Notes under the pieces: generated by a model | Seen by the model: only the letters and a program-made list of their open reading frames with translations | What the model was told of the DNA's origin: nothing | Database searches by the model: none | Shown here: positions 1 through 64,000 of the stretch, in pieces | Layout of the letters: each line of letters opens with the position of its first letter | How positions within the stretch are numbered: the first letter of the stretch is position 1 | Position numbers and translations under genes: made by a program | From: Chitinophaga pendula | GTDB lineage: Bacteria > Bacteroidota > Bacteroidia > Chitinophagales > Chitinophagaceae | Assembly: GCF_020386615.1 (NCBI RefSeq) | Contig: NZ_CP077769.1 | Span: 7,599,440 to 7,663,439 of the forward strand | Reading direction: 5' to 3' | Length of the DNA stretch: 64,000 nt

Positions 1-2000
1 ATACTTACCTGGCAATAGATTTGGAATTTGATACGGCACTGTTCGAAAAGGAAACAGTGATACGACTTGCCGGCCACTTTAAGGAGGTGATCGATGATAT
101 ACTGGCCCATCCTGGCAAAGCAATACAACAAATATCCTATTTATCAGCTCCGGAACAAATACAGATCCGTCGTTTTGGTATGCCTGCTGTACCAGCTACA
201 GACCTGCCTCACATACCGGTAGCATTTAAATTAGCGGCTGGCCGTTATGCTTCGCAAGCTGCCGTATGTTGTAATAAACAGGTATTCAGTTATGCACAGC
301 TGGATGCCGCTATAAACAGTATTGCAGACTACTTGCGTCAACAGGGAGTGGAGGCAGGTAATAAGGTAGTAGTGATCCGAAAGAGAGCTGTCTGGCAGGC
401 TGCAGCGATGATGGCCATCTTTCATATTGGAGCTTGTTATGTACCACTCGACCCTGATTGGCCGGAAGAAAGACTGGCATATGCGGTTCGTACTGCGGCC
501 CCTGCAGTAGTATTTGCAGATAGACATACCGCTATATTGGCCGCACAATGGGGATATCCCGTTGAAAACCCTGAATCGTTGATCAGTGATGATATGAATG
601 AACGTTCATTAGTTGCGCCGGTAATCGCCCCTCCTGATACGGATGCTTATATCATCTTCACATCAGGATCTACCGGTCAGCCTAAAGGAGTGGTACAATC
701 TTATCGTACACTAAATAACCTGATGCAATGGCAGCTTACTTCAGCAGGTATTGACGGAGGTCTCTCTCTGCTCCAGTTTACCTCATTTGGTTTCGATGTT
801 TCGTTACAGGATACCTTGTTTACGTTGCTGACAGGGGGGGTATTACATATCGCAGATGAATCATTACGGACGGATATTGAGCAGTTGGGCGCCTATGTAT
901 GCCAGGAGCAGATCGCCATCCTTTCTATGCCTTATTCCATACTGATACGCCTGATCGGCTGGATCAATACCTTCGGACAGACAGCGCAGCGATTACAGCA
1001 TATTATTACAGCGGGCGAACAGCCCTTCCTGGACGAGACACTTCGCAGATTCCTGGGTTATGCTCCTATTCCTTTGCATAATCATTATGGTCCTTCCGAG
1101 ACGCATGTTTGTACAAGCTATACATTATTATATACCGATCAGCCTGTCCGGGCGTTGCCGGCAGGAGCTCCGGTTCCTGGTTTTCATATACGCATACTGG
1201 ACAACGGTGGAGAAGATACTGCTGTTGGCATCCCCGGCGAGATCTATATCAGCGGCGCTGGTGTCTTCACCGGATACCTGGGGGACGACGACCTGACAAA
1301 TGCCCGCTTTGTTGAAATGGAGGGGAAACGGTGGTATCGTTCCGGGGACCTGGGTAAATGGCTACCCGATGGTAATATTCAATTCCTGGCAAGAGCAGAT
1401 CAACAGCTGAAGATCAACGGATATCGTGTCGAAGCTACCGAGATAGAAAATATACTGCTGGAATTCGAGGGGATACAACAAGCAGTCGTTATAAAAAAAC
1501 AATTCACAGATAAAGATAGCCTCGTTTGTTTCTTTCAATCGACCTCCTTACAGGAAGAGGTGTCTTTAAGGAGGCTGTTAAATACCCGGTTGCCCTATTA
1601 TATGATCCCGGAAGTATTTGTACAACTGGATCGCCTGCCGGTCAATAATAATGGGAAAGCGGACCGTAAACAACTGGCAGAGATGATAATAGCGGATCAG
1701 CAGCAACAAAAAGTAATGCCAGGAAATGATACGGAAATGGGTTTGCAGCTCATCTGGCAAGAATTACTGAAAAAATCGGATATCGGCATCCACGACAATT
1801 TCTTCTTGCTGGGAGGACAATCACTGAAAGCTACCCGGCTTATGATGCAGATAGCCCAGCAGTTTAAGATATCCACTTCTATCAAGACCATTTTTACTTA
1901 TCCCACAATAGCAGAACTAGCAGATTATATACGGGAACAACAGCGTAACCAGCAGGATGCTGCACTCGCGGATGATCATGCTAATACTATACTGATATGA
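1..2000 (+). CDS. NRPS, 3' part of gene: C (end)-A-T, Pro-like
   Basis: The reading frame is already open at the window edge (codons in phase from base 3), so the gene begins upstream. The first ~35 residues match the end of a condensation domain. The adenylation domain follows, with the A3 motif TSGSTGQPKG near residue 220 of the visible part, the A7-type YRSGDLG motif and the A10 lysine (NGKADRK). A carrier domain with GGQS follows (phosphopantetheine Ser near 607). Specificity residues read by eye against GrsA are DVQSIAHVC, close to the known Pro code DVQLIAHVVK, so Pro or a Pro analogue is inferred. The protein ends in a short hydrophobic tail, NTILI. Its stop overlaps the next start (ATGA, 4 nt), and the next protein begins with a TubC-type docking domain, so the tail is probably its docking peptide. 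The internal TTG at 21 is not the start. Confidence 0.95.
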   Translation, partial: TYLAIDLEFDTALFEKETVIRLAGHFKEVIDDILAHPGKAIQQISYLSAPEQIQIRRFGMPAVPATDLPHIPVAFKLAAGRYASQAAVCCNKQVFSYAQLDAAINSIADYLRQQGVEAGNKVVVIRKRAVWQAAAMMAIFHIGACYVPLDPDWPEERLAYAVRTAAPAVVFADRHTAILAAQWGYPVENPESLISDDMNERSLVAPVIAPPDTDAYIIFTSGSTGQPKGVVQSYRTLNNLMQWQLTSAGIDGGLSLLQFTSFGFDVSLQDTLFTLLTGGVLHIADESLRTDIEQLGAYVCQEQIAILSMPYSILIRLIGWINTFGQTAQRLQHIITAGEQPFLDETLRRFLGYAPIPLHNHYGPSETHVCTSYTLLYTDQPVRALPAGAPVPGFHIRILDNGGEDTAVGIPGEIYISGAGVFTGYLGDDDLTNARFVEMEGKRWYRSGDLGKWLPDGNIQFLARADQQLKINGYRVEATEIENILLEFEGIQQAVVIKKQFTDKDSLVCFFQSTSLQEEVSLRRLLNTRLPYYMIPEVFVQLDRLPVNNNGKADRKQLAEMIIADQQQQKVMPGNDTEMGLQLIWQELLKKSDIGIHDNFFLLGGQSLKATRLMMQIAQQFKISTSIKTIFTYPTIAELADYIREQQRNQQDAALADDHANTILI

Positions 2001-2161
2001 GTTTAACAGACCTGATATACCGGCTGAGAAGTGCCGGCGCGAAATTAGAGTTAGCCGCAGGTAACATTAAGTTGCATATGCAGACACCGACTGCATTGCC
2101 TGCAGTGCTGCTGGAAGAAGTGCGGATGCGCAAACAGGAGCTGTTGGAATGGTTGGCTTCT
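1997..2161 (+). other. TubC-type N-terminal docking domain
   Basis: The first ~55 residues have the pattern of the TubC docking family: an N-terminal helix (LTDLIYRLRSAGAKL), a short strand segment (IKLHM), then a charged helix with the conserved RKQELLEWL end. Such domains bind a short C-terminal linear motif of the upstream synthetase. The upstream protein ends in NTILI, a fitting partner. It is the only TubC-type docking domain in the window. Confidence 0.85.
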
Positions 2162-5100
2162 CCTGCTGCTGCGTATGAGATATTACCTGCTCCGGTAGCA
2201 GCAAACTACCCGCTTTCCTATGCACAAAAACGCTTGTGGTTGTTTGAGCAAGCCGTACAAAGTAGTGCTTATTGTCTTTCTGATGCTGTAGAGATCAAGG
2301 GGGAGCTGGATGAAGTGGCTTTCCAACATGCGTTGCAGCATATCTACGATAGACATGAGTCGCTGCGTACTTCCTTCATCACCGAAGATGGAGCACCCCG
2401 GCAATATATTTCGTCCGCTGCTGAACGGCCTATGAGATATGAACTGAAGGATATCAGTGCAGAGCCGGATAAAGAAAAGTCGTTACGTGAGTTGCTGGAT
2501 ATGGCAGCAGCATTACCTTTTCAGCTGGAGGAAGGGCCATTGTTCCGATTACAGCTTATTAAGCTGGAACCAGTACGTTATGTGTTACAGCTGACCATGC
2601 ACCATATCATATCAGATCTCTGGTCTATGCAGAACTTTACCAATGAATTGCTGGCATGTTACGATGCTGCTGTAAAAGCAGCACCCTGGCCGTTGCCTTC
2701 ATTACCATTGCAGTATAAGGATTATGCCTGCTGGGAAAATGCGCCTGTACATCATGTGTACATGGCAGAGCACCTGGCTTTCTGGCGTCCGCGACTGGCA
2801 GCCGCACCCGCTGCACCCGAGTTCCCGGTAGATTATCCGCGTCAGCCAGAAAGAACTTTCAATGGGCAGGATATATTCCTCCATATATCTGCTGACCGCT
2901 ATAAGCTGTTAAAGAACTGGTGTAGTAAGAACGGTGCTACTACCTATGCCGCCTTACTTACGATGGTAAATGTGCTGCTGGCCAGATATACCGGAGAATC
3001 AAAGACAGCGATCGGTATCAGCGTCAACGGCCGCAATTACCCGGGTTTAGAAGAACAGATAGGTTTTTTTGTCAACCTGCTTCCATTGCATCTGGAACTA
3101 GACATGCAGGCGGGATTTCTCTCCGCTGTTACGCATTGCCGGCAACAATTGCTGGAAGTGCTGGAACATCAGGCGGTACCATTCGATATGCTGATAGAGC
3201 ACGTGCCTGCTATTCATAAGCGGCCGCGTAACCGTTTCCCTTTCTTTGATATACTGGTGGAATTTGCAGCACAGGAGGAAATAACGGATACCGGTGCTTT
3301 TGCCATGCTGGAAACTGCATCATATGATACGGAAACACAGACCAGCCAGTTTGACCTCTTATGGGGTTTTACAGAAGAGGCAGACGGGTTACATGTCAAG
3401 ATCAATTATAACACTGCATTGTATCGTGAACAGCGCATATGTATGATGTTAGGACACTTTGATAACCTGCTGTCAGCTGTTATGAAAGATACGGCCGCCT
3501 CGCTGGGAGATATTGTATTCCTGGATAAAGAAGAGCAGCAGTGGCTGAACAAAGTATCTGGTAATACATTACCGTTAGCAGTTGTGTCAGCAGATTTTTC
3601 TTCGCTGTTCAACGAGATTGCAGTAAGATACAGCAGCAAGCATGCGATCTCTTTTGAAGGGAGTACTTATACCTATCAGTGGTTAGATCAGGCATCTACA
3701 ACACTGGCTGCGGTTTTGCAACAACAAGGGATAGGACCTGGCGACCGTGTTGCTTTTACCCTCAGAAATTCTCATTATACGTTGGCGAGTTTACTGGCTA
3801 TATTGAAAGCGGGTGCTGTTTTCGTCCCGGTAGATAACAATTTGCCGGTAGACAGAAAGCAGTTCATACTGCAACTGGCGGAGATAAGTGCTGTCATGTT
3901 CGAATCCTTTGCCCTGCTGGATATGCCTCCGCTGGAACGGGTAGCATGGATAGCTGTAGATCTGGAACTGGAGGCACCCGCTGCTACCTTTCAACCGGTA
4001 ATACATCATCCGGAAGATATTGCATATGTAATATTCACTTCCGGCTCTACGGGTGTGCCTAAAGGGGTAGAAGTCCGTATGCAAAGTTTCATGAACTATC
4101 TGTTATGGGCAAATGATCATTACTTCACACCAGAAGAACGTAACAATTTTGCCTTTTTCACTACTATAGCATTTGACCTTACCCTTACCTCTATTTTTAC
4201 TACCCTCTTACGTGGTGATATGGTGTGTATCTTCCCCTCCTCGGGAGGAACTGTATTGTCAGCTGTATTCAGTGATCCGCAGGTAGATGTGGTGAAATTA
4301 ACACCGACACACATAAGATTACTGAATGTGTTGTCTGTAACTACTACAGCGGTACGTATCATCATCAGCGGAGGAGAACCGTTGTTGGCCAGTGATATTG
4401 CATTGCTGCAATCATTGCATGCCGGCATACACATCTATGATGAATATGGCCCTACTGAAGCAACAGTAGGTTGTATGGTCAAAAAAGTAGATGGTCTTGT
4501 TGCTGTCGGGTCTGTAGGAGTACCAATAAGGCATGCAAGAATTAATGTACTTGACGACAGGTTAATGCCGTTACCACAAGGCTATATAGGAGAGATATAC
4601 ATAGGTGGCGGAGTACTGGCAAAAGGATACCTGAATGAAGCGGTAATGACAGCCGGGAAATTTATATCATCTCCTTTTCATCCGGGAGAGTATATCTATC
4701 GAAGTGGAGATACTGGATACTGGAATGCAGATGGAGAGTTGCAGCTGCTGGGACGCCGTGACGGACAGGTAAAAATAAATGGTATCCGTATCGAATTGAA
4801 CGAGATACAATACCGGTTACGGAGTCATCCACAGGTCAAAGACCTGGTATTGCGGATCATCGTCGACGCCAGCGAGGATAAGGCACTCGAGGCATTTATT
4901 GTACCTGCAAACGAAGGAAGTGAACAGCTGGGAGAACAGGCGATACGGGATTGGTGCCGTCGGTATTTGCCTGAATATATGATACCTGCCCGCATTTACT
5001 TTATAGAAACGATACCCGTTACCGATAACGGGAAGGTGGATTATTCTGCATTGGATACCATAGAACGCCGTGCTCCGGAAAAAGCGGCCTATCGTGCGCC

Positions 5101-6727
5101 CGCCAATGAACTTCAACGATTATTGGTAGAAGCATGGTCAGAAATGTTAGGGACTCCTGCCGGCATAAATGATAATTTTTTTGAGCTGGGAGGAGATTCC
5201 ATTAAAGCTATCCGCATTTCAGGGAAATTATTCCAACAGGGATACCGGCTTTCGGTAGCAGATATATTATCCTGCCCTTCCATTGAAGCGCAGGCAGCCT
5301 GCATATCAGCAGATTCCAGGCAGATAGCTCAGTTGGTGGAGCAAGGCCCTGTACCGCTGTTGCCTATACAACATGCATTTTTTGAACACGTTTTTCCTGA
5401 AAGACATCACTATAACCAGTGCTATATGTTGCACCGGGACAAGCGATTTGAGGAAGCGGCACTGGAAGCGGTATTTAATAAGATAGTCCGGCATCATGAT
5501 ATGCTGCGGGTTTCCTTTCATGAAGAACAGCAGCAGGTCATACAATTCGTGCATGATCATGTACCGGAGATACCGTTACGTATAGTCGATATGCGCGGTG
5601 TCCCTGATGCGGAAGTGAAGACCAGGCAGATTGCACAAGAGGTACAAATGACGATGGACCTCACCTGCGCCCCATTGCTCCGGCTGGTTTTATTCCGGCA
5701 GGATACCACAGATCAGTTACTGGTATGTATACATCACCTGGTAGTAGATGAGATCTCCTGGACCATATTGCTGGAGGATATCAACACGCTGCTCCTGCAG
5801 TACGGGAAAAAGGAACTATTACAGCTGCCGCTGAAGACAAATGCATACAGGGAATGGGCAGAGAGCCTTATAACAGGGGCGCGACAAGAGGCGCTGCAAC
5901 ATCGGTACTATTGGGAACAACAGCAACAGCTAACGACAGCATCCTGGAAGCCGGATTATTCCGTTGCAGCGACGGAACACGACTCGGATACCCTGGAGAT
6001 TCAGCTGGATGGAGAGATTACAGGGATGTTGCTGACGCAGGCGAATACAGCATTCAATACCCGTATGGAGGATCTGCTTATTTGCGCATTGGGCAGGACT
6101 GTTCATCAAACTTTCCAGGTCGATGCATATTGGCTGGACCGCGAATCACATGGCAGAGGACAAGGAGAGGGCGCACTGGATTTAAGCCGCACCGTAGGAT
6201 GGTTCACAAGCCTTTGTCCATTGTTATTACCAGCTGCTGCCAGTAACGACCCGGCAGATTATATCAAGACGGTCAAAGAACAATTAAGGGAAGGGAGTCA
6301 CAGACAATTGGCTTATGGACAGCTCCGGTATCTTAGGCCAGCTACTGAAGAGGCCGATAATGCACTGCATATACAGCCTCGCATCATCTTCAATTACCTC
6401 GGTCACCATGATGAACAGAGTGTTTCTCTTGATTTCGAAGTAATGCCTTTTGATGGCGTAGCTGTCAGCCCCTCCCGCCCGCGTATACATGAATTTGAAT
6501 TCGAAGCCTATGTCAGTAATGGCGTATTATCTGTATTACTCACCTATGCACGAACCCAATACAAGACAGATACAGTACGGCAACTGATCGATAATTTCCG
6601 GGAGAGCCTGATAGTACTGACTAATTATTGCTGCAACCGGCAGGAAACATCCTACACACGGCATGACTTTGACTTTGCTGGTCTCTCAGCAGATGACCTG
6701 GATGAGATTGGCAGCCAGCTGGGCTGA
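1997..6727 (+). CDS. NRPS: docking-C-A-T-E, predicted D-Asn module
   Basis: A complete single-module NRPS of 1576 aa. Residues 1-55 resemble a TubC-type N-terminal docking domain. The C domain (about 70-490) has its HHxxxD motif at 202, read HHIISDLW, with Leu where Gly is usual. The A domain has TSGSTGVPKG at about 681, and pocket residues DLTKIGEVG equal a known Asn code. The carrier domain has GGDSIKAIR with Ser1068. The last domain (about 1110-1530) is an epimerization domain: HHLVVDEISW at 1246 and the RTVGWFT motif typical of E domains. The tail DFDFAGLS...DDLDEI is a usual E-domain ending. It should load L-Asn, couple it to the upstream Pro-like residue and epimerize it. The first C domain of the gene at 7623 looks DCL-like, which agrees. 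The start overlaps the previous stop. Confidence 0.96.
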   Translation: MSLTDLIYRLRSAGAKLELAAGNIKLHMQTPTALPAVLLEEVRMRKQELLEWLASPAAAYEILPAPVAANYPLSYAQKRLWLFEQAVQSSAYCLSDAVEIKGELDEVAFQHALQHIYDRHESLRTSFITEDGAPRQYISSAAERPMRYELKDISAEPDKEKSLRELLDMAAALPFQLEEGPLFRLQLIKLEPVRYVLQLTMHHIISDLWSMQNFTNELLACYDAAVKAAPWPLPSLPLQYKDYACWENAPVHHVYMAEHLAFWRPRLAAAPAAPEFPVDYPRQPERTFNGQDIFLHISADRYKLLKNWCSKNGATTYAALLTMVNVLLARYTGESKTAIGISVNGRNYPGLEEQIGFFVNLLPLHLELDMQAGFLSAVTHCRQQLLEVLEHQAVPFDMLIEHVPAIHKRPRNRFPFFDILVEFAAQEEITDTGAFAMLETASYDTETQTSQFDLLWGFTEEADGLHVKINYNTALYREQRICMMLGHFDNLLSAVMKDTAASLGDIVFLDKEEQQWLNKVSGNTLPLAVVSADFSSLFNEIAVRYSSKHAISFEGSTYTYQWLDQASTTLAAVLQQQGIGPGDRVAFTLRNSHYTLASLLAILKAGAVFVPVDNNLPVDRKQFILQLAEISAVMFESFALLDMPPLERVAWIAVDLELEAPAATFQPVIHHPEDIAYVIFTSGSTGVPKGVEVRMQSFMNYLLWANDHYFTPEERNNFAFFTTIAFDLTLTSIFTTLLRGDMVCIFPSSGGTVLSAVFSDPQVDVVKLTPTHIRLLNVLSVTTTAVRIIISGGEPLLASDIALLQSLHAGIHIYDEYGPTEATVGCMVKKVDGLVAVGSVGVPIRHARINVLDDRLMPLPQGYIGEIYIGGGVLAKGYLNEAVMTAGKFISSPFHPGEYIYRSGDTGYWNADGELQLLGRRDGQVKINGIRIELNEIQYRLRSHPQVKDLVLRIIVDASEDKALEAFIVPANEGSEQLGEQAIRDWCRRYLPEYMIPARIYFIETIPVTDNGKVDYSALDTIERRAPEKAAYRAPANELQRLLVEAWSEMLGTPAGINDNFFELGGDSIKAIRISGKLFQQGYRLSVADILSCPSIEAQAACISADSRQIAQLVEQGPVPLLPIQHAFFEHVFPERHHYNQCYMLHRDKRFEEAALEAVFNKIVRHHDMLRVSFHEEQQQVIQFVHDHVPEIPLRIVDMRGVPDAEVKTRQIAQEVQMTMDLTCAPLLRLVLFRQDTTDQLLVCIHHLVVDEISWTILLEDINTLLLQYGKKELLQLPLKTNAYREWAESLITGARQEALQHRYYWEQQQQLTTASWKPDYSVAATEHDSDTLEIQLDGEITGMLLTQANTAFNTRMEDLLICALGRTVHQTFQVDAYWLDRESHGRGQGEGALDLSRTVGWFTSLCPLLLPAAASNDPADYIKTVKEQLREGSHRQLAYGQLRYLRPATEEADNALHIQPRIIFNYLGHHDEQSVSLDFEVMPFDGVAVSPSRPRIHEFEFEAYVSNGVLSVLLTYARTQYKTDTVRQLIDNFRESLIVLTNYCCNRQETSYTRHDFDFAGLSADDLDEIGSQLG
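5320..6640 (+). other. Epimerization domain (only E in window)
   Basis: C-like fold with HHLVVDEISW and the E-specific RTVGWFT motif, and QPRIIFNYLG near the end. It lies directly after a GGDSI carrier domain. It should set the Asn residue to the D form. No other canonical E domain is present across the 18 extension units visible here. Confidence 0.9.
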
Positions 6728-6775
6728 AATCTTTCTATATCGTAACCGTATTGCTATGATTTAAATACTCCACCG

Positions 6776-7588
6776 ATGGAACTAGGATTTAATAAAATAT
6801 TACCGATGGATATCTGTGTAGCACCTGACAGCCATACATTCAATAATAACTATGGTTTTCCGGCCCGGCCTGTGCTGATAAAAAATGTAGCCAATCATTG
6901 GAAAGCAATGACGGCATGGACCCCGGAAGTGTTCAGCACCCGATATCCGGATTTATGGGTACGGGTGGTCAGAACAGACAATAGTGAAGCGAAGGTGATG
7001 ATGTTACAGGATTACTTCCGGTATATGCAGGATCCCGGAGAAGAGAATCCTTATTATCTGAAAGATTGGGTGTTTGAAGAGGATTGTCCGGAACTATTGC
7101 AAGACTACGACGTGCCTTCTTACTTCTCCAGCTGGCTGGAGCATATGGACCCTGCAGAGAAACCAGCACTCCGCTGGTTTTATATAGGTCCTGCCGGGTC
7201 AGGTTCCCGTATGCACCTGGATACAATGGATACCAGTGCGTGGAATGCCGTTATATCCGGTCAGAAACATTGGTTGTTCTTTCCTGCTGAACAAAGTAGC
7301 TGTGTATATAATGGTGAGGTCGATGCTTTTCATCCTGACTTCGAGCGTTTCCCCTTACTGGCTGCCGCCGAACCCATTTATTGTATACAGGGGCCGGGTG
7401 ATATTGTATTTACTCCCAGTGGTTACTGGCACCAGGTATATAACGCCCGGCCGGGTATTTCCATCACGGAAAACTTTGTCAATGAAACAAACATTGAACA
7501 GGTAAAACAATATTTCATACAGCATCAGCTGCATGATGAACTGGAGACATTGCAGCATCTTGTTGCACATGTAAATGCGAGCCGATAA
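6776..7588 (+). CDS. Cupin_8/JmjC-type Fe(II)/2-oxoglutarate dioxygenase
   Basis: A 270-residue protein with the JmjC/cupin_8 double-stranded beta-helix signature. The metal-binding HxD is H147-L-D149 (RMHLDTMDTS), the distal His is H219 in SGYWHQV, and a lysine in GQKHW (K164) fits 2-oxoglutarate binding or its neighbourhood. The family contains protein and small-molecule hydroxylases, including the asparaginyl beta-hydroxylase FIH. No signal peptide or membrane segment is seen, so it is cytosolic. It lies 48 bp after the D-Asn module and just before the next NRPS. I infer hydroxylation of an amino acid or carrier-bound residue of this peptide, with Asn a reasonable first candidate. The substrate is not shown by the sequence. 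Confidence 0.9.
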   Translation: MELGFNKILPMDICVAPDSHTFNNNYGFPARPVLIKNVANHWKAMTAWTPEVFSTRYPDLWVRVVRTDNSEAKVMMLQDYFRYMQDPGEENPYYLKDWVFEEDCPELLQDYDVPSYFSSWLEHMDPAEKPALRWFYIGPAGSGSRMHLDTMDTSAWNAVISGQKHWLFFPAEQSSCVYNGEVDAFHPDFERFPLLAAAEPIYCIQGPGDIVFTPSGYWHQVYNARPGISITENFVNETNIEQVKQYFIQHQLHDELETLQHLVAHVNASR

Positions 7589-7622
7589 AAGATATCCCCA
7601 ATCTATCTTAATAGTCCCTGTT

Positions 7623-10600
7623 ATGAATAATGTTGCAAGTCCGAATAAGAAGATTCAAAATATATATGAGCTGACCCCACTGCAAGAAGGTATACTTTTT
7701 CATACCCTGTATCAGTCGTCTGGCAGTTATATTGTACAAACATGGTACACCCTGCGGGGAAAACTGGATGTGCAGATATTGAAACAAAGCCTGGATGTGC
7801 TGTTTATGCGTCATGAAGCCTTGCGTACGGCCATTGTATTTGAAAAGGTGAAACAGCCATTGCAGGTAGTCATGGCAGAGCGCCAGATCGATTTCAGATA
7901 TGAAGACCTGCGTGGTGAACTTCCGTCTGCCCGGCCCGTTCATATTGATGCATGTCTGAAGGCAGACCGGGAAAAAGGCTTTCATCTGACCAGAGATAGC
8001 TTGTTAAGGCTGACAGTGTGCCAGGAAGAGAAGGAGGAATTCCGTTTCTTATGGACCTTTCATCATATCCTGATGGATGGATGGTGTGTGGAAATACTGT
8101 CTAACGAACTCGAACATATTTATTTCGCACTATATAGTAATCAGCAGGTAAAGCTATCTCCGCCGAAACCTTACAGCCATTATATAAAATGGTTGCGTCA
8201 ACATCAGGCTGTAGCAGATACAGGCTTCTGGAAAAAGTACCTGGAAGGGTGCAACAAACCCACCGGTATTCCCAGATACCTGCTGAATGAACAGAAGGGT
8301 ATGCGGCACAGGGAGATCAGCGTAGATCTGCCAGCGGAACAGGTATCGCAGTTGCAACAACTGGTGAGACGGCAGCAGGTAACACTGAATGTCTTTATGC
8401 AGACACTCTGGGGCATTTTATTGGGTAAAATGAACGGTGCCCACGATGCTATATTCGGCATCATCACTTCAGGTCGGCCGGAAAACCTGGAAGGAGTCGA
8501 TCAAATGATTGGTCTCTTTATCAATACTATTCCGCTTCGTGTCAGTACGACAGATACGGACTCCTTTGCGAGCGTCATGGCGCGTATACAGCAACACACC
8601 CGTGATCTTCTGCTACATCAGCATGATTCTCTGGCAGAGATACAAGCGATAGCAGGTGCTGACACGTCACTGATCGATCATGTGCTCATTTTTGAGAACT
8701 ACCCATTGGCAAAAGAACTTGAAACGGCGACAGAGACCCGCGATGAAGGATTTGTGATCAGTAATGTGGCATTTTATGATTACACACATTATGATTTCAG
8801 TATTGTAATCATGCCGGATGCCAGTTCGGTTACCATTAAGTTTGAATTCAATGAGCTGGTATATGACACCGCCTATATAACTGCTGTGGCAGAGGGGTAT
8901 ATGTCTTTGCTGGAGCAGGTATTATCCAATCCTCAAGTCGCATTACAGGAATTATGCCTGCCCGTACCACGCCAGGTCGTAGCAACACCGCTGTGGTCTA
9001 CGGATGCTGGAACGATGGCCGACGTCATCCGCATACAGTCCCGGCTCACACCAGCAGCGACCGCATTGGTGGCAGGAACAGATACCTATAGTTATAAATG
9101 GCTCGAGACTGCTGCGGAGAGTCTGGCAGATTACCTGCTGTATGAAAAGCAGGTCACTGCCGGCGAACGCGTTGCTGTACTGGCTGGAAGAACTGTCTGG
9201 AGTGTAGTAGCTATGCTGGGAATATGGAAGGCCGGCGCCGTATATGTTCCCATAGATCAGCATTATCCCGCCGAACGTCAGTTGTGGATGATCAAAGATG
9301 CAGGCATAAATCTTATACTTACTACCCAACCAGCTATTACATGGGCAGATACTTATGATTGCCTGCATCTTCACGCAACAGCTTCCTGCCTTAACCGGGT
9401 GGTGAGTGGACAGCTTCCTGCCGTAGCAAGTCATCAAGCAGCTTATATCATTTATACTTCCGGGTCAACAGGAAGACCGAAAGGTGTGATCATTTCCCAT
9501 GTCAGTCTTGCACAGCTGATTGCTGCACTGAAGGAAGCAATGGTGCATCAGGCAGACTGGCAATACCTGTTGCTTTCTCCTCTTTCTTTTGATGCTTCGC
9601 TCAAAAATATACTTGTTCCGCTCAGTATCGGTGCTACACTGCACCTGATAGAAGACAGCCGTGATATCCCGGGTTTGGGTAAATATATCAGTGCACATGG
9701 GATACACGCTATGCATACTGCGCCGGCTGTCTGGGAGGAGCTATTGCATCATATACCGGCTGCACAGCTGTCGTCCCTATGCTGTATATCCAGCGGTGGA
9801 GAAGCAATGAGCCGTAGACTGGCCCAGTCACTACTATCCTGTTTTACCGGGAAAAATATATATAATACATATGGCCCAACAGAGATCACTATCAATGCAA
9901 CCGTGCACCGCGTTACCGAACAGACCTTGCTGTTTAACACACCTCCCATAGGAAAGCCACTATCAGGATATGAGGTGTACATACTCAATGACCGTAAGGA
10001 GCCACAACCCGCCGGCATCAGCGGAGAGATTTGTATAGGTGGGACAGGACTAGCCATGGGGTATGTACAGGAAGAAGATGCAGCAGGCCGATACATTAAT
10101 GGATTACCATCTTTGACTCAACGGTTGTATCGCACCGGCGACAAAGGGGTAAGGCTGCCAGATGGGGAGATTATTTTCCAGGGCCGCCTGGATGACCAGA
10201 TAAAGATCAGAGGGTATCGTATTGATCCGGTGGAGATCGATCAGCATCTCATACGTTTTCCGGGTGTACAGCAAGTGTTTACTACTGGTCTGAAGGACAC
10301 GGGTGCTGATAATTACCTGGTAACCTATTATACGACAAACGCTCCTGTTGAAAGGACTGCACTTCGCCAGTTCCTGGAGCGGCACCTGCCCGGATTCATG
10401 ATACCTGCCACCTTTGTGGAGGTACCCTTACTGGCACTGGATATCAATGGCAAGATCAACAGGAAGCAGTTGCCTGACCCGCGGAAAGAACATTTCTTCT
10501 CCCGGAAGGTGTATGTTGCTCCCGCTACAAAAACAGAACAGCAGCTGACAGACATCTGGCAACGACTGCTGGGGATCGCTGAGATTGGCACCGGAGATAA

Positions 10601-13600
10601 TTTCTTTGAAATAGGAGGGCATTCACTTAAAGCTACCCGCCTGATGACGGCCATCCAAAGTGAAATGGGTACAACAATCCGGCTGAAAGATATCTTTGAA
10701 TATCCCACCATTGGCCAGCTGGCTGCCCATATTCGGGAAGCGGATACAGGCAAGGCACTGCCCGCCATTACCACGGCTCCTACTCAAGACTACTATGCGC
10801 TCTCCCACGCACAAAGGAGGATATGGGTGCTCTGTCAGTTCAAGGAAGATAATGCAGCCTATAATATGCCCTATGCAGCAGTAATACGGGGCGCCTTACA
10901 ACCAGCGGTGATGGAAGCAGCCATCACCCTGCTGATGAACAGACATGAAAGCCTTCGCACGGTCTTTATTTCGGTAAATGGAATTCCCTATCAGCAGATA
11001 CGTGTTGATATGCCCGCTCCGATCCTGTTTGAAGATCTTACCGGACTCGATGAAGCTGAACGTCAGCAGCAGGCAGCGCATTTATTTGAACAGGATGCGG
11101 AAAGCCCGTTTGATATTGAAAGAGGGCCACTCTTCCAATTTCATCTGCTGAAAATGAAAGAAACAGAATATCTGCTGATCGTTGTTATACATCACATTAT
11201 CAGTGATGGTTGGTCACAGGGCATATTAGGCAATGAGCTTATAACAATATACAACTCATTGCATAGCGGACTTACACCAGTCCTGCCAGCAATACCGGTA
11301 CAATACAAAGACTATTCCCATTGGCATAATGCACTTATCGAAGCCGGACATTTCTCTGATCAGGAACATTACTGGCTTGACAAACTGAAGGATAAACCCA
11401 ATGGGATCGTATTGCCGGCTGATTTTTCCCGTCAGTCTGTACAGACTTTCAATGGAAAACGAATCACCTTTTCGTTAGGCACTACTGTAACGGAATCGTT
11501 AAACAGGATCAGCAGTGAACAGCAGGCTACGTTGTATATGACGTTGATGAGTATTGTCAATATCTTCTTGTACAAATACACCGGACAACAGGATATTATA
11601 CTCGGATTGCCCATTGCCGCCAGAAAAAGAGAAGAGTTACACGGTACTATCGGCTTTATGGTCAATACTATCATATTCCGTTTATTACTGCAACCGGATG
11701 ATAAGTTTCCAGACTTCCTGCAACAGGTGAAAAAAGAACTGCTGGAAAGTTATGAACATCAGGATTATCCTTTTGATATGCTGGTGGAAAAACTGGACAT
11801 GGAGCGTAATCTCAGTCAGTCACCACTTTTTAACGTGATGGTTGCCTACAATAATACTGACCTGACAGAAGACGATCTGGAGCTGACCGATACGGTGTCA
11901 TATGAATATGAGCAGGCTGATGATTTCAATATGAGCAAATTCGACCTTATTTTCTTTATTCAGCAGGGTATTACGGATGTGGTCGTATCGCTCGAATATA
12001 ACAGTGATCTTTTCGAAGAAGCAACTGCGGCACGTATGGCGAATAATTTCCGCCATCTGTGTGAAAAAATCTGCCTGTTGCCAAACTTAGCATTGCGGCA
12101 GCTGAATGTAGTGAGGCCTGAAGAGGAGCAACAGCTTGTACAAACGTTTAATGATACCTATAAGGACTATGGTGCGCAAAATATCATTGACCTCTTTGAA
12201 GTAGCTGCCCTGCAGTATGCCGATAGGGAGGCTGTGCGTTTCGGCAAGGTATCCGTTAGCTACCGTGTGCTGAATGAACAGGCTAACCGGCTGGCACATC
12301 ACCTGATCGATAAAGAAGGTGTCCGTCCGGGAGATATTATCGGATTGGCACTGGAGCGCTCTGTGAATATGATCATTACCCTGATCGCCATTGTAAAGAC
12401 AGGAGCAGCCTACGTAGCGATAGATCCTGGATATCCGGTAGAAAGGATCCGTTATATGATACAGGATAGCGGGGTAAGCATCTTGTTTGCCGATAGGCAG
12501 GAAATGATGCTGGAGCAAGGGTATGATGGGAAAATTATTCTTGTTGAGGAGGCGATGGCACATTGTCATACTGCTCCGGATAGCAATCCGACACCAGATA
12601 TTGATCCCGAGTCATCTCTGTATATTATTTATACTTCCGGCTCCACAGGTACTCCCAACGGAGCAGTACTTTCACATGGCCTGCTGGCAAACCTTATTAT
12701 CTGGCAATTACAAGACAGCGGTATTGATCCGGGGCTATCCTGTTTACAGTTCACTTCCGTTAATTTCTGTGTATCCTTCCAGGAAATATTCAGCACGCTC
12801 TGTAGTGGAGGGTTGCTGCATCTCATTGGCGAAGTAGAAAGGCAGGATATTGAATACCTGGCGGGTTTCCTGTCACAACATGCTATTGAAGTATTATATC
12901 TACCGTTCTCCTATCTCAATTTCTTGTTCAATGAACCGGACAGCGCATTGCATAGTCACCATTTTTCCCTCCGGCATATCATTACAGCGGGTGAACAACT
13001 GAAGATCACCACGGGATTACGCAGATTCCTGACGAAGTATCCTCACATAAAGTTGCATAACCACTATGGCTCATCTGAAATGCATGTGGTGAGTTATTAT
13101 ACAATGGATGTTAATACGCTGGATGATAAAGCCGTTCCTCCTGCGGGTAAGCCGGTCGGCAACACGGCCATCTATATCCTGGATGAATCGAAGAACATTG
13201 TACCGGTGGGTACATGGGGCGAGGTATGTATTTCGGGTAGTTATGAAGTAAAAGGGTACCTGAATAATGCAGCACTGACAGCGGCCCGGTTATTCGATCA
13301 TCCGTTATATTCCAAAAATAGTCATCGGCTGTACTGTTCCGGCGACATCGGGCGTCGCCTGGCAGACGGGAATATTGAAATAAAAGGCCGTAAAGATGGT
13401 CAGATTAAGATTCGGGGATTCCGCGTAGAGCCGGGAGAAGTAGAAACCGTGATCTTCTCTTACCGTCATACAAAAGACGCAGTAGTAGTAGTGAAGGAGG
13501 ATGGCAGAGGACAGTTTGTACTGCTTGCATATGTGGTATTGCTGGGAGGAAGTATCCAGGAATTAAAGGAATATATCTCCGGTACTTTGCCGGGCTATAT

Positions 13601-16600
13601 GGTGCCACGTTTCATACAGCTGGAAGTATTGCCGCTGATGCCGAATGGAAAGGTGGACAGGGCTGCATTACCGGAGCCACCTGAGAGTGAACTGGTAACA
13701 CGTTTTGTTGCTCCCAGGAATGAAAAAGAATCCAGGTTAACAGTATTGTGGAAAGACATACTTGGAGTAACGACAGTAGGGGTGTTAGACAACTTTTTCG
13801 AACTAGGCGGTCATTCGCTCAAAGCTACCCGCCTGGTATCCTCCATCTATCAATCCTTCGGGCAGAAACTGGAACTGATCAATGTATTTAAAAATCCCAC
13901 CATCGAAGCATTGGCCGCATTGCTGCAAGAGGATGGTATCGGGGCACCACAGCGGTTACCTGCAGCGCCAAGGCAGGAATTTTACCCGGTTACGCCGGAA
14001 CAACACCGGCTATGGTTAATGGAACAGCTTAATAATACGGGAACTGCTTACAATATGCCGTTGATGGCGAAGATTAGCGGTGAACTGGATTATGACCGCC
14101 TGTTGGCCGCCCTGATAGCACTGATGCGAGATCAGGAGATATTGAGAACGGCTATTGTCCGTGTGGATGGTACTCCTGTACAGCAGATATTGAGCATGGA
14201 ACAGGTTAAATGTCCACTGGACTTTCACGATCTGCATTTGCTGCCGGAAAAGGACGCCACCAGGGAAAAACTGACCCGGGAGCTATTTGATACCCGCTTC
14301 GACCTGACAACAGCACCATTGTTTAATAGCAGATTGATACGTACGGAGTCCCATACTTATTTCCTGCTGATTAACCTGCATCATATTATCGGAGATGCAG
14401 ATTCCTGTGCTTTGTTACTGGATGAATGGCAGCAGAGATATAATCAGGGAGTAACAGACAAAATAACGACAACGACTTACAAAGATTATGCATACCACCT
14501 GGCACAAAAGATAGCTACGGGAGATACATCGGGGCATGCGTATTGGCTAAGGCAATTAGATGGGCAATTGCCACTTCTCGAAATACCAGTTGATTTCTCC
14601 AGACCTGTCCGTCGTTCTTTCGCAGGTACAAAACAGCAGCATGTTTTTAGTGCGCAAAGCTGGGAGGCTTTACGGCTGCTGGCCCGTCAGCAACATTGTA
14701 GTCAGTTCGCTCTCCTGATGACATTGGTGAAAGTGCTATTGCATAAATATTCCGGTCAGACGGACCTGGTAGTCGGCGGTGTAGTATCTGATCGTACTAA
14801 CAGCGACATGGAGCAACTTATCGGCCTGTTTCTTAATACGCTGCCATTCCGCACCAAACTATCAGGCATTGCGCCATTCACCACCTTGTTGCAAGATGTA
14901 AACCACACCGTGTTGGAAGGAATGGAACATGCTTGGTATCCGGTAGACAGGGTAATGGACGAATTGCAGATACAGGCGCAACCCGGCCGGCTACCGCTGT
15001 TTGACGTAGTGATCTCTTATGAAGATTTACAGCATACAGTTGCAGCTTGTGCTACCGGCGGCCTGCATATAGACCTTGTACCACTGGAAAGTGACACCAG
15101 TAAGTTTGACCTTGCGTTCCATTTCGAAGCATCGTCAGAAGGATTATTACTAACACTCGCTTACAATACAGGCATCTTCTCGTCAGAAAGGATGGCACGT
15201 TTACTACTGCATTTTGATCATCTGGTAGCACAGATCATCGCCGATCCGGCACAGCAGGTTAACACACTTGGTATACTAACGTCCGGAGAACAACAGCAAA
15301 TACTGGAAGTGTTTAATACACCGGATATATCCGCTCCATCAGGTACACTTGTGGAAGCATGGATGCAGACATTGAATAAGCATGCAGGTGCGCAGGCACT
15401 GGTATCCGGATTTAAGCAGTATACGTACCAGATGCTTCATGATCAGGCTACGCGGATAGCCGCTTGCCTCCAGGAACAATACGAGGTGAAGCCAGGGGAT
15501 ATCGTTGGTGTTATGACGGGGAAGTCATTCCTGTATGTAGCCGCATTACTGGCTATTATCCGAACAGGTGCGGCATATCTGCCTATCGATCCGGATTATC
15601 CGGAAGAAAGGATCCGGACTGTATTTCATCGTTCCGGCGCAGCATTATTGCTGATGGATGAGGCTACTGCCTATTCTACCGGAGCGCTTCCTGCTGTAAG
15701 GCAAGTACAACTGGAAGAAGCTGCACTTTACGAGGGCCGGCTAACACCAGTTGATCGCCAACCGGAAAGTATTACCTACGTTATTTATACTTCTGGTTCT
15801 TCCGGTCAACCCAAAGGGGTACCGGTGACAGATGCAGCCTTGCTGAAACTATGCAGCTGGAGCAGTAACACCTTCGGTATGGATGAACATACTAAAGCTG
15901 TACTCTACGCGGGTATTGGATTTGATGCCGGTGTATGGGAGCTTTGGCCAGTCTTACTAGCCGGTGGAAAGTTATTTATACCGGATGAGAGGATACGCAT
16001 GAATATACCGGCATTGCAGCGTTTCCTGGTGGATAAAAAGATTTCGCATTGTTTCCTGCCCACACCGGTGTTCGAGGTGTTATGTCGTCAGGAAGATAAC
16101 CAAGGATTGTCTGATACGCTCTTCCTGACCGGTGGAGATAAATTAAAGTACTACAATCGCAATCTACGGGCTTACAATAACTATGGTCCGGCAGAGGCAG
16201 CTGTAGTGGCTACTGCCTATTCCCTTCAGGACTATAGGGAGGGGATGGAACATATTCCTATAGGAAGGCCATTACCTCATCACCGCGTATATATACTGGA
16301 TGATGGCCAGCGGTTGTTACCAGTCGGCATGACAGGGGAGATTGCGATCGGTGGCCCTTATATCACGAATGGTTACCTGGATGAACCGGCATTGAATGAA
16401 CGGCATTTTGTACCGGACCCTTATTATCCTGGTCAGCGTTTGTATCTCACAGGTGACAGGGGATACTGGCAGGAGGATGGTAATATCATATTCGATGGCA
16501 GAAAGGATGATCAGCTGAAGATAAGAGGGAAGCGTATTACCTTGGGAGAAATAGAGCAATCCCTGCAAAGGCATCCTGATATCCACACCTGTGTGGTGAG

Positions 16601-18434
16601 GCCTTTCCCCGGCAGTAGTGGTGAGATCAGCCTGGTGGCCTATATTGTTTCTCCTGCAGGGGATCAGACCAGCGTATATAGTGCTTATCTCCGGCAATGG
16701 TTGCCCGCTTATATGATTCCTGCGCATTTTATATACCTGGAGCAACTGCCGCTTACGCCAAATGGGAAAGTTGATTATTCGACACTTCCGCTGCCGGTTT
16801 TTACCACCATGCAGACCGATGATACGGCGCCTGTGTCATCGACAGAAGCTACACTACTTGAAATATGGAGACAGATATTTAACAATAACGGATTGTCCGT
16901 CCGGGATAACTTTTTTGAACTGGGAGGTCATTCACTTACAGCTATCAATATTGTAGCCGCGATAGCCCGGCGGTTAAGTGTGGAGATTGATCTCGCGTTG
17001 ATATTTGCTCATCCTACGGTAGCTATGTTGGCTGCTGTAATGCCGGCATCTCTTACTGTCTCTGTGCCGGAACAGGTGTTGCCGGCTACGGAGGAGGCCT
17101 TCCCGCTATCATATGCGCAACAGCGTCTTTGGGCAGCCAGCCAGCTTGATATGACCGGCACAGCTTTCCTGGTACCGCTGGCTTTCAACCTGGACGGTAT
17201 TGTAGACAGTAATCGGTTACAGCAGGCCTTCGATAAAGTAGTACAACAGCATGAAAGCCTGCGAACTGTGTTTGTAAGTAATGATGACCAGGTACAACAA
17301 CAGGTGTGGCCTGTGGAGAGGAGTAGTTGCCAGCTCTTGCTGGAGGAGATGTATTATAGCAGCGAAGAGGAAAGGGCGGCTTTTATCCGGGAGGAGACAG
17401 CCAGGGAGGCATCGACACCATTTACGCTCTTGGCAGGACCCCTGTGCCGCGCAAAACTCATTACGCTGGAAGCTACCTCTCATCTGTTGCTGATCACTTT
17501 ACATCACCTGATTGTAGATGGATTATCCTGTGAAGTACTGTTACACGACCTGGTAGCACAATACCTGGAAGATCTGCCAGTAACGGAAAGACAATTGCAG
17601 TACCGGGATTTTGTACACTGGGAATCACAACGTAATGATGATACAGCTGCAGCATATTGGCAAGCCCGTTTTCGGGGATACCGGGGAGCTTTGCAGTTAA
17701 GGACAGATTTTCAAGCCACCGCTTTGCCAACATATGATGGGAAGAAAATACACCGGATCATCCATGATGACCTGCCTTTCCGTATAAAGGAGATGGGAGC
17801 GGGCGTGACCGGATTCCAGCATTTTTTTGCCTGTCTCAATATATTGCTCTACAGGTATACCGGTCAGCAGGATATCGTGATTGGTGTGCCTTTTACCGGA
17901 AGAGACCATACTGCCTGGAAATGTATTATCGGATTCTTTGTTAACATGCTACCGCTACGTACTGACTTTAGCAGCTGCGATCGGTTTGACCAATTGCTGG
18001 AATTAGTGAAAGCAGATATGGTGGCAACTTTCCGTCACCAGTATTTCCCGCTTGATAAAATATTACAGCAGCAGATAGGGCAACAGGAAACGACTGCGTT
18101 AGTTCCCTATCGCGTAGGCTTCACCTGGCATCCTGACTTACAGGAGCTACCGGTGGATAAACTGCCCTTCCGTATTGATTCCTATGATGTACCATTAGCA
18201 GATGCGAAAGCAGATTTATGGTTTCATGCAGGCATGGATAATGGGCAGACAGCGATTACCCTGGAATATAATACTGCTCTTTTCGAAGAAGCAACTGCCT
18301 GCCTGCTGGCAGATTGTTTCGTTGAAATAATCACACAGACCCTGCAGCAGCCTTGTATAAGGTTCGAAGAGTTGAAATTAAGTATGAGCCCGCATTTGCA
18401 GGCCCGACGATCTATCAGCGACTTTAATATCTGA
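7623..18434 (+). CDS. NRPS: C-A-T-C-A-T-C-A-T-C, third residue Leu
   Basis: About 3603 aa from the ATG at 7623; an in-frame ATG at 7575 would add 16 unconserved residues and overlap the dioxygenase by 14 nt. The first C domain (HHILMDGW at 147; LTPLQEGILFH; FINTIPLRV) is of the DCL type, fitting the D-Asn donor. A1 (TSGSTG at 612) has pocket DAKHSGTIN, not assignable. T1 Ser is 1001. C2 has HH at 1190. A2 (1671) has pocket CVQYIAHVV, with Cys at the Asp235 position and TPNG instead of TPKG. T2 Ser is 2065. C3 (2253) reads HHIIGDADS. A3 (2723) has DAWFLGNVV, the classic Leu code. T3 Ser is 3104. A final full C domain (HHLIVDG, 3294) has no A domain after it and ends in the tail SISDFNI. It should act on Thr loaded by the next protein. 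Confidence 0.96.
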   Translation: MNNVASPNKKIQNIYELTPLQEGILFHTLYQSSGSYIVQTWYTLRGKLDVQILKQSLDVLFMRHEALRTAIVFEKVKQPLQVVMAERQIDFRYEDLRGELPSARPVHIDACLKADREKGFHLTRDSLLRLTVCQEEKEEFRFLWTFHHILMDGWCVEILSNELEHIYFALYSNQQVKLSPPKPYSHYIKWLRQHQAVADTGFWKKYLEGCNKPTGIPRYLLNEQKGMRHREISVDLPAEQVSQLQQLVRRQQVTLNVFMQTLWGILLGKMNGAHDAIFGIITSGRPENLEGVDQMIGLFINTIPLRVSTTDTDSFASVMARIQQHTRDLLLHQHDSLAEIQAIAGADTSLIDHVLIFENYPLAKELETATETRDEGFVISNVAFYDYTHYDFSIVIMPDASSVTIKFEFNELVYDTAYITAVAEGYMSLLEQVLSNPQVALQELCLPVPRQVVATPLWSTDAGTMADVIRIQSRLTPAATALVAGTDTYSYKWLETAAESLADYLLYEKQVTAGERVAVLAGRTVWSVVAMLGIWKAGAVYVPIDQHYPAERQLWMIKDAGINLILTTQPAITWADTYDCLHLHATASCLNRVVSGQLPAVASHQAAYIIYTSGSTGRPKGVIISHVSLAQLIAALKEAMVHQADWQYLLLSPLSFDASLKNILVPLSIGATLHLIEDSRDIPGLGKYISAHGIHAMHTAPAVWEELLHHIPAAQLSSLCCISSGGEAMSRRLAQSLLSCFTGKNIYNTYGPTEITINATVHRVTEQTLLFNTPPIGKPLSGYEVYILNDRKEPQPAGISGEICIGGTGLAMGYVQEEDAAGRYINGLPSLTQRLYRTGDKGVRLPDGEIIFQGRLDDQIKIRGYRIDPVEIDQHLIRFPGVQQVFTTGLKDTGADNYLVTYYTTNAPVERTALRQFLERHLPGFMIPATFVEVPLLALDINGKINRKQLPDPRKEHFFSRKVYVAPATKTEQQLTDIWQRLLGIAEIGTGDNFFEIGGHSLKATRLMTAIQSEMGTTIRLKDIFEYPTIGQLAAHIREADTGKALPAITTAPTQDYYALSHAQRRIWVLCQFKEDNAAYNMPYAAVIRGALQPAVMEAAITLLMNRHESLRTVFISVNGIPYQQIRVDMPAPILFEDLTGLDEAERQQQAAHLFEQDAESPFDIERGPLFQFHLLKMKETEYLLIVVIHHIISDGWSQGILGNELITIYNSLHSGLTPVLPAIPVQYKDYSHWHNALIEAGHFSDQEHYWLDKLKDKPNGIVLPADFSRQSVQTFNGKRITFSLGTTVTESLNRISSEQQATLYMTLMSIVNIFLYKYTGQQDIILGLPIAARKREELHGTIGFMVNTIIFRLLLQPDDKFPDFLQQVKKELLESYEHQDYPFDMLVEKLDMERNLSQSPLFNVMVAYNNTDLTEDDLELTDTVSYEYEQADDFNMSKFDLIFFIQQGITDVVVSLEYNSDLFEEATAARMANNFRHLCEKICLLPNLALRQLNVVRPEEEQQLVQTFNDTYKDYGAQNIIDLFEVAALQYADREAVRFGKVSVSYRVLNEQANRLAHHLIDKEGVRPGDIIGLALERSVNMIITLIAIVKTGAAYVAIDPGYPVERIRYMIQDSGVSILFADRQEMMLEQGYDGKIILVEEAMAHCHTAPDSNPTPDIDPESSLYIIYTSGSTGTPNGAVLSHGLLANLIIWQLQDSGIDPGLSCLQFTSVNFCVSFQEIFSTLCSGGLLHLIGEVERQDIEYLAGFLSQHAIEVLYLPFSYLNFLFNEPDSALHSHHFSLRHIITAGEQLKITTGLRRFLTKYPHIKLHNHYGSSEMHVVSYYTMDVNTLDDKAVPPAGKPVGNTAIYILDESKNIVPVGTWGEVCISGSYEVKGYLNNAALTAARLFDHPLYSKNSHRLYCSGDIGRRLADGNIEIKGRKDGQIKIRGFRVEPGEVETVIFSYRHTKDAVVVVKEDGRGQFVLLAYVVLLGGSIQELKEYISGTLPGYMVPRFIQLEVLPLMPNGKVDRAALPEPPESELVTRFVAPRNEKESRLTVLWKDILGVTTVGVLDNFFELGGHSLKATRLVSSIYQSFGQKLELINVFKNPTIEALAALLQEDGIGAPQRLPAAPRQEFYPVTPEQHRLWLMEQLNNTGTAYNMPLMAKISGELDYDRLLAALIALMRDQEILRTAIVRVDGTPVQQILSMEQVKCPLDFHDLHLLPEKDATREKLTRELFDTRFDLTTAPLFNSRLIRTESHTYFLLINLHHIIGDADSCALLLDEWQQRYNQGVTDKITTTTYKDYAYHLAQKIATGDTSGHAYWLRQLDGQLPLLEIPVDFSRPVRRSFAGTKQQHVFSAQSWEALRLLARQQHCSQFALLMTLVKVLLHKYSGQTDLVVGGVVSDRTNSDMEQLIGLFLNTLPFRTKLSGIAPFTTLLQDVNHTVLEGMEHAWYPVDRVMDELQIQAQPGRLPLFDVVISYEDLQHTVAACATGGLHIDLVPLESDTSKFDLAFHFEASSEGLLLTLAYNTGIFSSERMARLLLHFDHLVAQIIADPAQQVNTLGILTSGEQQQILEVFNTPDISAPSGTLVEAWMQTLNKHAGAQALVSGFKQYTYQMLHDQATRIAACLQEQYEVKPGDIVGVMTGKSFLYVAALLAIIRTGAAYLPIDPDYPEERIRTVFHRSGAALLLMDEATAYSTGALPAVRQVQLEEAALYEGRLTPVDRQPESITYVIYTSGSSGQPKGVPVTDAALLKLCSWSSNTFGMDEHTKAVLYAGIGFDAGVWELWPVLLAGGKLFIPDERIRMNIPALQRFLVDKKISHCFLPTPVFEVLCRQEDNQGLSDTLFLTGGDKLKYYNRNLRAYNNYGPAEAAVVATAYSLQDYREGMEHIPIGRPLPHHRVYILDDGQRLLPVGMTGEIAIGGPYITNGYLDEPALNERHFVPDPYYPGQRLYLTGDRGYWQEDGNIIFDGRKDDQLKIRGKRITLGEIEQSLQRHPDIHTCVVRPFPGSSGEISLVAYIVSPAGDQTSVYSAYLRQWLPAYMIPAHFIYLEQLPLTPNGKVDYSTLPLPVFTTMQTDDTAPVSSTEATLLEIWRQIFNNNGLSVRDNFFELGGHSLTAINIVAAIARRLSVEIDLALIFAHPTVAMLAAVMPASLTVSVPEQVLPATEEAFPLSYAQQRLWAASQLDMTGTAFLVPLAFNLDGIVDSNRLQQAFDKVVQQHESLRTVFVSNDDQVQQQVWPVERSSCQLLLEEMYYSSEEERAAFIREETAREASTPFTLLAGPLCRAKLITLEATSHLLLITLHHLIVDGLSCEVLLHDLVAQYLEDLPVTERQLQYRDFVHWESQRNDDTAAAYWQARFRGYRGALQLRTDFQATALPTYDGKKIHRIIHDDLPFRIKEMGAGVTGFQHFFACLNILLYRYTGQQDIVIGVPFTGRDHTAWKCIIGFFVNMLPLRTDFSSCDRFDQLLELVKADMVATFRHQYFPLDKILQQQIGQQETTALVPYRVGFTWHPDLQELPVDKLPFRIDSYDVPLADAKADLWFHAGMDNGQTAITLEYNTALFEEATACLLADCFVEIITQTLQQPCIRFEELKLSMSPHLQARRSISDFNI
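12180..13690 (+). other. Atypical A domain, Cys at pocket position 235
   Basis: A domain 2 of the NRPS at 7623. The motif normally read as FDxxxQ reads FCVSFQE, so the Asp that holds the substrate amino group is Cys. The rest of the code (VQYIAHVV) matches Pro-activating domains. The A3 loop is TSGSTGTPNG, Asn replacing the conserved Lys. The A7, A8 and A10 motifs (NGKVDR) look normal. A near-identical pocket occurs in the NRPS/PKS protein at 24283. Confidence 0.85.
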
Positions 18435-18487
18435 TCATTTTCCCCTTTTGTATAGTTCCCTAATCTTCAATTACATCCCTTAGTTAT

Positions 18488-19210
18488 ATGCACATGATGT
18501 CTGAGAGCACCCAAAAAGCCGGGCAACAGTATTGGATGAGTAAGATCGCCCATGCTGACAGTTGTTTTCCTGCTCGTCCGGAAGCCAACGCTGTTTATCG
18601 ATCTGTTGACTGTGAGTTATCGCCGGCATTGGTTAATGCGGTACGGGTATTAGGTAAGGCGGATGCACTGACCGAGCTGGCCGTTTATCTGGCTTTTTAC
18701 GGGCTGTTATTACGTAAATACTTTAGTACAGCCAGCGTACTTGTTGCAAGTAGCGCACCGGAGCCGGGGCATGCAGCTGGCAGTGTGGTGTTCTTCTCCC
18801 TGGCAACTGATACTCGCAAAACCTTACGGCAATTACTGCTGGACGTAAAAGGCGATATTGAAGAAGTGCTGCTTTACCAGGATAATGAACTGGAAGTGTT
18901 GCAGACATTATTTGCCAATAATAACATCCCGTTGGCTCCGGCATTGGAATTTGGTTTTACGGTGGCGGACCACCAGGCAGTGCCGTCGTTTGCTGCCACG
19001 TTGGCTATTCGTATAGATAAATCCGCGCATGCTTTTGAACTAGTGTATAGGGAAGATGCTTTTACAGAAGCCCTGGTGCGGTTGATCGGAGAAAGCTATA
19101 CCCTCTTGCTGGAGGAGGGGCTGAAAGATCTTATGCAGGAGTGCGGTAGTATTGGCTTCCTGCCTGCAGCATTACAGGAAACGCTGTTAACCGAGGCAGG
19201 AGGGAAAGGT
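18488..19210 (+). other. N-terminal half-C (C-lobe only) at split junction
   Basis: The segment before the Thr A domain has features of the second half of a C domain: YW near residue 17, a TELAVYLAFYGLLLRKY stretch, then a final strand-helix part before the C-A linker. It lacks the N-lobe and the HHxxxDG site, so it cannot catalyse condensation. The complete C domain sits at the end of the preceding protein. Inferred role: a structural platform for the A domain and/or a docking partner for the upstream protein. Confidence 0.8.
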
Positions 19211-22200
19211 AAAATATATAAAGAGGAAGAAACGATCGTCAGTCATTTTGAACAGATCGTCGGTAAATTCCCCTTTAATACGGCTGTAAGTATTGATGGA
19301 AAGACACAGACCTATGAAGAACTGAACCGTCTGGCTAATATCGTCGCTCATCAGCTGTTGCAACACCAGGAGGTACGAGCGCAACAACCGGTGGGACTGT
19401 TGCTGGGGCGTACAGCCTGGATGATCCCGGCAATATTGGGTGTACTAAAATCAGGGGCTGCCTATGTACCGTTGAATCCTGATGATCCTGCAGAACGTAG
19501 GGCATTGATACTACGGGATGCCGGCGTAAAACTGGTAATATCCGATAGTGGTTTGCAGCAGGAGTTGCCTGCTGATATACAGGTTCTGATGGTCCCCGAT
19601 GTATTCGAGCAGGTTTCCGATAGCCCTGCTGGCAACCCTGATGTGTCTGTTGTGCCAGCCGATACTTGTTATATTATCTATACTTCAGGTACCACCGGTC
19701 AGCCTAAAGGCGTGAAGATCAGCCACGCCAATGTGATTCAACTTTTCTTCAATGAAGGATTTCCTTTTGACTTTGATGAACAGGACTGCTGGACCCTCTT
19801 TCATAATTATAATTTCGACTTTTCTGTATGGGAGATATTCGGTGCTTTGTTTTATGGCGGCAAAGTTGTGATTGTTCCTCAGAATGTTTTTTATAATACT
19901 GCAGAGTTCATCCGTTTGATGACCAAGGAGCAGGTAACCGTATTGAGCCAGACACCTGGTGTATTTTCTCTCCTGATGCACACGATACTGGAAATGAAAG
20001 TACCTCCGGTATTGTTCCTGCGTTATGTGATCTTTGGTGGAGAAGAATTGAAACCCGGTAGCCTGAAAGCATGGGCTACTGCTTTCCCGCATATACAGTT
20101 GATCAACATGTATGGCATCACGGAGACGACCGTGCATGTCACCTTCAAACGGTTACAGCAGGAGGATATCGTCAGCCCGCTTAGTAACATAGGCCAGCCG
20201 TTGCAGCCGGTGAAAGTATTTGTACTGAATGAAGATCAGCAGTTGCTGCCACCAGGCGTAACCGGTGAACTGTACATCGGTGGAGCAGGTGTGGCAGCAG
20301 GATATGTGAATAACCCCACGCTCACCGAAGCGCGTTTTCCTGTACTATTCGGACAGCGGTTGTATCGTTCTGGCGATATGGGGAAAAGACTGGAGAACAA
20401 AGACCTGGTATATGCCGGGAGAAAAGATAATCAGGTGAGTATACGTGGATACCGGGTGGAGATAGGTGAAGTGATGATGGCATTCCTCCAGCATACGGCG
20501 GTAAAAGATGTATTGATATTACCTGTTGCAAATCAGTTCAGCCAGATGGAACTGGTTGCTTTTATTTTGCTAAAAGAGGAAATATCCCTGGAAGATATTA
20601 CGACAGCTGTCGCATCACGTCTGCCCCGGTATATGATGCCTTCTCGTTCGCATATCCTCACCAACAAGCCATTAACCCGGAATGGCAAGGTAGATACGGC
20701 GTCCCTGGTAGCGTTGGATGAAAAATCCAGGGAAGACCGTTCCCTCATGCAGCCACGTAATGTGGTGGAGCATGAATTGTATGCGATTTGGAAAAAACTG
20801 CTTAAAACAGAGCGTATTTCTGTCGGAGACGATTTTTTCGCAATCGGCGGCGATTCCATCAAAGTGATCAAATTGCTGAACCAGGTGAACCAGCATATTT
20901 CCAGGGTGGTGGAAATACAGGATATGTTTGAGCATAAGACTATTCGTAGCCTGGCAGGTTATATACTACAGACAGATAAAGAATCCGGCAGCAACATCCT
21001 GCGTGCACAGGTAGAATTACGTTTGCGTAAACTAAAAGCAGATGTTACCGGTTTACCAGGCTTGCCCGCCGGGACAGAAGATATATATCCTATGAGCGAC
21101 ATTGAGGCAGGGATGATTTTTCATAACATATATGCTGGTAGTGCAGGTGTATACCATGACCAGTTTGTGTATGAATTCAGTGAGCCGGCATTTGATGTGG
21201 CAGTTTTTGGGAAGGCGCTGAACTTTATGGTAGAGAAACACGCTTTGTTACGGACATCCTATCATATGGATGCCTATTCAGAGCCACTACAGGCAGTACA
21301 TCCTGCGACTGACTGTTTCGATCGTTTGTTGTTTGAAGATATCGCTCATTATGACAGTGGGCAACAACAGCAGCATATCGAGGAGTATATGAAGCAAGAT
21401 CGTTCGTTAGCTTTTGATGTCACGTTACCAGGTTTGTGGCGGATGATCATATTCCGCCTGGGCACGGAAGAATACTTGTTACTATGGGTGTTCCATCATG
21501 CTATTCTGGATGGATGGAGCAACGCTTCCTTTATCACCACACTTACAGATACCTATCACCGGCTTTTAGCTGATAGTACTTACCGTCCGTCCGCGCTGGC
21601 TGCTTCCTATCTTGATCATGTGATCGATCAGCAGGTGGCCAAAAATGATATGCAGCTACGTCAGTACTGGAAAGATCATCTGCAGGGATACCAGCGGTTG
21701 CCACTGCCTTTTAAGAGTACAGAGATACTTAATTTCAATAAGGCCGAAAGCCGGGTGCATTACAGCTACATCGAAGGAGTGCAGGCCGACCGTATTAAAC
21801 AGTTCGCCCAGCAGTTGCAGATGAACATTAAAGAACTGCTATTCGCAGGATTTCTTTACCTGCTGAGGATTGCGTGTGATCAGGAAGATATTACTATCGG
21901 CCTAGTATCGCACAACCGGCCTGCCAAAAAGGATGGAGATCAGGTATTGGGTTGCTTCCTTAATACGGTACCTTTCCGTATCCGCATACCAGATACTGAC
22001 CTGCATGTACCTTCTTTTCTGCAATATGTGCGGGAGCAATATCAACGATCCAAACAACATGACCGCCTATCTTTTATGGAGATCATCAAAGATGTGGAAG
22101 AGAAAGGTGCCTACTTCAATCCCGTCTTTGATGTGAAGTTCGACTTCGTAGACTTTTATGTTTACGGAGAAGTTAGCGAGCATGCACGGGCATCCCGGAA

Positions 22201-24271
22201 AAGAAGCCAGTTTCGCACATATACTCGTACAAACACCGCTTTTGATTTTAATACGAGTGTCAGCACGGATGCTATTCTTATTACAATCACCTGTCCTGAT
22301 AACAGCTATACAGCGGAAGAGATCGATTTCATACATGATCTGTATACTGCTATACTGGAATCTTTTGTAGCAGGCGATCGGATCAGCTATCAGACTGCAA
22401 TGGATCGGTCAGGGGCCTCGAAGATAATAGACAAATCCAATGATACCTTTATGATGCCGTCTGTCAGCAACTGGCTACAGTTGTTTGATAACAGCGTAAG
22501 GCAATACACATCGCTACCGGCATTGGTATTTGAAGGGAGGAAGATGACCTATCATGAGTTGGACGAGCAAGCTGATCGCCTGGCTTATTACATCGCCAAT
22601 AACGTATCGGATGAAGGTGGACGGGTGGTGATCGCGTTGCCCCGGTCAGACCTGTTTGTAATATCCATGCTGGCGGTGCTGAAGGCAGGGTTAACTTTTA
22701 TTCCGCTGGATATTACTACATCCGAAGAACGCATGCAGTATATTTTGCAGGATGCGCAGGCTACTCTCATACTCACGGATTATAATGGATGGATGCAGTT
22801 AGGGGCAATGTATGCAGAAAAAATACTTGCAGTCGATATACAGTTGCCGGTATTGCCGCCGCCGGCAGCGTCCTGGAAAGTATCGCCGGATAGTGCCGGG
22901 CCGGCTTATATGATATATACCTCCGGCTCTACAGGTCATCCTAAAGGTACGTTGATCAGGCATAGCTCGCTGGCTAATTATATCAGTTGGTTTGTCAGCA
23001 CTTACCAGATCACATCTGCAGACAGTACGCTGGTGTTTTCTTCTCTTGCTTTTGATCTTTCCTTTACTACGTTACTATCTTCGCTGGCGGCAGGTGCGAC
23101 ATTACATCTGTTTCCTGTGTTCGAACGTTTCAATCTGGATACCTGGCGTAACTACCTGATCGAAAATGAGATCACTTATCTGAAATTAACTCCTTCACAC
23201 TTTTCAATGCTAACAGCTGATCCTTATTTCCCGGATCGCTATCAGCAGATGAAAATACGTTTATTCGTTACTGGTGGCGAAAAATTACGTCCAAAAGATA
23301 TCCGCTCATATCTGGAACTGTTTCCCGAAACGCACTTTGTAAACCACTATGGACCTACAGAAACTACCATAGGGGTGATCACGCATGACATTACAGCAGA
23401 GAATATCTCCTACCTCTTCCATAACCCGGTGATAGGAAGACCTATTCATAATCATGCAATCTATATCTGCGACGGAGAACAGCGGATACTGGGCCCTGGT
23501 CAGAAAGGGGAGATATGTATCGCGGGTGCAGGTGTTGCAATTGGTTATCATCAAAGGGATGCGTTGACGGCAGAAAAATTTATCCGTCATCATCAGCTGC
23601 CGGATAAAATATTGTATCGGACCGGGGATAGTGGCAGATGGTTACCGAATGGCCTCATCGAGTTTTATGGCCGCCTGGATGATCAGGTTAAGATCAACGG
23701 GTACCGGGTGGAGCCAGGAGAGATCGAAGCTCAGCTCCGGTCGATCAAAGGAATAGAAAAGGCAGTAGTGGTCGCTGTGCCGAACAGTATGGGGGATAAT
23801 GAGTTGCTGGCATTCCTGGTCATGGATGCACCGTTGTCTGATTCCTGGATAAGAGAAGAACTATCAAAGAGGTTACCTGATTATATGATACCACACCGCT
23901 ATCATATGATAGCGGATTTACCGCTGACGGCTAATGGTAAAGTAGATAAAAAGGCTTTACTGGTTGTGGAAACCACTTCCGTATTAACGCATCACCCGGC
24001 GACTCATGCGTCGATGAATGAAGTGGAGCAACAGGTACATGATATCTGGAAAAAAGTATTGGGAGTGGATATGATCCATCCGGATGCCAAATTCTTTGAT
24101 GTGGGTGGAGATTCGCTGAAACTGGTACACCTCGCAAAACGATTGTCGGAGGAGTTGTCAAGCCGCCTTGAGGTGGCTGATCTGTTCAATTATACAAGTA
24201 TTCGGGAAGTGGCTCGTCAGCTGCAACATACTGTTACAGCTGCGCCGGTGACCACAGGTATTGAAATTTAA
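18488..24271 (+). CDS. NRPS: half-C-A(Thr)-T-C-A(Asp)-T
   Basis: 1927 aa; starts at the first of three close ATGs. Residues ~10-240 resemble only the C-terminal lobe of a C domain: no HHxxxDG is present, but a YW...LLRKY segment and the terminal LVYREDAF...LL region are. A1 (TSGTTGQPKG at 399) has pocket DFWSIGMVH, a Thr code. T1 is GGDSI (Ser790). The following C domain (HHAILDGWS at 1003) belongs to a divergent type with YPMSDIEAGMIFH and CFLNTVPFR. A2 (TSGSTG at 1478) has DLTKVGHIG, an Asp code. T2 is GGDSL (Ser1876). The protein ends in TTGIEI and is followed 11 bp later by a protein starting with a ketosynthase, so the Asp-loaded carrier should feed the KS. The half-C follows a protein that already ends in a complete C domain. 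Confidence 0.95.
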   Translation: MHMMSESTQKAGQQYWMSKIAHADSCFPARPEANAVYRSVDCELSPALVNAVRVLGKADALTELAVYLAFYGLLLRKYFSTASVLVASSAPEPGHAAGSVVFFSLATDTRKTLRQLLLDVKGDIEEVLLYQDNELEVLQTLFANNNIPLAPALEFGFTVADHQAVPSFAATLAIRIDKSAHAFELVYREDAFTEALVRLIGESYTLLLEEGLKDLMQECGSIGFLPAALQETLLTEAGGKGKIYKEEETIVSHFEQIVGKFPFNTAVSIDGKTQTYEELNRLANIVAHQLLQHQEVRAQQPVGLLLGRTAWMIPAILGVLKSGAAYVPLNPDDPAERRALILRDAGVKLVISDSGLQQELPADIQVLMVPDVFEQVSDSPAGNPDVSVVPADTCYIIYTSGTTGQPKGVKISHANVIQLFFNEGFPFDFDEQDCWTLFHNYNFDFSVWEIFGALFYGGKVVIVPQNVFYNTAEFIRLMTKEQVTVLSQTPGVFSLLMHTILEMKVPPVLFLRYVIFGGEELKPGSLKAWATAFPHIQLINMYGITETTVHVTFKRLQQEDIVSPLSNIGQPLQPVKVFVLNEDQQLLPPGVTGELYIGGAGVAAGYVNNPTLTEARFPVLFGQRLYRSGDMGKRLENKDLVYAGRKDNQVSIRGYRVEIGEVMMAFLQHTAVKDVLILPVANQFSQMELVAFILLKEEISLEDITTAVASRLPRYMMPSRSHILTNKPLTRNGKVDTASLVALDEKSREDRSLMQPRNVVEHELYAIWKKLLKTERISVGDDFFAIGGDSIKVIKLLNQVNQHISRVVEIQDMFEHKTIRSLAGYILQTDKESGSNILRAQVELRLRKLKADVTGLPGLPAGTEDIYPMSDIEAGMIFHNIYAGSAGVYHDQFVYEFSEPAFDVAVFGKALNFMVEKHALLRTSYHMDAYSEPLQAVHPATDCFDRLLFEDIAHYDSGQQQQHIEEYMKQDRSLAFDVTLPGLWRMIIFRLGTEEYLLLWVFHHAILDGWSNASFITTLTDTYHRLLADSTYRPSALAASYLDHVIDQQVAKNDMQLRQYWKDHLQGYQRLPLPFKSTEILNFNKAESRVHYSYIEGVQADRIKQFAQQLQMNIKELLFAGFLYLLRIACDQEDITIGLVSHNRPAKKDGDQVLGCFLNTVPFRIRIPDTDLHVPSFLQYVREQYQRSKQHDRLSFMEIIKDVEEKGAYFNPVFDVKFDFVDFYVYGEVSEHARASRKRSQFRTYTRTNTAFDFNTSVSTDAILITITCPDNSYTAEEIDFIHDLYTAILESFVAGDRISYQTAMDRSGASKIIDKSNDTFMMPSVSNWLQLFDNSVRQYTSLPALVFEGRKMTYHELDEQADRLAYYIANNVSDEGGRVVIALPRSDLFVISMLAVLKAGLTFIPLDITTSEERMQYILQDAQATLILTDYNGWMQLGAMYAEKILAVDIQLPVLPPPAASWKVSPDSAGPAYMIYTSGSTGHPKGTLIRHSSLANYISWFVSTYQITSADSTLVFSSLAFDLSFTTLLSSLAAGATLHLFPVFERFNLDTWRNYLIENEITYLKLTPSHFSMLTADPYFPDRYQQMKIRLFVTGGEKLRPKDIRSYLELFPETHFVNHYGPTETTIGVITHDITAENISYLFHNPVIGRPIHNHAIYICDGEQRILGPGQKGEICIAGAGVAIGYHQRDALTAEKFIRHHQLPDKILYRTGDSGRWLPNGLIEFYGRLDDQVKINGYRVEPGEIEAQLRSIKGIEKAVVVAVPNSMGDNELLAFLVMDAPLSDSWIREELSKRLPDYMIPHRYHMIADLPLTANGKVDKKALLVVETTSVLTHHPATHASMNEVEQQVHDIWKKVLGVDMIHPDAKFFDVGGDSLKLVHLAKRLSEELSSRLEVADLFNYTSIREVARQLQHTVTAAPVTTGIEI
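21070..22390 (+). other. Divergent C domain after GGDS carrier (Thr donor)
   Basis: Active-site motif HHAILDGWS is intact. The domain starts with YPMSDIEAGMIFH, and its C-lobe reads SHNRPAKKDGDQVLGCFLN and SFMEII instead of the common GRxxxELxxxIGFFVN and PFDxLVE patterns. It lacks the HHxxxxxGD motif of dual E/C domains. The closest relative in the window is the C domain at about 47400-48720. It could be DCL-like or act on a modified donor; the sequence alone does not decide. Confidence 0.7.
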
Positions 24272-24282
24272 ATCATTTGATT

Positions 24283-27200
24283 ATGGGACAGAAAAATCAG
24301 ATAGCTATTATCGGGATGGCGGGTATTTTTCCCGAAGCGAATGACCTGGTACAGTTTGCCGCTAATCTTCGTGCCGGAAAAGATGCAGTGGGTGAGCTGT
24401 CCGTGTTGCGAAAGGCATTAACGAATATTACGGGCACCGGTCCGCTCCAGGTAACTGGTTTCCTGGAACGACCGGATAGTTTTGATCATAAATTCTTCCA
24501 CTTATCGAGGCGGGAGGCTGAATATATGGACCCTTCCCATCGTATGGTCCTCCAGTTATCCTGTCAGGCGATCTGGGATGCAGGTTATTCATTGCAACAG
24601 TTCTCCGGCAGCAATACGGGTGTATTTATCGGTGGTAAGTCCTTCCCAAAATACCTGATGCAGTTTGAAGAACCGGATGCGATGGCGTATAGCGGTAACC
24701 TGGGACCTATGGTGGCAGGCAGATTGTCTTATCACCTGAACCTGCATGGCCCGGCCCTGATGCTGGATACTTCCTGTTCCTCATCTCTGGTAGCTGTGCA
24801 TGAAGCCTGCCAGCAGCTGATGCATGGAGAGATCGATACGGCACTGGCAGGTGGCTTTTGTTATATCACCCATTTTCATGAAAAAGGAAGTAATAATAGC
24901 CTCGGTGTTATGTCAGCATCCGGTAAGTGCAGAGCTTTTGACAGTGCTGCAGATGGTATAGGGATAGGAGAAGGTGGTGGAATGGTGCTGTTGAAGCGGC
25001 TGGAACAGGCAGTGCAGGATGGGGATCAGATACATGCAGTCATATTGGGCAGTGCTGTCAATCATGACGGTGGACGGTCCAATGGACTTACGGCGCCCAG
25101 CCCTATGGCACAATCAGAGGTATTAGTGAAGGCCTGGAAAAAGGCAGGTATCGATCCTGAAACAATAGGATTTATCGAAGCGCACGGTACAGGAACCCGG
25201 TTAGGAGATCCGATAGAGTTCAAAGGGCTGACAGATGCTTTTGCGCAGTTTACTGAAAAACGTAGTTTTTGTGCTGTCAGCGCGGTGAAAACAAATATAG
25301 GACACCTGGATAATGCTGCGGGTATTGCCAGCTTACTTAAATCGGTATTAGCCCTCAAGCATGGGGAACTATATCCTAACGTACACTTCCGGCAATTGAA
25401 TCCATTTATAGACAGCCAACATTCGGCTGCTTATATCAACGCTGCCTGGCAGCCCTGGCAGGTAACGGATCATCCGAGACGTTGCGGGGTAAGCGCATTT
25501 GGCCTGAGTGGTACCAATGCACATATGGTGCTGGAAGCAGCTCCCTTATATACGCCATCACTACACCAGGTGCCAGCCTTACTCAAGTTGTCATCCAGGA
25601 CCCCCTTCGGACTACAGCAACTCCGTTCATCAGTATTGTCCTTCCTGCAGCAACCGGCGGTTAATCTCGCAGATATCATACCGACAATGAACTGCGGAAG
25701 AGATGATTATGAATACAGAGGTTGCCTGGTGGCAGACCAGTTACGGGATATGACAACAGGCGATGAAGGCAATTACAGGTGGATCACCGGTTATGTAAAA
25801 CCAGCCGTAAAGATTGTACTGCTCTTTTCTGATCACACACCTGAAGACATCCTGTTATCCAACCTGGCATCCCGTTATCCTGTATTCAATACACTGAAAG
25901 ACTTGCCAGCTGTATTGCAGTTACATGTAGGCATATATAAACTCTGCCTTTCATTGGGTATACCATTGATGACGCTGATTGGCCGGGGGAAAGGTCGTAT
26001 TTCCAAACAACTGGCGCTGGGAGAGATTAGCAGGGATGAGGCGGTAAAGGTATTAGCGAAGGTAGGCCAGACGGAGCCATTGGATACGGTCAGGCTACAG
26101 CAACTGATTACGGAGCAGCTATTGGATGAACAGGTAATTTTTGTAGAAGCAGGATGTGAAGGAGAGCTGAGCACTGTAATCGGTGGTTTTTTGCCTGCGA
26201 ACGCGGCAGACCGGTGTCTGCGACTGTTGCAGCCGGACGGTAATGCCGCCGTCACTATTGCTGCACTATATACCCAAGGTATAGATATTACCTGGGAGGG
26301 GTTATATGCATCGCGTACCTGGCAAAAGATCAGTGCACCCAGTCCCGCATTTGAAGATATCAGCTGTTGGGCAAAGCCACCTGCAATCAGCTGGGATACA
26401 TCTGCCGCGAACTGGTTGCACACAACAAGCTGGCAGGAAACTGTAAAAACAGATCATACATACAGTTTGAAAGCCGGAGTGTGGCTGATTTTTACCAGTG
26501 AAGAGGTCAGTGATGACTGGATTCAGGGAATGCTCAAAGAGCAGGGTTTGACTGTCGTAATGGTATCAGCAGGAGCTGCTTTCGCAAGCAGCAGTGCTCA
26601 TACATTTACTATTAATCCTTTGCGTTGGGAAGATTATGAGCAACTGAAAATGTCTGTCGAGAGATCTTACGGTACACCGGAGGGCATGCTTTTTCTGCAT
26701 CCTGCTTCCTCTGCAAACACTTACAATACAAGTTCCTGGCTTGCACATATTGAACAGACAGTAAACAGCTATCTTTTTGCCTGCCAGGCATTCAGTACCT
26801 ACTTTAACAAAAAAGGGTTTTTGCTGGCAAATATCACACGCCGTGCATTCAATACAGCGGAGGGTGATACGATGCCAGATCCGATACAGACAGCTGTAGC
26901 CGCACTTTTTCGTTCCCTGGTGAATGAATACGGACAGTTGAAGATCAGGAATGTCGACTTTCATTATGAAGGCGCCGTGCCGGATCATGCAAAAAAGGAT
27001 TTGCTGGCCGCCTTGCTGAATGATGATGCGTTAACGGATTTGTTACTGCAGGATGGCAGAATGATGATTCCCTGTCTGAATACGGTGCCGGTAGATATTG
27101 CAACAGCACGGGAACAGCTGGTGCTACCTGTTGGTGGTGTATATATTGTGACCGGCGGAGCGGAAGGTATAGGTTTTGAGATGGCAAGGGCTATTGCTAT

Positions 27201-30200
27201 GCAGGCAGACAGCACCTTTATCATCATTGGTCGTACCGCATTGCCGGCACCGGAGTATTGGACACAGGAGATTAGTGCTGACATTAATAACAAGATCGGC
27301 AATCTGCTGTTACTGGAAAAAATGGGCTCTACGGTCAACTATTATCAGGCGGATGTCAGCGACGAAACGCGGATGTATGAAGTCTTCAGGCAGATAAGAT
27401 CACACCATACCAAAATACAGGGAGTGATACATAGTGCTGGTACAGGTATCAGGGGAGTATCACTGGCAGAGAGTAAGCAGGAGGATTTTGTGAGGACCTG
27501 TGCGCCCAAGATACAGGGAACGGTGATATTGAATGCCTGCACGGAAGAATTACAACCCGCCTTTTTTATTTGTTTCTCATCGCTTAATGTATTGATGCCT
27601 GCTAAAAACAGCGCTGATTACACGATGGCCAATGCTTTTATGGAAGGATGGTGTAGTGCCCGCAAATCACATACCTGTGCTTACAAGGCCATCGCCTGGC
27701 CAGGCTGGAGAGATACCGGGATGATACTTAAAAAACATCCCGGAGGTATAGCAGACGATACGGATAGTCCCATTCGTCTGTTAAGTACTATACCAGGAAG
27801 AGAAGCCTTCTTCCTGGCATTGGCACTGAGGTATCCGGTTCTTCAGGTAGGTGATATTGATTATTCATTTTTCAAGGGAAATCCGTTTTTCGCGCTTCCC
27901 GGTACCATATCAGTCAAAGAGGTAGCAGCAACAACAGCGCTCTCCGCGGCAGCTACAGTGGTTGCTGATAATAGTGTCCACACTATGCAGCGTATCCGGG
28001 AAATATGGCAGGCAGTGTTGAAGGCAGACGCAATAGCGGAAGATGATGATTTCTTTGAGCTGGGTGGTAATTCGCTGAATGGCCGGCAGGTGATCAACAA
28101 GATCAACAGTGTGTTGGATACAGAGATAGATTTTGATGTGATCTTCGAATATGGTACACTCCGGGAACTGACGGACTATATAGATGCTCGGCGTACACCT
28201 GTGGCTACGCAGCATGCAAGGCAAATCACTCCTGCGCTTCCAGCAGATTATTATGAACTTTCTCATGCCCAGCGCAGATTGTGGATATTATCACAGTTTG
28301 AAGAGGACTCCATTGCTTACAACTTACCCGCTGCTTACCAGGTAGAAGAAGGGAAGTTTGATATTCCGGCTTTTCAGCAGGCGGTACAATTGCTGGTGGA
28401 CCGTCATGAGAGCTTCCGGACGGTGTTTCGGGTGATAAATGGAGAACCCAGGCAGGTGATATTGCCGGTACTGACATATCTGGTTCCTGTATTAGATATC
28501 AGTCATCTGCCGGAAGGAGAGCGAAATGCTGCTGCCCAACAATTATACAAGGAAGAAGTTTCCAGGGTATTTGATCTGGAGACAGGCCCACTGCTTACAT
28601 TCAAAGTGGTGAAGCAGACCGCGCAGCAATACCTGATCATCTATAATGTGCATCATATTATCAGCGATGGCTGGTCTCAGGGGATTATCATCAATGAATT
28701 ACTGAAAGCGTACAATGCCTTTAAGGCAGGAGAAAAGCCATCATTGGATCCGGCAAAGTGGCAGTATAAGGATTATAGTACATGGCATAACCGGCTGATT
28801 GAAAGCGGGCACTTTAACCAGCTTGAGCAGTATTGGCTGCGTAAGTTCCACGATCGTCCTTCGGGTATTGACCTGCCGTTGGACCGGCCGCGTGCGGTGC
28901 TGCAAACTTTCAATGGTGGCAGACTGATGTTTAAACTGGATGCAGTGGCAACCTCCTTTCTGGAAGAGACATCGCGCGAGAAAGGTACTACCGGGTTTAT
29001 GAATGTAATGGCCATTCTGGGTATACTATTGCAACGTTATTCCGGGCAGCGGGACATTATACTGGGTTCTCCTTCTGCCGGCCGCTCGTACGACGAGTTT
29101 CATGATATCGTCGGCTTCTTTGTAAATACGCTGGTATACCGCTGGCAGATTGATACTTCAGAAAGCTTCTACGAAGTGCTGGCAAGGGTGAAAATGGAAG
29201 CACTGGAGGTGTATAATCACATGGATTATCCGTTTGACCTGCTGGTAGAAAGGGTTGGGTTGGAACGGGATATGAGCCATTCACCACTTTTCAATGTGAT
29301 GTTGGCGCATAATAATACGGACAGAGAAGAAAAGGAACTTTCTATGGAGGATGTGGAGGTGGACACCTACAGCGAGGTGCATGAGTTCAACATGAGTAAG
29401 TTCGACCTGATATTTTTCATGGCGGAAGGAATATCTGGTATACATATCCTGCTGGAGTATAATTCAGATCTTTTCGATAAGGAAACAGCCGAGCGGCTTT
29501 CCCGTAATTTCATTGCACTGGCTAATCAGGTCGCTGCGCAGCCGGATGTTCCTGTGAGTACGCTGATGGGAATGGCGCCGGCAGAATATAGTCTGGTAAC
29601 GGAAAGTTTTCAGGGATCACAGGTGGCCTGGCCACATATGCATGTACTGGAACTGTTTGATCAGCAGGTACGTCAGCAGCACTCAATACCTGCAATAGTG
29701 TATGAAGGGAAACAACTTACTTATGCAGAACTGGATATTCAGGCCAACAAACTGGCGCACTATCTGCAGCAATATTATGCTGTAGGGCCAGGTGTTTTCG
29801 TGGGATTGTCGATGGAACGTTCACTGGATATGATCGTTGCCATTATCGGTATCATTAAGGCAGGGGGGGCTTATGTAGCGATAGATCCAGGTTATCCGGC
29901 AGAAAGGCAGGCGCATATGCTGACAGACAGTAAAACCGGCGTGCTGATCACTGATCAGCCGGTGCAGGCCATTACAGCACACTACACGGGTGCTGTGATC
30001 CGTTTGCATGAACTGGAAGCGGCATTGGCTGGTATGTCTGAAGCACAGCCGGATGTTATTCCTGGTGCCAATGATATTGTTTATGTGATCTATACTTCCG
30101 GTTCGACGGGGACTCCTAATGGCGCTATGTTACCTCACGGGCTGTTAAGTAACCTGATACAATGGCAGCTGCAACAGGCCGGTATTGACAATGCACTGCA

Positions 30201-32787
30201 CACGCTGCAGTTTACCTCGGTCAATTTCTGCGTATCCTTCCAGGAGATCATGATGACACTGAGTGCGGGAGGTACGGTATACCTGATCGGAGAGTTGGAA
30301 CGGCAGGATGCAGACTACCTGATGAACTTTATAGAACGGCATCAGATCGGTAACCTTTATCTACCATTTTCGTATCTGAATTTCCTTTTCAATGAGTTCA
30401 GCCGCTGGCAGCGCTCTGCTCCATATCTGCGTAATATTATCACCGCCGGCGAGCAATTGAAAATAACAGCCGGATTGAAAGCTTTCCTGGCTGCTAACCC
30501 CGAGCTGCGTTTGCATAATCACTATGGTAGCTCAGAGATGCATGTTGTTACTGCTTATACGCTACGATCTGATATTTTGCAGGAACTGGCGGTGCCACCA
30601 GCAGGAAGTCCTATCGCCAATACAAATATTCTGATCCTGGATGAGTTACTGCAGCCGGTACCCATAGGTGCATTCGGAGAGTTATACGTGCTTGGTGCAC
30701 TACCTATCTCCGGATATATTAACAATGCTTCCCTGACGGCCCGTAAACTGGTACGTCTGCCAGGACGGGAGGGCGCCTGGTATCGGAGCGGTGATGCAGG
30801 CAGATGGCTGCGTGATGGCAATATAGAACTGAAAGGCCGTAAAGACGATCAGGTGAAGATCCGCGGATTCCGCGTAGAGCCGGGTGAAATAGAAAGCCGC
30901 ATTTATGAAATAGCACAAGTGAAGGATTGTGTAGTAATGATACGGGATGATGAAAATGGACAAAAGATTATCGCTGCTTATGTAGTTATACAGGACGCTG
31001 CTCCGTTAGCGTTGGTAAAACACCACCTGGAGCAACATCTTCCGCAATATATGATGCCCCAGCTTGTATCTCTGGATGCACTTCCCCTGATGCCTAATGG
31101 CAAAGTGGACCGTGCGGCATTGCCATTACCTGCACCTGCTCCTGCCGCAAGTGTATATACTGCGCCTGCAAATCCAACAGAACAAGCCGTACATGATATC
31201 TGGAAAGAAGTGCTGGGCTTAGGCCAGATCAGTGTAACGGATAATTTCTTTGAAACCGGGGGGCAATCTATCCGGGCTTCCCAGGTTATCAACCGGATAC
31301 AGCAGCAGTTACAGGTTAAACTTAGCTTGTATCAGTTCTTCAGAAACCCTTCTATCCGCCAGCTGGCTGTGCTGATAGGAGAGCAGCAGGGGACAGGTAT
31401 CGCCGGTATCACCCCGCTTGCGCCGGCGGAGAGATACAGGGTCAGTCATGCGCAACAACATTTATGGATTGCAGACCAGTACCTGAAACAGCAGGAAGGT
31501 GTATATAATATGGTGGTAGCTTTTGAACTGGAAGGGGATCTTCACGTTGATATGCTTGAAAAGGCTTTTATGGCACTGATCTCCCGTCATGAAAGTTTAC
31601 GTACGGTATTTGAAGAGTATGACGGAGATATCTATCAACGTATCCTGCCCGCAGACCAGATCAGCTGGCAGTTGCAACGTTCGGCAGATCCTTTGCCGGA
31701 AGTATTGCACACCTTTGCCGCAGCATATATTGATCTATCAGCACCTCCGTTATTGAGGGGGCTACTGGTTACCGTTGGTGAACAGCAATATGTACTCGGT
31801 ATTGCCCTGCATCATATCGCAGGGGATGGCTGGTCGCTGAATATACTTGCCAGGGAGCTCATCGTGTTTTATAATTACTACCGCAATGGCGGAGCCGGAG
31901 CGTATCCGCTGCCACCCTTATTGATCCAGTACAAGGATTATGCTGTGTGGCACAGGCAATTGTCTGATAACGCGGTTTTTCGCCAGGCTGGTGCCTACTG
32001 GCAGCATATAATGGAAGATGTGCCAGCGCATGCTCCGGAGTTACCCGCAGACCATCCAAGGCCGGCGAGAAGGACGTATACCGGGGCTAACCATGCCTTC
32101 AATATCGACCCTGCTCTTATTCTGCAATTACGTAAAGTGGCAGCCAGCTACCAGACGAGTATTTACAACATTATGCTGACCGCAATTAATGCGCTGGTAT
32201 ATCGTAACACGGGTGCCGGAGATATTGTATTGGGGGTGGAGACACACGGCCGGGAAGATGTTGCACTGGAGCATATCATCGGATTCTTTGTCAGTACACT
32301 TCCACTTCGTAACAAGGTGTCTGGTCATGATACCCTCGCCATGTTGCTACAGCAAGTGACGCAACGATCCTATGAAGCCATCGCACATCAGCTGTACGCA
32401 ATGGATTTTATCAAAGAAGCGCTGGACCTGGACTACCTGGAAAATAAAAACCCCCTGTTCAACATAGAGGTATCTTATACTTTCAGTGCAACTGACCTGC
32501 CGGGCCTCGACCTGCAGGGTGTACAATCTTCCCTGTATCCTATGGGAAGTACGAAAACGCACTTTGACCTGACTATTTCGATCTATGAAGACCAGGAGAA
32601 CATAAACGTCAATTTTGTCTACAACAAAGATATTTTCAGCCTTTCATCTGTTGCCGATTACCAGGAGCAGCTGATTGCGCTGTTGCAGGCTTTTGTTACA
32701 GATGTTAATCAACAGGTGAGCGCAATCCCGCTAGGACATCGTACGGAGATATCTACCAAAAATCTGAAAATTTCATTTAACTTTTGA
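24283..32787 (+). CDS. Hybrid PKS-NRPS: KS-(degenerate AT)-KR-ACP-C-A-T-C
   Basis: 2834 aa from ATG 24283 (an in-frame TTG at 24277 is less likely). The ketosynthase has DTSCSSS (Cys165), EAHGTGT (His301) and NIGHLDNAAG (His341), a complete triad. Residues ~505-690 are a shortened AT with GRGKG (567-571) in place of GHSxG. The KR has the nucleotide motif TGGAEGIG (957) and S1100/Y1113/N1117, so it looks active. The ACP has GGNS (Ser1264). Then come C (HHIISDGW, 1457), A (1938; pocket CVQYIAHVV, loop TPNG), T with GGQS (Ser2329) and a terminal C (HHIAGDGW, 2510). The tail is LKISFNF. Predicted action: extend the Asp-containing chain by a malonyl unit, reduce it to a beta-hydroxy (statine-like) unit, add the atypical residue, and hand on to the next protein. 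The AT activity must come from elsewhere. Confidence 0.95.
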   Translation: MGQKNQIAIIGMAGIFPEANDLVQFAANLRAGKDAVGELSVLRKALTNITGTGPLQVTGFLERPDSFDHKFFHLSRREAEYMDPSHRMVLQLSCQAIWDAGYSLQQFSGSNTGVFIGGKSFPKYLMQFEEPDAMAYSGNLGPMVAGRLSYHLNLHGPALMLDTSCSSSLVAVHEACQQLMHGEIDTALAGGFCYITHFHEKGSNNSLGVMSASGKCRAFDSAADGIGIGEGGGMVLLKRLEQAVQDGDQIHAVILGSAVNHDGGRSNGLTAPSPMAQSEVLVKAWKKAGIDPETIGFIEAHGTGTRLGDPIEFKGLTDAFAQFTEKRSFCAVSAVKTNIGHLDNAAGIASLLKSVLALKHGELYPNVHFRQLNPFIDSQHSAAYINAAWQPWQVTDHPRRCGVSAFGLSGTNAHMVLEAAPLYTPSLHQVPALLKLSSRTPFGLQQLRSSVLSFLQQPAVNLADIIPTMNCGRDDYEYRGCLVADQLRDMTTGDEGNYRWITGYVKPAVKIVLLFSDHTPEDILLSNLASRYPVFNTLKDLPAVLQLHVGIYKLCLSLGIPLMTLIGRGKGRISKQLALGEISRDEAVKVLAKVGQTEPLDTVRLQQLITEQLLDEQVIFVEAGCEGELSTVIGGFLPANAADRCLRLLQPDGNAAVTIAALYTQGIDITWEGLYASRTWQKISAPSPAFEDISCWAKPPAISWDTSAANWLHTTSWQETVKTDHTYSLKAGVWLIFTSEEVSDDWIQGMLKEQGLTVVMVSAGAAFASSSAHTFTINPLRWEDYEQLKMSVERSYGTPEGMLFLHPASSANTYNTSSWLAHIEQTVNSYLFACQAFSTYFNKKGFLLANITRRAFNTAEGDTMPDPIQTAVAALFRSLVNEYGQLKIRNVDFHYEGAVPDHAKKDLLAALLNDDALTDLLLQDGRMMIPCLNTVPVDIATAREQLVLPVGGVYIVTGGAEGIGFEMARAIAMQADSTFIIIGRTALPAPEYWTQEISADINNKIGNLLLLEKMGSTVNYYQADVSDETRMYEVFRQIRSHHTKIQGVIHSAGTGIRGVSLAESKQEDFVRTCAPKIQGTVILNACTEELQPAFFICFSSLNVLMPAKNSADYTMANAFMEGWCSARKSHTCAYKAIAWPGWRDTGMILKKHPGGIADDTDSPIRLLSTIPGREAFFLALALRYPVLQVGDIDYSFFKGNPFFALPGTISVKEVAATTALSAAATVVADNSVHTMQRIREIWQAVLKADAIAEDDDFFELGGNSLNGRQVINKINSVLDTEIDFDVIFEYGTLRELTDYIDARRTPVATQHARQITPALPADYYELSHAQRRLWILSQFEEDSIAYNLPAAYQVEEGKFDIPAFQQAVQLLVDRHESFRTVFRVINGEPRQVILPVLTYLVPVLDISHLPEGERNAAAQQLYKEEVSRVFDLETGPLLTFKVVKQTAQQYLIIYNVHHIISDGWSQGIIINELLKAYNAFKAGEKPSLDPAKWQYKDYSTWHNRLIESGHFNQLEQYWLRKFHDRPSGIDLPLDRPRAVLQTFNGGRLMFKLDAVATSFLEETSREKGTTGFMNVMAILGILLQRYSGQRDIILGSPSAGRSYDEFHDIVGFFVNTLVYRWQIDTSESFYEVLARVKMEALEVYNHMDYPFDLLVERVGLERDMSHSPLFNVMLAHNNTDREEKELSMEDVEVDTYSEVHEFNMSKFDLIFFMAEGISGIHILLEYNSDLFDKETAERLSRNFIALANQVAAQPDVPVSTLMGMAPAEYSLVTESFQGSQVAWPHMHVLELFDQQVRQQHSIPAIVYEGKQLTYAELDIQANKLAHYLQQYYAVGPGVFVGLSMERSLDMIVAIIGIIKAGGAYVAIDPGYPAERQAHMLTDSKTGVLITDQPVQAITAHYTGAVIRLHELEAALAGMSEAQPDVIPGANDIVYVIYTSGSTGTPNGAMLPHGLLSNLIQWQLQQAGIDNALHTLQFTSVNFCVSFQEIMMTLSAGGTVYLIGELERQDADYLMNFIERHQIGNLYLPFSYLNFLFNEFSRWQRSAPYLRNIITAGEQLKITAGLKAFLAANPELRLHNHYGSSEMHVVTAYTLRSDILQELAVPPAGSPIANTNILILDELLQPVPIGAFGELYVLGALPISGYINNASLTARKLVRLPGREGAWYRSGDAGRWLRDGNIELKGRKDDQVKIRGFRVEPGEIESRIYEIAQVKDCVVMIRDDENGQKIIAAYVVIQDAAPLALVKHHLEQHLPQYMMPQLVSLDALPLMPNGKVDRAALPLPAPAPAASVYTAPANPTEQAVHDIWKEVLGLGQISVTDNFFETGGQSIRASQVINRIQQQLQVKLSLYQFFRNPSIRQLAVLIGEQQGTGIAGITPLAPAERYRVSHAQQHLWIADQYLKQQEGVYNMVVAFELEGDLHVDMLEKAFMALISRHESLRTVFEEYDGDIYQRILPADQISWQLQRSADPLPEVLHTFAAAYIDLSAPPLLRGLLVTVGEQQYVLGIALHHIAGDGWSLNILARELIVFYNYYRNGGAGAYPLPPLLIQYKDYAVWHRQLSDNAVFRQAGAYWQHIMEDVPAHAPELPADHPRPARRTYTGANHAFNIDPALILQLRKVAASYQTSIYNIMLTAINALVYRNTGAGDIVLGVETHGREDVALEHIIGFFVSTLPLRNKVSGHDTLAMLLQQVTQRSYEAIAHQLYAMDFIKEALDLDYLENKNPLFNIEVSYTFSATDLPGLDLQGVQSSLYPMGSTKTHFDLTISIYEDQENINVNFVYNKDIFSLSSVADYQEQLIALLQAFVTDVNQQVSAIPLGHRTEISTKNLKISFNF
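25795..26345 (+). other. Collapsed, catalytically dead AT remnant
   Basis: After the KS-AT linker comes a strand like the AT opening (AVKIVLLFS), then a helix LQLHVGIYKLCLSLGIP typical of the region before the AT nucleophile. At the expected GHSxG the sequence is GRGKG, with no Ser. Only ~50 residues separate it from the VIFVEAGCEGELS segment that matches the AT end (about 190 in intact ATs). The small subdomain and catalytic His are therefore missing, and this region cannot load malonate. Confidence 0.8.
27115..27730 (+). other. Ketoreductase catalytic domain, apparently active
   Basis: Rossmann motif TGGAEGIG, the HSAG motif, and the Ser-Tyr-Asn set in FSSLN...SADYTMAN with the usual 13-residue Ser-Tyr spacing. 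The LDD fingerprint of B-type KRs is absent (IRG stands near there), so the stereochemical outcome is not predicted. The preceding ~240 residues probably form the structural KR subdomain. Confidence 0.85.
29640..31130 (+). other. Atypical A domain, second copy of the Cys235 pocket
   Basis: The same features as the A domain at 12180: FCVSFQE in place of FDxxxQE, Tyr at 278, IITAGEQ, HNHYGSSEMHVV, and the TPNG A3 loop. The preceding C domains of the two modules are also alike (YELSHAQRRLW / HHIISDGWSQG), so a whole C-A-T module was probably duplicated within the cluster. Both should select the same substrate. Confidence 0.85.
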
Positions 32788-32798
32788 TTCCCCCGATC

Positions 32799-34433
32799 AT
32801 GAATACAGCATTAGATGTCGTATTGATAGGCTATAATGAAACGCCTTTTGAAAACTATCTGTCCACTCTCAGATCATATGGTGAAGATGCGGAGGCTTAT
32901 CGCGATCTGAAGACCAACTTCTTCGAGGTAGAAGGTAATAACTACACTTACCTGGATCTGCTGAACAAGCTATCGGATATGGAATTAAAATCCTGTGATA
33001 TTCCTAATCTGGCAGCGGTATACCTGAGTCATTTTCTTCTTAAGCGTGGTTTGCAGGTGGATTTTGTCAATCTGTTCCAGGAAGAAAAGGATAAACTCCG
33101 CAGCTTGCTGGAGAAAAATCCTGTCTGCGTAGCCATTACTACGACCTTTTATGTCATCAACTTACCGGTTACAGAAATGGTGAGATTTATCAGGTCCTGT
33201 AATCCACATGTGCCGATCATAATAGGAGGAGTACTGGTGTCTAACCACTATAATGCTTATGGAAAGGAAGACTTTTTCTCTGCTTTACGTGACATGGAGG
33301 GAGACATCTTTGTACTGGAGTCGCAGGGAGAACAAACACTATATAATCTGGTGACGCGTCTTAAAAATCAGCAGGATCTTAATGAGGTGAAAAACATCAT
33401 CTACCGGCAGGAAAACGGGGAGTTTACAATGACCGAACGTGTTATTGAAAATAATTCACTGGATTCGGAAGCGATAGACTGGTCACTTTTTAAACACCAT
33501 GACCTGGGTAGCACCTTACAGACCCGTACGGCCAGGAGCTGTGCCTTTGGCTGTGCCTTCTGTGGTTATCCTGAACGGGGAGGCCCGTTAACACTGGCGA
33601 GTATAGATACGATAGCAAAAGAACTGGAGACCATGCGTGCCTTGGGTAATGTGAAAAACGTAGTTTTTATCGATGATACTTTTAATGTTCCCAAAGCCCG
33701 GTTTAAGGAATTCTGTCGTATGCTGATAGACCGACAGTTTGATTTTAACTGGTTTTCCTATTACCGATGTGATCATGGGGATGAAGAAGCACTGGATCTG
33801 ATGGCGGCGAGCGGATGCAAAGGTGTGTTCCTGGGTATTGAGTCCGGCTCGCAGGAGATGTTGGAAAAAATGAATAAGAGAGCAAAGGTCACCAATTACG
33901 AAAAAGGGATCAAGAACCTGAAGGAACGAGGTATTATGACTTTTGCGTCTCTGATCACAGGGTATCCCGGAGAAACCGAGGCGACCATCAGAGAGACAAT
34001 CGATTTTATCAAAGGCAATAAGCCAGACTACTGGCGGACGATGCTGTGGTATTGCGATCCGCTGACGCCCGTGTATCAGAAGAAAAAAGAAGAATTCCGG
34101 ATCAAAGGGGAAGGATTCAAATGGGAGCACTACTCGATGACTAGTATGGAAGCGGCAGATTACATACACGAGATCTTCCTGACCATTAACCCGGACGAAT
34201 CGATCTGGCTGCCGCAATATTCTTTTGATTTCTGGGTTATTCCATATCTCTTGGGTAAAGGCTTTTCCTTCTCTTCTTTTAAGTCTTTTATGCACCTGGC
34301 ACAGCAGGCACTTGCGCTGGAGATCGCCAGTGTACATCCCGATATGAAAACACATCGCCAACAGCACCTGTTCGACAGGATCCGTAAGATATTTGAACCC
34401 AATGTTGCTGAAGAAAGCAAATTCCTCATCTGA
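32799..34433 (+). CDS. Radical SAM enzyme with B12-type N-domain, PhpK-like
   Basis: 544 aa from ATG 32799; a TTG at 32784 inside the previous stop is unlikely. The radical SAM cluster motif CxxxCxxC is C248-C252-C255 (CAFGCAFC). The N-terminal ~200 residues form a Rossmann-like segment (VAITTTFYV, VPIIIGGVLVSNH) of the cobalamin-binding type without the DxHxxG signature. The opening (LIGYNETPFENYL, GEDAEAYRDLK) recalls the PhpK family, whose founding member is a P-methyltransferase in phosphinate antibiotic pathways; this resemblance is from memory. No phosphonate genes are visible, so methylation of a carbon in the peptide is more likely here. It lies 11 bp after the PKS-NRPS and 12 bp before the next NRPS, so it is clearly co-transcribed. 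The C-terminus SKFLI resembles the docking tails of the neighbouring synthetases. Confidence 0.92.
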   Translation: MNTALDVVLIGYNETPFENYLSTLRSYGEDAEAYRDLKTNFFEVEGNNYTYLDLLNKLSDMELKSCDIPNLAAVYLSHFLLKRGLQVDFVNLFQEEKDKLRSLLEKNPVCVAITTTFYVINLPVTEMVRFIRSCNPHVPIIIGGVLVSNHYNAYGKEDFFSALRDMEGDIFVLESQGEQTLYNLVTRLKNQQDLNEVKNIIYRQENGEFTMTERVIENNSLDSEAIDWSLFKHHDLGSTLQTRTARSCAFGCAFCGYPERGGPLTLASIDTIAKELETMRALGNVKNVVFIDDTFNVPKARFKEFCRMLIDRQFDFNWFSYYRCDHGDEEALDLMAASGCKGVFLGIESGSQEMLEKMNKRAKVTNYEKGIKNLKERGIMTFASLITGYPGETEATIRETIDFIKGNKPDYWRTMLWYCDPLTPVYQKKKEEFRIKGEGFKWEHYSMTSMEAADYIHEIFLTINPDESIWLPQYSFDFWVIPYLLGKGFSFSSFKSFMHLAQQALALEIASVHPDMKTHRQQHLFDRIRKIFEPNVAEESKFLI

Positions 34434-34445
34434 TTATCCTTTTTT

Positions 34446-35195
34446 ATGCCGCTTACATTACAGGAGTTTAATACACTTATTACCCAGGACGTATACCAGC
34501 AACACTATCATTTTTGGCTGAGCCAGTTTGCCGGACTACAGGAATACACTGTTTTTGAAGAGATGGGTCATGCCGCCCCGGAGCAGGATGCCGATCAACA
34601 GCATTATCAGCTGGAGCTGCCATCGTCGGTGATACGAACAATGGGAAAGCTTACCGATAGTGAAGATGGGCGCTTTACCATTCTCAGTGCTGTATTCAAC
34701 CTTTTACTGTCAAAATATACCGGTAAGGAAACGGTGCTGATCAAAACTCCTTTGCACAAAGGGAGCCTGGTACCAACAGCGCCCATGTTTGTGGAGGAAG
34801 TACTCTTACAGACTGATTTTACAGACATGAAAACACTGCGTGATCTGATCCTTGCCGGAAAAAAGGCGATCACCGAAAGTTACCAATATCAGCAGTTCCC
34901 GGTGGACTTGTTGATGGACAAAGAACGGCAACTGAATTATTATCATATTACCAACGTTTTTTTATATGACCCTGCGCTGCACCGCTATGAAAGTAACATA
35001 GATACTTACGACCTCAGTGTAGCCATGATACCGGGTGCATTGAGCACACAATTGAACGTACGCTATAACGGCCGGTGTTACAGTCATACATTCATCCGGC
35101 GGTTTTTCTCCTGTTATCTGCAGTTGCTAACCTACCTGGATAATGTCAATATTCCGCTGGAGGATATGCGTATACAGCAGGAGGATGCGTATCAG
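34446..35195 (+). other. N-terminal half-C (C-lobe only) at split junction
   Basis: The ~250 residues before the Asn A domain include YHFWLSQF, LSAVFNLLLSKYTGKETVL and QQFPVDLLMD, all landmarks of the second half of C domains. The first half with the HHxxxDG site is missing. The upstream synthetase ends with the complete C domain. The strong LLSKYTG and FPVDLL matches make this the clearest of the three half-C segments. Confidence 0.85.
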
Positions 35196-38100
35196 TCTAC
35201 CTTGCAATCGCTGGCTTATGGGGCAGTGACGGCATGGCAGGGCGAACAGTTATTCCCGGCACGTTTTGCAGAAGTGGCGCGGCAGTATGCGGATCGCACC
35301 GCATTGGTTGCCGGTCGTCAGCGCTATACGTATCGTGAGCTGAATGCACAGTCTGCCGGACTGGCCATGCTATTACAGCAACAATATGGTTTGCAGGCCG
35401 GAGACAAAGTGGGAATCTGGTTGCCGGCATCCGCACACTTTATGCTCAGTGTATTGGCTGTCATCCGATCGGGTGCTGCATTTGTACCGGTAGATCCGTC
35501 TGAAGGTATCAGGAAGACGGCTCATATATTCAACAATGTGGGAGTACGGCTGGTGATCACAGATGCTGCTGGTGCAAAAGAAGAAGGGCTGGAGGGTCTG
35601 GCAGTGATGGATATCACAACGCTCCCTGCCGTTATCCCACCTGCCGACATCAATTGGGCATCGGTGACCGCTGACGATCTGGTATATGTTATGCATACCT
35701 CCGGCACAGAGGGCGTATCAAAAGGCGTGGAGATCACGCATGGTAATATGTTCAACTACCTGTCCTGGGCATGCAGCTTTTATTTCAGTGCGTGCAGACC
35801 GGATATGGCATTGTTTACCTCTCCTGCATTTGACCTGACAATAACCAGTATGTTTTGCCCGCTCCTGCTGGGAGGATGTATATATGCTTATTCCAACCTG
35901 GAGCCAGATACCGCGTTATTAAAAATATTCGAAGCAGATAGTGCGGTGTCTGCGGTTAAGATGACACCTTCTCATATCGATATGCTGCAACATGCGGCGC
36001 CGGATATCCAGACGCCGGTACAACTGGTAATCGCTGGTGGAGAGGAGTTGGGTGCCGATCATGTCCGATTTCTGCGACAGATCAATCCGGAGATACGGAT
36101 ATTCAATGAATATGGCCCCACAGAAGCAACAGTGGGTAATGCGATCAAAGAAGTAACTGCTGTCAGGGCTATTACCATCGGACGTCCGATTGATAACACG
36201 TCGCTCTTTATTATGGATCGCTATAATGACCTGTTGCCTATCGGAGCAGTAGGAGAGATATTTATCGGCGGTGCAGGTGTAGCTAGGGGATATATGAACC
36301 TGCAGGAACTGACGGAAAAAAAGTTTGTTCCCAACCCTTACGCACCAGGAGAACGCCTGTACCGTACCGGTGATATGGGCTGTTTTATGGAGAATAGAGA
36401 GGTTTTTTTCCTGGGAAGGAGAGATGGACAGGTCAAGTATCATGGTCATCGGGTAGAGACCGGAGAGATCGAATATGCCATCAGAAAATATCCGGGTATC
36501 CGTCGTTGTGTGGTGAATAAAATCAAACATCAAGAAGAAGGTGATATCCTGGTCGCATATATTGTATCGGCAGAGCGAATAGATATTGCAGCATTAAAGC
36601 AACATTTAAGTAACTACCTGGACAAGGCGGTGATACCTGCCTATTATATGCCCATTAAAAAGATACCACTGAGCCTGAATGGTAAAGTAGATCGCCGGGC
36701 TTTGCCTCCGTTTGTAGCCGCCGAACAACGTAAAGGAGGTACGTCGCCCGCCAGCCTGCTGGAGAAAAAGATGGTCGCTATCTGGGAGGATATACTGATG
36801 AAGAAGCACATCCTGATGGAAGATGACTTCTTCGAGCTGGGAGGACATTCACTGAAAGCGATACGTATCATCGCCAGAGTAAAGAAAGAATTTAATGTAC
36901 AACTCATGTTGCGTTCTTTCTTTGATAATTCTACTGTGAAAGATGTATGCCGTTTGATTGAAATGCATGCAGTAGCACAATATACCGGCATTCCCAGCGT
37001 CGCAGATCAGGAATATTATCCGGTTAGTTTTTCACAGCGGAGATTTTGGGTGCTGGAGCAGCTAACGGAAGGGAAAGGTGTTTATAATATGCCATTGGCA
37101 TTGACTATCGAAGGCTCTTTGGATATATCAGTACTGAATCGTACCTGTCACTATTTGTTGCAAAGACATGAGAGCCTGCGTACCACCTTTAAAAAGCGAG
37201 CACATGATATCGTACAGCGGGTGTGGCCGGCAGCGCAACTGCCTTTTGCTGTTGATTACAGGGATTACAGCGAATACCCGGATAGTGAATCAAAGGTGAA
37301 GGAGGATATAGCGCAGCTGATCATACAACCTTTCGATCTGTCCGTCTTCCCGCTTATAAGGGTGTATGTGCGGAAGATAAGTGAACAATCGTATGTACTG
37401 TTAATGGTCATTCATCATATTGTAGCGGATGGTGTGGCAGTAGAAATATTGTATAACGAAATGTTATCGGTATATGACGCGTTGCTGAATGATCGTATAC
37501 CAGTACTGCCAGCGTTACCTATTCAGTTTAGGGACTATGCTGCCTGGCAGTCTGATGAAATCGGCCGTGACAGTCGCCTGCGGGATTACTGGTTACAGCG
37601 TTTTGTCGGGGAGCTACCGCTGCTCGAAATACCATCTGATCGCCCCCGCCCGCTGGTACAAACGTTTAATGGCAGTAATGAACGTATCATGATCGATAGC
37701 CATGTTGCGCGAGAGTTGAAGGAGCTGAGTATGCGGAATAATGTATCGCTGTACGTAGTATTGCTTGCTGCCGTGAAAGCGATGTTGTTCCGTTACACTG
37801 CACAGGAAGATATCATTGTCGGTTGCCCTGTAACAGGCAGGGAACATCCTGACCTGGAGCATCAGATAGGATTGTTTATAAATACATTGCCGTTGCGTAC
37901 CGAATGCCTGGCAAAAGACACCTTCCTTTCATTGGTCGACAAGGTAAAAGAAACGACTATATCTGCTTTTGATCATCAGCAATATCCATTTGATAAACTG
38001 GTAGATGAGTTGGGGCTACAGAGAGATACCAGCCGTTCCCCGTTATTTGATGTAGCTGTGGCATTGCAGCAGGAAGAAACGATAGCAGCGCAAGAAGAGC

Positions 38101-41100
38101 ACGACGCTCCCTTACAGATATCGAGATATGGGCTGTCTGCCGGTGGTAGTAAATTTGACCTCTTATTTTATTTTTCAGAAAGCGATGCCGGCATATGGTT
38201 AAGTATTAATTATAACACGGACCTTTTTGATCGTTCCCGCATACAGCAGATGGGGATGCATCTGCACCAGGTGATGAATACTGTCGTAGTAAAGGCAGAT
38301 ACACAGATTGGTAGTATTCCGCTCCTGACAACGCAGGAGCAAACTGCTATCCTTCATTATGGAGCGATGCAGGAACAACAGCAGGTAGAGGGTATCATTA
38401 CGTGCTTCGACCGGGAGGCGGCTTTTCACGCGGATAAGATCGCGATATATTGCAAAGGGCAACACTGGACCTACCGGCAGTTGATGCATGATGCTGACCA
38501 GCTGGCATTATATCTGAAAACAAAATATGCATCTCAACTCAAGGTACCTGTTGCGATACTATTCGGACGTTCATATGAAATGATCGTTAGTATACTGGCC
38601 ATCCTGAAAAGCGGGACTGCCTATGTACCATTAGATCCTGCGGCCCCTGCCAGCAGAAATGAATTTATTGTACAGGATGCAGGGTGTCTGCTGGTATTAA
38701 CAGGAGAGCAGCAGGTGACAGCTGAGTGGGACCTTCTGGAAGCGGTATCTGTTTGTTCGACCGGCGCTTGCCGGGACGATATATCGGTAATCAGCACCGG
38801 TATGCTTTCGCTTCGACCCTGTTTCCCTTTTGATCCTGCATATATAGCTTATACATCCGGATCTACGGGTACTCCGAAAGGTATTCTTGTTGAACATAAG
38901 AGTGTTGTACGTTTGGTAAAGGATACCAATTATGTAACGTTCCATGCCGATGACCGGGTGTTACAGCTTTCCAACTATGTATTTGATGGTGCTGTTTTCG
39001 ACATCTTCGGTGCACTACTGAATGGTGCTACGCTATACATACCGACGGAGGAGATATTATCCAGTGATAAAATGCTGGCAGACTATATTACGGATCATGC
39101 TATTAACATTACGTTCATGACCACCGCGCTACTGAATACATTAGCGGATGTGCAGCCACAGTGTCTGGCAGGACTGGATAAGGTATTTTTCGGAGGAGAG
39201 CAGGTGTCGGTAGCCCATGTAAGGAAGCTATTACCTTTCCGTAAAAATGAAGTAGTATTTGTTCACGTATACGGACCTACAGAAAATACTACTTTTTCAA
39301 CATTCTATGAGATCAGGCAGTTGCCGGCAGATGCGGTTACCATTCCAATCGGTCGTCCGTTGAGCGGTACCAGTGCGTTTATTCTTGATGCTGCCATGCA
39401 GCTGGTACCACAGGGAGTGATTGGGGAGATTTGTTTGGGTGGTACAGGTCTGGCCAGGGAGTATGTGAATAACCCGGCATTGACGAGGAGCAAATTTGTA
39501 CGTAGTAATCTGGTAACAGAAGGGCTGCTTTACCGTACCGGTGATCTTGGATACTGGGATGCGCAGGGTAATATTGTATTTAAAGGTAGGATAGACCGCC
39601 AGGTGAAGATACGTGGGCATCGGGTAGAACCCCGTGAGATAGAGCAGGTGTTGACAGGTACCGGCAAGATCAGGGAGGCATTTGTGACGGACTACCGGGA
39701 TGCAGATCAGGTAATAGCACTGGCGGCGTACTACACTGCTGATCAGGCAGTGGAGCCAGCCTTGTTGCGTAGTCAACTGGAAGGCAGCTTGCCAGGCTAT
39801 ATGATGCCTGCTGTTTTTATCTATCTGGATCATCTGCCGTTAAACCGTAACGGTAAGATCGACCGTGCGGCGTTACCAGCGCCTCAGCCAGCCGGAGATA
39901 GCCGTCAGGAAGATATCATTGCACCATCGACGACCAGGGAAAGGCAGATGCTGGGTATCTGGCAGGAGGTACTCGGACGCGATAGAATCAGCGTTGCCGA
40001 TAATTTCTTCTGGCTGGGAGGGCATTCCCTGCTGGCGATGCGTATGCTGGGGATGATCCGACAGGCACTCGGAGCAGAACTCAACATCAGGGATGTGTTT
40101 CTGCATCCCTCTATCAGTCAGCTCTGTGCCCGGATAGATCAGCTCACAGATACAACCGTGTTGCCGCCGGTGACCCGTATGGAACGGCCAGCGCTGATTC
40201 CGCTTTCGTTTGCACAGGAACGTTTATGGTTCATCGACCAGTTACAAGGCAGTACACAATATCATATGCCGGTGTTGTTGCAATTGGAGGGAGACGTTGA
40301 TGTCGCCGCTCTTACACAGGCATTTCGGCAACTGGTAAATCGTCATGAGGTATTACGGACGGTGATCAAAGCCGTGAACGGGCAGCCTTATCAACAGGTA
40401 ATGGGAACAGATGGTTTTGAACTGGTTAATTATACGGAGGAATGTAGTGGAGATGCCTTGTCATTGCGTGTAGCAGCCGAGATCAGCCAGCCATTCGATC
40501 TTGCAGAAGACCACATGATACGGGCAGCACTTTTTTGCACCGGGGATAGCAGCTGGCTGTTATTGATACAGGTACACCATATTGTTTCTGATGGGTGGTC
40601 CATGGGGATACTGGAGAAGGAGCTATCTGCACTGTATGCAGCTGCTAATATCGGCGAAGATGCCGGTCTGCCCGCATTGGAGGTTCAATATGCAGATTAT
40701 GCCCTATGGCAACGTAGTTGCTATTCCAGTGAGGTACTGGCGCGTAAGTTAGCTTTCTGGGAGCGGCAACTGAGAGATGTAACGCCGTTAGAACTACCTT
40801 CTGACTATGCGCGTCCCGCTGTACAAAGTCTGCGGGGGGCTGTTACTGCCTGTGTGATCGATCGTTCGCTTACGGACCGTTTGTTACAGCTGTCACTTGA
40901 AGAAGATGTAACGCTCTTTATGACTTTATTAGCGGCTTTTAACGTGCTGCTGCACCGTTACAGCGGACAGCATGATATTACTGTGGGTGCACCGGTCTCC
41001 AACCGGCAGCAGCTGACGTTGGAGCCGCTGATAGGTTTCTTTGTCAATACCTTGGTACTCCGCAGCAACCTGGAAGGCAATCCTTCATTCCGCAACTTCC

Positions 41101-44100
41101 TGCAACAAGTAAAACATACTACGGTAGATGCTTATCAGCATCAGGATGTACCATTTGAAAAAATAGTGGAAACGCTGGTCAGGGATCGTGATCTCAGCCG
41201 AAGTCCCTTGTTCCAGGTGATGCTGGTACTTCAGAATACGTTGGGGGATGCAGCAGACAATGCAGGTGACACCACGGATGTGAACATCCGCTCTTACTCT
41301 TATGAGCATACCACTGCTCAGTTTGACCTGAGTCTGAATATAGCAGAGACAGCAGAAGGGCTGGCTATCAATGCGGAATATTGTACGGACCTCTATTCAC
41401 GCGGTACCATAGACCGGCTGCTGGTACATTATACGCAGTTATTACAGGCTATTGTAGTGAATGCAGATCTGCCGCTGCATGAACTTGCCATGCTGACATC
41501 CGATGAGCTGCAGGAGCTGTTGTATACCTACAATGACACCGTTGTAGTGCATGCACAGGGTAACATAGTACGGCTTTTTGATGAACAGGTGCTATTGCGG
41601 GCATCCTATCCGGCAGTAGTGATGGAGGATGAAGTACTGAGCTATGAAGACTTGAACAGGGAGGCTAACAAACTGGCACATCTGCTGGCAGTAAGGGATG
41701 CAGGGCCTGGATCCCTGGTGGCAGTGTGTGTACCTCGTAGTCCCAGGCTGATTATTGCCATATTGGCCATATTGAAGGCTGGTGCAGCCTATGTGCCTGT
41801 TGACCCCGATCTGCCGGAAGATCGGATCCGATATATGCTGACAGATAGTGGCGCACAGTTACTACTGACCACATCCACTACAAAGCTGCCTGATGGTTTG
41901 TCTTTCGGCCGCCAAGTGTTGCTGATGGACCGTGATGGCTATCAGGCTGCGTTAGGTGATGATAATCCGGGCATGGATATCCATCCAGGCAGCCTAGCGT
42001 ATGTTATCTATACATCAGGATCTACAGGGCGGCCTAAAGGGGCGATGATAGCTCATCATTGTATTTACAATATGAGCATGGCCTGGAGAAATCACTACCA
42101 GTTAAATGAGCAACCACCCGTTTTGTTGTCAGTAGCGAGTGTATCTTTCGACGTATTTACCGGGGATATCTGCCGCGCATTGCTCAATGGCGGTACGTTG
42201 CTGTTGGCACCGGCATCGCAACGTTTTGATGTAGGTTACCTGTGCGATACGATCAACCGGCATCAGGTGACTATACTGGAATCTACACCAGGGCTGGTCG
42301 TACAGCTGATTCGGTACGCACAGGATGAAATGATCGATTTTCCCTCATTGAAGATACTGATAGCAGGCAGTGACATCTGTAGCGTTGCAGATTATCAATA
42401 TCTATATGATTATTGTCATCCGGCCATTCGACTGTTAAACAGTTATGGCATTACCGAGACTACTGTAGATATCTCGTATTTTGAAGGGCCCCTGTATGAA
42501 AACGCCATAGTGCCGATAGGGCGTCCTATGGATAATATAGCATGTTATATTCTGGATGAATACCAGCAGTTGCTACCCGCTGGTATACCTGGAGAATTGT
42601 ATATCGGCGGTGCTGGTGTAGGTATCGGTTATGTGAATGATGATGCATTAAGTGCGCAGCGGTTTATCACTCATCGTCTGGGGGATCAGGAGAACATCCG
42701 GTTGTATCGTACGGGAGACAAAGCCAGGTGGTTGCCGGGTGGCATGCTGGAATGTCTTGGACGGATTGACCAGCAGGTGAAAATCAGGGGCTACCGCGTA
42801 GAACCCGGAGAGGTGGAGACCGTATTACAGCAATGTAAAGGTGTTCGGCAGGGTGTGGTCGATGTAATGGAGGATAATGCCGGTACTAAATTATTGGTAG
42901 GGTATGTTGTACCAGATATAACATACGACCGGGATGAGGTGATTGCCGGACTTTCTGCCGTATTACCGGACTATATGGTGCCTGCGCTCTGGATGAGGCT
43001 GGATAGCCTGCCATTGAATATAAATGGTAAAGTAGACCGTAAAGCCTTGCCTCAACCGGATATGACAGCGATGCATTCTCAGGATTACGCCGCTCCTGTC
43101 AATAAAATGCAGGAGATGCTGGTGGAGATCTGGGAAACGGTATTAGATGTACGGCCAATAGGTATCCGGGATAATTTCTTTGCGATGGGAGGCCATTCAC
43201 TGAAAGCGATCAAGTTAATGTCTGCTATCCGGAAGGAAATGAATATGCAGATGCAACTGGCAGATATTTTCCGCCATCCAACTATTGAAACATTGGCCGC
43301 CGTTATAAAGATGGATAGCCGTCAGCATTATACAGCGATCACCATTGTGCCGGAACAGCCGCATTATGTACTCTCATATGCACAAAAACGGCTGTGGGTA
43401 TTGCATAAGATAGAGCGCCAACTTTATCACTATAATTTCCCGTATGCATATACGATAAAGGGAACATTGAATGTGCCTGCGTTACAAAATGCATTCCTCG
43501 GGATGGTCAACCGGCATGAGATACTACGTACGGTGATCGTAGAGGTGGATAACGAACCCAGACAACAGGTATTGAGCCCGGCAGATCCTGTATTTGCGAT
43601 GAGTAATGTGGATCTGTCAGCAACTCCGGCCAACTATGAGGTAGCACAGCGGATGATTGAAAAGGAGACCTATCATGTATTCGATCTTGCGGTAGCGCCT
43701 TTAGTAAGAACTACCCTGTATCATCTCGGAGAAGATGAATACCTGTTATTTATCAACCTGCACCATATTATTTTCGATGGATGGTCCATGGATATATTTA
43801 TGGATGAACTGTATCAGTTGTATGATATATCAGTAGCCGGTGAGCAGTCTGCATTGCCGGAATTGAAGATACAGTATAAGGATTATGCGGCCTGGCAACA
43901 TACCATGCTGGAAGGAGCCGCATTACAGGCCCTCGAAAACTACTGGTTACAGCAAGTGTTTCGTAAGCCTTACACGTTGCTCGAACTACCGGTGGACTAT
44001 CGTAGGCCGGCGGACCGAACATATCAGGCGGCTCAGTTTAATATACAGTTGACAGCAACTTGTCATGAAAATATGAAACGGTCGAACGAACAGTATGGTA

Positions 44101-44753
44101 CGAGTATGTTCATGCAGGTATTGTCCTGCTATTATGCTTTGCTGTACCGTTGTTCCGGCCAGACTGATATAGTGGTGGGCACGCCGGTAGCCGGTCGTGA
44201 TCATCCGGATCTGTATGGACAGGTGGGTTTTTACATTAATATGCTGTCACTACGTATCAGCTTCAGTGGTGAAGATACTTTTGATGCCCTGTTAATGCAA
44301 GTGAAGGAATCCTGTCTGGGTGCTTTTGATAACCAGCTATATCCATTCGATATGCTGGTAGATAAACTGAAGGTAAAACGCGAGCTGGGACGCTCCACAC
44401 TATTTGATGCAGGTATCACCTGGGATGCGGCACATACCAGACCTGATGATATAGTATACGAGCCGTCAGGCGATCTTGAGATCATACCCTTTGGCACAGG
44501 CTTCAATGTGATCAAAGGTGATCTGTGGATATACGGAGCGGAAAATAATGGCGACCTGCAATTGGTACTGCAATATAGCACGGAGCTATTTTCCGAGGAG
44601 AGGATGCAATTGATGAAAGAACGTTTTTTACTTTTCATGGAGCGACTGCATAACAACCGTCACATGCGTATCTGTGATATCTGGAATGATATAGAACAAC
44701 AAATTAACCCGGTTACCAGGGAAGAAGAATTTACGCTGGAAATTAATTTATAA
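34446..44753 (+). CDS. NRPS: half-C-A(Asn)-T-C-A-T-C-A(Orn-like)-T-C
   Basis: 3435 aa. Residues ~15-250 are again a C-terminal C-lobe without HHxxxDG. A1 (418) has an unusual A3 loop, TSGTEGVSKG, and pocket DLTKIGEVG, an Asn code. T1 Ser is 802. C (HHIVADGVA, 990). A2 (1470) has pocket DGFFFGVTF, nearest to Ile codes such as DGFFLGVVYK. T2 Ser is 1861. C (HHIVSDGWS, 2044). A3 (2523) has pocket DVGELASVD, close to the Orn/Dab codes DVGEIGSID and DVGEISSID, so a basic residue is likely. T3 Ser is 2918. A complete terminal C (HHIIFDGWS, 3106) has no A domain after it. The tail is FTLEINL. Its upstream partner is the C-terminal C domain of the PKS-NRPS; its downstream partner is the half-C protein at 44790. 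Confidence 0.96.
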   Translation: MPLTLQEFNTLITQDVYQQHYHFWLSQFAGLQEYTVFEEMGHAAPEQDADQQHYQLELPSSVIRTMGKLTDSEDGRFTILSAVFNLLLSKYTGKETVLIKTPLHKGSLVPTAPMFVEEVLLQTDFTDMKTLRDLILAGKKAITESYQYQQFPVDLLMDKERQLNYYHITNVFLYDPALHRYESNIDTYDLSVAMIPGALSTQLNVRYNGRCYSHTFIRRFFSCYLQLLTYLDNVNIPLEDMRIQQEDAYQSTLQSLAYGAVTAWQGEQLFPARFAEVARQYADRTALVAGRQRYTYRELNAQSAGLAMLLQQQYGLQAGDKVGIWLPASAHFMLSVLAVIRSGAAFVPVDPSEGIRKTAHIFNNVGVRLVITDAAGAKEEGLEGLAVMDITTLPAVIPPADINWASVTADDLVYVMHTSGTEGVSKGVEITHGNMFNYLSWACSFYFSACRPDMALFTSPAFDLTITSMFCPLLLGGCIYAYSNLEPDTALLKIFEADSAVSAVKMTPSHIDMLQHAAPDIQTPVQLVIAGGEELGADHVRFLRQINPEIRIFNEYGPTEATVGNAIKEVTAVRAITIGRPIDNTSLFIMDRYNDLLPIGAVGEIFIGGAGVARGYMNLQELTEKKFVPNPYAPGERLYRTGDMGCFMENREVFFLGRRDGQVKYHGHRVETGEIEYAIRKYPGIRRCVVNKIKHQEEGDILVAYIVSAERIDIAALKQHLSNYLDKAVIPAYYMPIKKIPLSLNGKVDRRALPPFVAAEQRKGGTSPASLLEKKMVAIWEDILMKKHILMEDDFFELGGHSLKAIRIIARVKKEFNVQLMLRSFFDNSTVKDVCRLIEMHAVAQYTGIPSVADQEYYPVSFSQRRFWVLEQLTEGKGVYNMPLALTIEGSLDISVLNRTCHYLLQRHESLRTTFKKRAHDIVQRVWPAAQLPFAVDYRDYSEYPDSESKVKEDIAQLIIQPFDLSVFPLIRVYVRKISEQSYVLLMVIHHIVADGVAVEILYNEMLSVYDALLNDRIPVLPALPIQFRDYAAWQSDEIGRDSRLRDYWLQRFVGELPLLEIPSDRPRPLVQTFNGSNERIMIDSHVARELKELSMRNNVSLYVVLLAAVKAMLFRYTAQEDIIVGCPVTGREHPDLEHQIGLFINTLPLRTECLAKDTFLSLVDKVKETTISAFDHQQYPFDKLVDELGLQRDTSRSPLFDVAVALQQEETIAAQEEHDAPLQISRYGLSAGGSKFDLLFYFSESDAGIWLSINYNTDLFDRSRIQQMGMHLHQVMNTVVVKADTQIGSIPLLTTQEQTAILHYGAMQEQQQVEGIITCFDREAAFHADKIAIYCKGQHWTYRQLMHDADQLALYLKTKYASQLKVPVAILFGRSYEMIVSILAILKSGTAYVPLDPAAPASRNEFIVQDAGCLLVLTGEQQVTAEWDLLEAVSVCSTGACRDDISVISTGMLSLRPCFPFDPAYIAYTSGSTGTPKGILVEHKSVVRLVKDTNYVTFHADDRVLQLSNYVFDGAVFDIFGALLNGATLYIPTEEILSSDKMLADYITDHAINITFMTTALLNTLADVQPQCLAGLDKVFFGGEQVSVAHVRKLLPFRKNEVVFVHVYGPTENTTFSTFYEIRQLPADAVTIPIGRPLSGTSAFILDAAMQLVPQGVIGEICLGGTGLAREYVNNPALTRSKFVRSNLVTEGLLYRTGDLGYWDAQGNIVFKGRIDRQVKIRGHRVEPREIEQVLTGTGKIREAFVTDYRDADQVIALAAYYTADQAVEPALLRSQLEGSLPGYMMPAVFIYLDHLPLNRNGKIDRAALPAPQPAGDSRQEDIIAPSTTRERQMLGIWQEVLGRDRISVADNFFWLGGHSLLAMRMLGMIRQALGAELNIRDVFLHPSISQLCARIDQLTDTTVLPPVTRMERPALIPLSFAQERLWFIDQLQGSTQYHMPVLLQLEGDVDVAALTQAFRQLVNRHEVLRTVIKAVNGQPYQQVMGTDGFELVNYTEECSGDALSLRVAAEISQPFDLAEDHMIRAALFCTGDSSWLLLIQVHHIVSDGWSMGILEKELSALYAAANIGEDAGLPALEVQYADYALWQRSCYSSEVLARKLAFWERQLRDVTPLELPSDYARPAVQSLRGAVTACVIDRSLTDRLLQLSLEEDVTLFMTLLAAFNVLLHRYSGQHDITVGAPVSNRQQLTLEPLIGFFVNTLVLRSNLEGNPSFRNFLQQVKHTTVDAYQHQDVPFEKIVETLVRDRDLSRSPLFQVMLVLQNTLGDAADNAGDTTDVNIRSYSYEHTTAQFDLSLNIAETAEGLAINAEYCTDLYSRGTIDRLLVHYTQLLQAIVVNADLPLHELAMLTSDELQELLYTYNDTVVVHAQGNIVRLFDEQVLLRASYPAVVMEDEVLSYEDLNREANKLAHLLAVRDAGPGSLVAVCVPRSPRLIIAILAILKAGAAYVPVDPDLPEDRIRYMLTDSGAQLLLTTSTTKLPDGLSFGRQVLLMDRDGYQAALGDDNPGMDIHPGSLAYVIYTSGSTGRPKGAMIAHHCIYNMSMAWRNHYQLNEQPPVLLSVASVSFDVFTGDICRALLNGGTLLLAPASQRFDVGYLCDTINRHQVTILESTPGLVVQLIRYAQDEMIDFPSLKILIAGSDICSVADYQYLYDYCHPAIRLLNSYGITETTVDISYFEGPLYENAIVPIGRPMDNIACYILDEYQQLLPAGIPGELYIGGAGVGIGYVNDDALSAQRFITHRLGDQENIRLYRTGDKARWLPGGMLECLGRIDQQVKIRGYRVEPGEVETVLQQCKGVRQGVVDVMEDNAGTKLLVGYVVPDITYDRDEVIAGLSAVLPDYMVPALWMRLDSLPLNINGKVDRKALPQPDMTAMHSQDYAAPVNKMQEMLVEIWETVLDVRPIGIRDNFFAMGGHSLKAIKLMSAIRKEMNMQMQLADIFRHPTIETLAAVIKMDSRQHYTAITIVPEQPHYVLSYAQKRLWVLHKIERQLYHYNFPYAYTIKGTLNVPALQNAFLGMVNRHEILRTVIVEVDNEPRQQVLSPADPVFAMSNVDLSATPANYEVAQRMIEKETYHVFDLAVAPLVRTTLYHLGEDEYLLFINLHHIIFDGWSMDIFMDELYQLYDISVAGEQSALPELKIQYKDYAAWQHTMLEGAALQALENYWLQQVFRKPYTLLELPVDYRRPADRTYQAAQFNIQLTATCHENMKRSNEQYGTSMFMQVLSCYYALLYRCSGQTDIVVGTPVAGRDHPDLYGQVGFYINMLSLRISFSGEDTFDALLMQVKESCLGAFDNQLYPFDMLVDKLKVKRELGRSTLFDAGITWDAAHTRPDDIVYEPSGDLEIIPFGTGFNVIKGDLWIYGAENNGDLQLVLQYSTELFSEERMQLMKERFLLFMERLHNNRHMRICDIWNDIEQQINPVTREEEFTLEINL

Positions 44754-44789
44754 AGGCACTGCCGTCTTCTAATATATAAGTGAGGTAAT

Positions 44790-45520
44790 ATGATATATCA
44801 ACAACAAGCCACCTTTGAATACTGGGCAGACCTGGTTTTGACGCATCGTGAAAAAACTACTTACAGGAAGTATACTGATCTGCCGGTGATGCAACAGCAG
44901 GTGACCTTTGGTTTTAATTCAATACTGGAAGAAAGATGGCATGCTGTTACAAAGGGTGATGAGTACGCCGAATTTGTGATATTGATATCTGGTATTTTTA
45001 CACTCCTGGGTTATTATCAGCATCGTCCGATGTTGCTGGCATGCCCGGGCATACGTTATAAATCGGAGCCTCCCACCCCGGATCAGCTACTTTTTATACA
45101 ATATAGTACCGGTAAAGAAGATACTTTCCGGGAAGTCGTAAATGCGATGAAGCAACAGTTGAAATTGCTGTTAGAACATCGCAGGTATGATTTCGGTAAG
45201 CTCCTGACATTATTAAAGGAGAACTATGAAGAGAAAACAGCAGACCTGTATGAAGTGGGAGTAGTGCATCACTCTTTACATCATCCGACCGCATATCATG
45301 CAGACAGGTTTGCCTTATTATTCATGTTTGGGCAGAGAAATGGTCTGCATGAGATAACCATCTCGTATGACAGCAACAGCTATACGACTGACCTTATCCA
45401 TCGGATAGGGACTCAGTTGCCGTATCTGCTGCAACAGGTATTAGGAGACGCCGGAAGACCTTTGCAGCAATTATTGCCTTTAATCCCGGAAGAGCTGGAT
45501 GAGTTGGCAATCCGTTTTAA
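44790..45520 (+). other. N-terminal half-C (C-lobe only) at split junction
   Basis: About 245 residues before the first A domain, with FEYWADLV at the start, a long helix FVILISGIFTLLGYY where C-lobes carry the LLxxYTG helix, and ISYDSNSYTTDL near the end as in the final C-domain strand. No HHxxxDG catalytic motif occurs; a VVHHSLHH string lies at the wrong place and lacks the Asp. It is more eroded than the segment at 34446 and follows a protein ending in a full C domain. Confidence 0.75.
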
Positions 45521-48500
45521 TGATACCCGTACTTCTTATCCGGTAGATCAGTCTATCGTTACGTTGTTTGACAATACTGCTGCATTACATGGGGACAGGA
45601 TTGCTGTACAGGATAGTGATGGGACAATGACCTATAGTGTGTTGAAAGAACGTGTGCATATGTTGGGGGCACATCTGCCGGAAGCTTTTGATATTCGTCA
45701 TGGAGATAGGGTGGGTATACTGGTGGAACCGGGTGTGGATATGGTGATTGCAATATTGGCCATATTGAAGGCTGGGGCAGCATACGTGCCGCTAGACCCT
45801 GGGTTGCCGGCGGAGCGTATCCGGCATATTGCAGAAGATACAAGTATCAGGTTAGTAATTACCCGGGCTGATCTGTTAGGTATCTTGGCCGGTTATTATC
45901 AGGGGCCTTTATTTGCTATCGATATTCAGCTCGATATGCTCGAATACAGCGGTGATATTCGGTGGCCTCATGTACAGGCCACTGATACCGCATATATCAT
46001 GTATACTTCCGGTTCTACTGGTACTCCTAAGGGGATTGCCATCCGGCATCAGGGCGTGGTGAGATTGGTGAGAGATACGAACTATGTGACTATCCGTCCA
46101 GAGGATCATATCCTGCAACTTTCCAATTACGCATTTGATGGATCTGTCTTCGATATTTTCGGCGCCTTATTAAACGGTGCTTGCCTGCATATTGCTGGTA
46201 AGGTAGCAGGTATGTCGATGCAACAGTTTGCGAAGGTGCTGGCGGAACGGCAGATCAATATTGCATTTATGACTACGGCATTGTTCAATTTGCTGGTGGA
46301 GGCGGTGCCGGAAAGTATCCGTGGTTTTGATAAATTATTTTTCGGAGGAGAAGAAGCGAGTGTGATGCATGTACGTAAGGCATTGGAATATATCCGTACG
46401 GATTCTTCAATCGTTCATGTATACGGGCCAACTGAGTCAACGACGTTTGCCACCTATTATGAAGTAGGCCATGTGGATGCTGACCAGACACGTATTCCTA
46501 TCGGCCGGCCGCTTGCGAATACTTCGGTATATGTATTGAATGAGCAGTTGTTGCCGGTGCCGGCAGGTGTACCTGGTAGAATCTATGTTGGTGGTGATGG
46601 GCTGGCCAGCGGATACTGGCAACAACCGGAGCTGACAGCTGCGAGGTTTATCCTTGCTGATAATACGTTTTTTAACCATGTCAGGCTCTATGATACGGGG
46701 GATATGGGACGTCAGCTGCCCGGTGGGGACATTGAGTTCATGGGGCGTAATGACGGACAGATTAAAATCCGGGGGCATCGTATTGAAACCGGAGAAATCG
46801 AACATGCCTTGCTAGGATATGAAGGATTGAAGGAGGTGAAGGTGACGGTAGAACGGACGGAGGATGGTGGACGGCACCTGGTGGCCTATTTTACCGGTGG
46901 CAATGTGATTTACCCTGATGTATTGAAGCAGTACCTGTCAGGTTCTTTACCTGCCTATATGGTACCCTTATTCTTCCGGCAACTGGACCTATTGCCACTG
47001 AATCAGAACGGAAAGGTAGATACTACGCAGTTGCGGAGTGCTGTTGTGCTAAACGCCCAGGAGAATGAAGCTGCTTCTTTTGAAGCACCTGTTACTGAAC
47101 TGGAGATAGCCATAGCCGACATATGGCAGGCACAGCTGAATATAGAGGCGATCAGCGTACGGGATAATTTTTTTAGTCTGGGAGGAGACTCTATCAAGGC
47201 TATCAGGGTTGTTAGCCGGATTAATGAGCAACTACAGCTTGGTGTGGAGATAAAAGACATTTTTCTCTACCAGGATATTCATGGGCTGGCGGCATACATT
47301 TCACGTATGCCAGCTCCATACGATGCGGCAGCACAACAGGAAGTGCTTACCTATCTCGATGCTCTCCGTGCACGTGTCCTGCAAGAGGCGCCAGCAGCAG
47401 CTGCTGCATGGGAAGAAGTGTTCCCGATGAGTGACATACAGAAGGGCATGATTTATTACAGTGAACTGGAAACAGATTCTGTAGTATACCTGGTTCAGAT
47501 GTATAAACAGGTGCGCTTTCCTGTATTTGATCTTGAAATACTGAAGTATACATTATATCTGCTGGCACATAAGCACCCGATATTACGTACTTCGTTCGAT
47601 CTCAGTTCCTACGAGGTACCTGTGCAGATCGTCTGGAAAGATATAGCTATTGCGGAGAAGCTCTCATTTGAAGACCTTTCCATGTATGACCGTGCGCATC
47701 AGAAGAAAAGGCTGGAAGAAGTGCTGGCACAGGATTGTGTACAGAAATTCCGGTTACAGGAAAAAGGACTGTGGCGGATAGGCGTCTATCAGTTGGGAGA
47801 GCAGGAGTATGGTTTGCTATTGTTATTTCATCATGCGGTGATGGATGGGTGGAGTGATGCTTCTCTGCTAGCAGAGCTGGGGGAAACTTATATGGCATTG
47901 CTGTCTGACGCATCTTATCAGCCGATACCGCTGCAAGCTACCTACCGTGATTACGTGACGGAGCAGCTACGGTTGAAAGCGACCGCGTCTATGAAAACCT
48001 ATTGGGCGCAGGTACTGGATGGCTATCAGAAGATGTCATTACCATTGGGCAAACGTATTGATGATACCCTGTTTCGCGGTCAAAAGGACCAGCATCATTT
48101 TGCGCTGACGCCGGTGATAATAGATGAAGTTGATACGCTGGGGCTTAGATATAAACTGGATAAAAAGAATATTTATTATACAGCTTTTCTATTGCTGCTG
48201 GCGGCTACCACCAACAGCAGGGATATGCTGGTAGGACGTGTTACGCACAACCGCCCGGAGGTAAAGGACAGTGATAAGTTAATCGGATGTTTTCTGAATG
48301 CTATACCTAATCGTCACCGGTTATCACCACAGGATACTTTGCTGGATATCGTACAGCAAGTGCATCGTTATTTGAGTGAGCAGAAGCAGTATGAAAAATA
48401 TTCCTTTTTTGAAATTGTCGGATTATCGGGAGATGCTGCCGGATATAATCCTTTATTTGACATCACGTTTGGATTTCTGGAGTTTCATGTGCTGGATACG

Positions 48501-51500
48501 ATGTCGGCGGAGCTGGAGGAGCAGGCACCGTTGGTAATTGGAAGCGGTAGTACAAATACTTTCTTTGATTTTATCGTGGAGAAATCCGGTGCGGATGTTT
48601 GGGTAAGTATGAATGTGGCTGCCGGTGTATATAAGAAAGCCGAATTAAGACGTCTGGAAACATACTATACGGCTATTTTGCAGCGGATTGCCGGACACAT
48701 TAATGATGTGTTCCGGATCACGGATATACTGGATGAAACGGAGCGGCACGAATTGTTATATAATAGTAATAATACAGCGATACAATTAGCTGCTTATCCG
48801 GATGTACTGGCGGTGATCAGCGATGTCGCCATGCAGTACCCGGAGTCAACAGCATTACTGACAGCGAACGGTGGTGTCGCTTACCGTACATTAATACAGC
48901 AGGCGCTTACAATGGCGCAGCTTCTAGCTGAAAAGTATGATATCAAAAAAGGTGATAGGATAGGTGTCAGGATGCGGAATACGGCTACGGCTGTTCCGTT
49001 TATTCTGGGTATCCTGTATTGTCGCGCGGTGTATGTGCCATTGAATAGTAAAGATCCGGCGTTACGTGCTGGAGAGATAGCGACTAATGCGGGGATAGCT
49101 GTTATCATCACCGATATGGAAGACGAAATTATCGGTACTCCGTTGTTGCAGGCAGATCTTCGGCTGTTGACGACTTCCGCAGGTATGCCGTTAGCGCCGG
49201 TTGAAGATAATGACCCTGGGGATGCGGCGTATATTATTCATACATCGGGATCTACCGGTGCAGCTAAAGGGGTGATCGGTACGCATGCCAACCTGTTATA
49301 TCTGGGCCTTTATCAGCGTGATTATCTGGCGCTGAGGCCAGGAGCCGGGATGTTGCAGTTTGCGAACCTGACCTTTGATGCATCTATATTGGAGATATTT
49401 CCCGTGTTATGTGGAGGCGGTACTTTGATGATACCTGCTCCGGAAGTGAAGGAAGATCCTGCCTCATTATCGCTATTCCTGGAAAACTATCGTCCGGAGG
49501 TGGCGATATTACCTCCGGTGATATTGCCACTGTTACAGGTAAGTGCATTATCGGTATTGCGCATATTGATGACAGGTGGAGAGACGCCGGCAATACAGGA
49601 TGTATTGCCGCTTTTACCTTATCTGAAATATATCAACGGATATGGGGTAACGGAGGGAACGGTGATCTCTGCTGCTTATGAGGCGAACGAACAACTCGCA
49701 CAACGGCAACAGGTGCCGATTGGCCGGCCATTGGGAAATCAACAGCTGTATATATTAAGTGAAGAACTGGAATTATTACCCGCAGGTGTACCCGGGGAGT
49801 TGTGTATCAGTGGTGCGGGGGTAGCAGCAGGGTACATGCATCAGCCGGAACTCAGCGCGGCTCGTTTCGTTCCCCATCCTTTCCTGGAGGGGCAAAGGTT
49901 GTATCGTACCGGTGACTGGGCATACCGGGATGAAGAAGGGCAACTGATATTTGCCGGCCGTAGGGATCAGCAGCTGAAAATAAGCGGATACAGGATTGAA
50001 CTGGGAGAGATTGAAAATGTACTGCATCGTAGCCCGGGAGTCAGACAGGCTGCTGTGGTACCGGTGAAGAGCCGTAATGGTCATCAGCAGCTGATAGCCT
50101 GTATTGTGCCGGGAGAAGGATATGAAAAGATCCGTGTAATGGATTTTCTTACTGGCCGGTTACCGGAATATATGGTGCCTGCTGTTTTTGTCTCCCTGGA
50201 GGAATTACCATTAACGACCAATGGTAAAGTGGATCGTAAAGCATTGACTGCCCTGAAGGCAGATAGTTATACTTCTGACAATTTTGTCGCGCCGCGTAAT
50301 GAAGGAGAGCGCCAGTTGTCAGCTATCTGGAGTAGTCTGTTGCCTGTAGCGCAAGTCGGTGTGCATGATCACTTTTTTGAGCTGGGAGGGAACTCCTTGT
50401 CTGCTATGCGAATGGTGGCAGCGATACGTAATGCCGTTGGCATAGAAGTTAGTATACGCAGTGTTTTCCGCTATCCTACGATCGCGTTATTGCATGAACA
50501 TATTGTTTCACTGCATGATATCCAGGTATTGCCAGAGATCACCCCGCAGCCTGCGGATACTAATTTACCGCTTTCTTTCTCTCAGGAACGTTTCTGGTTT
50601 ATTCATCAGCTGGAAGGAAGTATACAGTATCATATTCCGTTGATATTGAAGTTGTCGGGTGAAGTCAATATACCAGCTTTATCTTTTGCTATACGTGAAG
50701 TGGTGAACAGGCATGCGGTGTTAAGGACGGTGATCAGGGAGGTAGCAGGTCTGCCATCGCAGCACATCCTGGAAAAAGATAGCTGGGGTTGGACCATTTG
50801 TGAGGCTGCATCGGCCATAGTACCGCAGGGAGAACAAGCGCTGATGCAGGCAGCATTGTATACACCATTTGATCTCACTACGGATCATATGCTGAAAGGC
50901 TATCTGTGGAAGGCTGCATCAGAAGGCTGGTTATTACTACTGGTTATACATCATATCGCTGCGGATGGTTGGTCAGTATCTATTCTTGAAAGGGAGATCA
51001 CGGCTTTATATGATGGTTTCGTGGCTGGATATGTGCCTGCATTGCCGGTATTGCCAATACAATATGTGGACTATGCCATCTGGCAGCGGCGGTATTTGTC
51101 CGGTAAGGTAATGGATGATCAGCTGGCCTACTGGCATCATCAGTTGGAGGGATTGGTGTTACAGGAATTACCTGCCGATCTGCCTCGTCCGGTGGTGAAG
51201 AGCATAGCAGGAGCTACTGTCCGGAAGGTAGTAGCGCCAGCGTTGACAGCACAGCTGGAACGGTGGTCCCGTGAACAGGAGGCTACCTTGTTCATGACAT
51301 TACTGGGGGTGTTCAACGTATTACTATATAGGTATAGCGGGCAGCAGGATATCTGCGTGGGTACTCCGGTAGCCGGACGTACTAGGCAGGAGACGGAAGG
51401 GCTGGTAGGTGCTTTTGTCAACACGCTGGCATTGCGTACGCGGCTGAACCGGGAGGCTTCTTTCGTGCAATTGTTGTCAGATATACGCCAGATGACACTG

Positions 51501-54500
51501 GCTGCCTTCGATCACCAGGATGTGCCATTTGAGCGGGTGGTAGAAGTATTGCAGATACCACGGGATATCAGCCGCAATCCGCTGTTTGAAGTGATGTTCA
51601 ACTTACAGGATATGCCGGTGGTGTCTGTAGATATACCAGTTACATCTGGGACATTACAGTCAACGGAAATATACGCCCCTGCAACTACTACGATCTTCGA
51701 TATCAGCCTGGACGTTGCCGTAACAGGAGATGGACTGTTATTGAGCCTCACTTATTGTACAGATCTGTATCATCAGGAGACTGCTGCACGTATGTTGGTG
51801 CACTATGAGCGATTGCTGGAGGCTATATTGGCAGATGCCGGCCAGCCGGTAGGCATGTTACCAATGCTTACTGCGGTAGAGGCCTCTCAATTGCTGCATC
51901 AGCCAGTTGTCGCTTCTTTATTCCCGGCAGATAGTACGGTGATACAACTGATAGAACAACAGGTAAGACAGCGTGCGGATGCTGTAGCGGTACAATGCGG
52001 AGCGAACAGTTATACCTATGCTGAGTTAAATAAGTATGCCAACCGATTGGCAAGGCGTCTGCAAAGGGGAGGCACCAGCAATTCGCGGCCGGTGATCCTG
52101 TTGATGGATCGCGCGGCGGAGGTATTACCCGGTGTGCTGGGTATACTGAAGGCAGGAGGTATATATGTGCCGGTAGATCCGACATATCCAATAGCCCGGC
52201 TGCAATATATCCTATCTGATACCGGCGCTGCCTGTATTGTTACCCAAGCGCATTATGCCGCTATGGTGAAAGATATGGGCGCATCTATTATTACCATGGA
52301 GGAAATAACTGGTGCTGAGGATGCGGAGCTGGACACAGACCTGGGGCTGACAGTTACGCCGGATGACCTTTGTTATCTCATTTATACATCCGGTTCTACC
52401 GGTATGCCCAAAGGGGTGATGGTAGAACATGCCGGTATGCTCAATCATATTGCTTCCAAGATAGCAGGTTTCGGACTGACGGCAGATTGCCGAATTGCGC
52501 AGACAGGGCCGCTGACTTTTGACATATCTGTATGGCAGCTCCTTACTGCATTAGTAGCAGGAGGTACGACGGTCGTTTATCCCCAGGACCTCATTTATAC
52601 TCCCGAGTTGCTTTTACCACAGGTCGCGTCTGATTGTATCACTGTATTGGAGCTGGTACCTTCTTATCTGGACGCTGTGCTGGAAGATGAAACGATATCC
52701 GATCTGACAGCTTTAAAATACCTGGTGGTGACGGGGGAAGCTGCCAATCCGGGTGTATTGCATAAATGGTTTGCCCGTTATCCGGCTAATCCGGTGGTAA
52801 ACGGTTATGGCCCAACGGAAGCAGCGGATCGTGTCAGTCACTATTTTATGCATGCATTTCCTGGCTGGAATAGTATACCTATCGGCCAGCCTATACCAGG
52901 CATGAGTATTTACATTGTGGATGAATTTGGCGCGCTCTGTCCGCCGGGAGTAAGAGGGGAAATATGGATAGGAGGTCCGGGTGTAGCGAGAGGGTATTGG
53001 AGGGATCGTGAACGTACGGCCCAATCGTTCTTGTATGACCGTTTTGGCCATAACAGAATTTATCGTACCGGAGATCTTGGCCGCTGGAGTGCAGCCGGAC
53101 AGTTGTTGTACCTGGGGCGTATAGATCACCAGGTGAAGATACAGGGCCGCCGTATTGAACCGGCAGAAATAGAAAGCGTTGTTATACAGCATCCAACGGT
53201 ACATCAGTGTCTTGTTACCGTTGTTCAGACGGTGGAAAATACGCAACTGGTCTGTTATATAGTATCTACCTCCGAATTTGACGAAGGGGTAGTAATGGAA
53301 TACCTGGGGGCACATTTGCCGGAGCATATGATCCCCCGGATATGGATGGTGTTAGCTGCTTTCCCGTTGAATGCCAACGGGAAGATCGACCGGCGTTCTT
53401 TACCGGTACCGGATATTGCGGCTCGTCTCAGTTCCGGTTATGTGGCACCCCGGGATGTAACAGAGCAGGTACTGGCTGATATATGGTCTCATTTGCTGGG
53501 TCTGCCACGTGTAGGGATAGATGATAATTTCTTTGCACTGGGTGGGCATTCTTTGTTGGGTATGAGACTAGTGGCGGCTATCCGGCAGCGGCTACAAGTA
53601 GAGATCAGTGTACGGGATATTTTTCTGTATCCCACTATCGCAGGCTTGTCCGGACAGATCGAAACCAGCGGTGGCAGCCTGTTATTGCCAGCTATTGCGC
53701 CCCGTACATCGGATGAGGCGTTGCCGTTATCTTTTGCGCAGGAGCGTCTTTGGTTCATAGATCGTTTGCAGGGTAGTATACCATATCACATACCGCAGCT
53801 ACTGCCACTACCCGCGGATATAGATGTTGCGCTGCTGGCAGCAGCTATCCGTGACGTGATCGGGCGGCATGAGGTGTTACGTACGGTGATCGTAGAGGAG
53901 GCTGGTGTCGGTTATCAGCAGATCCGTGCTGCGGACGGATGGGAAATGGGACAATGTGTTATTACATCAATAGAAGCGTATATAAACGAACCATTTACTC
54001 TTACACAGGACTACCTGTTGCGAGCTGCGATAGTGGAGCAGGGAGATGGTAAGCGATTGTTGTTATTGGTCGTACATCATATCGCTTTTGATGGCTGGTC
54101 TGCCGGTATTTTACAGGAGGAATTATGGGAAAGCTATGAAGCCCGCCGTGATCAGCGGGTATCGTCTTTATCGCCATTGGCGATACAGTATGCAGACTAT
54201 GCGTTATGGCAGCGGAAATATTTGTCGGGTGAGATATTAGATACCCGTTTATCTTACTGGAAGCAGCAGTTAACTGATGTGCCGATACTAGACCTGCATA
54301 CGGATTATATACGTCCGCATGAACAAAGTATAAGAGGGCATTTGCTGCATAAAAAGGTCAGTGCTTCAACCGGACAGGCGTTATCAGTGTTATCGCAGCA
54401 GGAAGGTACGACGTTGTTTATGACTTTGCTGGCGGTATTTAAGGTGTTATTATACCGTTATACAGGTCAGGATGATATCTGTGTAGGCAGTCCTGTTGCG

Positions 54501-57500
54501 GGCCGTCGTCAGCAGGAAGTAGAACCGCTGATCGGTTTCTTTGTGAATATGCTGGCTTTACGGAGCCGGTTTGATGGGCAGTGGCAATTTACGCGTTTAT
54601 TGCGGGAGGTACGTGAGGTAACGTTGGATGCTTATACTCATCAGGACATACCATTTGAGAAAATAGTGGACGCTATCGATATCACCCGTGATATCAGTCG
54701 TACACCGGTATTCCAGGTACTCTTCTCTCTGCAGCAGGTATCTGCATTGGGAGAGGTAGCTATCACTCCCGGCAGTGATACTGCCAAGTTCGATATATAT
54801 CTGGATGTTACTGTCGCTGCTGAGGGGATATTGCTTTCACTGAACTATTGCAGTGATTTGTTCAGCCTCGATACAATGGAACGGTTCCTGGATCGTTATG
54901 TTCATTTATTGGAGGCGATAGCAGCAGATGCTGGACAGTCGCTGGATCAATTGCCGTTATCTGCCCCGGCAGCCTTGCATCAACTTCAATACGATTTTAA
55001 TAATACGGCGGCGACTTATCCTGACAACAGTGATCTTATTGATATGTTTCTGGAGCAGGTACGTCTTTACCCGGATCGATTAGCGCTGGTATTTGAGGAC
55101 GAACGGATTACCTATAGTATGCTGGAAGACCGTACTGCCCGTCTGGCAGGATACCTTCGGACGAGGGTACCTGGTGGCAGCCGTATAGGCGTGCTGATGG
55201 ATGGCAGTGCCGCGATGATCATAACAATACTCGGTATCATCCGTCATGGTAGTGCGTATGTACCGCTGGACCCGGCTTATCCTGCCGGCCGTCTTGCCTA
55301 TATGATTGCCGACAGTGATATTCATACGGTGATCACACATGCCGGTACGGGAGTGCCATCCGGCGTCGGGGAGCAGGTGCAGTGGCTGTTGTGGGAGGAG
55401 ATACAAGCTGCGGTAGCCGCTTCAGCTCCCTGGGATGGTACTACCAATATTGATACGCTGGCTTACATCATTTACACTTCTGGTTCGACGGGACAGCCGA
55501 AGGGTGTTATGGTCAACCACGGTAATATTGTGAGTCTGGTGAAGGGTGTTACTTATGCATCTTTTACAGACCAGGTATTGCTGGCTACCGGTTCTCCTTC
55601 CTTTGATGCCAGTACGTTTGAGTATTGGGGTATGCTGTTGAATGGTGGCCAGCTGGTGATGTGTCCACGGGCTGTATTAACGGATATCCCGCGGCTACGG
55701 GAAGTGCTGGTAGCTCATAGCGTGAGTATGTTATGGTGTACAGCGGGTTGGTTTAACGAACTGATAGAGACTGATGTCCATATTTTTGATACGGTGACTA
55801 CGGTGATGACAGGAGCAGAACGGCTGTCTGTGCAGCATGTGAACCGTTATTTAAGTGCCTTTCCGGGTCGTAGCCTGATCAATGGTTATGGCCCTACGGA
55901 AAATACGGTACTTTCTCTGGCTTATCATATCACCTCGCCATCGGCGCAAGATATACCGATTGGTGTTCCATTGGAGAACCGTACGGCTTATATCCTGGAT
56001 GTGCACGGTAATTTATGTGATATCGGTATTGCGGGAGAGATCTGTGTAGGGGGAGTGGGGTTATCTCCTGGTTACTGGAATAATCCTTCACTGACGGCTG
56101 CCCGTTTTGTAGATATTCCTGGTTTGGGTCTAGTATATCGTACCGGAGACCGTGGTCGCTGGCAGGCAGATGGGAATATCTCGTACCTGGGTCGTATAGA
56201 TGAGCAGGTGAAGCTGCGTGGATACCGGATTGAATTAGGGGAGATAGAACATGTATTGCAGGGTTATGCAGGTGTGCAGCAAGCGGTCGTTGTGGTGAGT
56301 GGTAGTGGTGTGCAGCGTCAGCTGGTGGGTTATGTGGTACCGGAAGATGTGAATGTATCTACGTTGGAAAGCTGGATGCGGGATCGCTTACCAGCTTACA
56401 TGCTGCCTTCGTTGTTACTGCCGATAGCGGCGATACCGCTGACTGCGAATGGTAAAATAGACCGGCGCTCTTTGTCAGAGCTGGATGTCGTGGAAAGGGA
56501 AACAGGTACATATGCCCCGCCTCGCAATGCGACGGAGGAGATATTGGCGGGTATCTGGTCTGAGCTACTCGATTTACCGCGTGTGGGTATACATGATAAT
56601 TTCTTTGTGCTGGGAGGTCATTCCTTGCTGGCGATGCGGCTGGTGTCTGCTATCCGTCAGCATTTGGCGGCAGAGATCAGTGTGCGGGATATCTTCCTGC
56701 ATTCAACCATTGCGGGCTTGTCCGGACAGGTTGTCGCTGCAAGCGGTCGTTTGTTACTACCGGCTATCCAGCCTCGCACATCGGATGAGGCGTTACCGTT
56801 ATCTTTTGCACAGGAGCGGCTTTGGTTTATAGATCGTTTGCAGGGTAGTGTGCAATATCATATTCCGCAATTGGTGCCTTTACCTGCAGAAACAGATGCA
56901 GCGTTGTTGGCATTAGCTATCCGCGATGTGATCGAACGGCATGAGGTATTGCGTACGGTGATTGTAGAGGAGGCGGGTATTGGTTATCAGCAGATCCGTT
57001 CTGCGGAAAGATGGGCCCTGGATAATTGTGCGGTTACTGCTATAGATGAATATATACAACAGCCATTTGATTTGGGTCAGGATTATCTGTTGCGGGCTGC
57101 GATGGTAGAACAGGAAGATGGTACGCAATTGTTATTGCTCGTAGTACATCATATCGCTTTTGATGGTTGGTCAGACGGTATTTTGCTGCAAGAGTTGTGG
57201 GAAAGTTACACTGCCCGGCAGGAACAACGGATATCTTCTTTGTCGCCGTTAGCCATACAATATGCAGATTATGCTTTATGGCAGCGTAGATATTTATCGG
57301 GGGATACCTTGGCCGCCCGTTTGTCTTACTGGAAGCAGCAGTTAGTGGATGTACCGGTGTTGGACCTGCTGACTGATTATCCACGGGCCCAGGAGCAAAG
57401 TGTAAACGGTGCTTTGATACAACAGCGCGTAGGCACTGATGTGATGGCGGCGTTGTCAGGTATATCACAGGAGCATGGGGTGACGATGTTTATGACCTTG

Positions 57501-60500
57501 CTTACAGCTTTTAAGGTGCTGTTGTATCGTTATACGGGTCAGGAGGATATTTGTGTGGGTACTCCTATTGCTGGTCGTCAGCAAAAGGAAGTAGAGCCGC
57601 TGATCGGCTTTTTTGTGAACACGCTGGCGCTGCGTACGCAGCTGAGTGGATCAGCAAGTTTTATATCGCTATTGGATACTGTACGTCAAATGACCCTGTC
57701 GGCATATGAGCACCAGGATGTACCATTTGAGAAGGTGGTAGAGGCGGTGTCGACCGCGCGGGATATGAGCCGTACGCCACTATTCCAGACGCTGTTTTCG
57801 GTTCAGCAGGTGGTGTCGATCGGCCAAGAGGCTACGGTGCAAACAGGAGCGGTTACTGCTAAGTTTGATATCAGTCTGGATGTGATGATCGCCGATGATG
57901 GTTTATTGTTCTCCCTGAACTATAGTAGTGATCTTTTCCGTGCTGATACGATGCAAAGATTCCTGGACCGTTACGTTCATTTATTGGCGGCGATAGCAGA
58001 GGATGCAGGTCAGTCGCTGGATCAATTGCCGTTATCTGCTCCGGCAGCTTTACAACAACTTACATACGATTTTAATAATACGGCGGCAGCTTACCCTGAT
58101 GGTAGCAACCTCGTGGATTTGTTCCGGGAGCAGGTACGTCTTTATCCGGAACGGCTGGCGTTGGTATTTGAGGAAGAGCGGATCAGCTATGGAATGCTGG
58201 AAGATCGTACTGCGCGGTTGGCAGGATATCTTCGGAGGAGGGTACCTGGTGGCAGCCGTATAGGTGTGTTGATGGATGGTAGTGCTGCGATGATCATCAC
58301 GATACTTGGTATCATTCGTCATGGCAGTGCGTATGTACCGCTGGACCCGGCTTATCCTGCCGGTCGTCTTGCTTATATGATTGCAGACAGTGATATTCAT
58401 ACGGTGATCACGCATGCCGGTATAGGTATTCCTTCGGGAGTTGGGGAGCACGTGCAGTGGCTGTTATGGGAGGATATACAACCTGCGGTAGCCATGTCGG
58501 CTCCTTGGGATGGTAGTACAGATATTGATACGCTGGCTTACATTATCTACACCTCTGGTTCGACGGGACAGCCGAAAGGGGTGATGGTCAACCACGGTAA
58601 TATTGTGAGCCTGGTGAAGGGTGTTACCTATGTTTCTTTTGCAGATCAGATACTGCTGGCTACCTGTTCTCCTTCCTTTGATGTAAGCACATTTGAGTAT
58701 TGGGGTATGCTGTTGAATGGTGGCCAGCTGGTGATGTGCCCGCGGGCAGTATTAACGGATATCCCCCGTTTGCGGGAAGTGTTGGTAGCTAATAGGGTGA
58801 GTATGTTATGGTGTACGGCCGGTTGGTTTAACGAACTGGTAGAGACGGATATCCATGTTTTTGATACGGTGACTACGGTGCTGGCAGGCGGCGAACGCTT
58901 GTCTGTGCAGCATGTGAACCGTTATTTAAGTGCCTTTCCGGGTCGTAGCCTGATCAATGGTTATGGTCCTACAGAGAATACGACTTTTTCGCTGACTTAT
59001 TGTATCAACTCGCCATCGGCACAGGAGATACCGATCGGTTTTCCGTTAGAGAACCGTACGGCTTATATCCTGGATGTGCACGGTAATTTATGTGATATCG
59101 GTATTGCAGGAGAGATCTGTGTAGGAGGGGTGGGATTATCACCTGGTTACTGGAATAATCCTTCACTGACAGCGGCCCGTTTTGTAGACATCCCCGGTTT
59201 GGGTTTAGTATATCGTACCGGAGACCGTGGTCGCTGGCAGGCAGACGGTAGGGTGGAATACCTGGGTCGTATGGACGAGCAGATAAAACTGCGAGGATAC
59301 CGGATTGAATTAGGGGAGATAGAGCACGTGTTGCAGCGTTATACGGGAGTTCAGCAAGCGGTCGTTGTGGTGAGTGGCAGTGGAGTGCAGCGTCAGCTGG
59401 TGGGTTATGTGGTGCCGGACGATGTGAATGTATCTGCGTTGGAAGGCTGGATACAGGATCGTTTACCAGCTTACATGTTGCCCTCATTGTTATTACCGAT
59501 AGCGGCGATACCGTTGACGGCGAATGGTAAAATAGACCGGCGGTCGTTATCACAGCTGGATGTGGTAGCAAGGGAGACTGGTACCTATACTGCGCCTCGC
59601 AATGCGATGGAGGAGATACTTGCCGGTATATGGTCTGAATTGCTCGGTTTAGCGCGTGTCGGTATATATGATAATTTCTTTGTACTGGGAGGTCATTCCT
59701 TGCTGGCGATGCGGTTGGTGTCTGCTATCCGTCAGCATTTGCAGTCAGAGATCAGTGTGCGGGATATCTTCCTGTATCCAACCATTGCGGGCTTGTCCGG
59801 ACAAGTTGCCGCTGCAAGTGGCAGTCTGTTACTACCAGCTATTCAGCCTCGCACATCGGATGAGGCGTTACCCTTATCTTTTGCACAGGAGCGGCTTTGG
59901 TTTATAGACCGTTTACAGGGTAGTGTACAATATCACATTCCGCAATTACTGCCTTTACCTGCTGAAACGGATGCTGTGCTGTTGGCACTAGCTATCCGTG
60001 ATGTGATCGAGCGGCATGAGGTATTGCGTACGGTGATCATAGAGGAAGCTGGTATTGGTTATCAGCAGATCCGTTCTGCGGAAGGATGGGTCCTGGACAA
60101 TTGTGCTGTTACAGTTATAGATGAATATATACAACAGCCATTTGATTTGGGACAGGATTACCTGTTGCGTGCTGCGATGGTGGACCAGGAGGATGGTTCG
60201 CAGTTGTTGTTACTGGTGGTGCACCATATTGCTTTTGATGCCTGGTCTGTTAATATCCTGCTGCAAGAGTTGTGGAAGTATTATGCAGCTCGCCGGGATC
60301 AACTGGAGTTATCCTTATCACCATTGACTATACAGTATGCAGATTATGCTTTATGGCAACGGACATATTTGTCAGGAGCGTCATTGGATGCGCGTTTAGC
60401 TTATTGGAAGGAACAATTAGCGGATGTGCCTGTATTGGATCTGTATACAGATCATGTACGCCCGCAGGTACAGCGCACAAGCGGAAATGTATTGGAACGA

Positions 60501-63500
60501 CAGGTAGGCGTTTCAGTACGAAATACGCTATCTGCGTTGTCGCACCAGGAAGGGACAACGATGTTTATGACGTTGCTGGCGGCTTTTAAGGTGTTATTAT
60601 ATCGATATACGGGTCAGGATGATATTTGTGTGGGTACTCCTGTAGCGGGTCGTCGTCAGCAGGAAGTAGAGCCTTTGATCGGGTTCTTTGTGAATATGCT
60701 GGCTTTGCGTAGCCGTTTTGAAGGAGGTTGGAGTTTCAGGCGTTTGTTGCAGGAGGTACGTGAGGTGACGCTGGATGCTTATGCTCATCAGGATGTACCA
60801 TTTGAGAAGGTAGTAGAAGCGGTGGAGGCCAGCCGGGATATCAGCCGAACGCCGTTGTTCCAGGTGTTGTTTTCTTTACAGCATGCCGGAGGACTTGGCA
60901 CGTCTGATGAGTCGGCGGATAGTGAGCGGGCTGTTCACGCCCGTTTTGATCTGAGCCTTCATGTGGTGGATACACCGGATGGTTTGTGGCTGAGTCTGAC
61001 TTATTGCAGTGATCTGTACCGTTCGGATACCATGGATGGTATGCTGGATCAGTATTTGGTTTTGCTGGAATCGTTGTGTGCGGATGCTGGTCAGACTTTA
61101 TCTACTGTTCGTCTGCACCGGGCATCAGCTGTTGCTGAGTTACAGGATCTAAGTAGGAATGCAATAGCATTGACGGGCGGCGATCAGACCCTGGTGGATC
61201 TTTTTGAGGAGCAGGTTCGATTATCCGGGGATGCGACCGCGTTGATCTATGAGGAGGAGCGGGTAAGTTATGCGGCGTTGTACACCCGTAGCTGTGCCTT
61301 GTCGGTGCAGTTGCGTAACGCTGGTGTAGGCGTAGGGCAGCTGGTGCCGGTGTGTCAGGAACGGTCAGTAGATATGATCGTTTCTATCTTGGGTATTCTG
61401 CTGGCTGGTGGTGCTTATGTGCCGTTGTCAGCACGGGAGCCGCAGGAGCGTCTATGGCGTATGCTGGACAGTACGGGCTCAGGTGTAGTGGTCAGCAGCG
61501 GTGATTTATCTCAGCTGTTTGAAGGACGAGGGGAAGTAGTGATCTGTTCAGACCATGTAGTGATGACAGCAGGATATGTGCCTGTATTAATAAGTAGTGA
61601 TGATACGGCCTATGTTATTTATACTTCAGGTTCGAGTGGAACGCCCAAAGGCGTGCATATCTCACACCGTTCGATTGTGAATTATATTCTTGGTCAGCGT
61701 CGTTATTACGGAGTGGACAGCAGTGACCGTATTTTACAGTTTTCTCCCTACACTTTTGATGCATCTGTAGAACAGATCTTCTTGGCCTTGTTGAGTGGGG
61801 CGGTGTTGGTGTTATTCCGGGAAGGATTACAGTTGGATACTGCGGGATTTGAGAGGCTGTTGTATGATCAGGGTATTACGCATCTGCATGCCACGCCGGG
61901 TTTCCTGGATACGTTGCGTGTGGGTGTTTATAATGGTTTGCGCCGGGTGATATCTGGTGGAGAGTTATGTAGTGTAGATCTGGCGGAACGTTGGCGGGAG
62001 ACGGTGGTATTTTATAACAAGTACGGGCCTACTGAGGCGACGATATCGGTATTATGTTTTAACTGCTCGGCATCAGCGGAGCTGGATTATCGTCAGTTGC
62101 CGATAGGCCGACCGCTGGCCAATACGGAGGTGTATATATTGGATCAAGTTGGGGGATTATTGCCCGTTGGTGTGCCGGGAGAGATCTGTATAGGCGGTGT
62201 TCAGTTGGCGAAGGGTTATCATGAGGATGCTGTGCTGACTGGGGCGAAGTTTGTGGAGGTGCCAGGATTAGGTTTGTTGTATCGGACAGGCGACCGGGGT
62301 AGATGGTTGACGACTGGTGATGTAGCATACCTGGGTCGTATGGATGAGCAGTTGAAGCTGCGGGGATATCGAATAGAGACTGGCGAGATAGAGCAAGTGT
62401 TACAGCGTTGCCCCGGCGTAGAGCAGGCGGTGGTGGTGTTGCAAGGTAGTGGTGTTCATCGTCAGTTGGTAGGTTATGTGGTTCCGGAGGATGTTGACAG
62501 GGGCTTGTTGGAGGACTGGTTATCGTCTCAGTTACCGGTTTATATGCATCCCTCGTTGTTGTTGTCTGTTTCTTCGTTACCGCTGACGCGGAATGGAAAG
62601 ATAGACCGGAAGCAGTTATCGTCCCGTGAGGTTGTATCGACGGTGGCTGAAACTTATGTTGCGGCTACTACTGCTACGGAGCAGGTGTTGGTAGGTATCT
62701 GGTTGGAATTACTGGATGTACAACGTCTTGGAATAAACGATAATTTCTTCTCCCTGGGAGGTCATTCATTGCTGGCGATGCGTCTGGTGTCGGCCATCCG
62801 GCAGCACTTACAGACAGAGATAAGTGTACGAGATATTTTCCTGTATCCTACCATTGCTGGGTTGTCTGTACAGATTGAAGCCGGTAGTGGTAACATGCTG
62901 TTACCCGTTATCCAACCTCGCACATCGGATGAAATGTTGCCGTTATCTTTTTCGCAGGAGCGGCTTTGGTTTATAGATCGTTTGCAGGGTAGTGTACAAT
63001 ATCATATCCCGCAGTTGGTACCATTACCTGTAGAAACAGATGCGGCGTTGTTGGCAGAAGCTATCCGTGATGTGATCGGACGGCATGAAGTATTGCGTAC
63101 GGTGATCATAGAGCAGGCAGGTATTGGTTATCAGCAGATTCGTGCTGCGGAGGATTGGATCATGGATAATTGTGCTGTTAGTGCTGTAGATGAATATATA
63201 CAACAACCATTTGATCTGAGACAAGACTATCCGTTGCGCGCCGCGATAGTGGAGCAGGAAGATGGTATACAGTTGTTGTTATTGGTGGTGCATCATATTG
63301 CTTTTGACGGTTGGTCAGACGGTATTTTGCTGCATGAGTTGTGGGAAAGTTATACTGCCCGACTGGAACAACGGGTATCATCTTTGTCGCCATTGGCGAT
63401 ACAATATGCGGATTATGCTTTATGGCAGCGTAAATATTTATCAGGTGATACATTGGCTGTGCGTTTGTCTTACTGGAGGGAGCAATTAGTTGATGTGCCG

Positions 63501-64000
63501 GTGCTGGACCTGCTGACAGATTATCCACGTTCCCAGGAGCAGGGCGTAAATGGAGCTTTGTTACAGCAGCGTGTAGGTACTGATATAACGAGTGTATTAT
63601 CTGGTATGGCACAAAAACATGGGGTAACCATGTTTATGACTTTGCTGGCAGCCTTTAAGGTGCTGTTGTATCGTTATACGGGTCAGGCAGATATTTGTGT
63701 GGGTACGCCAATTGCTGGTCGTCAGCAACAGGAAGTAGAACCACTGATCGGCTTTTTTGTGAACACGCTGGCGCTGCGTACGCAGCTGAATGGATCAGCA
63801 AGTTTTATATCGCTATTAGATACTGTACGTCAAATGACCCTGTCGGCATATGAACACCAGGATGTGCCATTTGAGAAGGTGGTAGAGGCGGTGTCGACCG
63901 CACGGGACATGAGCCGTACGCCACTGTTCCAGACGCTGTTTTCGGTTCAGCAGGTGGTGTCGATCGGCCAGCAGGTTACTGCACAGAATGCTGCACAGAA
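44790..64000 (+). CDS. NRPS giant, 5' part: half-C-A-T-(C-A-T)x5-C...
   Basis: Open from ATG 44790 to the window end (6403 codons, unfinished); the frame agrees at every domain landmark checked. Half-C: ~1-245. A1 (406), pocket DGFFFGVTF, Ile-like. T1 GGDSI (Ser801). A divergent C (HHAVMDGWS, 1014). A2 (1485), loop TGAAKG, pocket DALIMGGVI, hydrophobic. T2 GGNS (1869). C3 (2054). A3 (2533), pocket DIWEVTGDR, unassigned. T3 (2921). C4 (3096). A4 (3563), DAFWMGGVL, Val-like. T4 (3945). C5 (4120). A5 (4588), DVFWLGGTF, Val-like. T5 (4970). C6 (5145), reading HHIAFDAWS with Ala for Gly. A6 (5612), DAEHIGKIS, unassigned. T6 (5993). C7 (6168) is cut by the window end. Units from T3 onward form a tandem repeat of about 3072 bp. 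No E, MT or TE domain is seen in the visible part. Confidence 0.95.
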   Translation, partial: MIYQQQATFEYWADLVLTHREKTTYRKYTDLPVMQQQVTFGFNSILEERWHAVTKGDEYAEFVILISGIFTLLGYYQHRPMLLACPGIRYKSEPPTPDQLLFIQYSTGKEDTFREVVNAMKQQLKLLLEHRRYDFGKLLTLLKENYEEKTADLYEVGVVHHSLHHPTAYHADRFALLFMFGQRNGLHEITISYDSNSYTTDLIHRIGTQLPYLLQQVLGDAGRPLQQLLPLIPEELDELAIRFNDTRTSYPVDQSIVTLFDNTAALHGDRIAVQDSDGTMTYSVLKERVHMLGAHLPEAFDIRHGDRVGILVEPGVDMVIAILAILKAGAAYVPLDPGLPAERIRHIAEDTSIRLVITRADLLGILAGYYQGPLFAIDIQLDMLEYSGDIRWPHVQATDTAYIMYTSGSTGTPKGIAIRHQGVVRLVRDTNYVTIRPEDHILQLSNYAFDGSVFDIFGALLNGACLHIAGKVAGMSMQQFAKVLAERQINIAFMTTALFNLLVEAVPESIRGFDKLFFGGEEASVMHVRKALEYIRTDSSIVHVYGPTESTTFATYYEVGHVDADQTRIPIGRPLANTSVYVLNEQLLPVPAGVPGRIYVGGDGLASGYWQQPELTAARFILADNTFFNHVRLYDTGDMGRQLPGGDIEFMGRNDGQIKIRGHRIETGEIEHALLGYEGLKEVKVTVERTEDGGRHLVAYFTGGNVIYPDVLKQYLSGSLPAYMVPLFFRQLDLLPLNQNGKVDTTQLRSAVVLNAQENEAASFEAPVTELEIAIADIWQAQLNIEAISVRDNFFSLGGDSIKAIRVVSRINEQLQLGVEIKDIFLYQDIHGLAAYISRMPAPYDAAAQQEVLTYLDALRARVLQEAPAAAAAWEEVFPMSDIQKGMIYYSELETDSVVYLVQMYKQVRFPVFDLEILKYTLYLLAHKHPILRTSFDLSSYEVPVQIVWKDIAIAEKLSFEDLSMYDRAHQKKRLEEVLAQDCVQKFRLQEKGLWRIGVYQLGEQEYGLLLLFHHAVMDGWSDASLLAELGETYMALLSDASYQPIPLQATYRDYVTEQLRLKATASMKTYWAQVLDGYQKMSLPLGKRIDDTLFRGQKDQHHFALTPVIIDEVDTLGLRYKLDKKNIYYTAFLLLLAATTNSRDMLVGRVTHNRPEVKDSDKLIGCFLNAIPNRHRLSPQDTLLDIVQQVHRYLSEQKQYEKYSFFEIVGLSGDAAGYNPLFDITFGFLEFHVLDTMSAELEEQAPLVIGSGSTNTFFDFIVEKSGADVWVSMNVAAGVYKKAELRRLETYYTAILQRIAGHINDVFRITDILDETERHELLYNSNNTAIQLAAYPDVLAVISDVAMQYPESTALLTANGGVAYRTLIQQALTMAQLLAEKYDIKKGDRIGVRMRNTATAVPFILGILYCRAVYVPLNSKDPALRAGEIATNAGIAVIITDMEDEIIGTPLLQADLRLLTTSAGMPLAPVEDNDPGDAAYIIHTSGSTGAAKGVIGTHANLLYLGLYQRDYLALRPGAGMLQFANLTFDASILEIFPVLCGGGTLMIPAPEVKEDPASLSLFLENYRPEVAILPPVILPLLQVSALSVLRILMTGGETPAIQDVLPLLPYLKYINGYGVTEGTVISAAYEANEQLAQRQQVPIGRPLGNQQLYILSEELELLPAGVPGELCISGAGVAAGYMHQPELSAARFVPHPFLEGQRLYRTGDWAYRDEEGQLIFAGRRDQQLKISGYRIELGEIENVLHRSPGVRQAAVVPVKSRNGHQQLIACIVPGEGYEKIRVMDFLTGRLPEYMVPAVFVSLEELPLTTNGKVDRKALTALKADSYTSDNFVAPRNEGERQLSAIWSSLLPVAQVGVHDHFFELGGNSLSAMRMVAAIRNAVGIEVSIRSVFRYPTIALLHEHIVSLHDIQVLPEITPQPADTNLPLSFSQERFWFIHQLEGSIQYHIPLILKLSGEVNIPALSFAIREVVNRHAVLRTVIREVAGLPSQHILEKDSWGWTICEAASAIVPQGEQALMQAALYTPFDLTTDHMLKGYLWKAASEGWLLLLVIHHIAADGWSVSILEREITALYDGFVAGYVPALPVLPIQYVDYAIWQRRYLSGKVMDDQLAYWHHQLEGLVLQELPADLPRPVVKSIAGATVRKVVAPALTAQLERWSREQEATLFMTLLGVFNVLLYRYSGQQDICVGTPVAGRTRQETEGLVGAFVNTLALRTRLNREASFVQLLSDIRQMTLAAFDHQDVPFERVVEVLQIPRDISRNPLFEVMFNLQDMPVVSVDIPVTSGTLQSTEIYAPATTTIFDISLDVAVTGDGLLLSLTYCTDLYHQETAARMLVHYERLLEAILADAGQPVGMLPMLTAVEASQLLHQPVVASLFPADSTVIQLIEQQVRQRADAVAVQCGANSYTYAELNKYANRLARRLQRGGTSNSRPVILLMDRAAEVLPGVLGILKAGGIYVPVDPTYPIARLQYILSDTGAACIVTQAHYAAMVKDMGASIITMEEITGAEDAELDTDLGLTVTPDDLCYLIYTSGSTGMPKGVMVEHAGMLNHIASKIAGFGLTADCRIAQTGPLTFDISVWQLLTALVAGGTTVVYPQDLIYTPELLLPQVASDCITVLELVPSYLDAVLEDETISDLTALKYLVVTGEAANPGVLHKWFARYPANPVVNGYGPTEAADRVSHYFMHAFPGWNSIPIGQPIPGMSIYIVDEFGALCPPGVRGEIWIGGPGVARGYWRDRERTAQSFLYDRFGHNRIYRTGDLGRWSAAGQLLYLGRIDHQVKIQGRRIEPAEIESVVIQHPTVHQCLVTVVQTVENTQLVCYIVSTSEFDEGVVMEYLGAHLPEHMIPRIWMVLAAFPLNANGKIDRRSLPVPDIAARLSSGYVAPRDVTEQVLADIWSHLLGLPRVGIDDNFFALGGHSLLGMRLVAAIRQRLQVEISVRDIFLYPTIAGLSGQIETSGGSLLLPAIAPRTSDEALPLSFAQERLWFIDRLQGSIPYHIPQLLPLPADIDVALLAAAIRDVIGRHEVLRTVIVEEAGVGYQQIRAADGWEMGQCVITSIEAYINEPFTLTQDYLLRAAIVEQGDGKRLLLLVVHHIAFDGWSAGILQEELWESYEARRDQRVSSLSPLAIQYADYALWQRKYLSGEILDTRLSYWKQQLTDVPILDLHTDYIRPHEQSIRGHLLHKKVSASTGQALSVLSQQEGTTLFMTLLAVFKVLLYRYTGQDDICVGSPVAGRRQQEVEPLIGFFVNMLALRSRFDGQWQFTRLLREVREVTLDAYTHQDIPFEKIVDAIDITRDISRTPVFQVLFSLQQVSALGEVAITPGSDTAKFDIYLDVTVAAEGILLSLNYCSDLFSLDTMERFLDRYVHLLEAIAADAGQSLDQLPLSAPAALHQLQYDFNNTAATYPDNSDLIDMFLEQVRLYPDRLALVFEDERITYSMLEDRTARLAGYLRTRVPGGSRIGVLMDGSAAMIITILGIIRHGSAYVPLDPAYPAGRLAYMIADSDIHTVITHAGTGVPSGVGEQVQWLLWEEIQAAVAASAPWDGTTNIDTLAYIIYTSGSTGQPKGVMVNHGNIVSLVKGVTYASFTDQVLLATGSPSFDASTFEYWGMLLNGGQLVMCPRAVLTDIPRLREVLVAHSVSMLWCTAGWFNELIETDVHIFDTVTTVMTGAERLSVQHVNRYLSAFPGRSLINGYGPTENTVLSLAYHITSPSAQDIPIGVPLENRTAYILDVHGNLCDIGIAGEICVGGVGLSPGYWNNPSLTAARFVDIPGLGLVYRTGDRGRWQADGNISYLGRIDEQVKLRGYRIELGEIEHVLQGYAGVQQAVVVVSGSGVQRQLVGYVVPEDVNVSTLESWMRDRLPAYMLPSLLLPIAAIPLTANGKIDRRSLSELDVVERETGTYAPPRNATEEILAGIWSELLDLPRVGIHDNFFVLGGHSLLAMRLVSAIRQHLAAEISVRDIFLHSTIAGLSGQVVAASGRLLLPAIQPRTSDEALPLSFAQERLWFIDRLQGSVQYHIPQLVPLPAETDAALLALAIRDVIERHEVLRTVIVEEAGIGYQQIRSAERWALDNCAVTAIDEYIQQPFDLGQDYLLRAAMVEQEDGTQLLLLVVHHIAFDGWSDGILLQELWESYTARQEQRISSLSPLAIQYADYALWQRRYLSGDTLAARLSYWKQQLVDVPVLDLLTDYPRAQEQSVNGALIQQRVGTDVMAALSGISQEHGVTMFMTLLTAFKVLLYRYTGQEDICVGTPIAGRQQKEVEPLIGFFVNTLALRTQLSGSASFISLLDTVRQMTLSAYEHQDVPFEKVVEAVSTARDMSRTPLFQTLFSVQQVVSIGQEATVQTGAVTAKFDISLDVMIADDGLLFSLNYSSDLFRADTMQRFLDRYVHLLAAIAEDAGQSLDQLPLSAPAALQQLTYDFNNTAAAYPDGSNLVDLFREQVRLYPERLALVFEEERISYGMLEDRTARLAGYLRRRVPGGSRIGVLMDGSAAMIITILGIIRHGSAYVPLDPAYPAGRLAYMIADSDIHTVITHAGIGIPSGVGEHVQWLLWEDIQPAVAMSAPWDGSTDIDTLAYIIYTSGSTGQPKGVMVNHGNIVSLVKGVTYVSFADQILLATCSPSFDVSTFEYWGMLLNGGQLVMCPRAVLTDIPRLREVLVANRVSMLWCTAGWFNELVETDIHVFDTVTTVLAGGERLSVQHVNRYLSAFPGRSLINGYGPTENTTFSLTYCINSPSAQEIPIGFPLENRTAYILDVHGNLCDIGIAGEICVGGVGLSPGYWNNPSLTAARFVDIPGLGLVYRTGDRGRWQADGRVEYLGRMDEQIKLRGYRIELGEIEHVLQRYTGVQQAVVVVSGSGVQRQLVGYVVPDDVNVSALEGWIQDRLPAYMLPSLLLPIAAIPLTANGKIDRRSLSQLDVVARETGTYTAPRNAMEEILAGIWSELLGLARVGIYDNFFVLGGHSLLAMRLVSAIRQHLQSEISVRDIFLYPTIAGLSGQVAAASGSLLLPAIQPRTSDEALPLSFAQERLWFIDRLQGSVQYHIPQLLPLPAETDAVLLALAIRDVIERHEVLRTVIIEEAGIGYQQIRSAEGWVLDNCAVTVIDEYIQQPFDLGQDYLLRAAMVDQEDGSQLLLLVVHHIAFDAWSVNILLQELWKYYAARRDQLELSLSPLTIQYADYALWQRTYLSGASLDARLAYWKEQLADVPVLDLYTDHVRPQVQRTSGNVLERQVGVSVRNTLSALSHQEGTTMFMTLLAAFKVLLYRYTGQDDICVGTPVAGRRQQEVEPLIGFFVNMLALRSRFEGGWSFRRLLQEVREVTLDAYAHQDVPFEKVVEAVEASRDISRTPLFQVLFSLQHAGGLGTSDESADSERAVHARFDLSLHVVDTPDGLWLSLTYCSDLYRSDTMDGMLDQYLVLLESLCADAGQTLSTVRLHRASAVAELQDLSRNAIALTGGDQTLVDLFEEQVRLSGDATALIYEEERVSYAALYTRSCALSVQLRNAGVGVGQLVPVCQERSVDMIVSILGILLAGGAYVPLSAREPQERLWRMLDSTGSGVVVSSGDLSQLFEGRGEVVICSDHVVMTAGYVPVLISSDDTAYVIYTSGSSGTPKGVHISHRSIVNYILGQRRYYGVDSSDRILQFSPYTFDASVEQIFLALLSGAVLVLFREGLQLDTAGFERLLYDQGITHLHATPGFLDTLRVGVYNGLRRVISGGELCSVDLAERWRETVVFYNKYGPTEATISVLCFNCSASAELDYRQLPIGRPLANTEVYILDQVGGLLPVGVPGEICIGGVQLAKGYHEDAVLTGAKFVEVPGLGLLYRTGDRGRWLTTGDVAYLGRMDEQLKLRGYRIETGEIEQVLQRCPGVEQAVVVLQGSGVHRQLVGYVVPEDVDRGLLEDWLSSQLPVYMHPSLLLSVSSLPLTRNGKIDRKQLSSREVVSTVAETYVAATTATEQVLVGIWLELLDVQRLGINDNFFSLGGHSLLAMRLVSAIRQHLQTEISVRDIFLYPTIAGLSVQIEAGSGNMLLPVIQPRTSDEMLPLSFSQERLWFIDRLQGSVQYHIPQLVPLPVETDAALLAEAIRDVIGRHEVLRTVIIEQAGIGYQQIRAAEDWIMDNCAVSAVDEYIQQPFDLRQDYPLRAAIVEQEDGIQLLLLVVHHIAFDGWSDGILLHELWESYTARLEQRVSSLSPLAIQYADYALWQRKYLSGDTLAVRLSYWREQLVDVPVLDLLTDYPRSQEQGVNGALLQQRVGTDITSVLSGMAQKHGVTMFMTLLAAFKVLLYRYTGQADICVGTPIAGRQQQEVEPLIGFFVNTLALRTQLNGSASFISLLDTVRQMTLSAYEHQDVPFEKVVEAVSTARDMSRTPLFQTLFSVQQVVSIGQQVTAQNAAQ
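47400..48730 (+). other. Divergent C domain after GGDS carrier (Ile-like donor)
   Basis: Begins FPMSDIQKGMIYYS, with catalytic HHAVMDGWS and C-lobe THNRPEVKDSDKLIGCFLN and SFFEIVG. These features are shared with the C domain at 21070 and not with the other C domains here. The dual E/C HHxxxxxGD signature is absent. Confidence 0.7.
53445..56516 (+). repeat. Tandem NRPS unit 1 (T-C-A), 3072 bp
   Basis: The first unit of the T-C-A array, carrying T3, C4 and A4. Its T and C parts align residue by residue with the next units (LLPAI.PRTSDEALPLSF, ERLWFIDRLQGS, VVHHIAFDGWS). The distance from its carrier Ser codon (53550) to the next (56622) is 3072 bp. Confidence 0.88.
56517..59591 (+). repeat. 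Tandem NRPS unit 2 (T-C-A), 3075 bp
   Basis: Carries T4, C5 and A5. A5 is a near copy of A4: long identical stretches occur exactly 3075 bp apart, for example around 55834 and 58909. The most diagnostic A4/A5 differences lie in the pocket (Ala/Val at 236, Met/Leu at 299, VL/TF at 330-331). Confidence 0.9.
57480..57860 (+). repeat. C5 C-lobe, near-identical to C7 copy
   Basis: This stretch matches 63624-64000 with only a few silent or conservative changes in the best ~230 bp (from the EPLIGFFVNTLALR region to the FSVQQVVSIG region). Neighbouring C domains C4 and C6 differ clearly there. The 6144 bp offset spans two repeat units. Confidence 0.85.
59592..62660 (+). repeat. Tandem NRPS unit 3 (T-C-A), 3069 bp
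   Basis: Carries T5, C6 and A6. T5 and the N-lobe of C6 closely match unit 2. The C-lobe of C6 is closer to that of C4. The core of A6 differs from A4/A5, but its C-terminal subdomain (GLGLLYRTGDRGRW, RQLVGYVVPEDV) matches them again. This gives a mosaic unit. Confidence 0.88.
62661..64000 (+). repeat. Tandem NRPS unit 4 (T-C...), cut by window end
   Basis: Carries T6 and most of C7. The catalytic His codons of C5 (57147) and C7 (63291) lie 6144 bp apart, exactly two repeat units. The C-lobe is nearly identical to that of C5. Confidence 0.88.
63624..64000 (+). repeat. C7 C-lobe, near-identical to C5 copy
   Basis: Partner of the segment at 57480. Even third-codon positions are mostly shared, which points to recent duplication or gene conversion rather than selection on the protein. 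Confidence 0.85.

Follow-up and report, generated by a model that had tools for sequence, protein, structure and literature searches.

In Chitinophaga and some of its relatives, giant peptide synthetases frequently break inside a module. The downstream piece then opens with a half-C, the C-terminal lobe of a condensation (C) domain standing alone, which probably receives the C-terminal tail of the preceding protein. We infer, with good though not full confidence, that the half-C derives from this lobe and serves specifically for docking, as an acceptor to which the upstream protein would bind. The donor is an entire C domain, catalytic motif included, followed by a short stretch closing in an amphipathic tail. 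In the proposed mechanism, this tail would add to, or rest on, the lone C-lobe, as short C-terminal motifs do on beta-hairpin docking domains. Such a contact would hold the C domain beside the A-T that it serves, and the module, severed between C and A, would thereby be reassembled; condensation may depend on a contact at this site.

Split modules in the window and across the genus

The window is a stretch of 64,000 nucleotides from Chitinophaga pendula (contig NZ_CP077769.1, positions 7,599,440 to 7,663,439). The original prediction described an architecture of full C followed by half-C-A-T at three junctions (18434/18488, 32787/34446 and 44753/44790), and this is confirmed by the ORFs, whose ends and starts are as it gave them, by Pfam and by motifs. 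Each upstream protein closes with a full C domain whose HHxxxDG is intact, and the downstream proteins, starting at 18488, 34446 and 44790, carry the C-lobe alone at their N-terminus, then A-T. The Pfam Condensation profile PF00668 (456 positions) was run on the last 560 residues of the three upstream proteins and on the three N-terminal segments. This search could have overturned the proposal, and it matched the segments to the C-lobe of the profile and none to a full C; they cover only positions 187-455, without the two lobes and HHxxxDG of a condensation domain, two of them scoring (29.1 and 25.3 bits) slightly below the Pfam cut-off of 30.6 bits. The features are as follows, all on the forward (+) strand:

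5315-6649, +: C-terminal domain of epimerase type (HHLVVDEISW) in the 1997-6727 protein, at the contrast junction
17067-18392, +: full C, C-terminal in the 7575-18434 protein, donor of junction 1, HHLIVDG (PF00668 3-446, E 8e-83)
18393-18431, +: donor tail of junction 1, ending SISDFNI* (translation, tail statistics)
18488-19195, +: half-C 1, a lone C-lobe with shortened latch and floor loop, then A-T (PF00668 191-455, E 5.6e-7; alignments)
31402-32736, +: full C, C-terminal in the 24277-32787 PKS/NRPS protein, donor of junction 2, HHIAGDG (PF00668 3-445, E 6e-93)
32737-32784, +: donor tail of junction 2, ending LKISFNF* (translation, tail statistics)
32784-34433, +: radical SAM enzyme, cobalamin-binding, located between the donor of junction 2 and half-C 2 (Pfam Radical_SAM E 6e-24, B12-binding E 6e-8)
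34446-35210, +: half-C 2, then A-T (PF00668 187-450, E 4.8e-15)
43326-44681, +: full C, C-terminal in the 34446-44753 protein, donor of junction 3, HHIIFDG (PF00668 2-443, E 1e-98)
44682-44750, +: donor tail of junction 3, ending FTLEINL* (translation, tail statistics)
44790-45512, +: half-C 3, then A-T (PF00668 304-451, E 7.5e-6; AF2 and Foldseek C-lobe match)

By the motif rule, HHLIVDG, HHIAGDG and HHIIFDG in the window donors presumably mark C-type, not epimerase-type, domains, and the stretch that follows them measures 13, 16 and 23 residues. After the only epimerase-like C-terminus in the window (6727), the next synthetase (7575) opens with a full C and carries no half-C.

The survey of NRPS N-termini for lone C-lobes that had been suggested as a check yielded 42 of them in fetched stretches of 22 Chitinophaga genomes, falling into 33 clusters at 50% identity that are not fully independent events. 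With four further half-C junctions elsewhere in the genome of the window, and these 42 as the total for the genus stretches, the architecture exceeds chance. Leave-one-out HMMs of six half-Cs, five for training, did not separate half-Cs from internal C-lobes (ranks 6th to 73rd among the C-lobe hits in the genome stretches). A 21-row HMM separates them better; half-Cs outside this model that are not close orthologs of its rows reach 53-172 bits and C-lobes up to 146 bits, and because of this overlap a match was counted only at the start of an ORF without an N-lobe.

At all 42 half-C N-termini of the genus stretches, the preceding NRPS protein on the same strand ends in a C domain. Donor and half-C are separated by at most 300 bases in 32/42 cases, while other genes lie between them in the remaining 10/42. 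The upstream C keeps HHxxxD in 32 of the 33 cluster representatives (full HHxxxDG in 27; the 33rd ran off the end of its stretch), whereas HHxxxD occurs in 0/42 half-C proteins within the first 240 residues.

The half-C had been proposed to be functional, which is supported by purifying selection, by a common shortening of latch and floor loop, and by the 42/42 co-occurrence with an upstream C-end. Whether as platform or docking module had been left open, and docking is now favoured because of the upstream tail, a natural fusion, and half-Cs that precede a C-like domain instead of A. In the fusion, present in C. vietnamensis (L222) and in an ortholog (G053), a single chain runs C, RIEVPVEV, half-C, A. 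As a platform, the half-C would preserve the C-lobe-A contact for the folding or function of an A domain placed at an N-terminus, with no docking role, the upstream C finding its partner otherwise. Its position directly before A in 39/42 cases agrees with this, as does work cited in PMC7253712 that ascribes to the C-terminal subdomain of C an influence on A-domain selectivity. However, the other three half-Cs stand before a full C-like domain carrying HHxxxDR (two clusters, G027/G050 and G004), and at 20 junctions in the genus, five of them directly adjacent, a C-ending protein is followed by an NRPS protein starting with A at residue 3-32 without any half-C. Since the upstream tail and the 42/42 association would also be left unexplained, this role is rather improbable as the whole account, though it may be a second role.

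Donor tails and the enzymes between donor and half-C

The docking interpretation draws on the tail of the donor, whose typical form is IxFNF*, mostly hydrophobic at -5, -3 and -1, usually N, S or D at -2, and thus amphipathic. A rule demanding hydrophobic residues at -1 and -3 is satisfied at 28/33 half-C junctions, compared with 4/23 other C-ending proteins (p 5e-7; 31 proteins prior to merging at 60% identity) and 2/16 C-ending tails before an A-starting protein (p 1.5e-6), the latter obtained from the 20 junctions as 18 distinct tails and 16 after merging look-alikes. Among the five directly adjacent C|A junctions without half-C in the genus stretches, none fits the rule. Three ortholog pairs with half-Cs 53-59% identical share the last 4-5 tail residues and differ in the linker. 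Outside the genus, where top-scoring loci were considered, a C with tail KEDIVFNF* precedes a half-C (L247), and in another family of the same order a C with tail GNFSF* is followed by a monooxygenase gene and then a half-C (G555).

Some observations weigh against the docking interpretation. The genes lying between donor and half-C in 10/42 cases and the undocked tails of the AF2 models below are two of them. The tail is also short, and T-ending subunits obey a broadly similar hydrophobic-x-hydrophobic rule. The residue preferences of half-C donors differ from those of T-ending subunits that precede a C with a 50-120 residue N-extension (n=52): F at -1 in 19/33 vs 1/52, and N, D, S, T or Q at -2 in 29/33 vs 9/52. 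Five of the 33 half-C junctions break the rule (FDNY, EESF, SSR, DDFS and FSDI), and what follows the tail FTADFQF* is a divergent full-length C rather than a half-C. One prediction failed, as no half-C was found downstream of the tail IDIDFDF* of G050 on its strand in the ~21 kb read.

The radical SAM gene of the second junction is not mentioned in the original prediction; the enzyme it encodes ends in SKFLI*, which conforms to the loose tail rule. When every gene of at least 150 aa between a C-end and a half-C was taken by rule, the tail rule was satisfied by 5/5 families of single genes (three B12 radical SAM, one TauD dioxygenase and one luciferase-like monooxygenase) against 2/19 controls (p 5e-4). 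This count supersedes an earlier one with hand-picked tails (5/5 vs 2/17). For paired intervening genes, 1/4 families fits, and this one, an aminotransferase, does so in just one member of two; single and paired genes together give 6/9 families vs 2/19 controls (p 0.005).

These enzymes allow a tentative extension of the docking interpretation, somewhat less likely than not. The half-C may be a docking hub, an enzyme-fold lobe without the two loops that held the other lobe, which would read a C-terminal code, x-hydrophobic-x-F-N-F*, distinct from that of T-ending subunits, and gather the upstream C and trans-acting B12 radical SAM, TauD dioxygenase and luciferase-like monooxygenase enzymes around one A-T. 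Alternatively, the half-C might mainly recruit trans-acting tailoring enzymes to its A-T, the upstream C using the same site, much as the X-domain of glycopeptide synthetases reportedly recruits P450s. The single-gene families agree with such a role, but the numbers are small, the paired genes mostly misfit and 32/42 half-C junctions have no room for an intervening gene, which makes it still less probable than a platform.

Fold and family character of the half-C

The half-C, of ~240 residues, is predicted to adopt the C-lobe fold, although the AF2 input alignment consisted of C-lobes and biases the fold. The model of half-C 3 has a mean pLDDT of 77 and a best Foldseek TM by query of 0.66 to C-lobes of solved C domains, and that of a fused relative reaches 88 and 0.83. 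Structure prediction, one of the checks suggested at the outset, thus recovered a C-lobe for half-C 3 but did not dock the upstream tail: an AF2 read-through of junction 3 gave the tail no confident place on the half-C, pairing it as low-confidence hairpin-like strands with translated intergenic sequence. In the AF2 model of the natural fusion, the strand-like stretch is disordered and not docked, residues 1-15 having pLDDT <50. An alignment placing C and half-C on one chain for folding was unusable, as MAFFT laid the half-C rows on the first C-lobe.

According to the alignment, the latch segment has 7-12 residues in 33/33 half-Cs and 18-36 in 83/83 full C-lobes, and the floor segment has at most 2 residues in 31/33 half-Cs vs 0/83 full C-lobes. 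Among the 15 half-Cs first chosen by ORF geometry alone, the latch is short in 15 and the floor in 13. Six half-C ortholog pairs in which dS could be measured have a dN/dS ratio of 0.12-0.23; a further three are saturated. In a tree, the half-Cs form one group apart from the 83 full C-lobes, with weak support (UFBoot 75 / SH-aLRT 97), and therefore they look like one family and not like separate leftovers. The original wording, a C-lobe remnant kept each time, is for this reason a less apt description. A divergent full C (G000 7579977) with a short latch segment (11) and a floor segment present (6) fell among the half-Cs in a quick tree, though not in a careful one; with its placement this unsteady, it was not used.

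The high divergence of the half-Cs (13-27% identity to half-C 3), together with their leave-one-out ranks, might suggest a decaying leftover, after a gene split, of a C domain formerly present at that place, but the low dN/dS, the two internal shortenings shared by nearly all members, their separate grouping and their invariable position behind a C-end make a neutral relic very unlikely. Least credible is a split C, in which an upstream N-lobe would complete the half-C in trans into a second active C: half-Cs do start near the lobe boundary, with a YW-like pair from residue 11-32 in 40/42, yet the upstream proteins end in a complete C, no spare N-lobe was seen in them, and the two elements holding the lobes together, latch and floor loop, are short.

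Relation to known systems and significance

The X-domain has the C fold without a condensation role and brings in another enzyme, being a full two-lobe domain. It resembles the half-C in this fold (PDB 4tx2, 4tx3), whereas the half-C is one lobe, N-terminal and placed behind a C-ending protein, which sets it apart from X-domains. COM domains join a subunit ending in E or T to one that begins with a full C. Together with the TomB adaptor, described in PMC11186497 as a PCP-like four-helix bundle that precedes a full C, they resemble the half-C in its proposed role, being non-catalytic elements that pair NRPS subunits; the half-C differs from COM domains in that the donor is a C domain and the acceptor a half-C.

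Closer in layout is betaHD-SLiM docking, in which, as here, one subunit carries a short C-terminal motif with a hydrophobic face and the next a folded N-terminal acceptor domain; PMC9113145 also reports C-terminal motifs at oxidase ends. The half-C is nevertheless a whole C-lobe mostly located before A, not a small beta-hairpin, and its donor is a C domain whose residue preferences differ from those of T-ending subunits in the same genomes. Finally, the initiation module of thermoactinoamide synthetase ThdA holds a truncated C domain (C*), called probably inactive in PMC7253712. As in the half-C, an incomplete C domain lies ahead of the first A-T of a protein; however, C* stands at the start of an assembly line, and half-Cs at internal junctions, always behind a C-ending protein. 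Among the open-access papers searched, judged mostly by titles and abstract openings, no description of the half-C junction architecture was found.

In Chitinophaga clusters, automated annotation may misread a half-C as a defective C domain. Engineers of NRPSs look for places to cut and for docking pairs that are orthogonal, and the C-A interface is usually regarded as a rigid platform. In nature this interface seems to have been cut many times here, each break being mended by a reused C-lobe and a tail some five residues long. Should binding be confirmed, the two would constitute a portable pair with which modules could be split at C|A, the tail would serve for attaching tailoring enzymes in trans, and their pairing would provide a rule for the order of assembly in Chitinophaga clusters.

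Half-condensation domains in the window and beyond it

The genome is a single contig of 7.66 Mb, the window being its final 64 kb, and it carries the following genes:

1997-6727 (+): C-A-T-E synthetase
between the 1997-6727 and 7575-18434 genes: cupin/JmjC gene
7575-18434 (+): three C-A-T modules, then C
18488-24271 (+): half-C-A-T-C-A-T
24277-32787 (+): KS-KR-ACP-C-A-T-C
32784-34433: B12 radical SAM gene
34446-44753 (+): half-C-A-T, two C-A-T modules, then C
44790 to beyond the window end (+): half-C-A-T and more modules

The original prediction that a complete condensation (C) domain is followed by a half-C (the C-terminal lobe alone, without HHxxxDG) at 18434/18488, 32787/34446 and 44753/44790 is borne out by the ORFs and by coverage of the profile PF00668. 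The upstream C domains cover it almost end to end and hold HHxxxDG, while the downstream N-termini match its second half only, as C-lobe homologues and not as full C domains. At 6727/7575, an epimerase-like domain ends the upstream protein and a full C starts the next one.

The same architecture occurs four more times in the stretches examined elsewhere in this genome. A half-C model of 21 sequences (15 picked by ORF geometry, the rest from one homology search) was searched against 79 genomes of the genus, and ORFs were called in stretches surrounding its top hits or ordinary C-lobe hits, with the earlier stretches included. This survey of NRPS N-termini for isolated C-lobes, proposed with the original prediction, found 42 that carry a half-C but lack an N-lobe; they come from 22 genomes and form 33 clusters at 50% identity. 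This count is not a frequency, since many stretches were selected for high-scoring hits. In all 42 cases the preceding NRPS protein on the same strand (the donor) ends in a C domain; it lies at most 300 bases away in 32, and other genes intervene in the remaining 10. Among 395 genomes drawn from the phylum, the 29 top-ranking loci from other genera include no such N-terminus. A draw of 396 genomes from the order gave two outside the genus among 29 top-scoring loci: G827, from a different genus of the family, and G555, from a different family. The other loci belong to the genus itself or contain full or internal C domains.

Shortened loops, selection and origin of the half-C

An alignment of 33 half-C representatives and 83 full C-lobes (33 upstream, 35 internal, 15 N-terminal) shows two shortened segments. 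The segment from the LQN strand to the KFDL strand has 7-12 residues in half-Cs versus 18-36 in full C-lobes, and the ELExxI segment has no more than two residues in 31 of the 33 half-Cs versus 0 of 83 full C-lobes. Because the model used to find later half-Cs was built on earlier ones, the 15 chosen by geometry alone are the cleaner set; the first segment is short in all of them and the second in 13. According to the strand order in an AF2 model of a fused half-C, these connections are the latch and the floor loop, which PMC11546977 likewise describes as the crossovers; the structures that once held the absent lobe are therefore largely gone.

In the structure prediction proposed earlier, AF2 models of half-Cs resemble the C-lobes of solved synthetases (with the caveat that the relatives in the AF2 input are C-lobes). 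AF2 gave no confident placement of the fused stretch or the donor tail. In six ortholog pairs with dS of at most 1.1, dN/dS is 0.12-0.23 for the half-C and 0.05-0.15 for the A domain after it; silent sites are saturated in three further half-C pairs.

In a tree of 117 C-lobes, a single branch separates all 33 half-Cs from the rest (UFBoot 75, SH-aLRT 97), and it is recovered in 74% of bootstrap trees. With long branches and a bootstrap that did not converge, the tree favours a single origin without proving it. A quick tree placed among the half-Cs the odd full-length C of G000, at G000:C1:7579977 (L031 to L032). This divergent domain, which has a short latch segment, stands at a protein start after a C-ending protein with the tail FTADFQF; its tree position is unstable.

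The donor tail

The window donors end 13-23 residues past the C domain, in SISDFNI, KISFNF and TLEINL, respectively. A hydrophobic residue at -1 and -3, typically as a terminal IxFNF, is found in 28 of 33 half-C clusters and missed in five, versus 4 of 23 further C-ending proteins (merged from 31; a few probably epimerases by motif). Where a C-ending protein is succeeded by an NRPS protein that opens with A, no half-C preceding it, the feature occurs in 2 of 16 merged tails; 15 of the 20 such junctions have larger gaps with space for other genes, and the five adjacent ones all lack it. Junctions of this kind lie in the genus at L197-L198, L036-L037, L057-L060 and L194. Some of their tails look helical (F...[IML]...F), possibly a further docking type.

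KEDIVFNF, a donor tail from another genus of the family, fits the rule, and in three ortholog pairs (half-Cs 53-59% identical) the last 4-5 residues are kept while the linker drifts. Against docking stand the five clusters that miss the rule, the AF2 models that did not confidently place the tail, and the G050 tail, downstream of which the examined stretch holds no half-C on the same strand. T-ending subunits (some ending in A where T went unrecognised) whose successor is a C bearing a 50-120 aa extension are presumed betaHD pairs; their tails are related yet distinct, with L or I at -1, a charged or aliphatic residue at -2 and a polar one at -5. Two ortholog genomes encode a single chain made of C, RIEVPVEV, half-C and A, with the full C first:

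L222:4584-8000 (+): natural C-halfC-A fusion
L171:8332-16701 (-): natural C-halfC-A fusion

Intervening genes and the role of the half-C

Every gene of at least 150 aa between donor and half-C was considered. Lone genes encode B12 radical SAM enzymes (the window, G009/G078 and G050, the last with a B12-binding match that falls under the Pfam threshold), a TauD dioxygenase (G066/G073) and a luciferase-like monooxygenase (G555). These seven genes fall into five families at 40% identity, and every one has a hydrophobic-x-hydrophobic end, versus 4 of 31 genes (2 of 19 families) between other synthetases (p 5e-4). Lone tailoring genes with such a tail are:

window 32784-34433
L063:3837-5579
L257:1919-2983
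L175:11248-12261
L212:6796-8478

Paired genes (PALP with ornithine cyclodeaminase; a class-III aminotransferase with a second gene) fit in one of eight rows and one of four families; lone and paired together, six of nine families fit versus 2 of 19 controls (p 0.005). The PALP/cyclodeaminase pair would be the sbnA/sbnB subcluster for 2,3-diaminopropionate, common in these bacteria according to PMC9248904, and would act on free amino acids. Hence a bolder reading, based on five families, is that on-line tailoring enzymes may share the half-C dock with the donor.

A gene starting with MCGICG, presumably asparagine synthase-like by motif, recurs between a nearly tailless C-ending protein and a small A-T-C protein preceding a half-C (L168, L169, L170, L172, L173, L178, L179, L181).

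A half-C serving as a mere platform for the A domain is spoken against by five adjacent C/A splits that lack it in the genus stretches, and by three half-Cs (two clusters) whose next domain is not A but a complete C-like one carrying HHxxxDR (not HHxxxDG), with A coming after it:

L168:3-2498 (-)
L169:3-6689 (-)
L181:16931-19519 (+)

Platform and dock roles can coexist. The association of donor and half-C is evidence of neighbourhood and co-inheritance rather than of contact. The half-C is likely to be a C-lobe turned docking acceptor. The nearest known systems are betaHD-SLiM pairs, X-domains, truncated C domains of initiation modules and the TomB adaptor; full-text searching of an open-access library brought up no paper recognised as covering this architecture. 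The half-C arrangement is real and recurrent and is probably adaptive, its novelty being that of a docking-domain variant.
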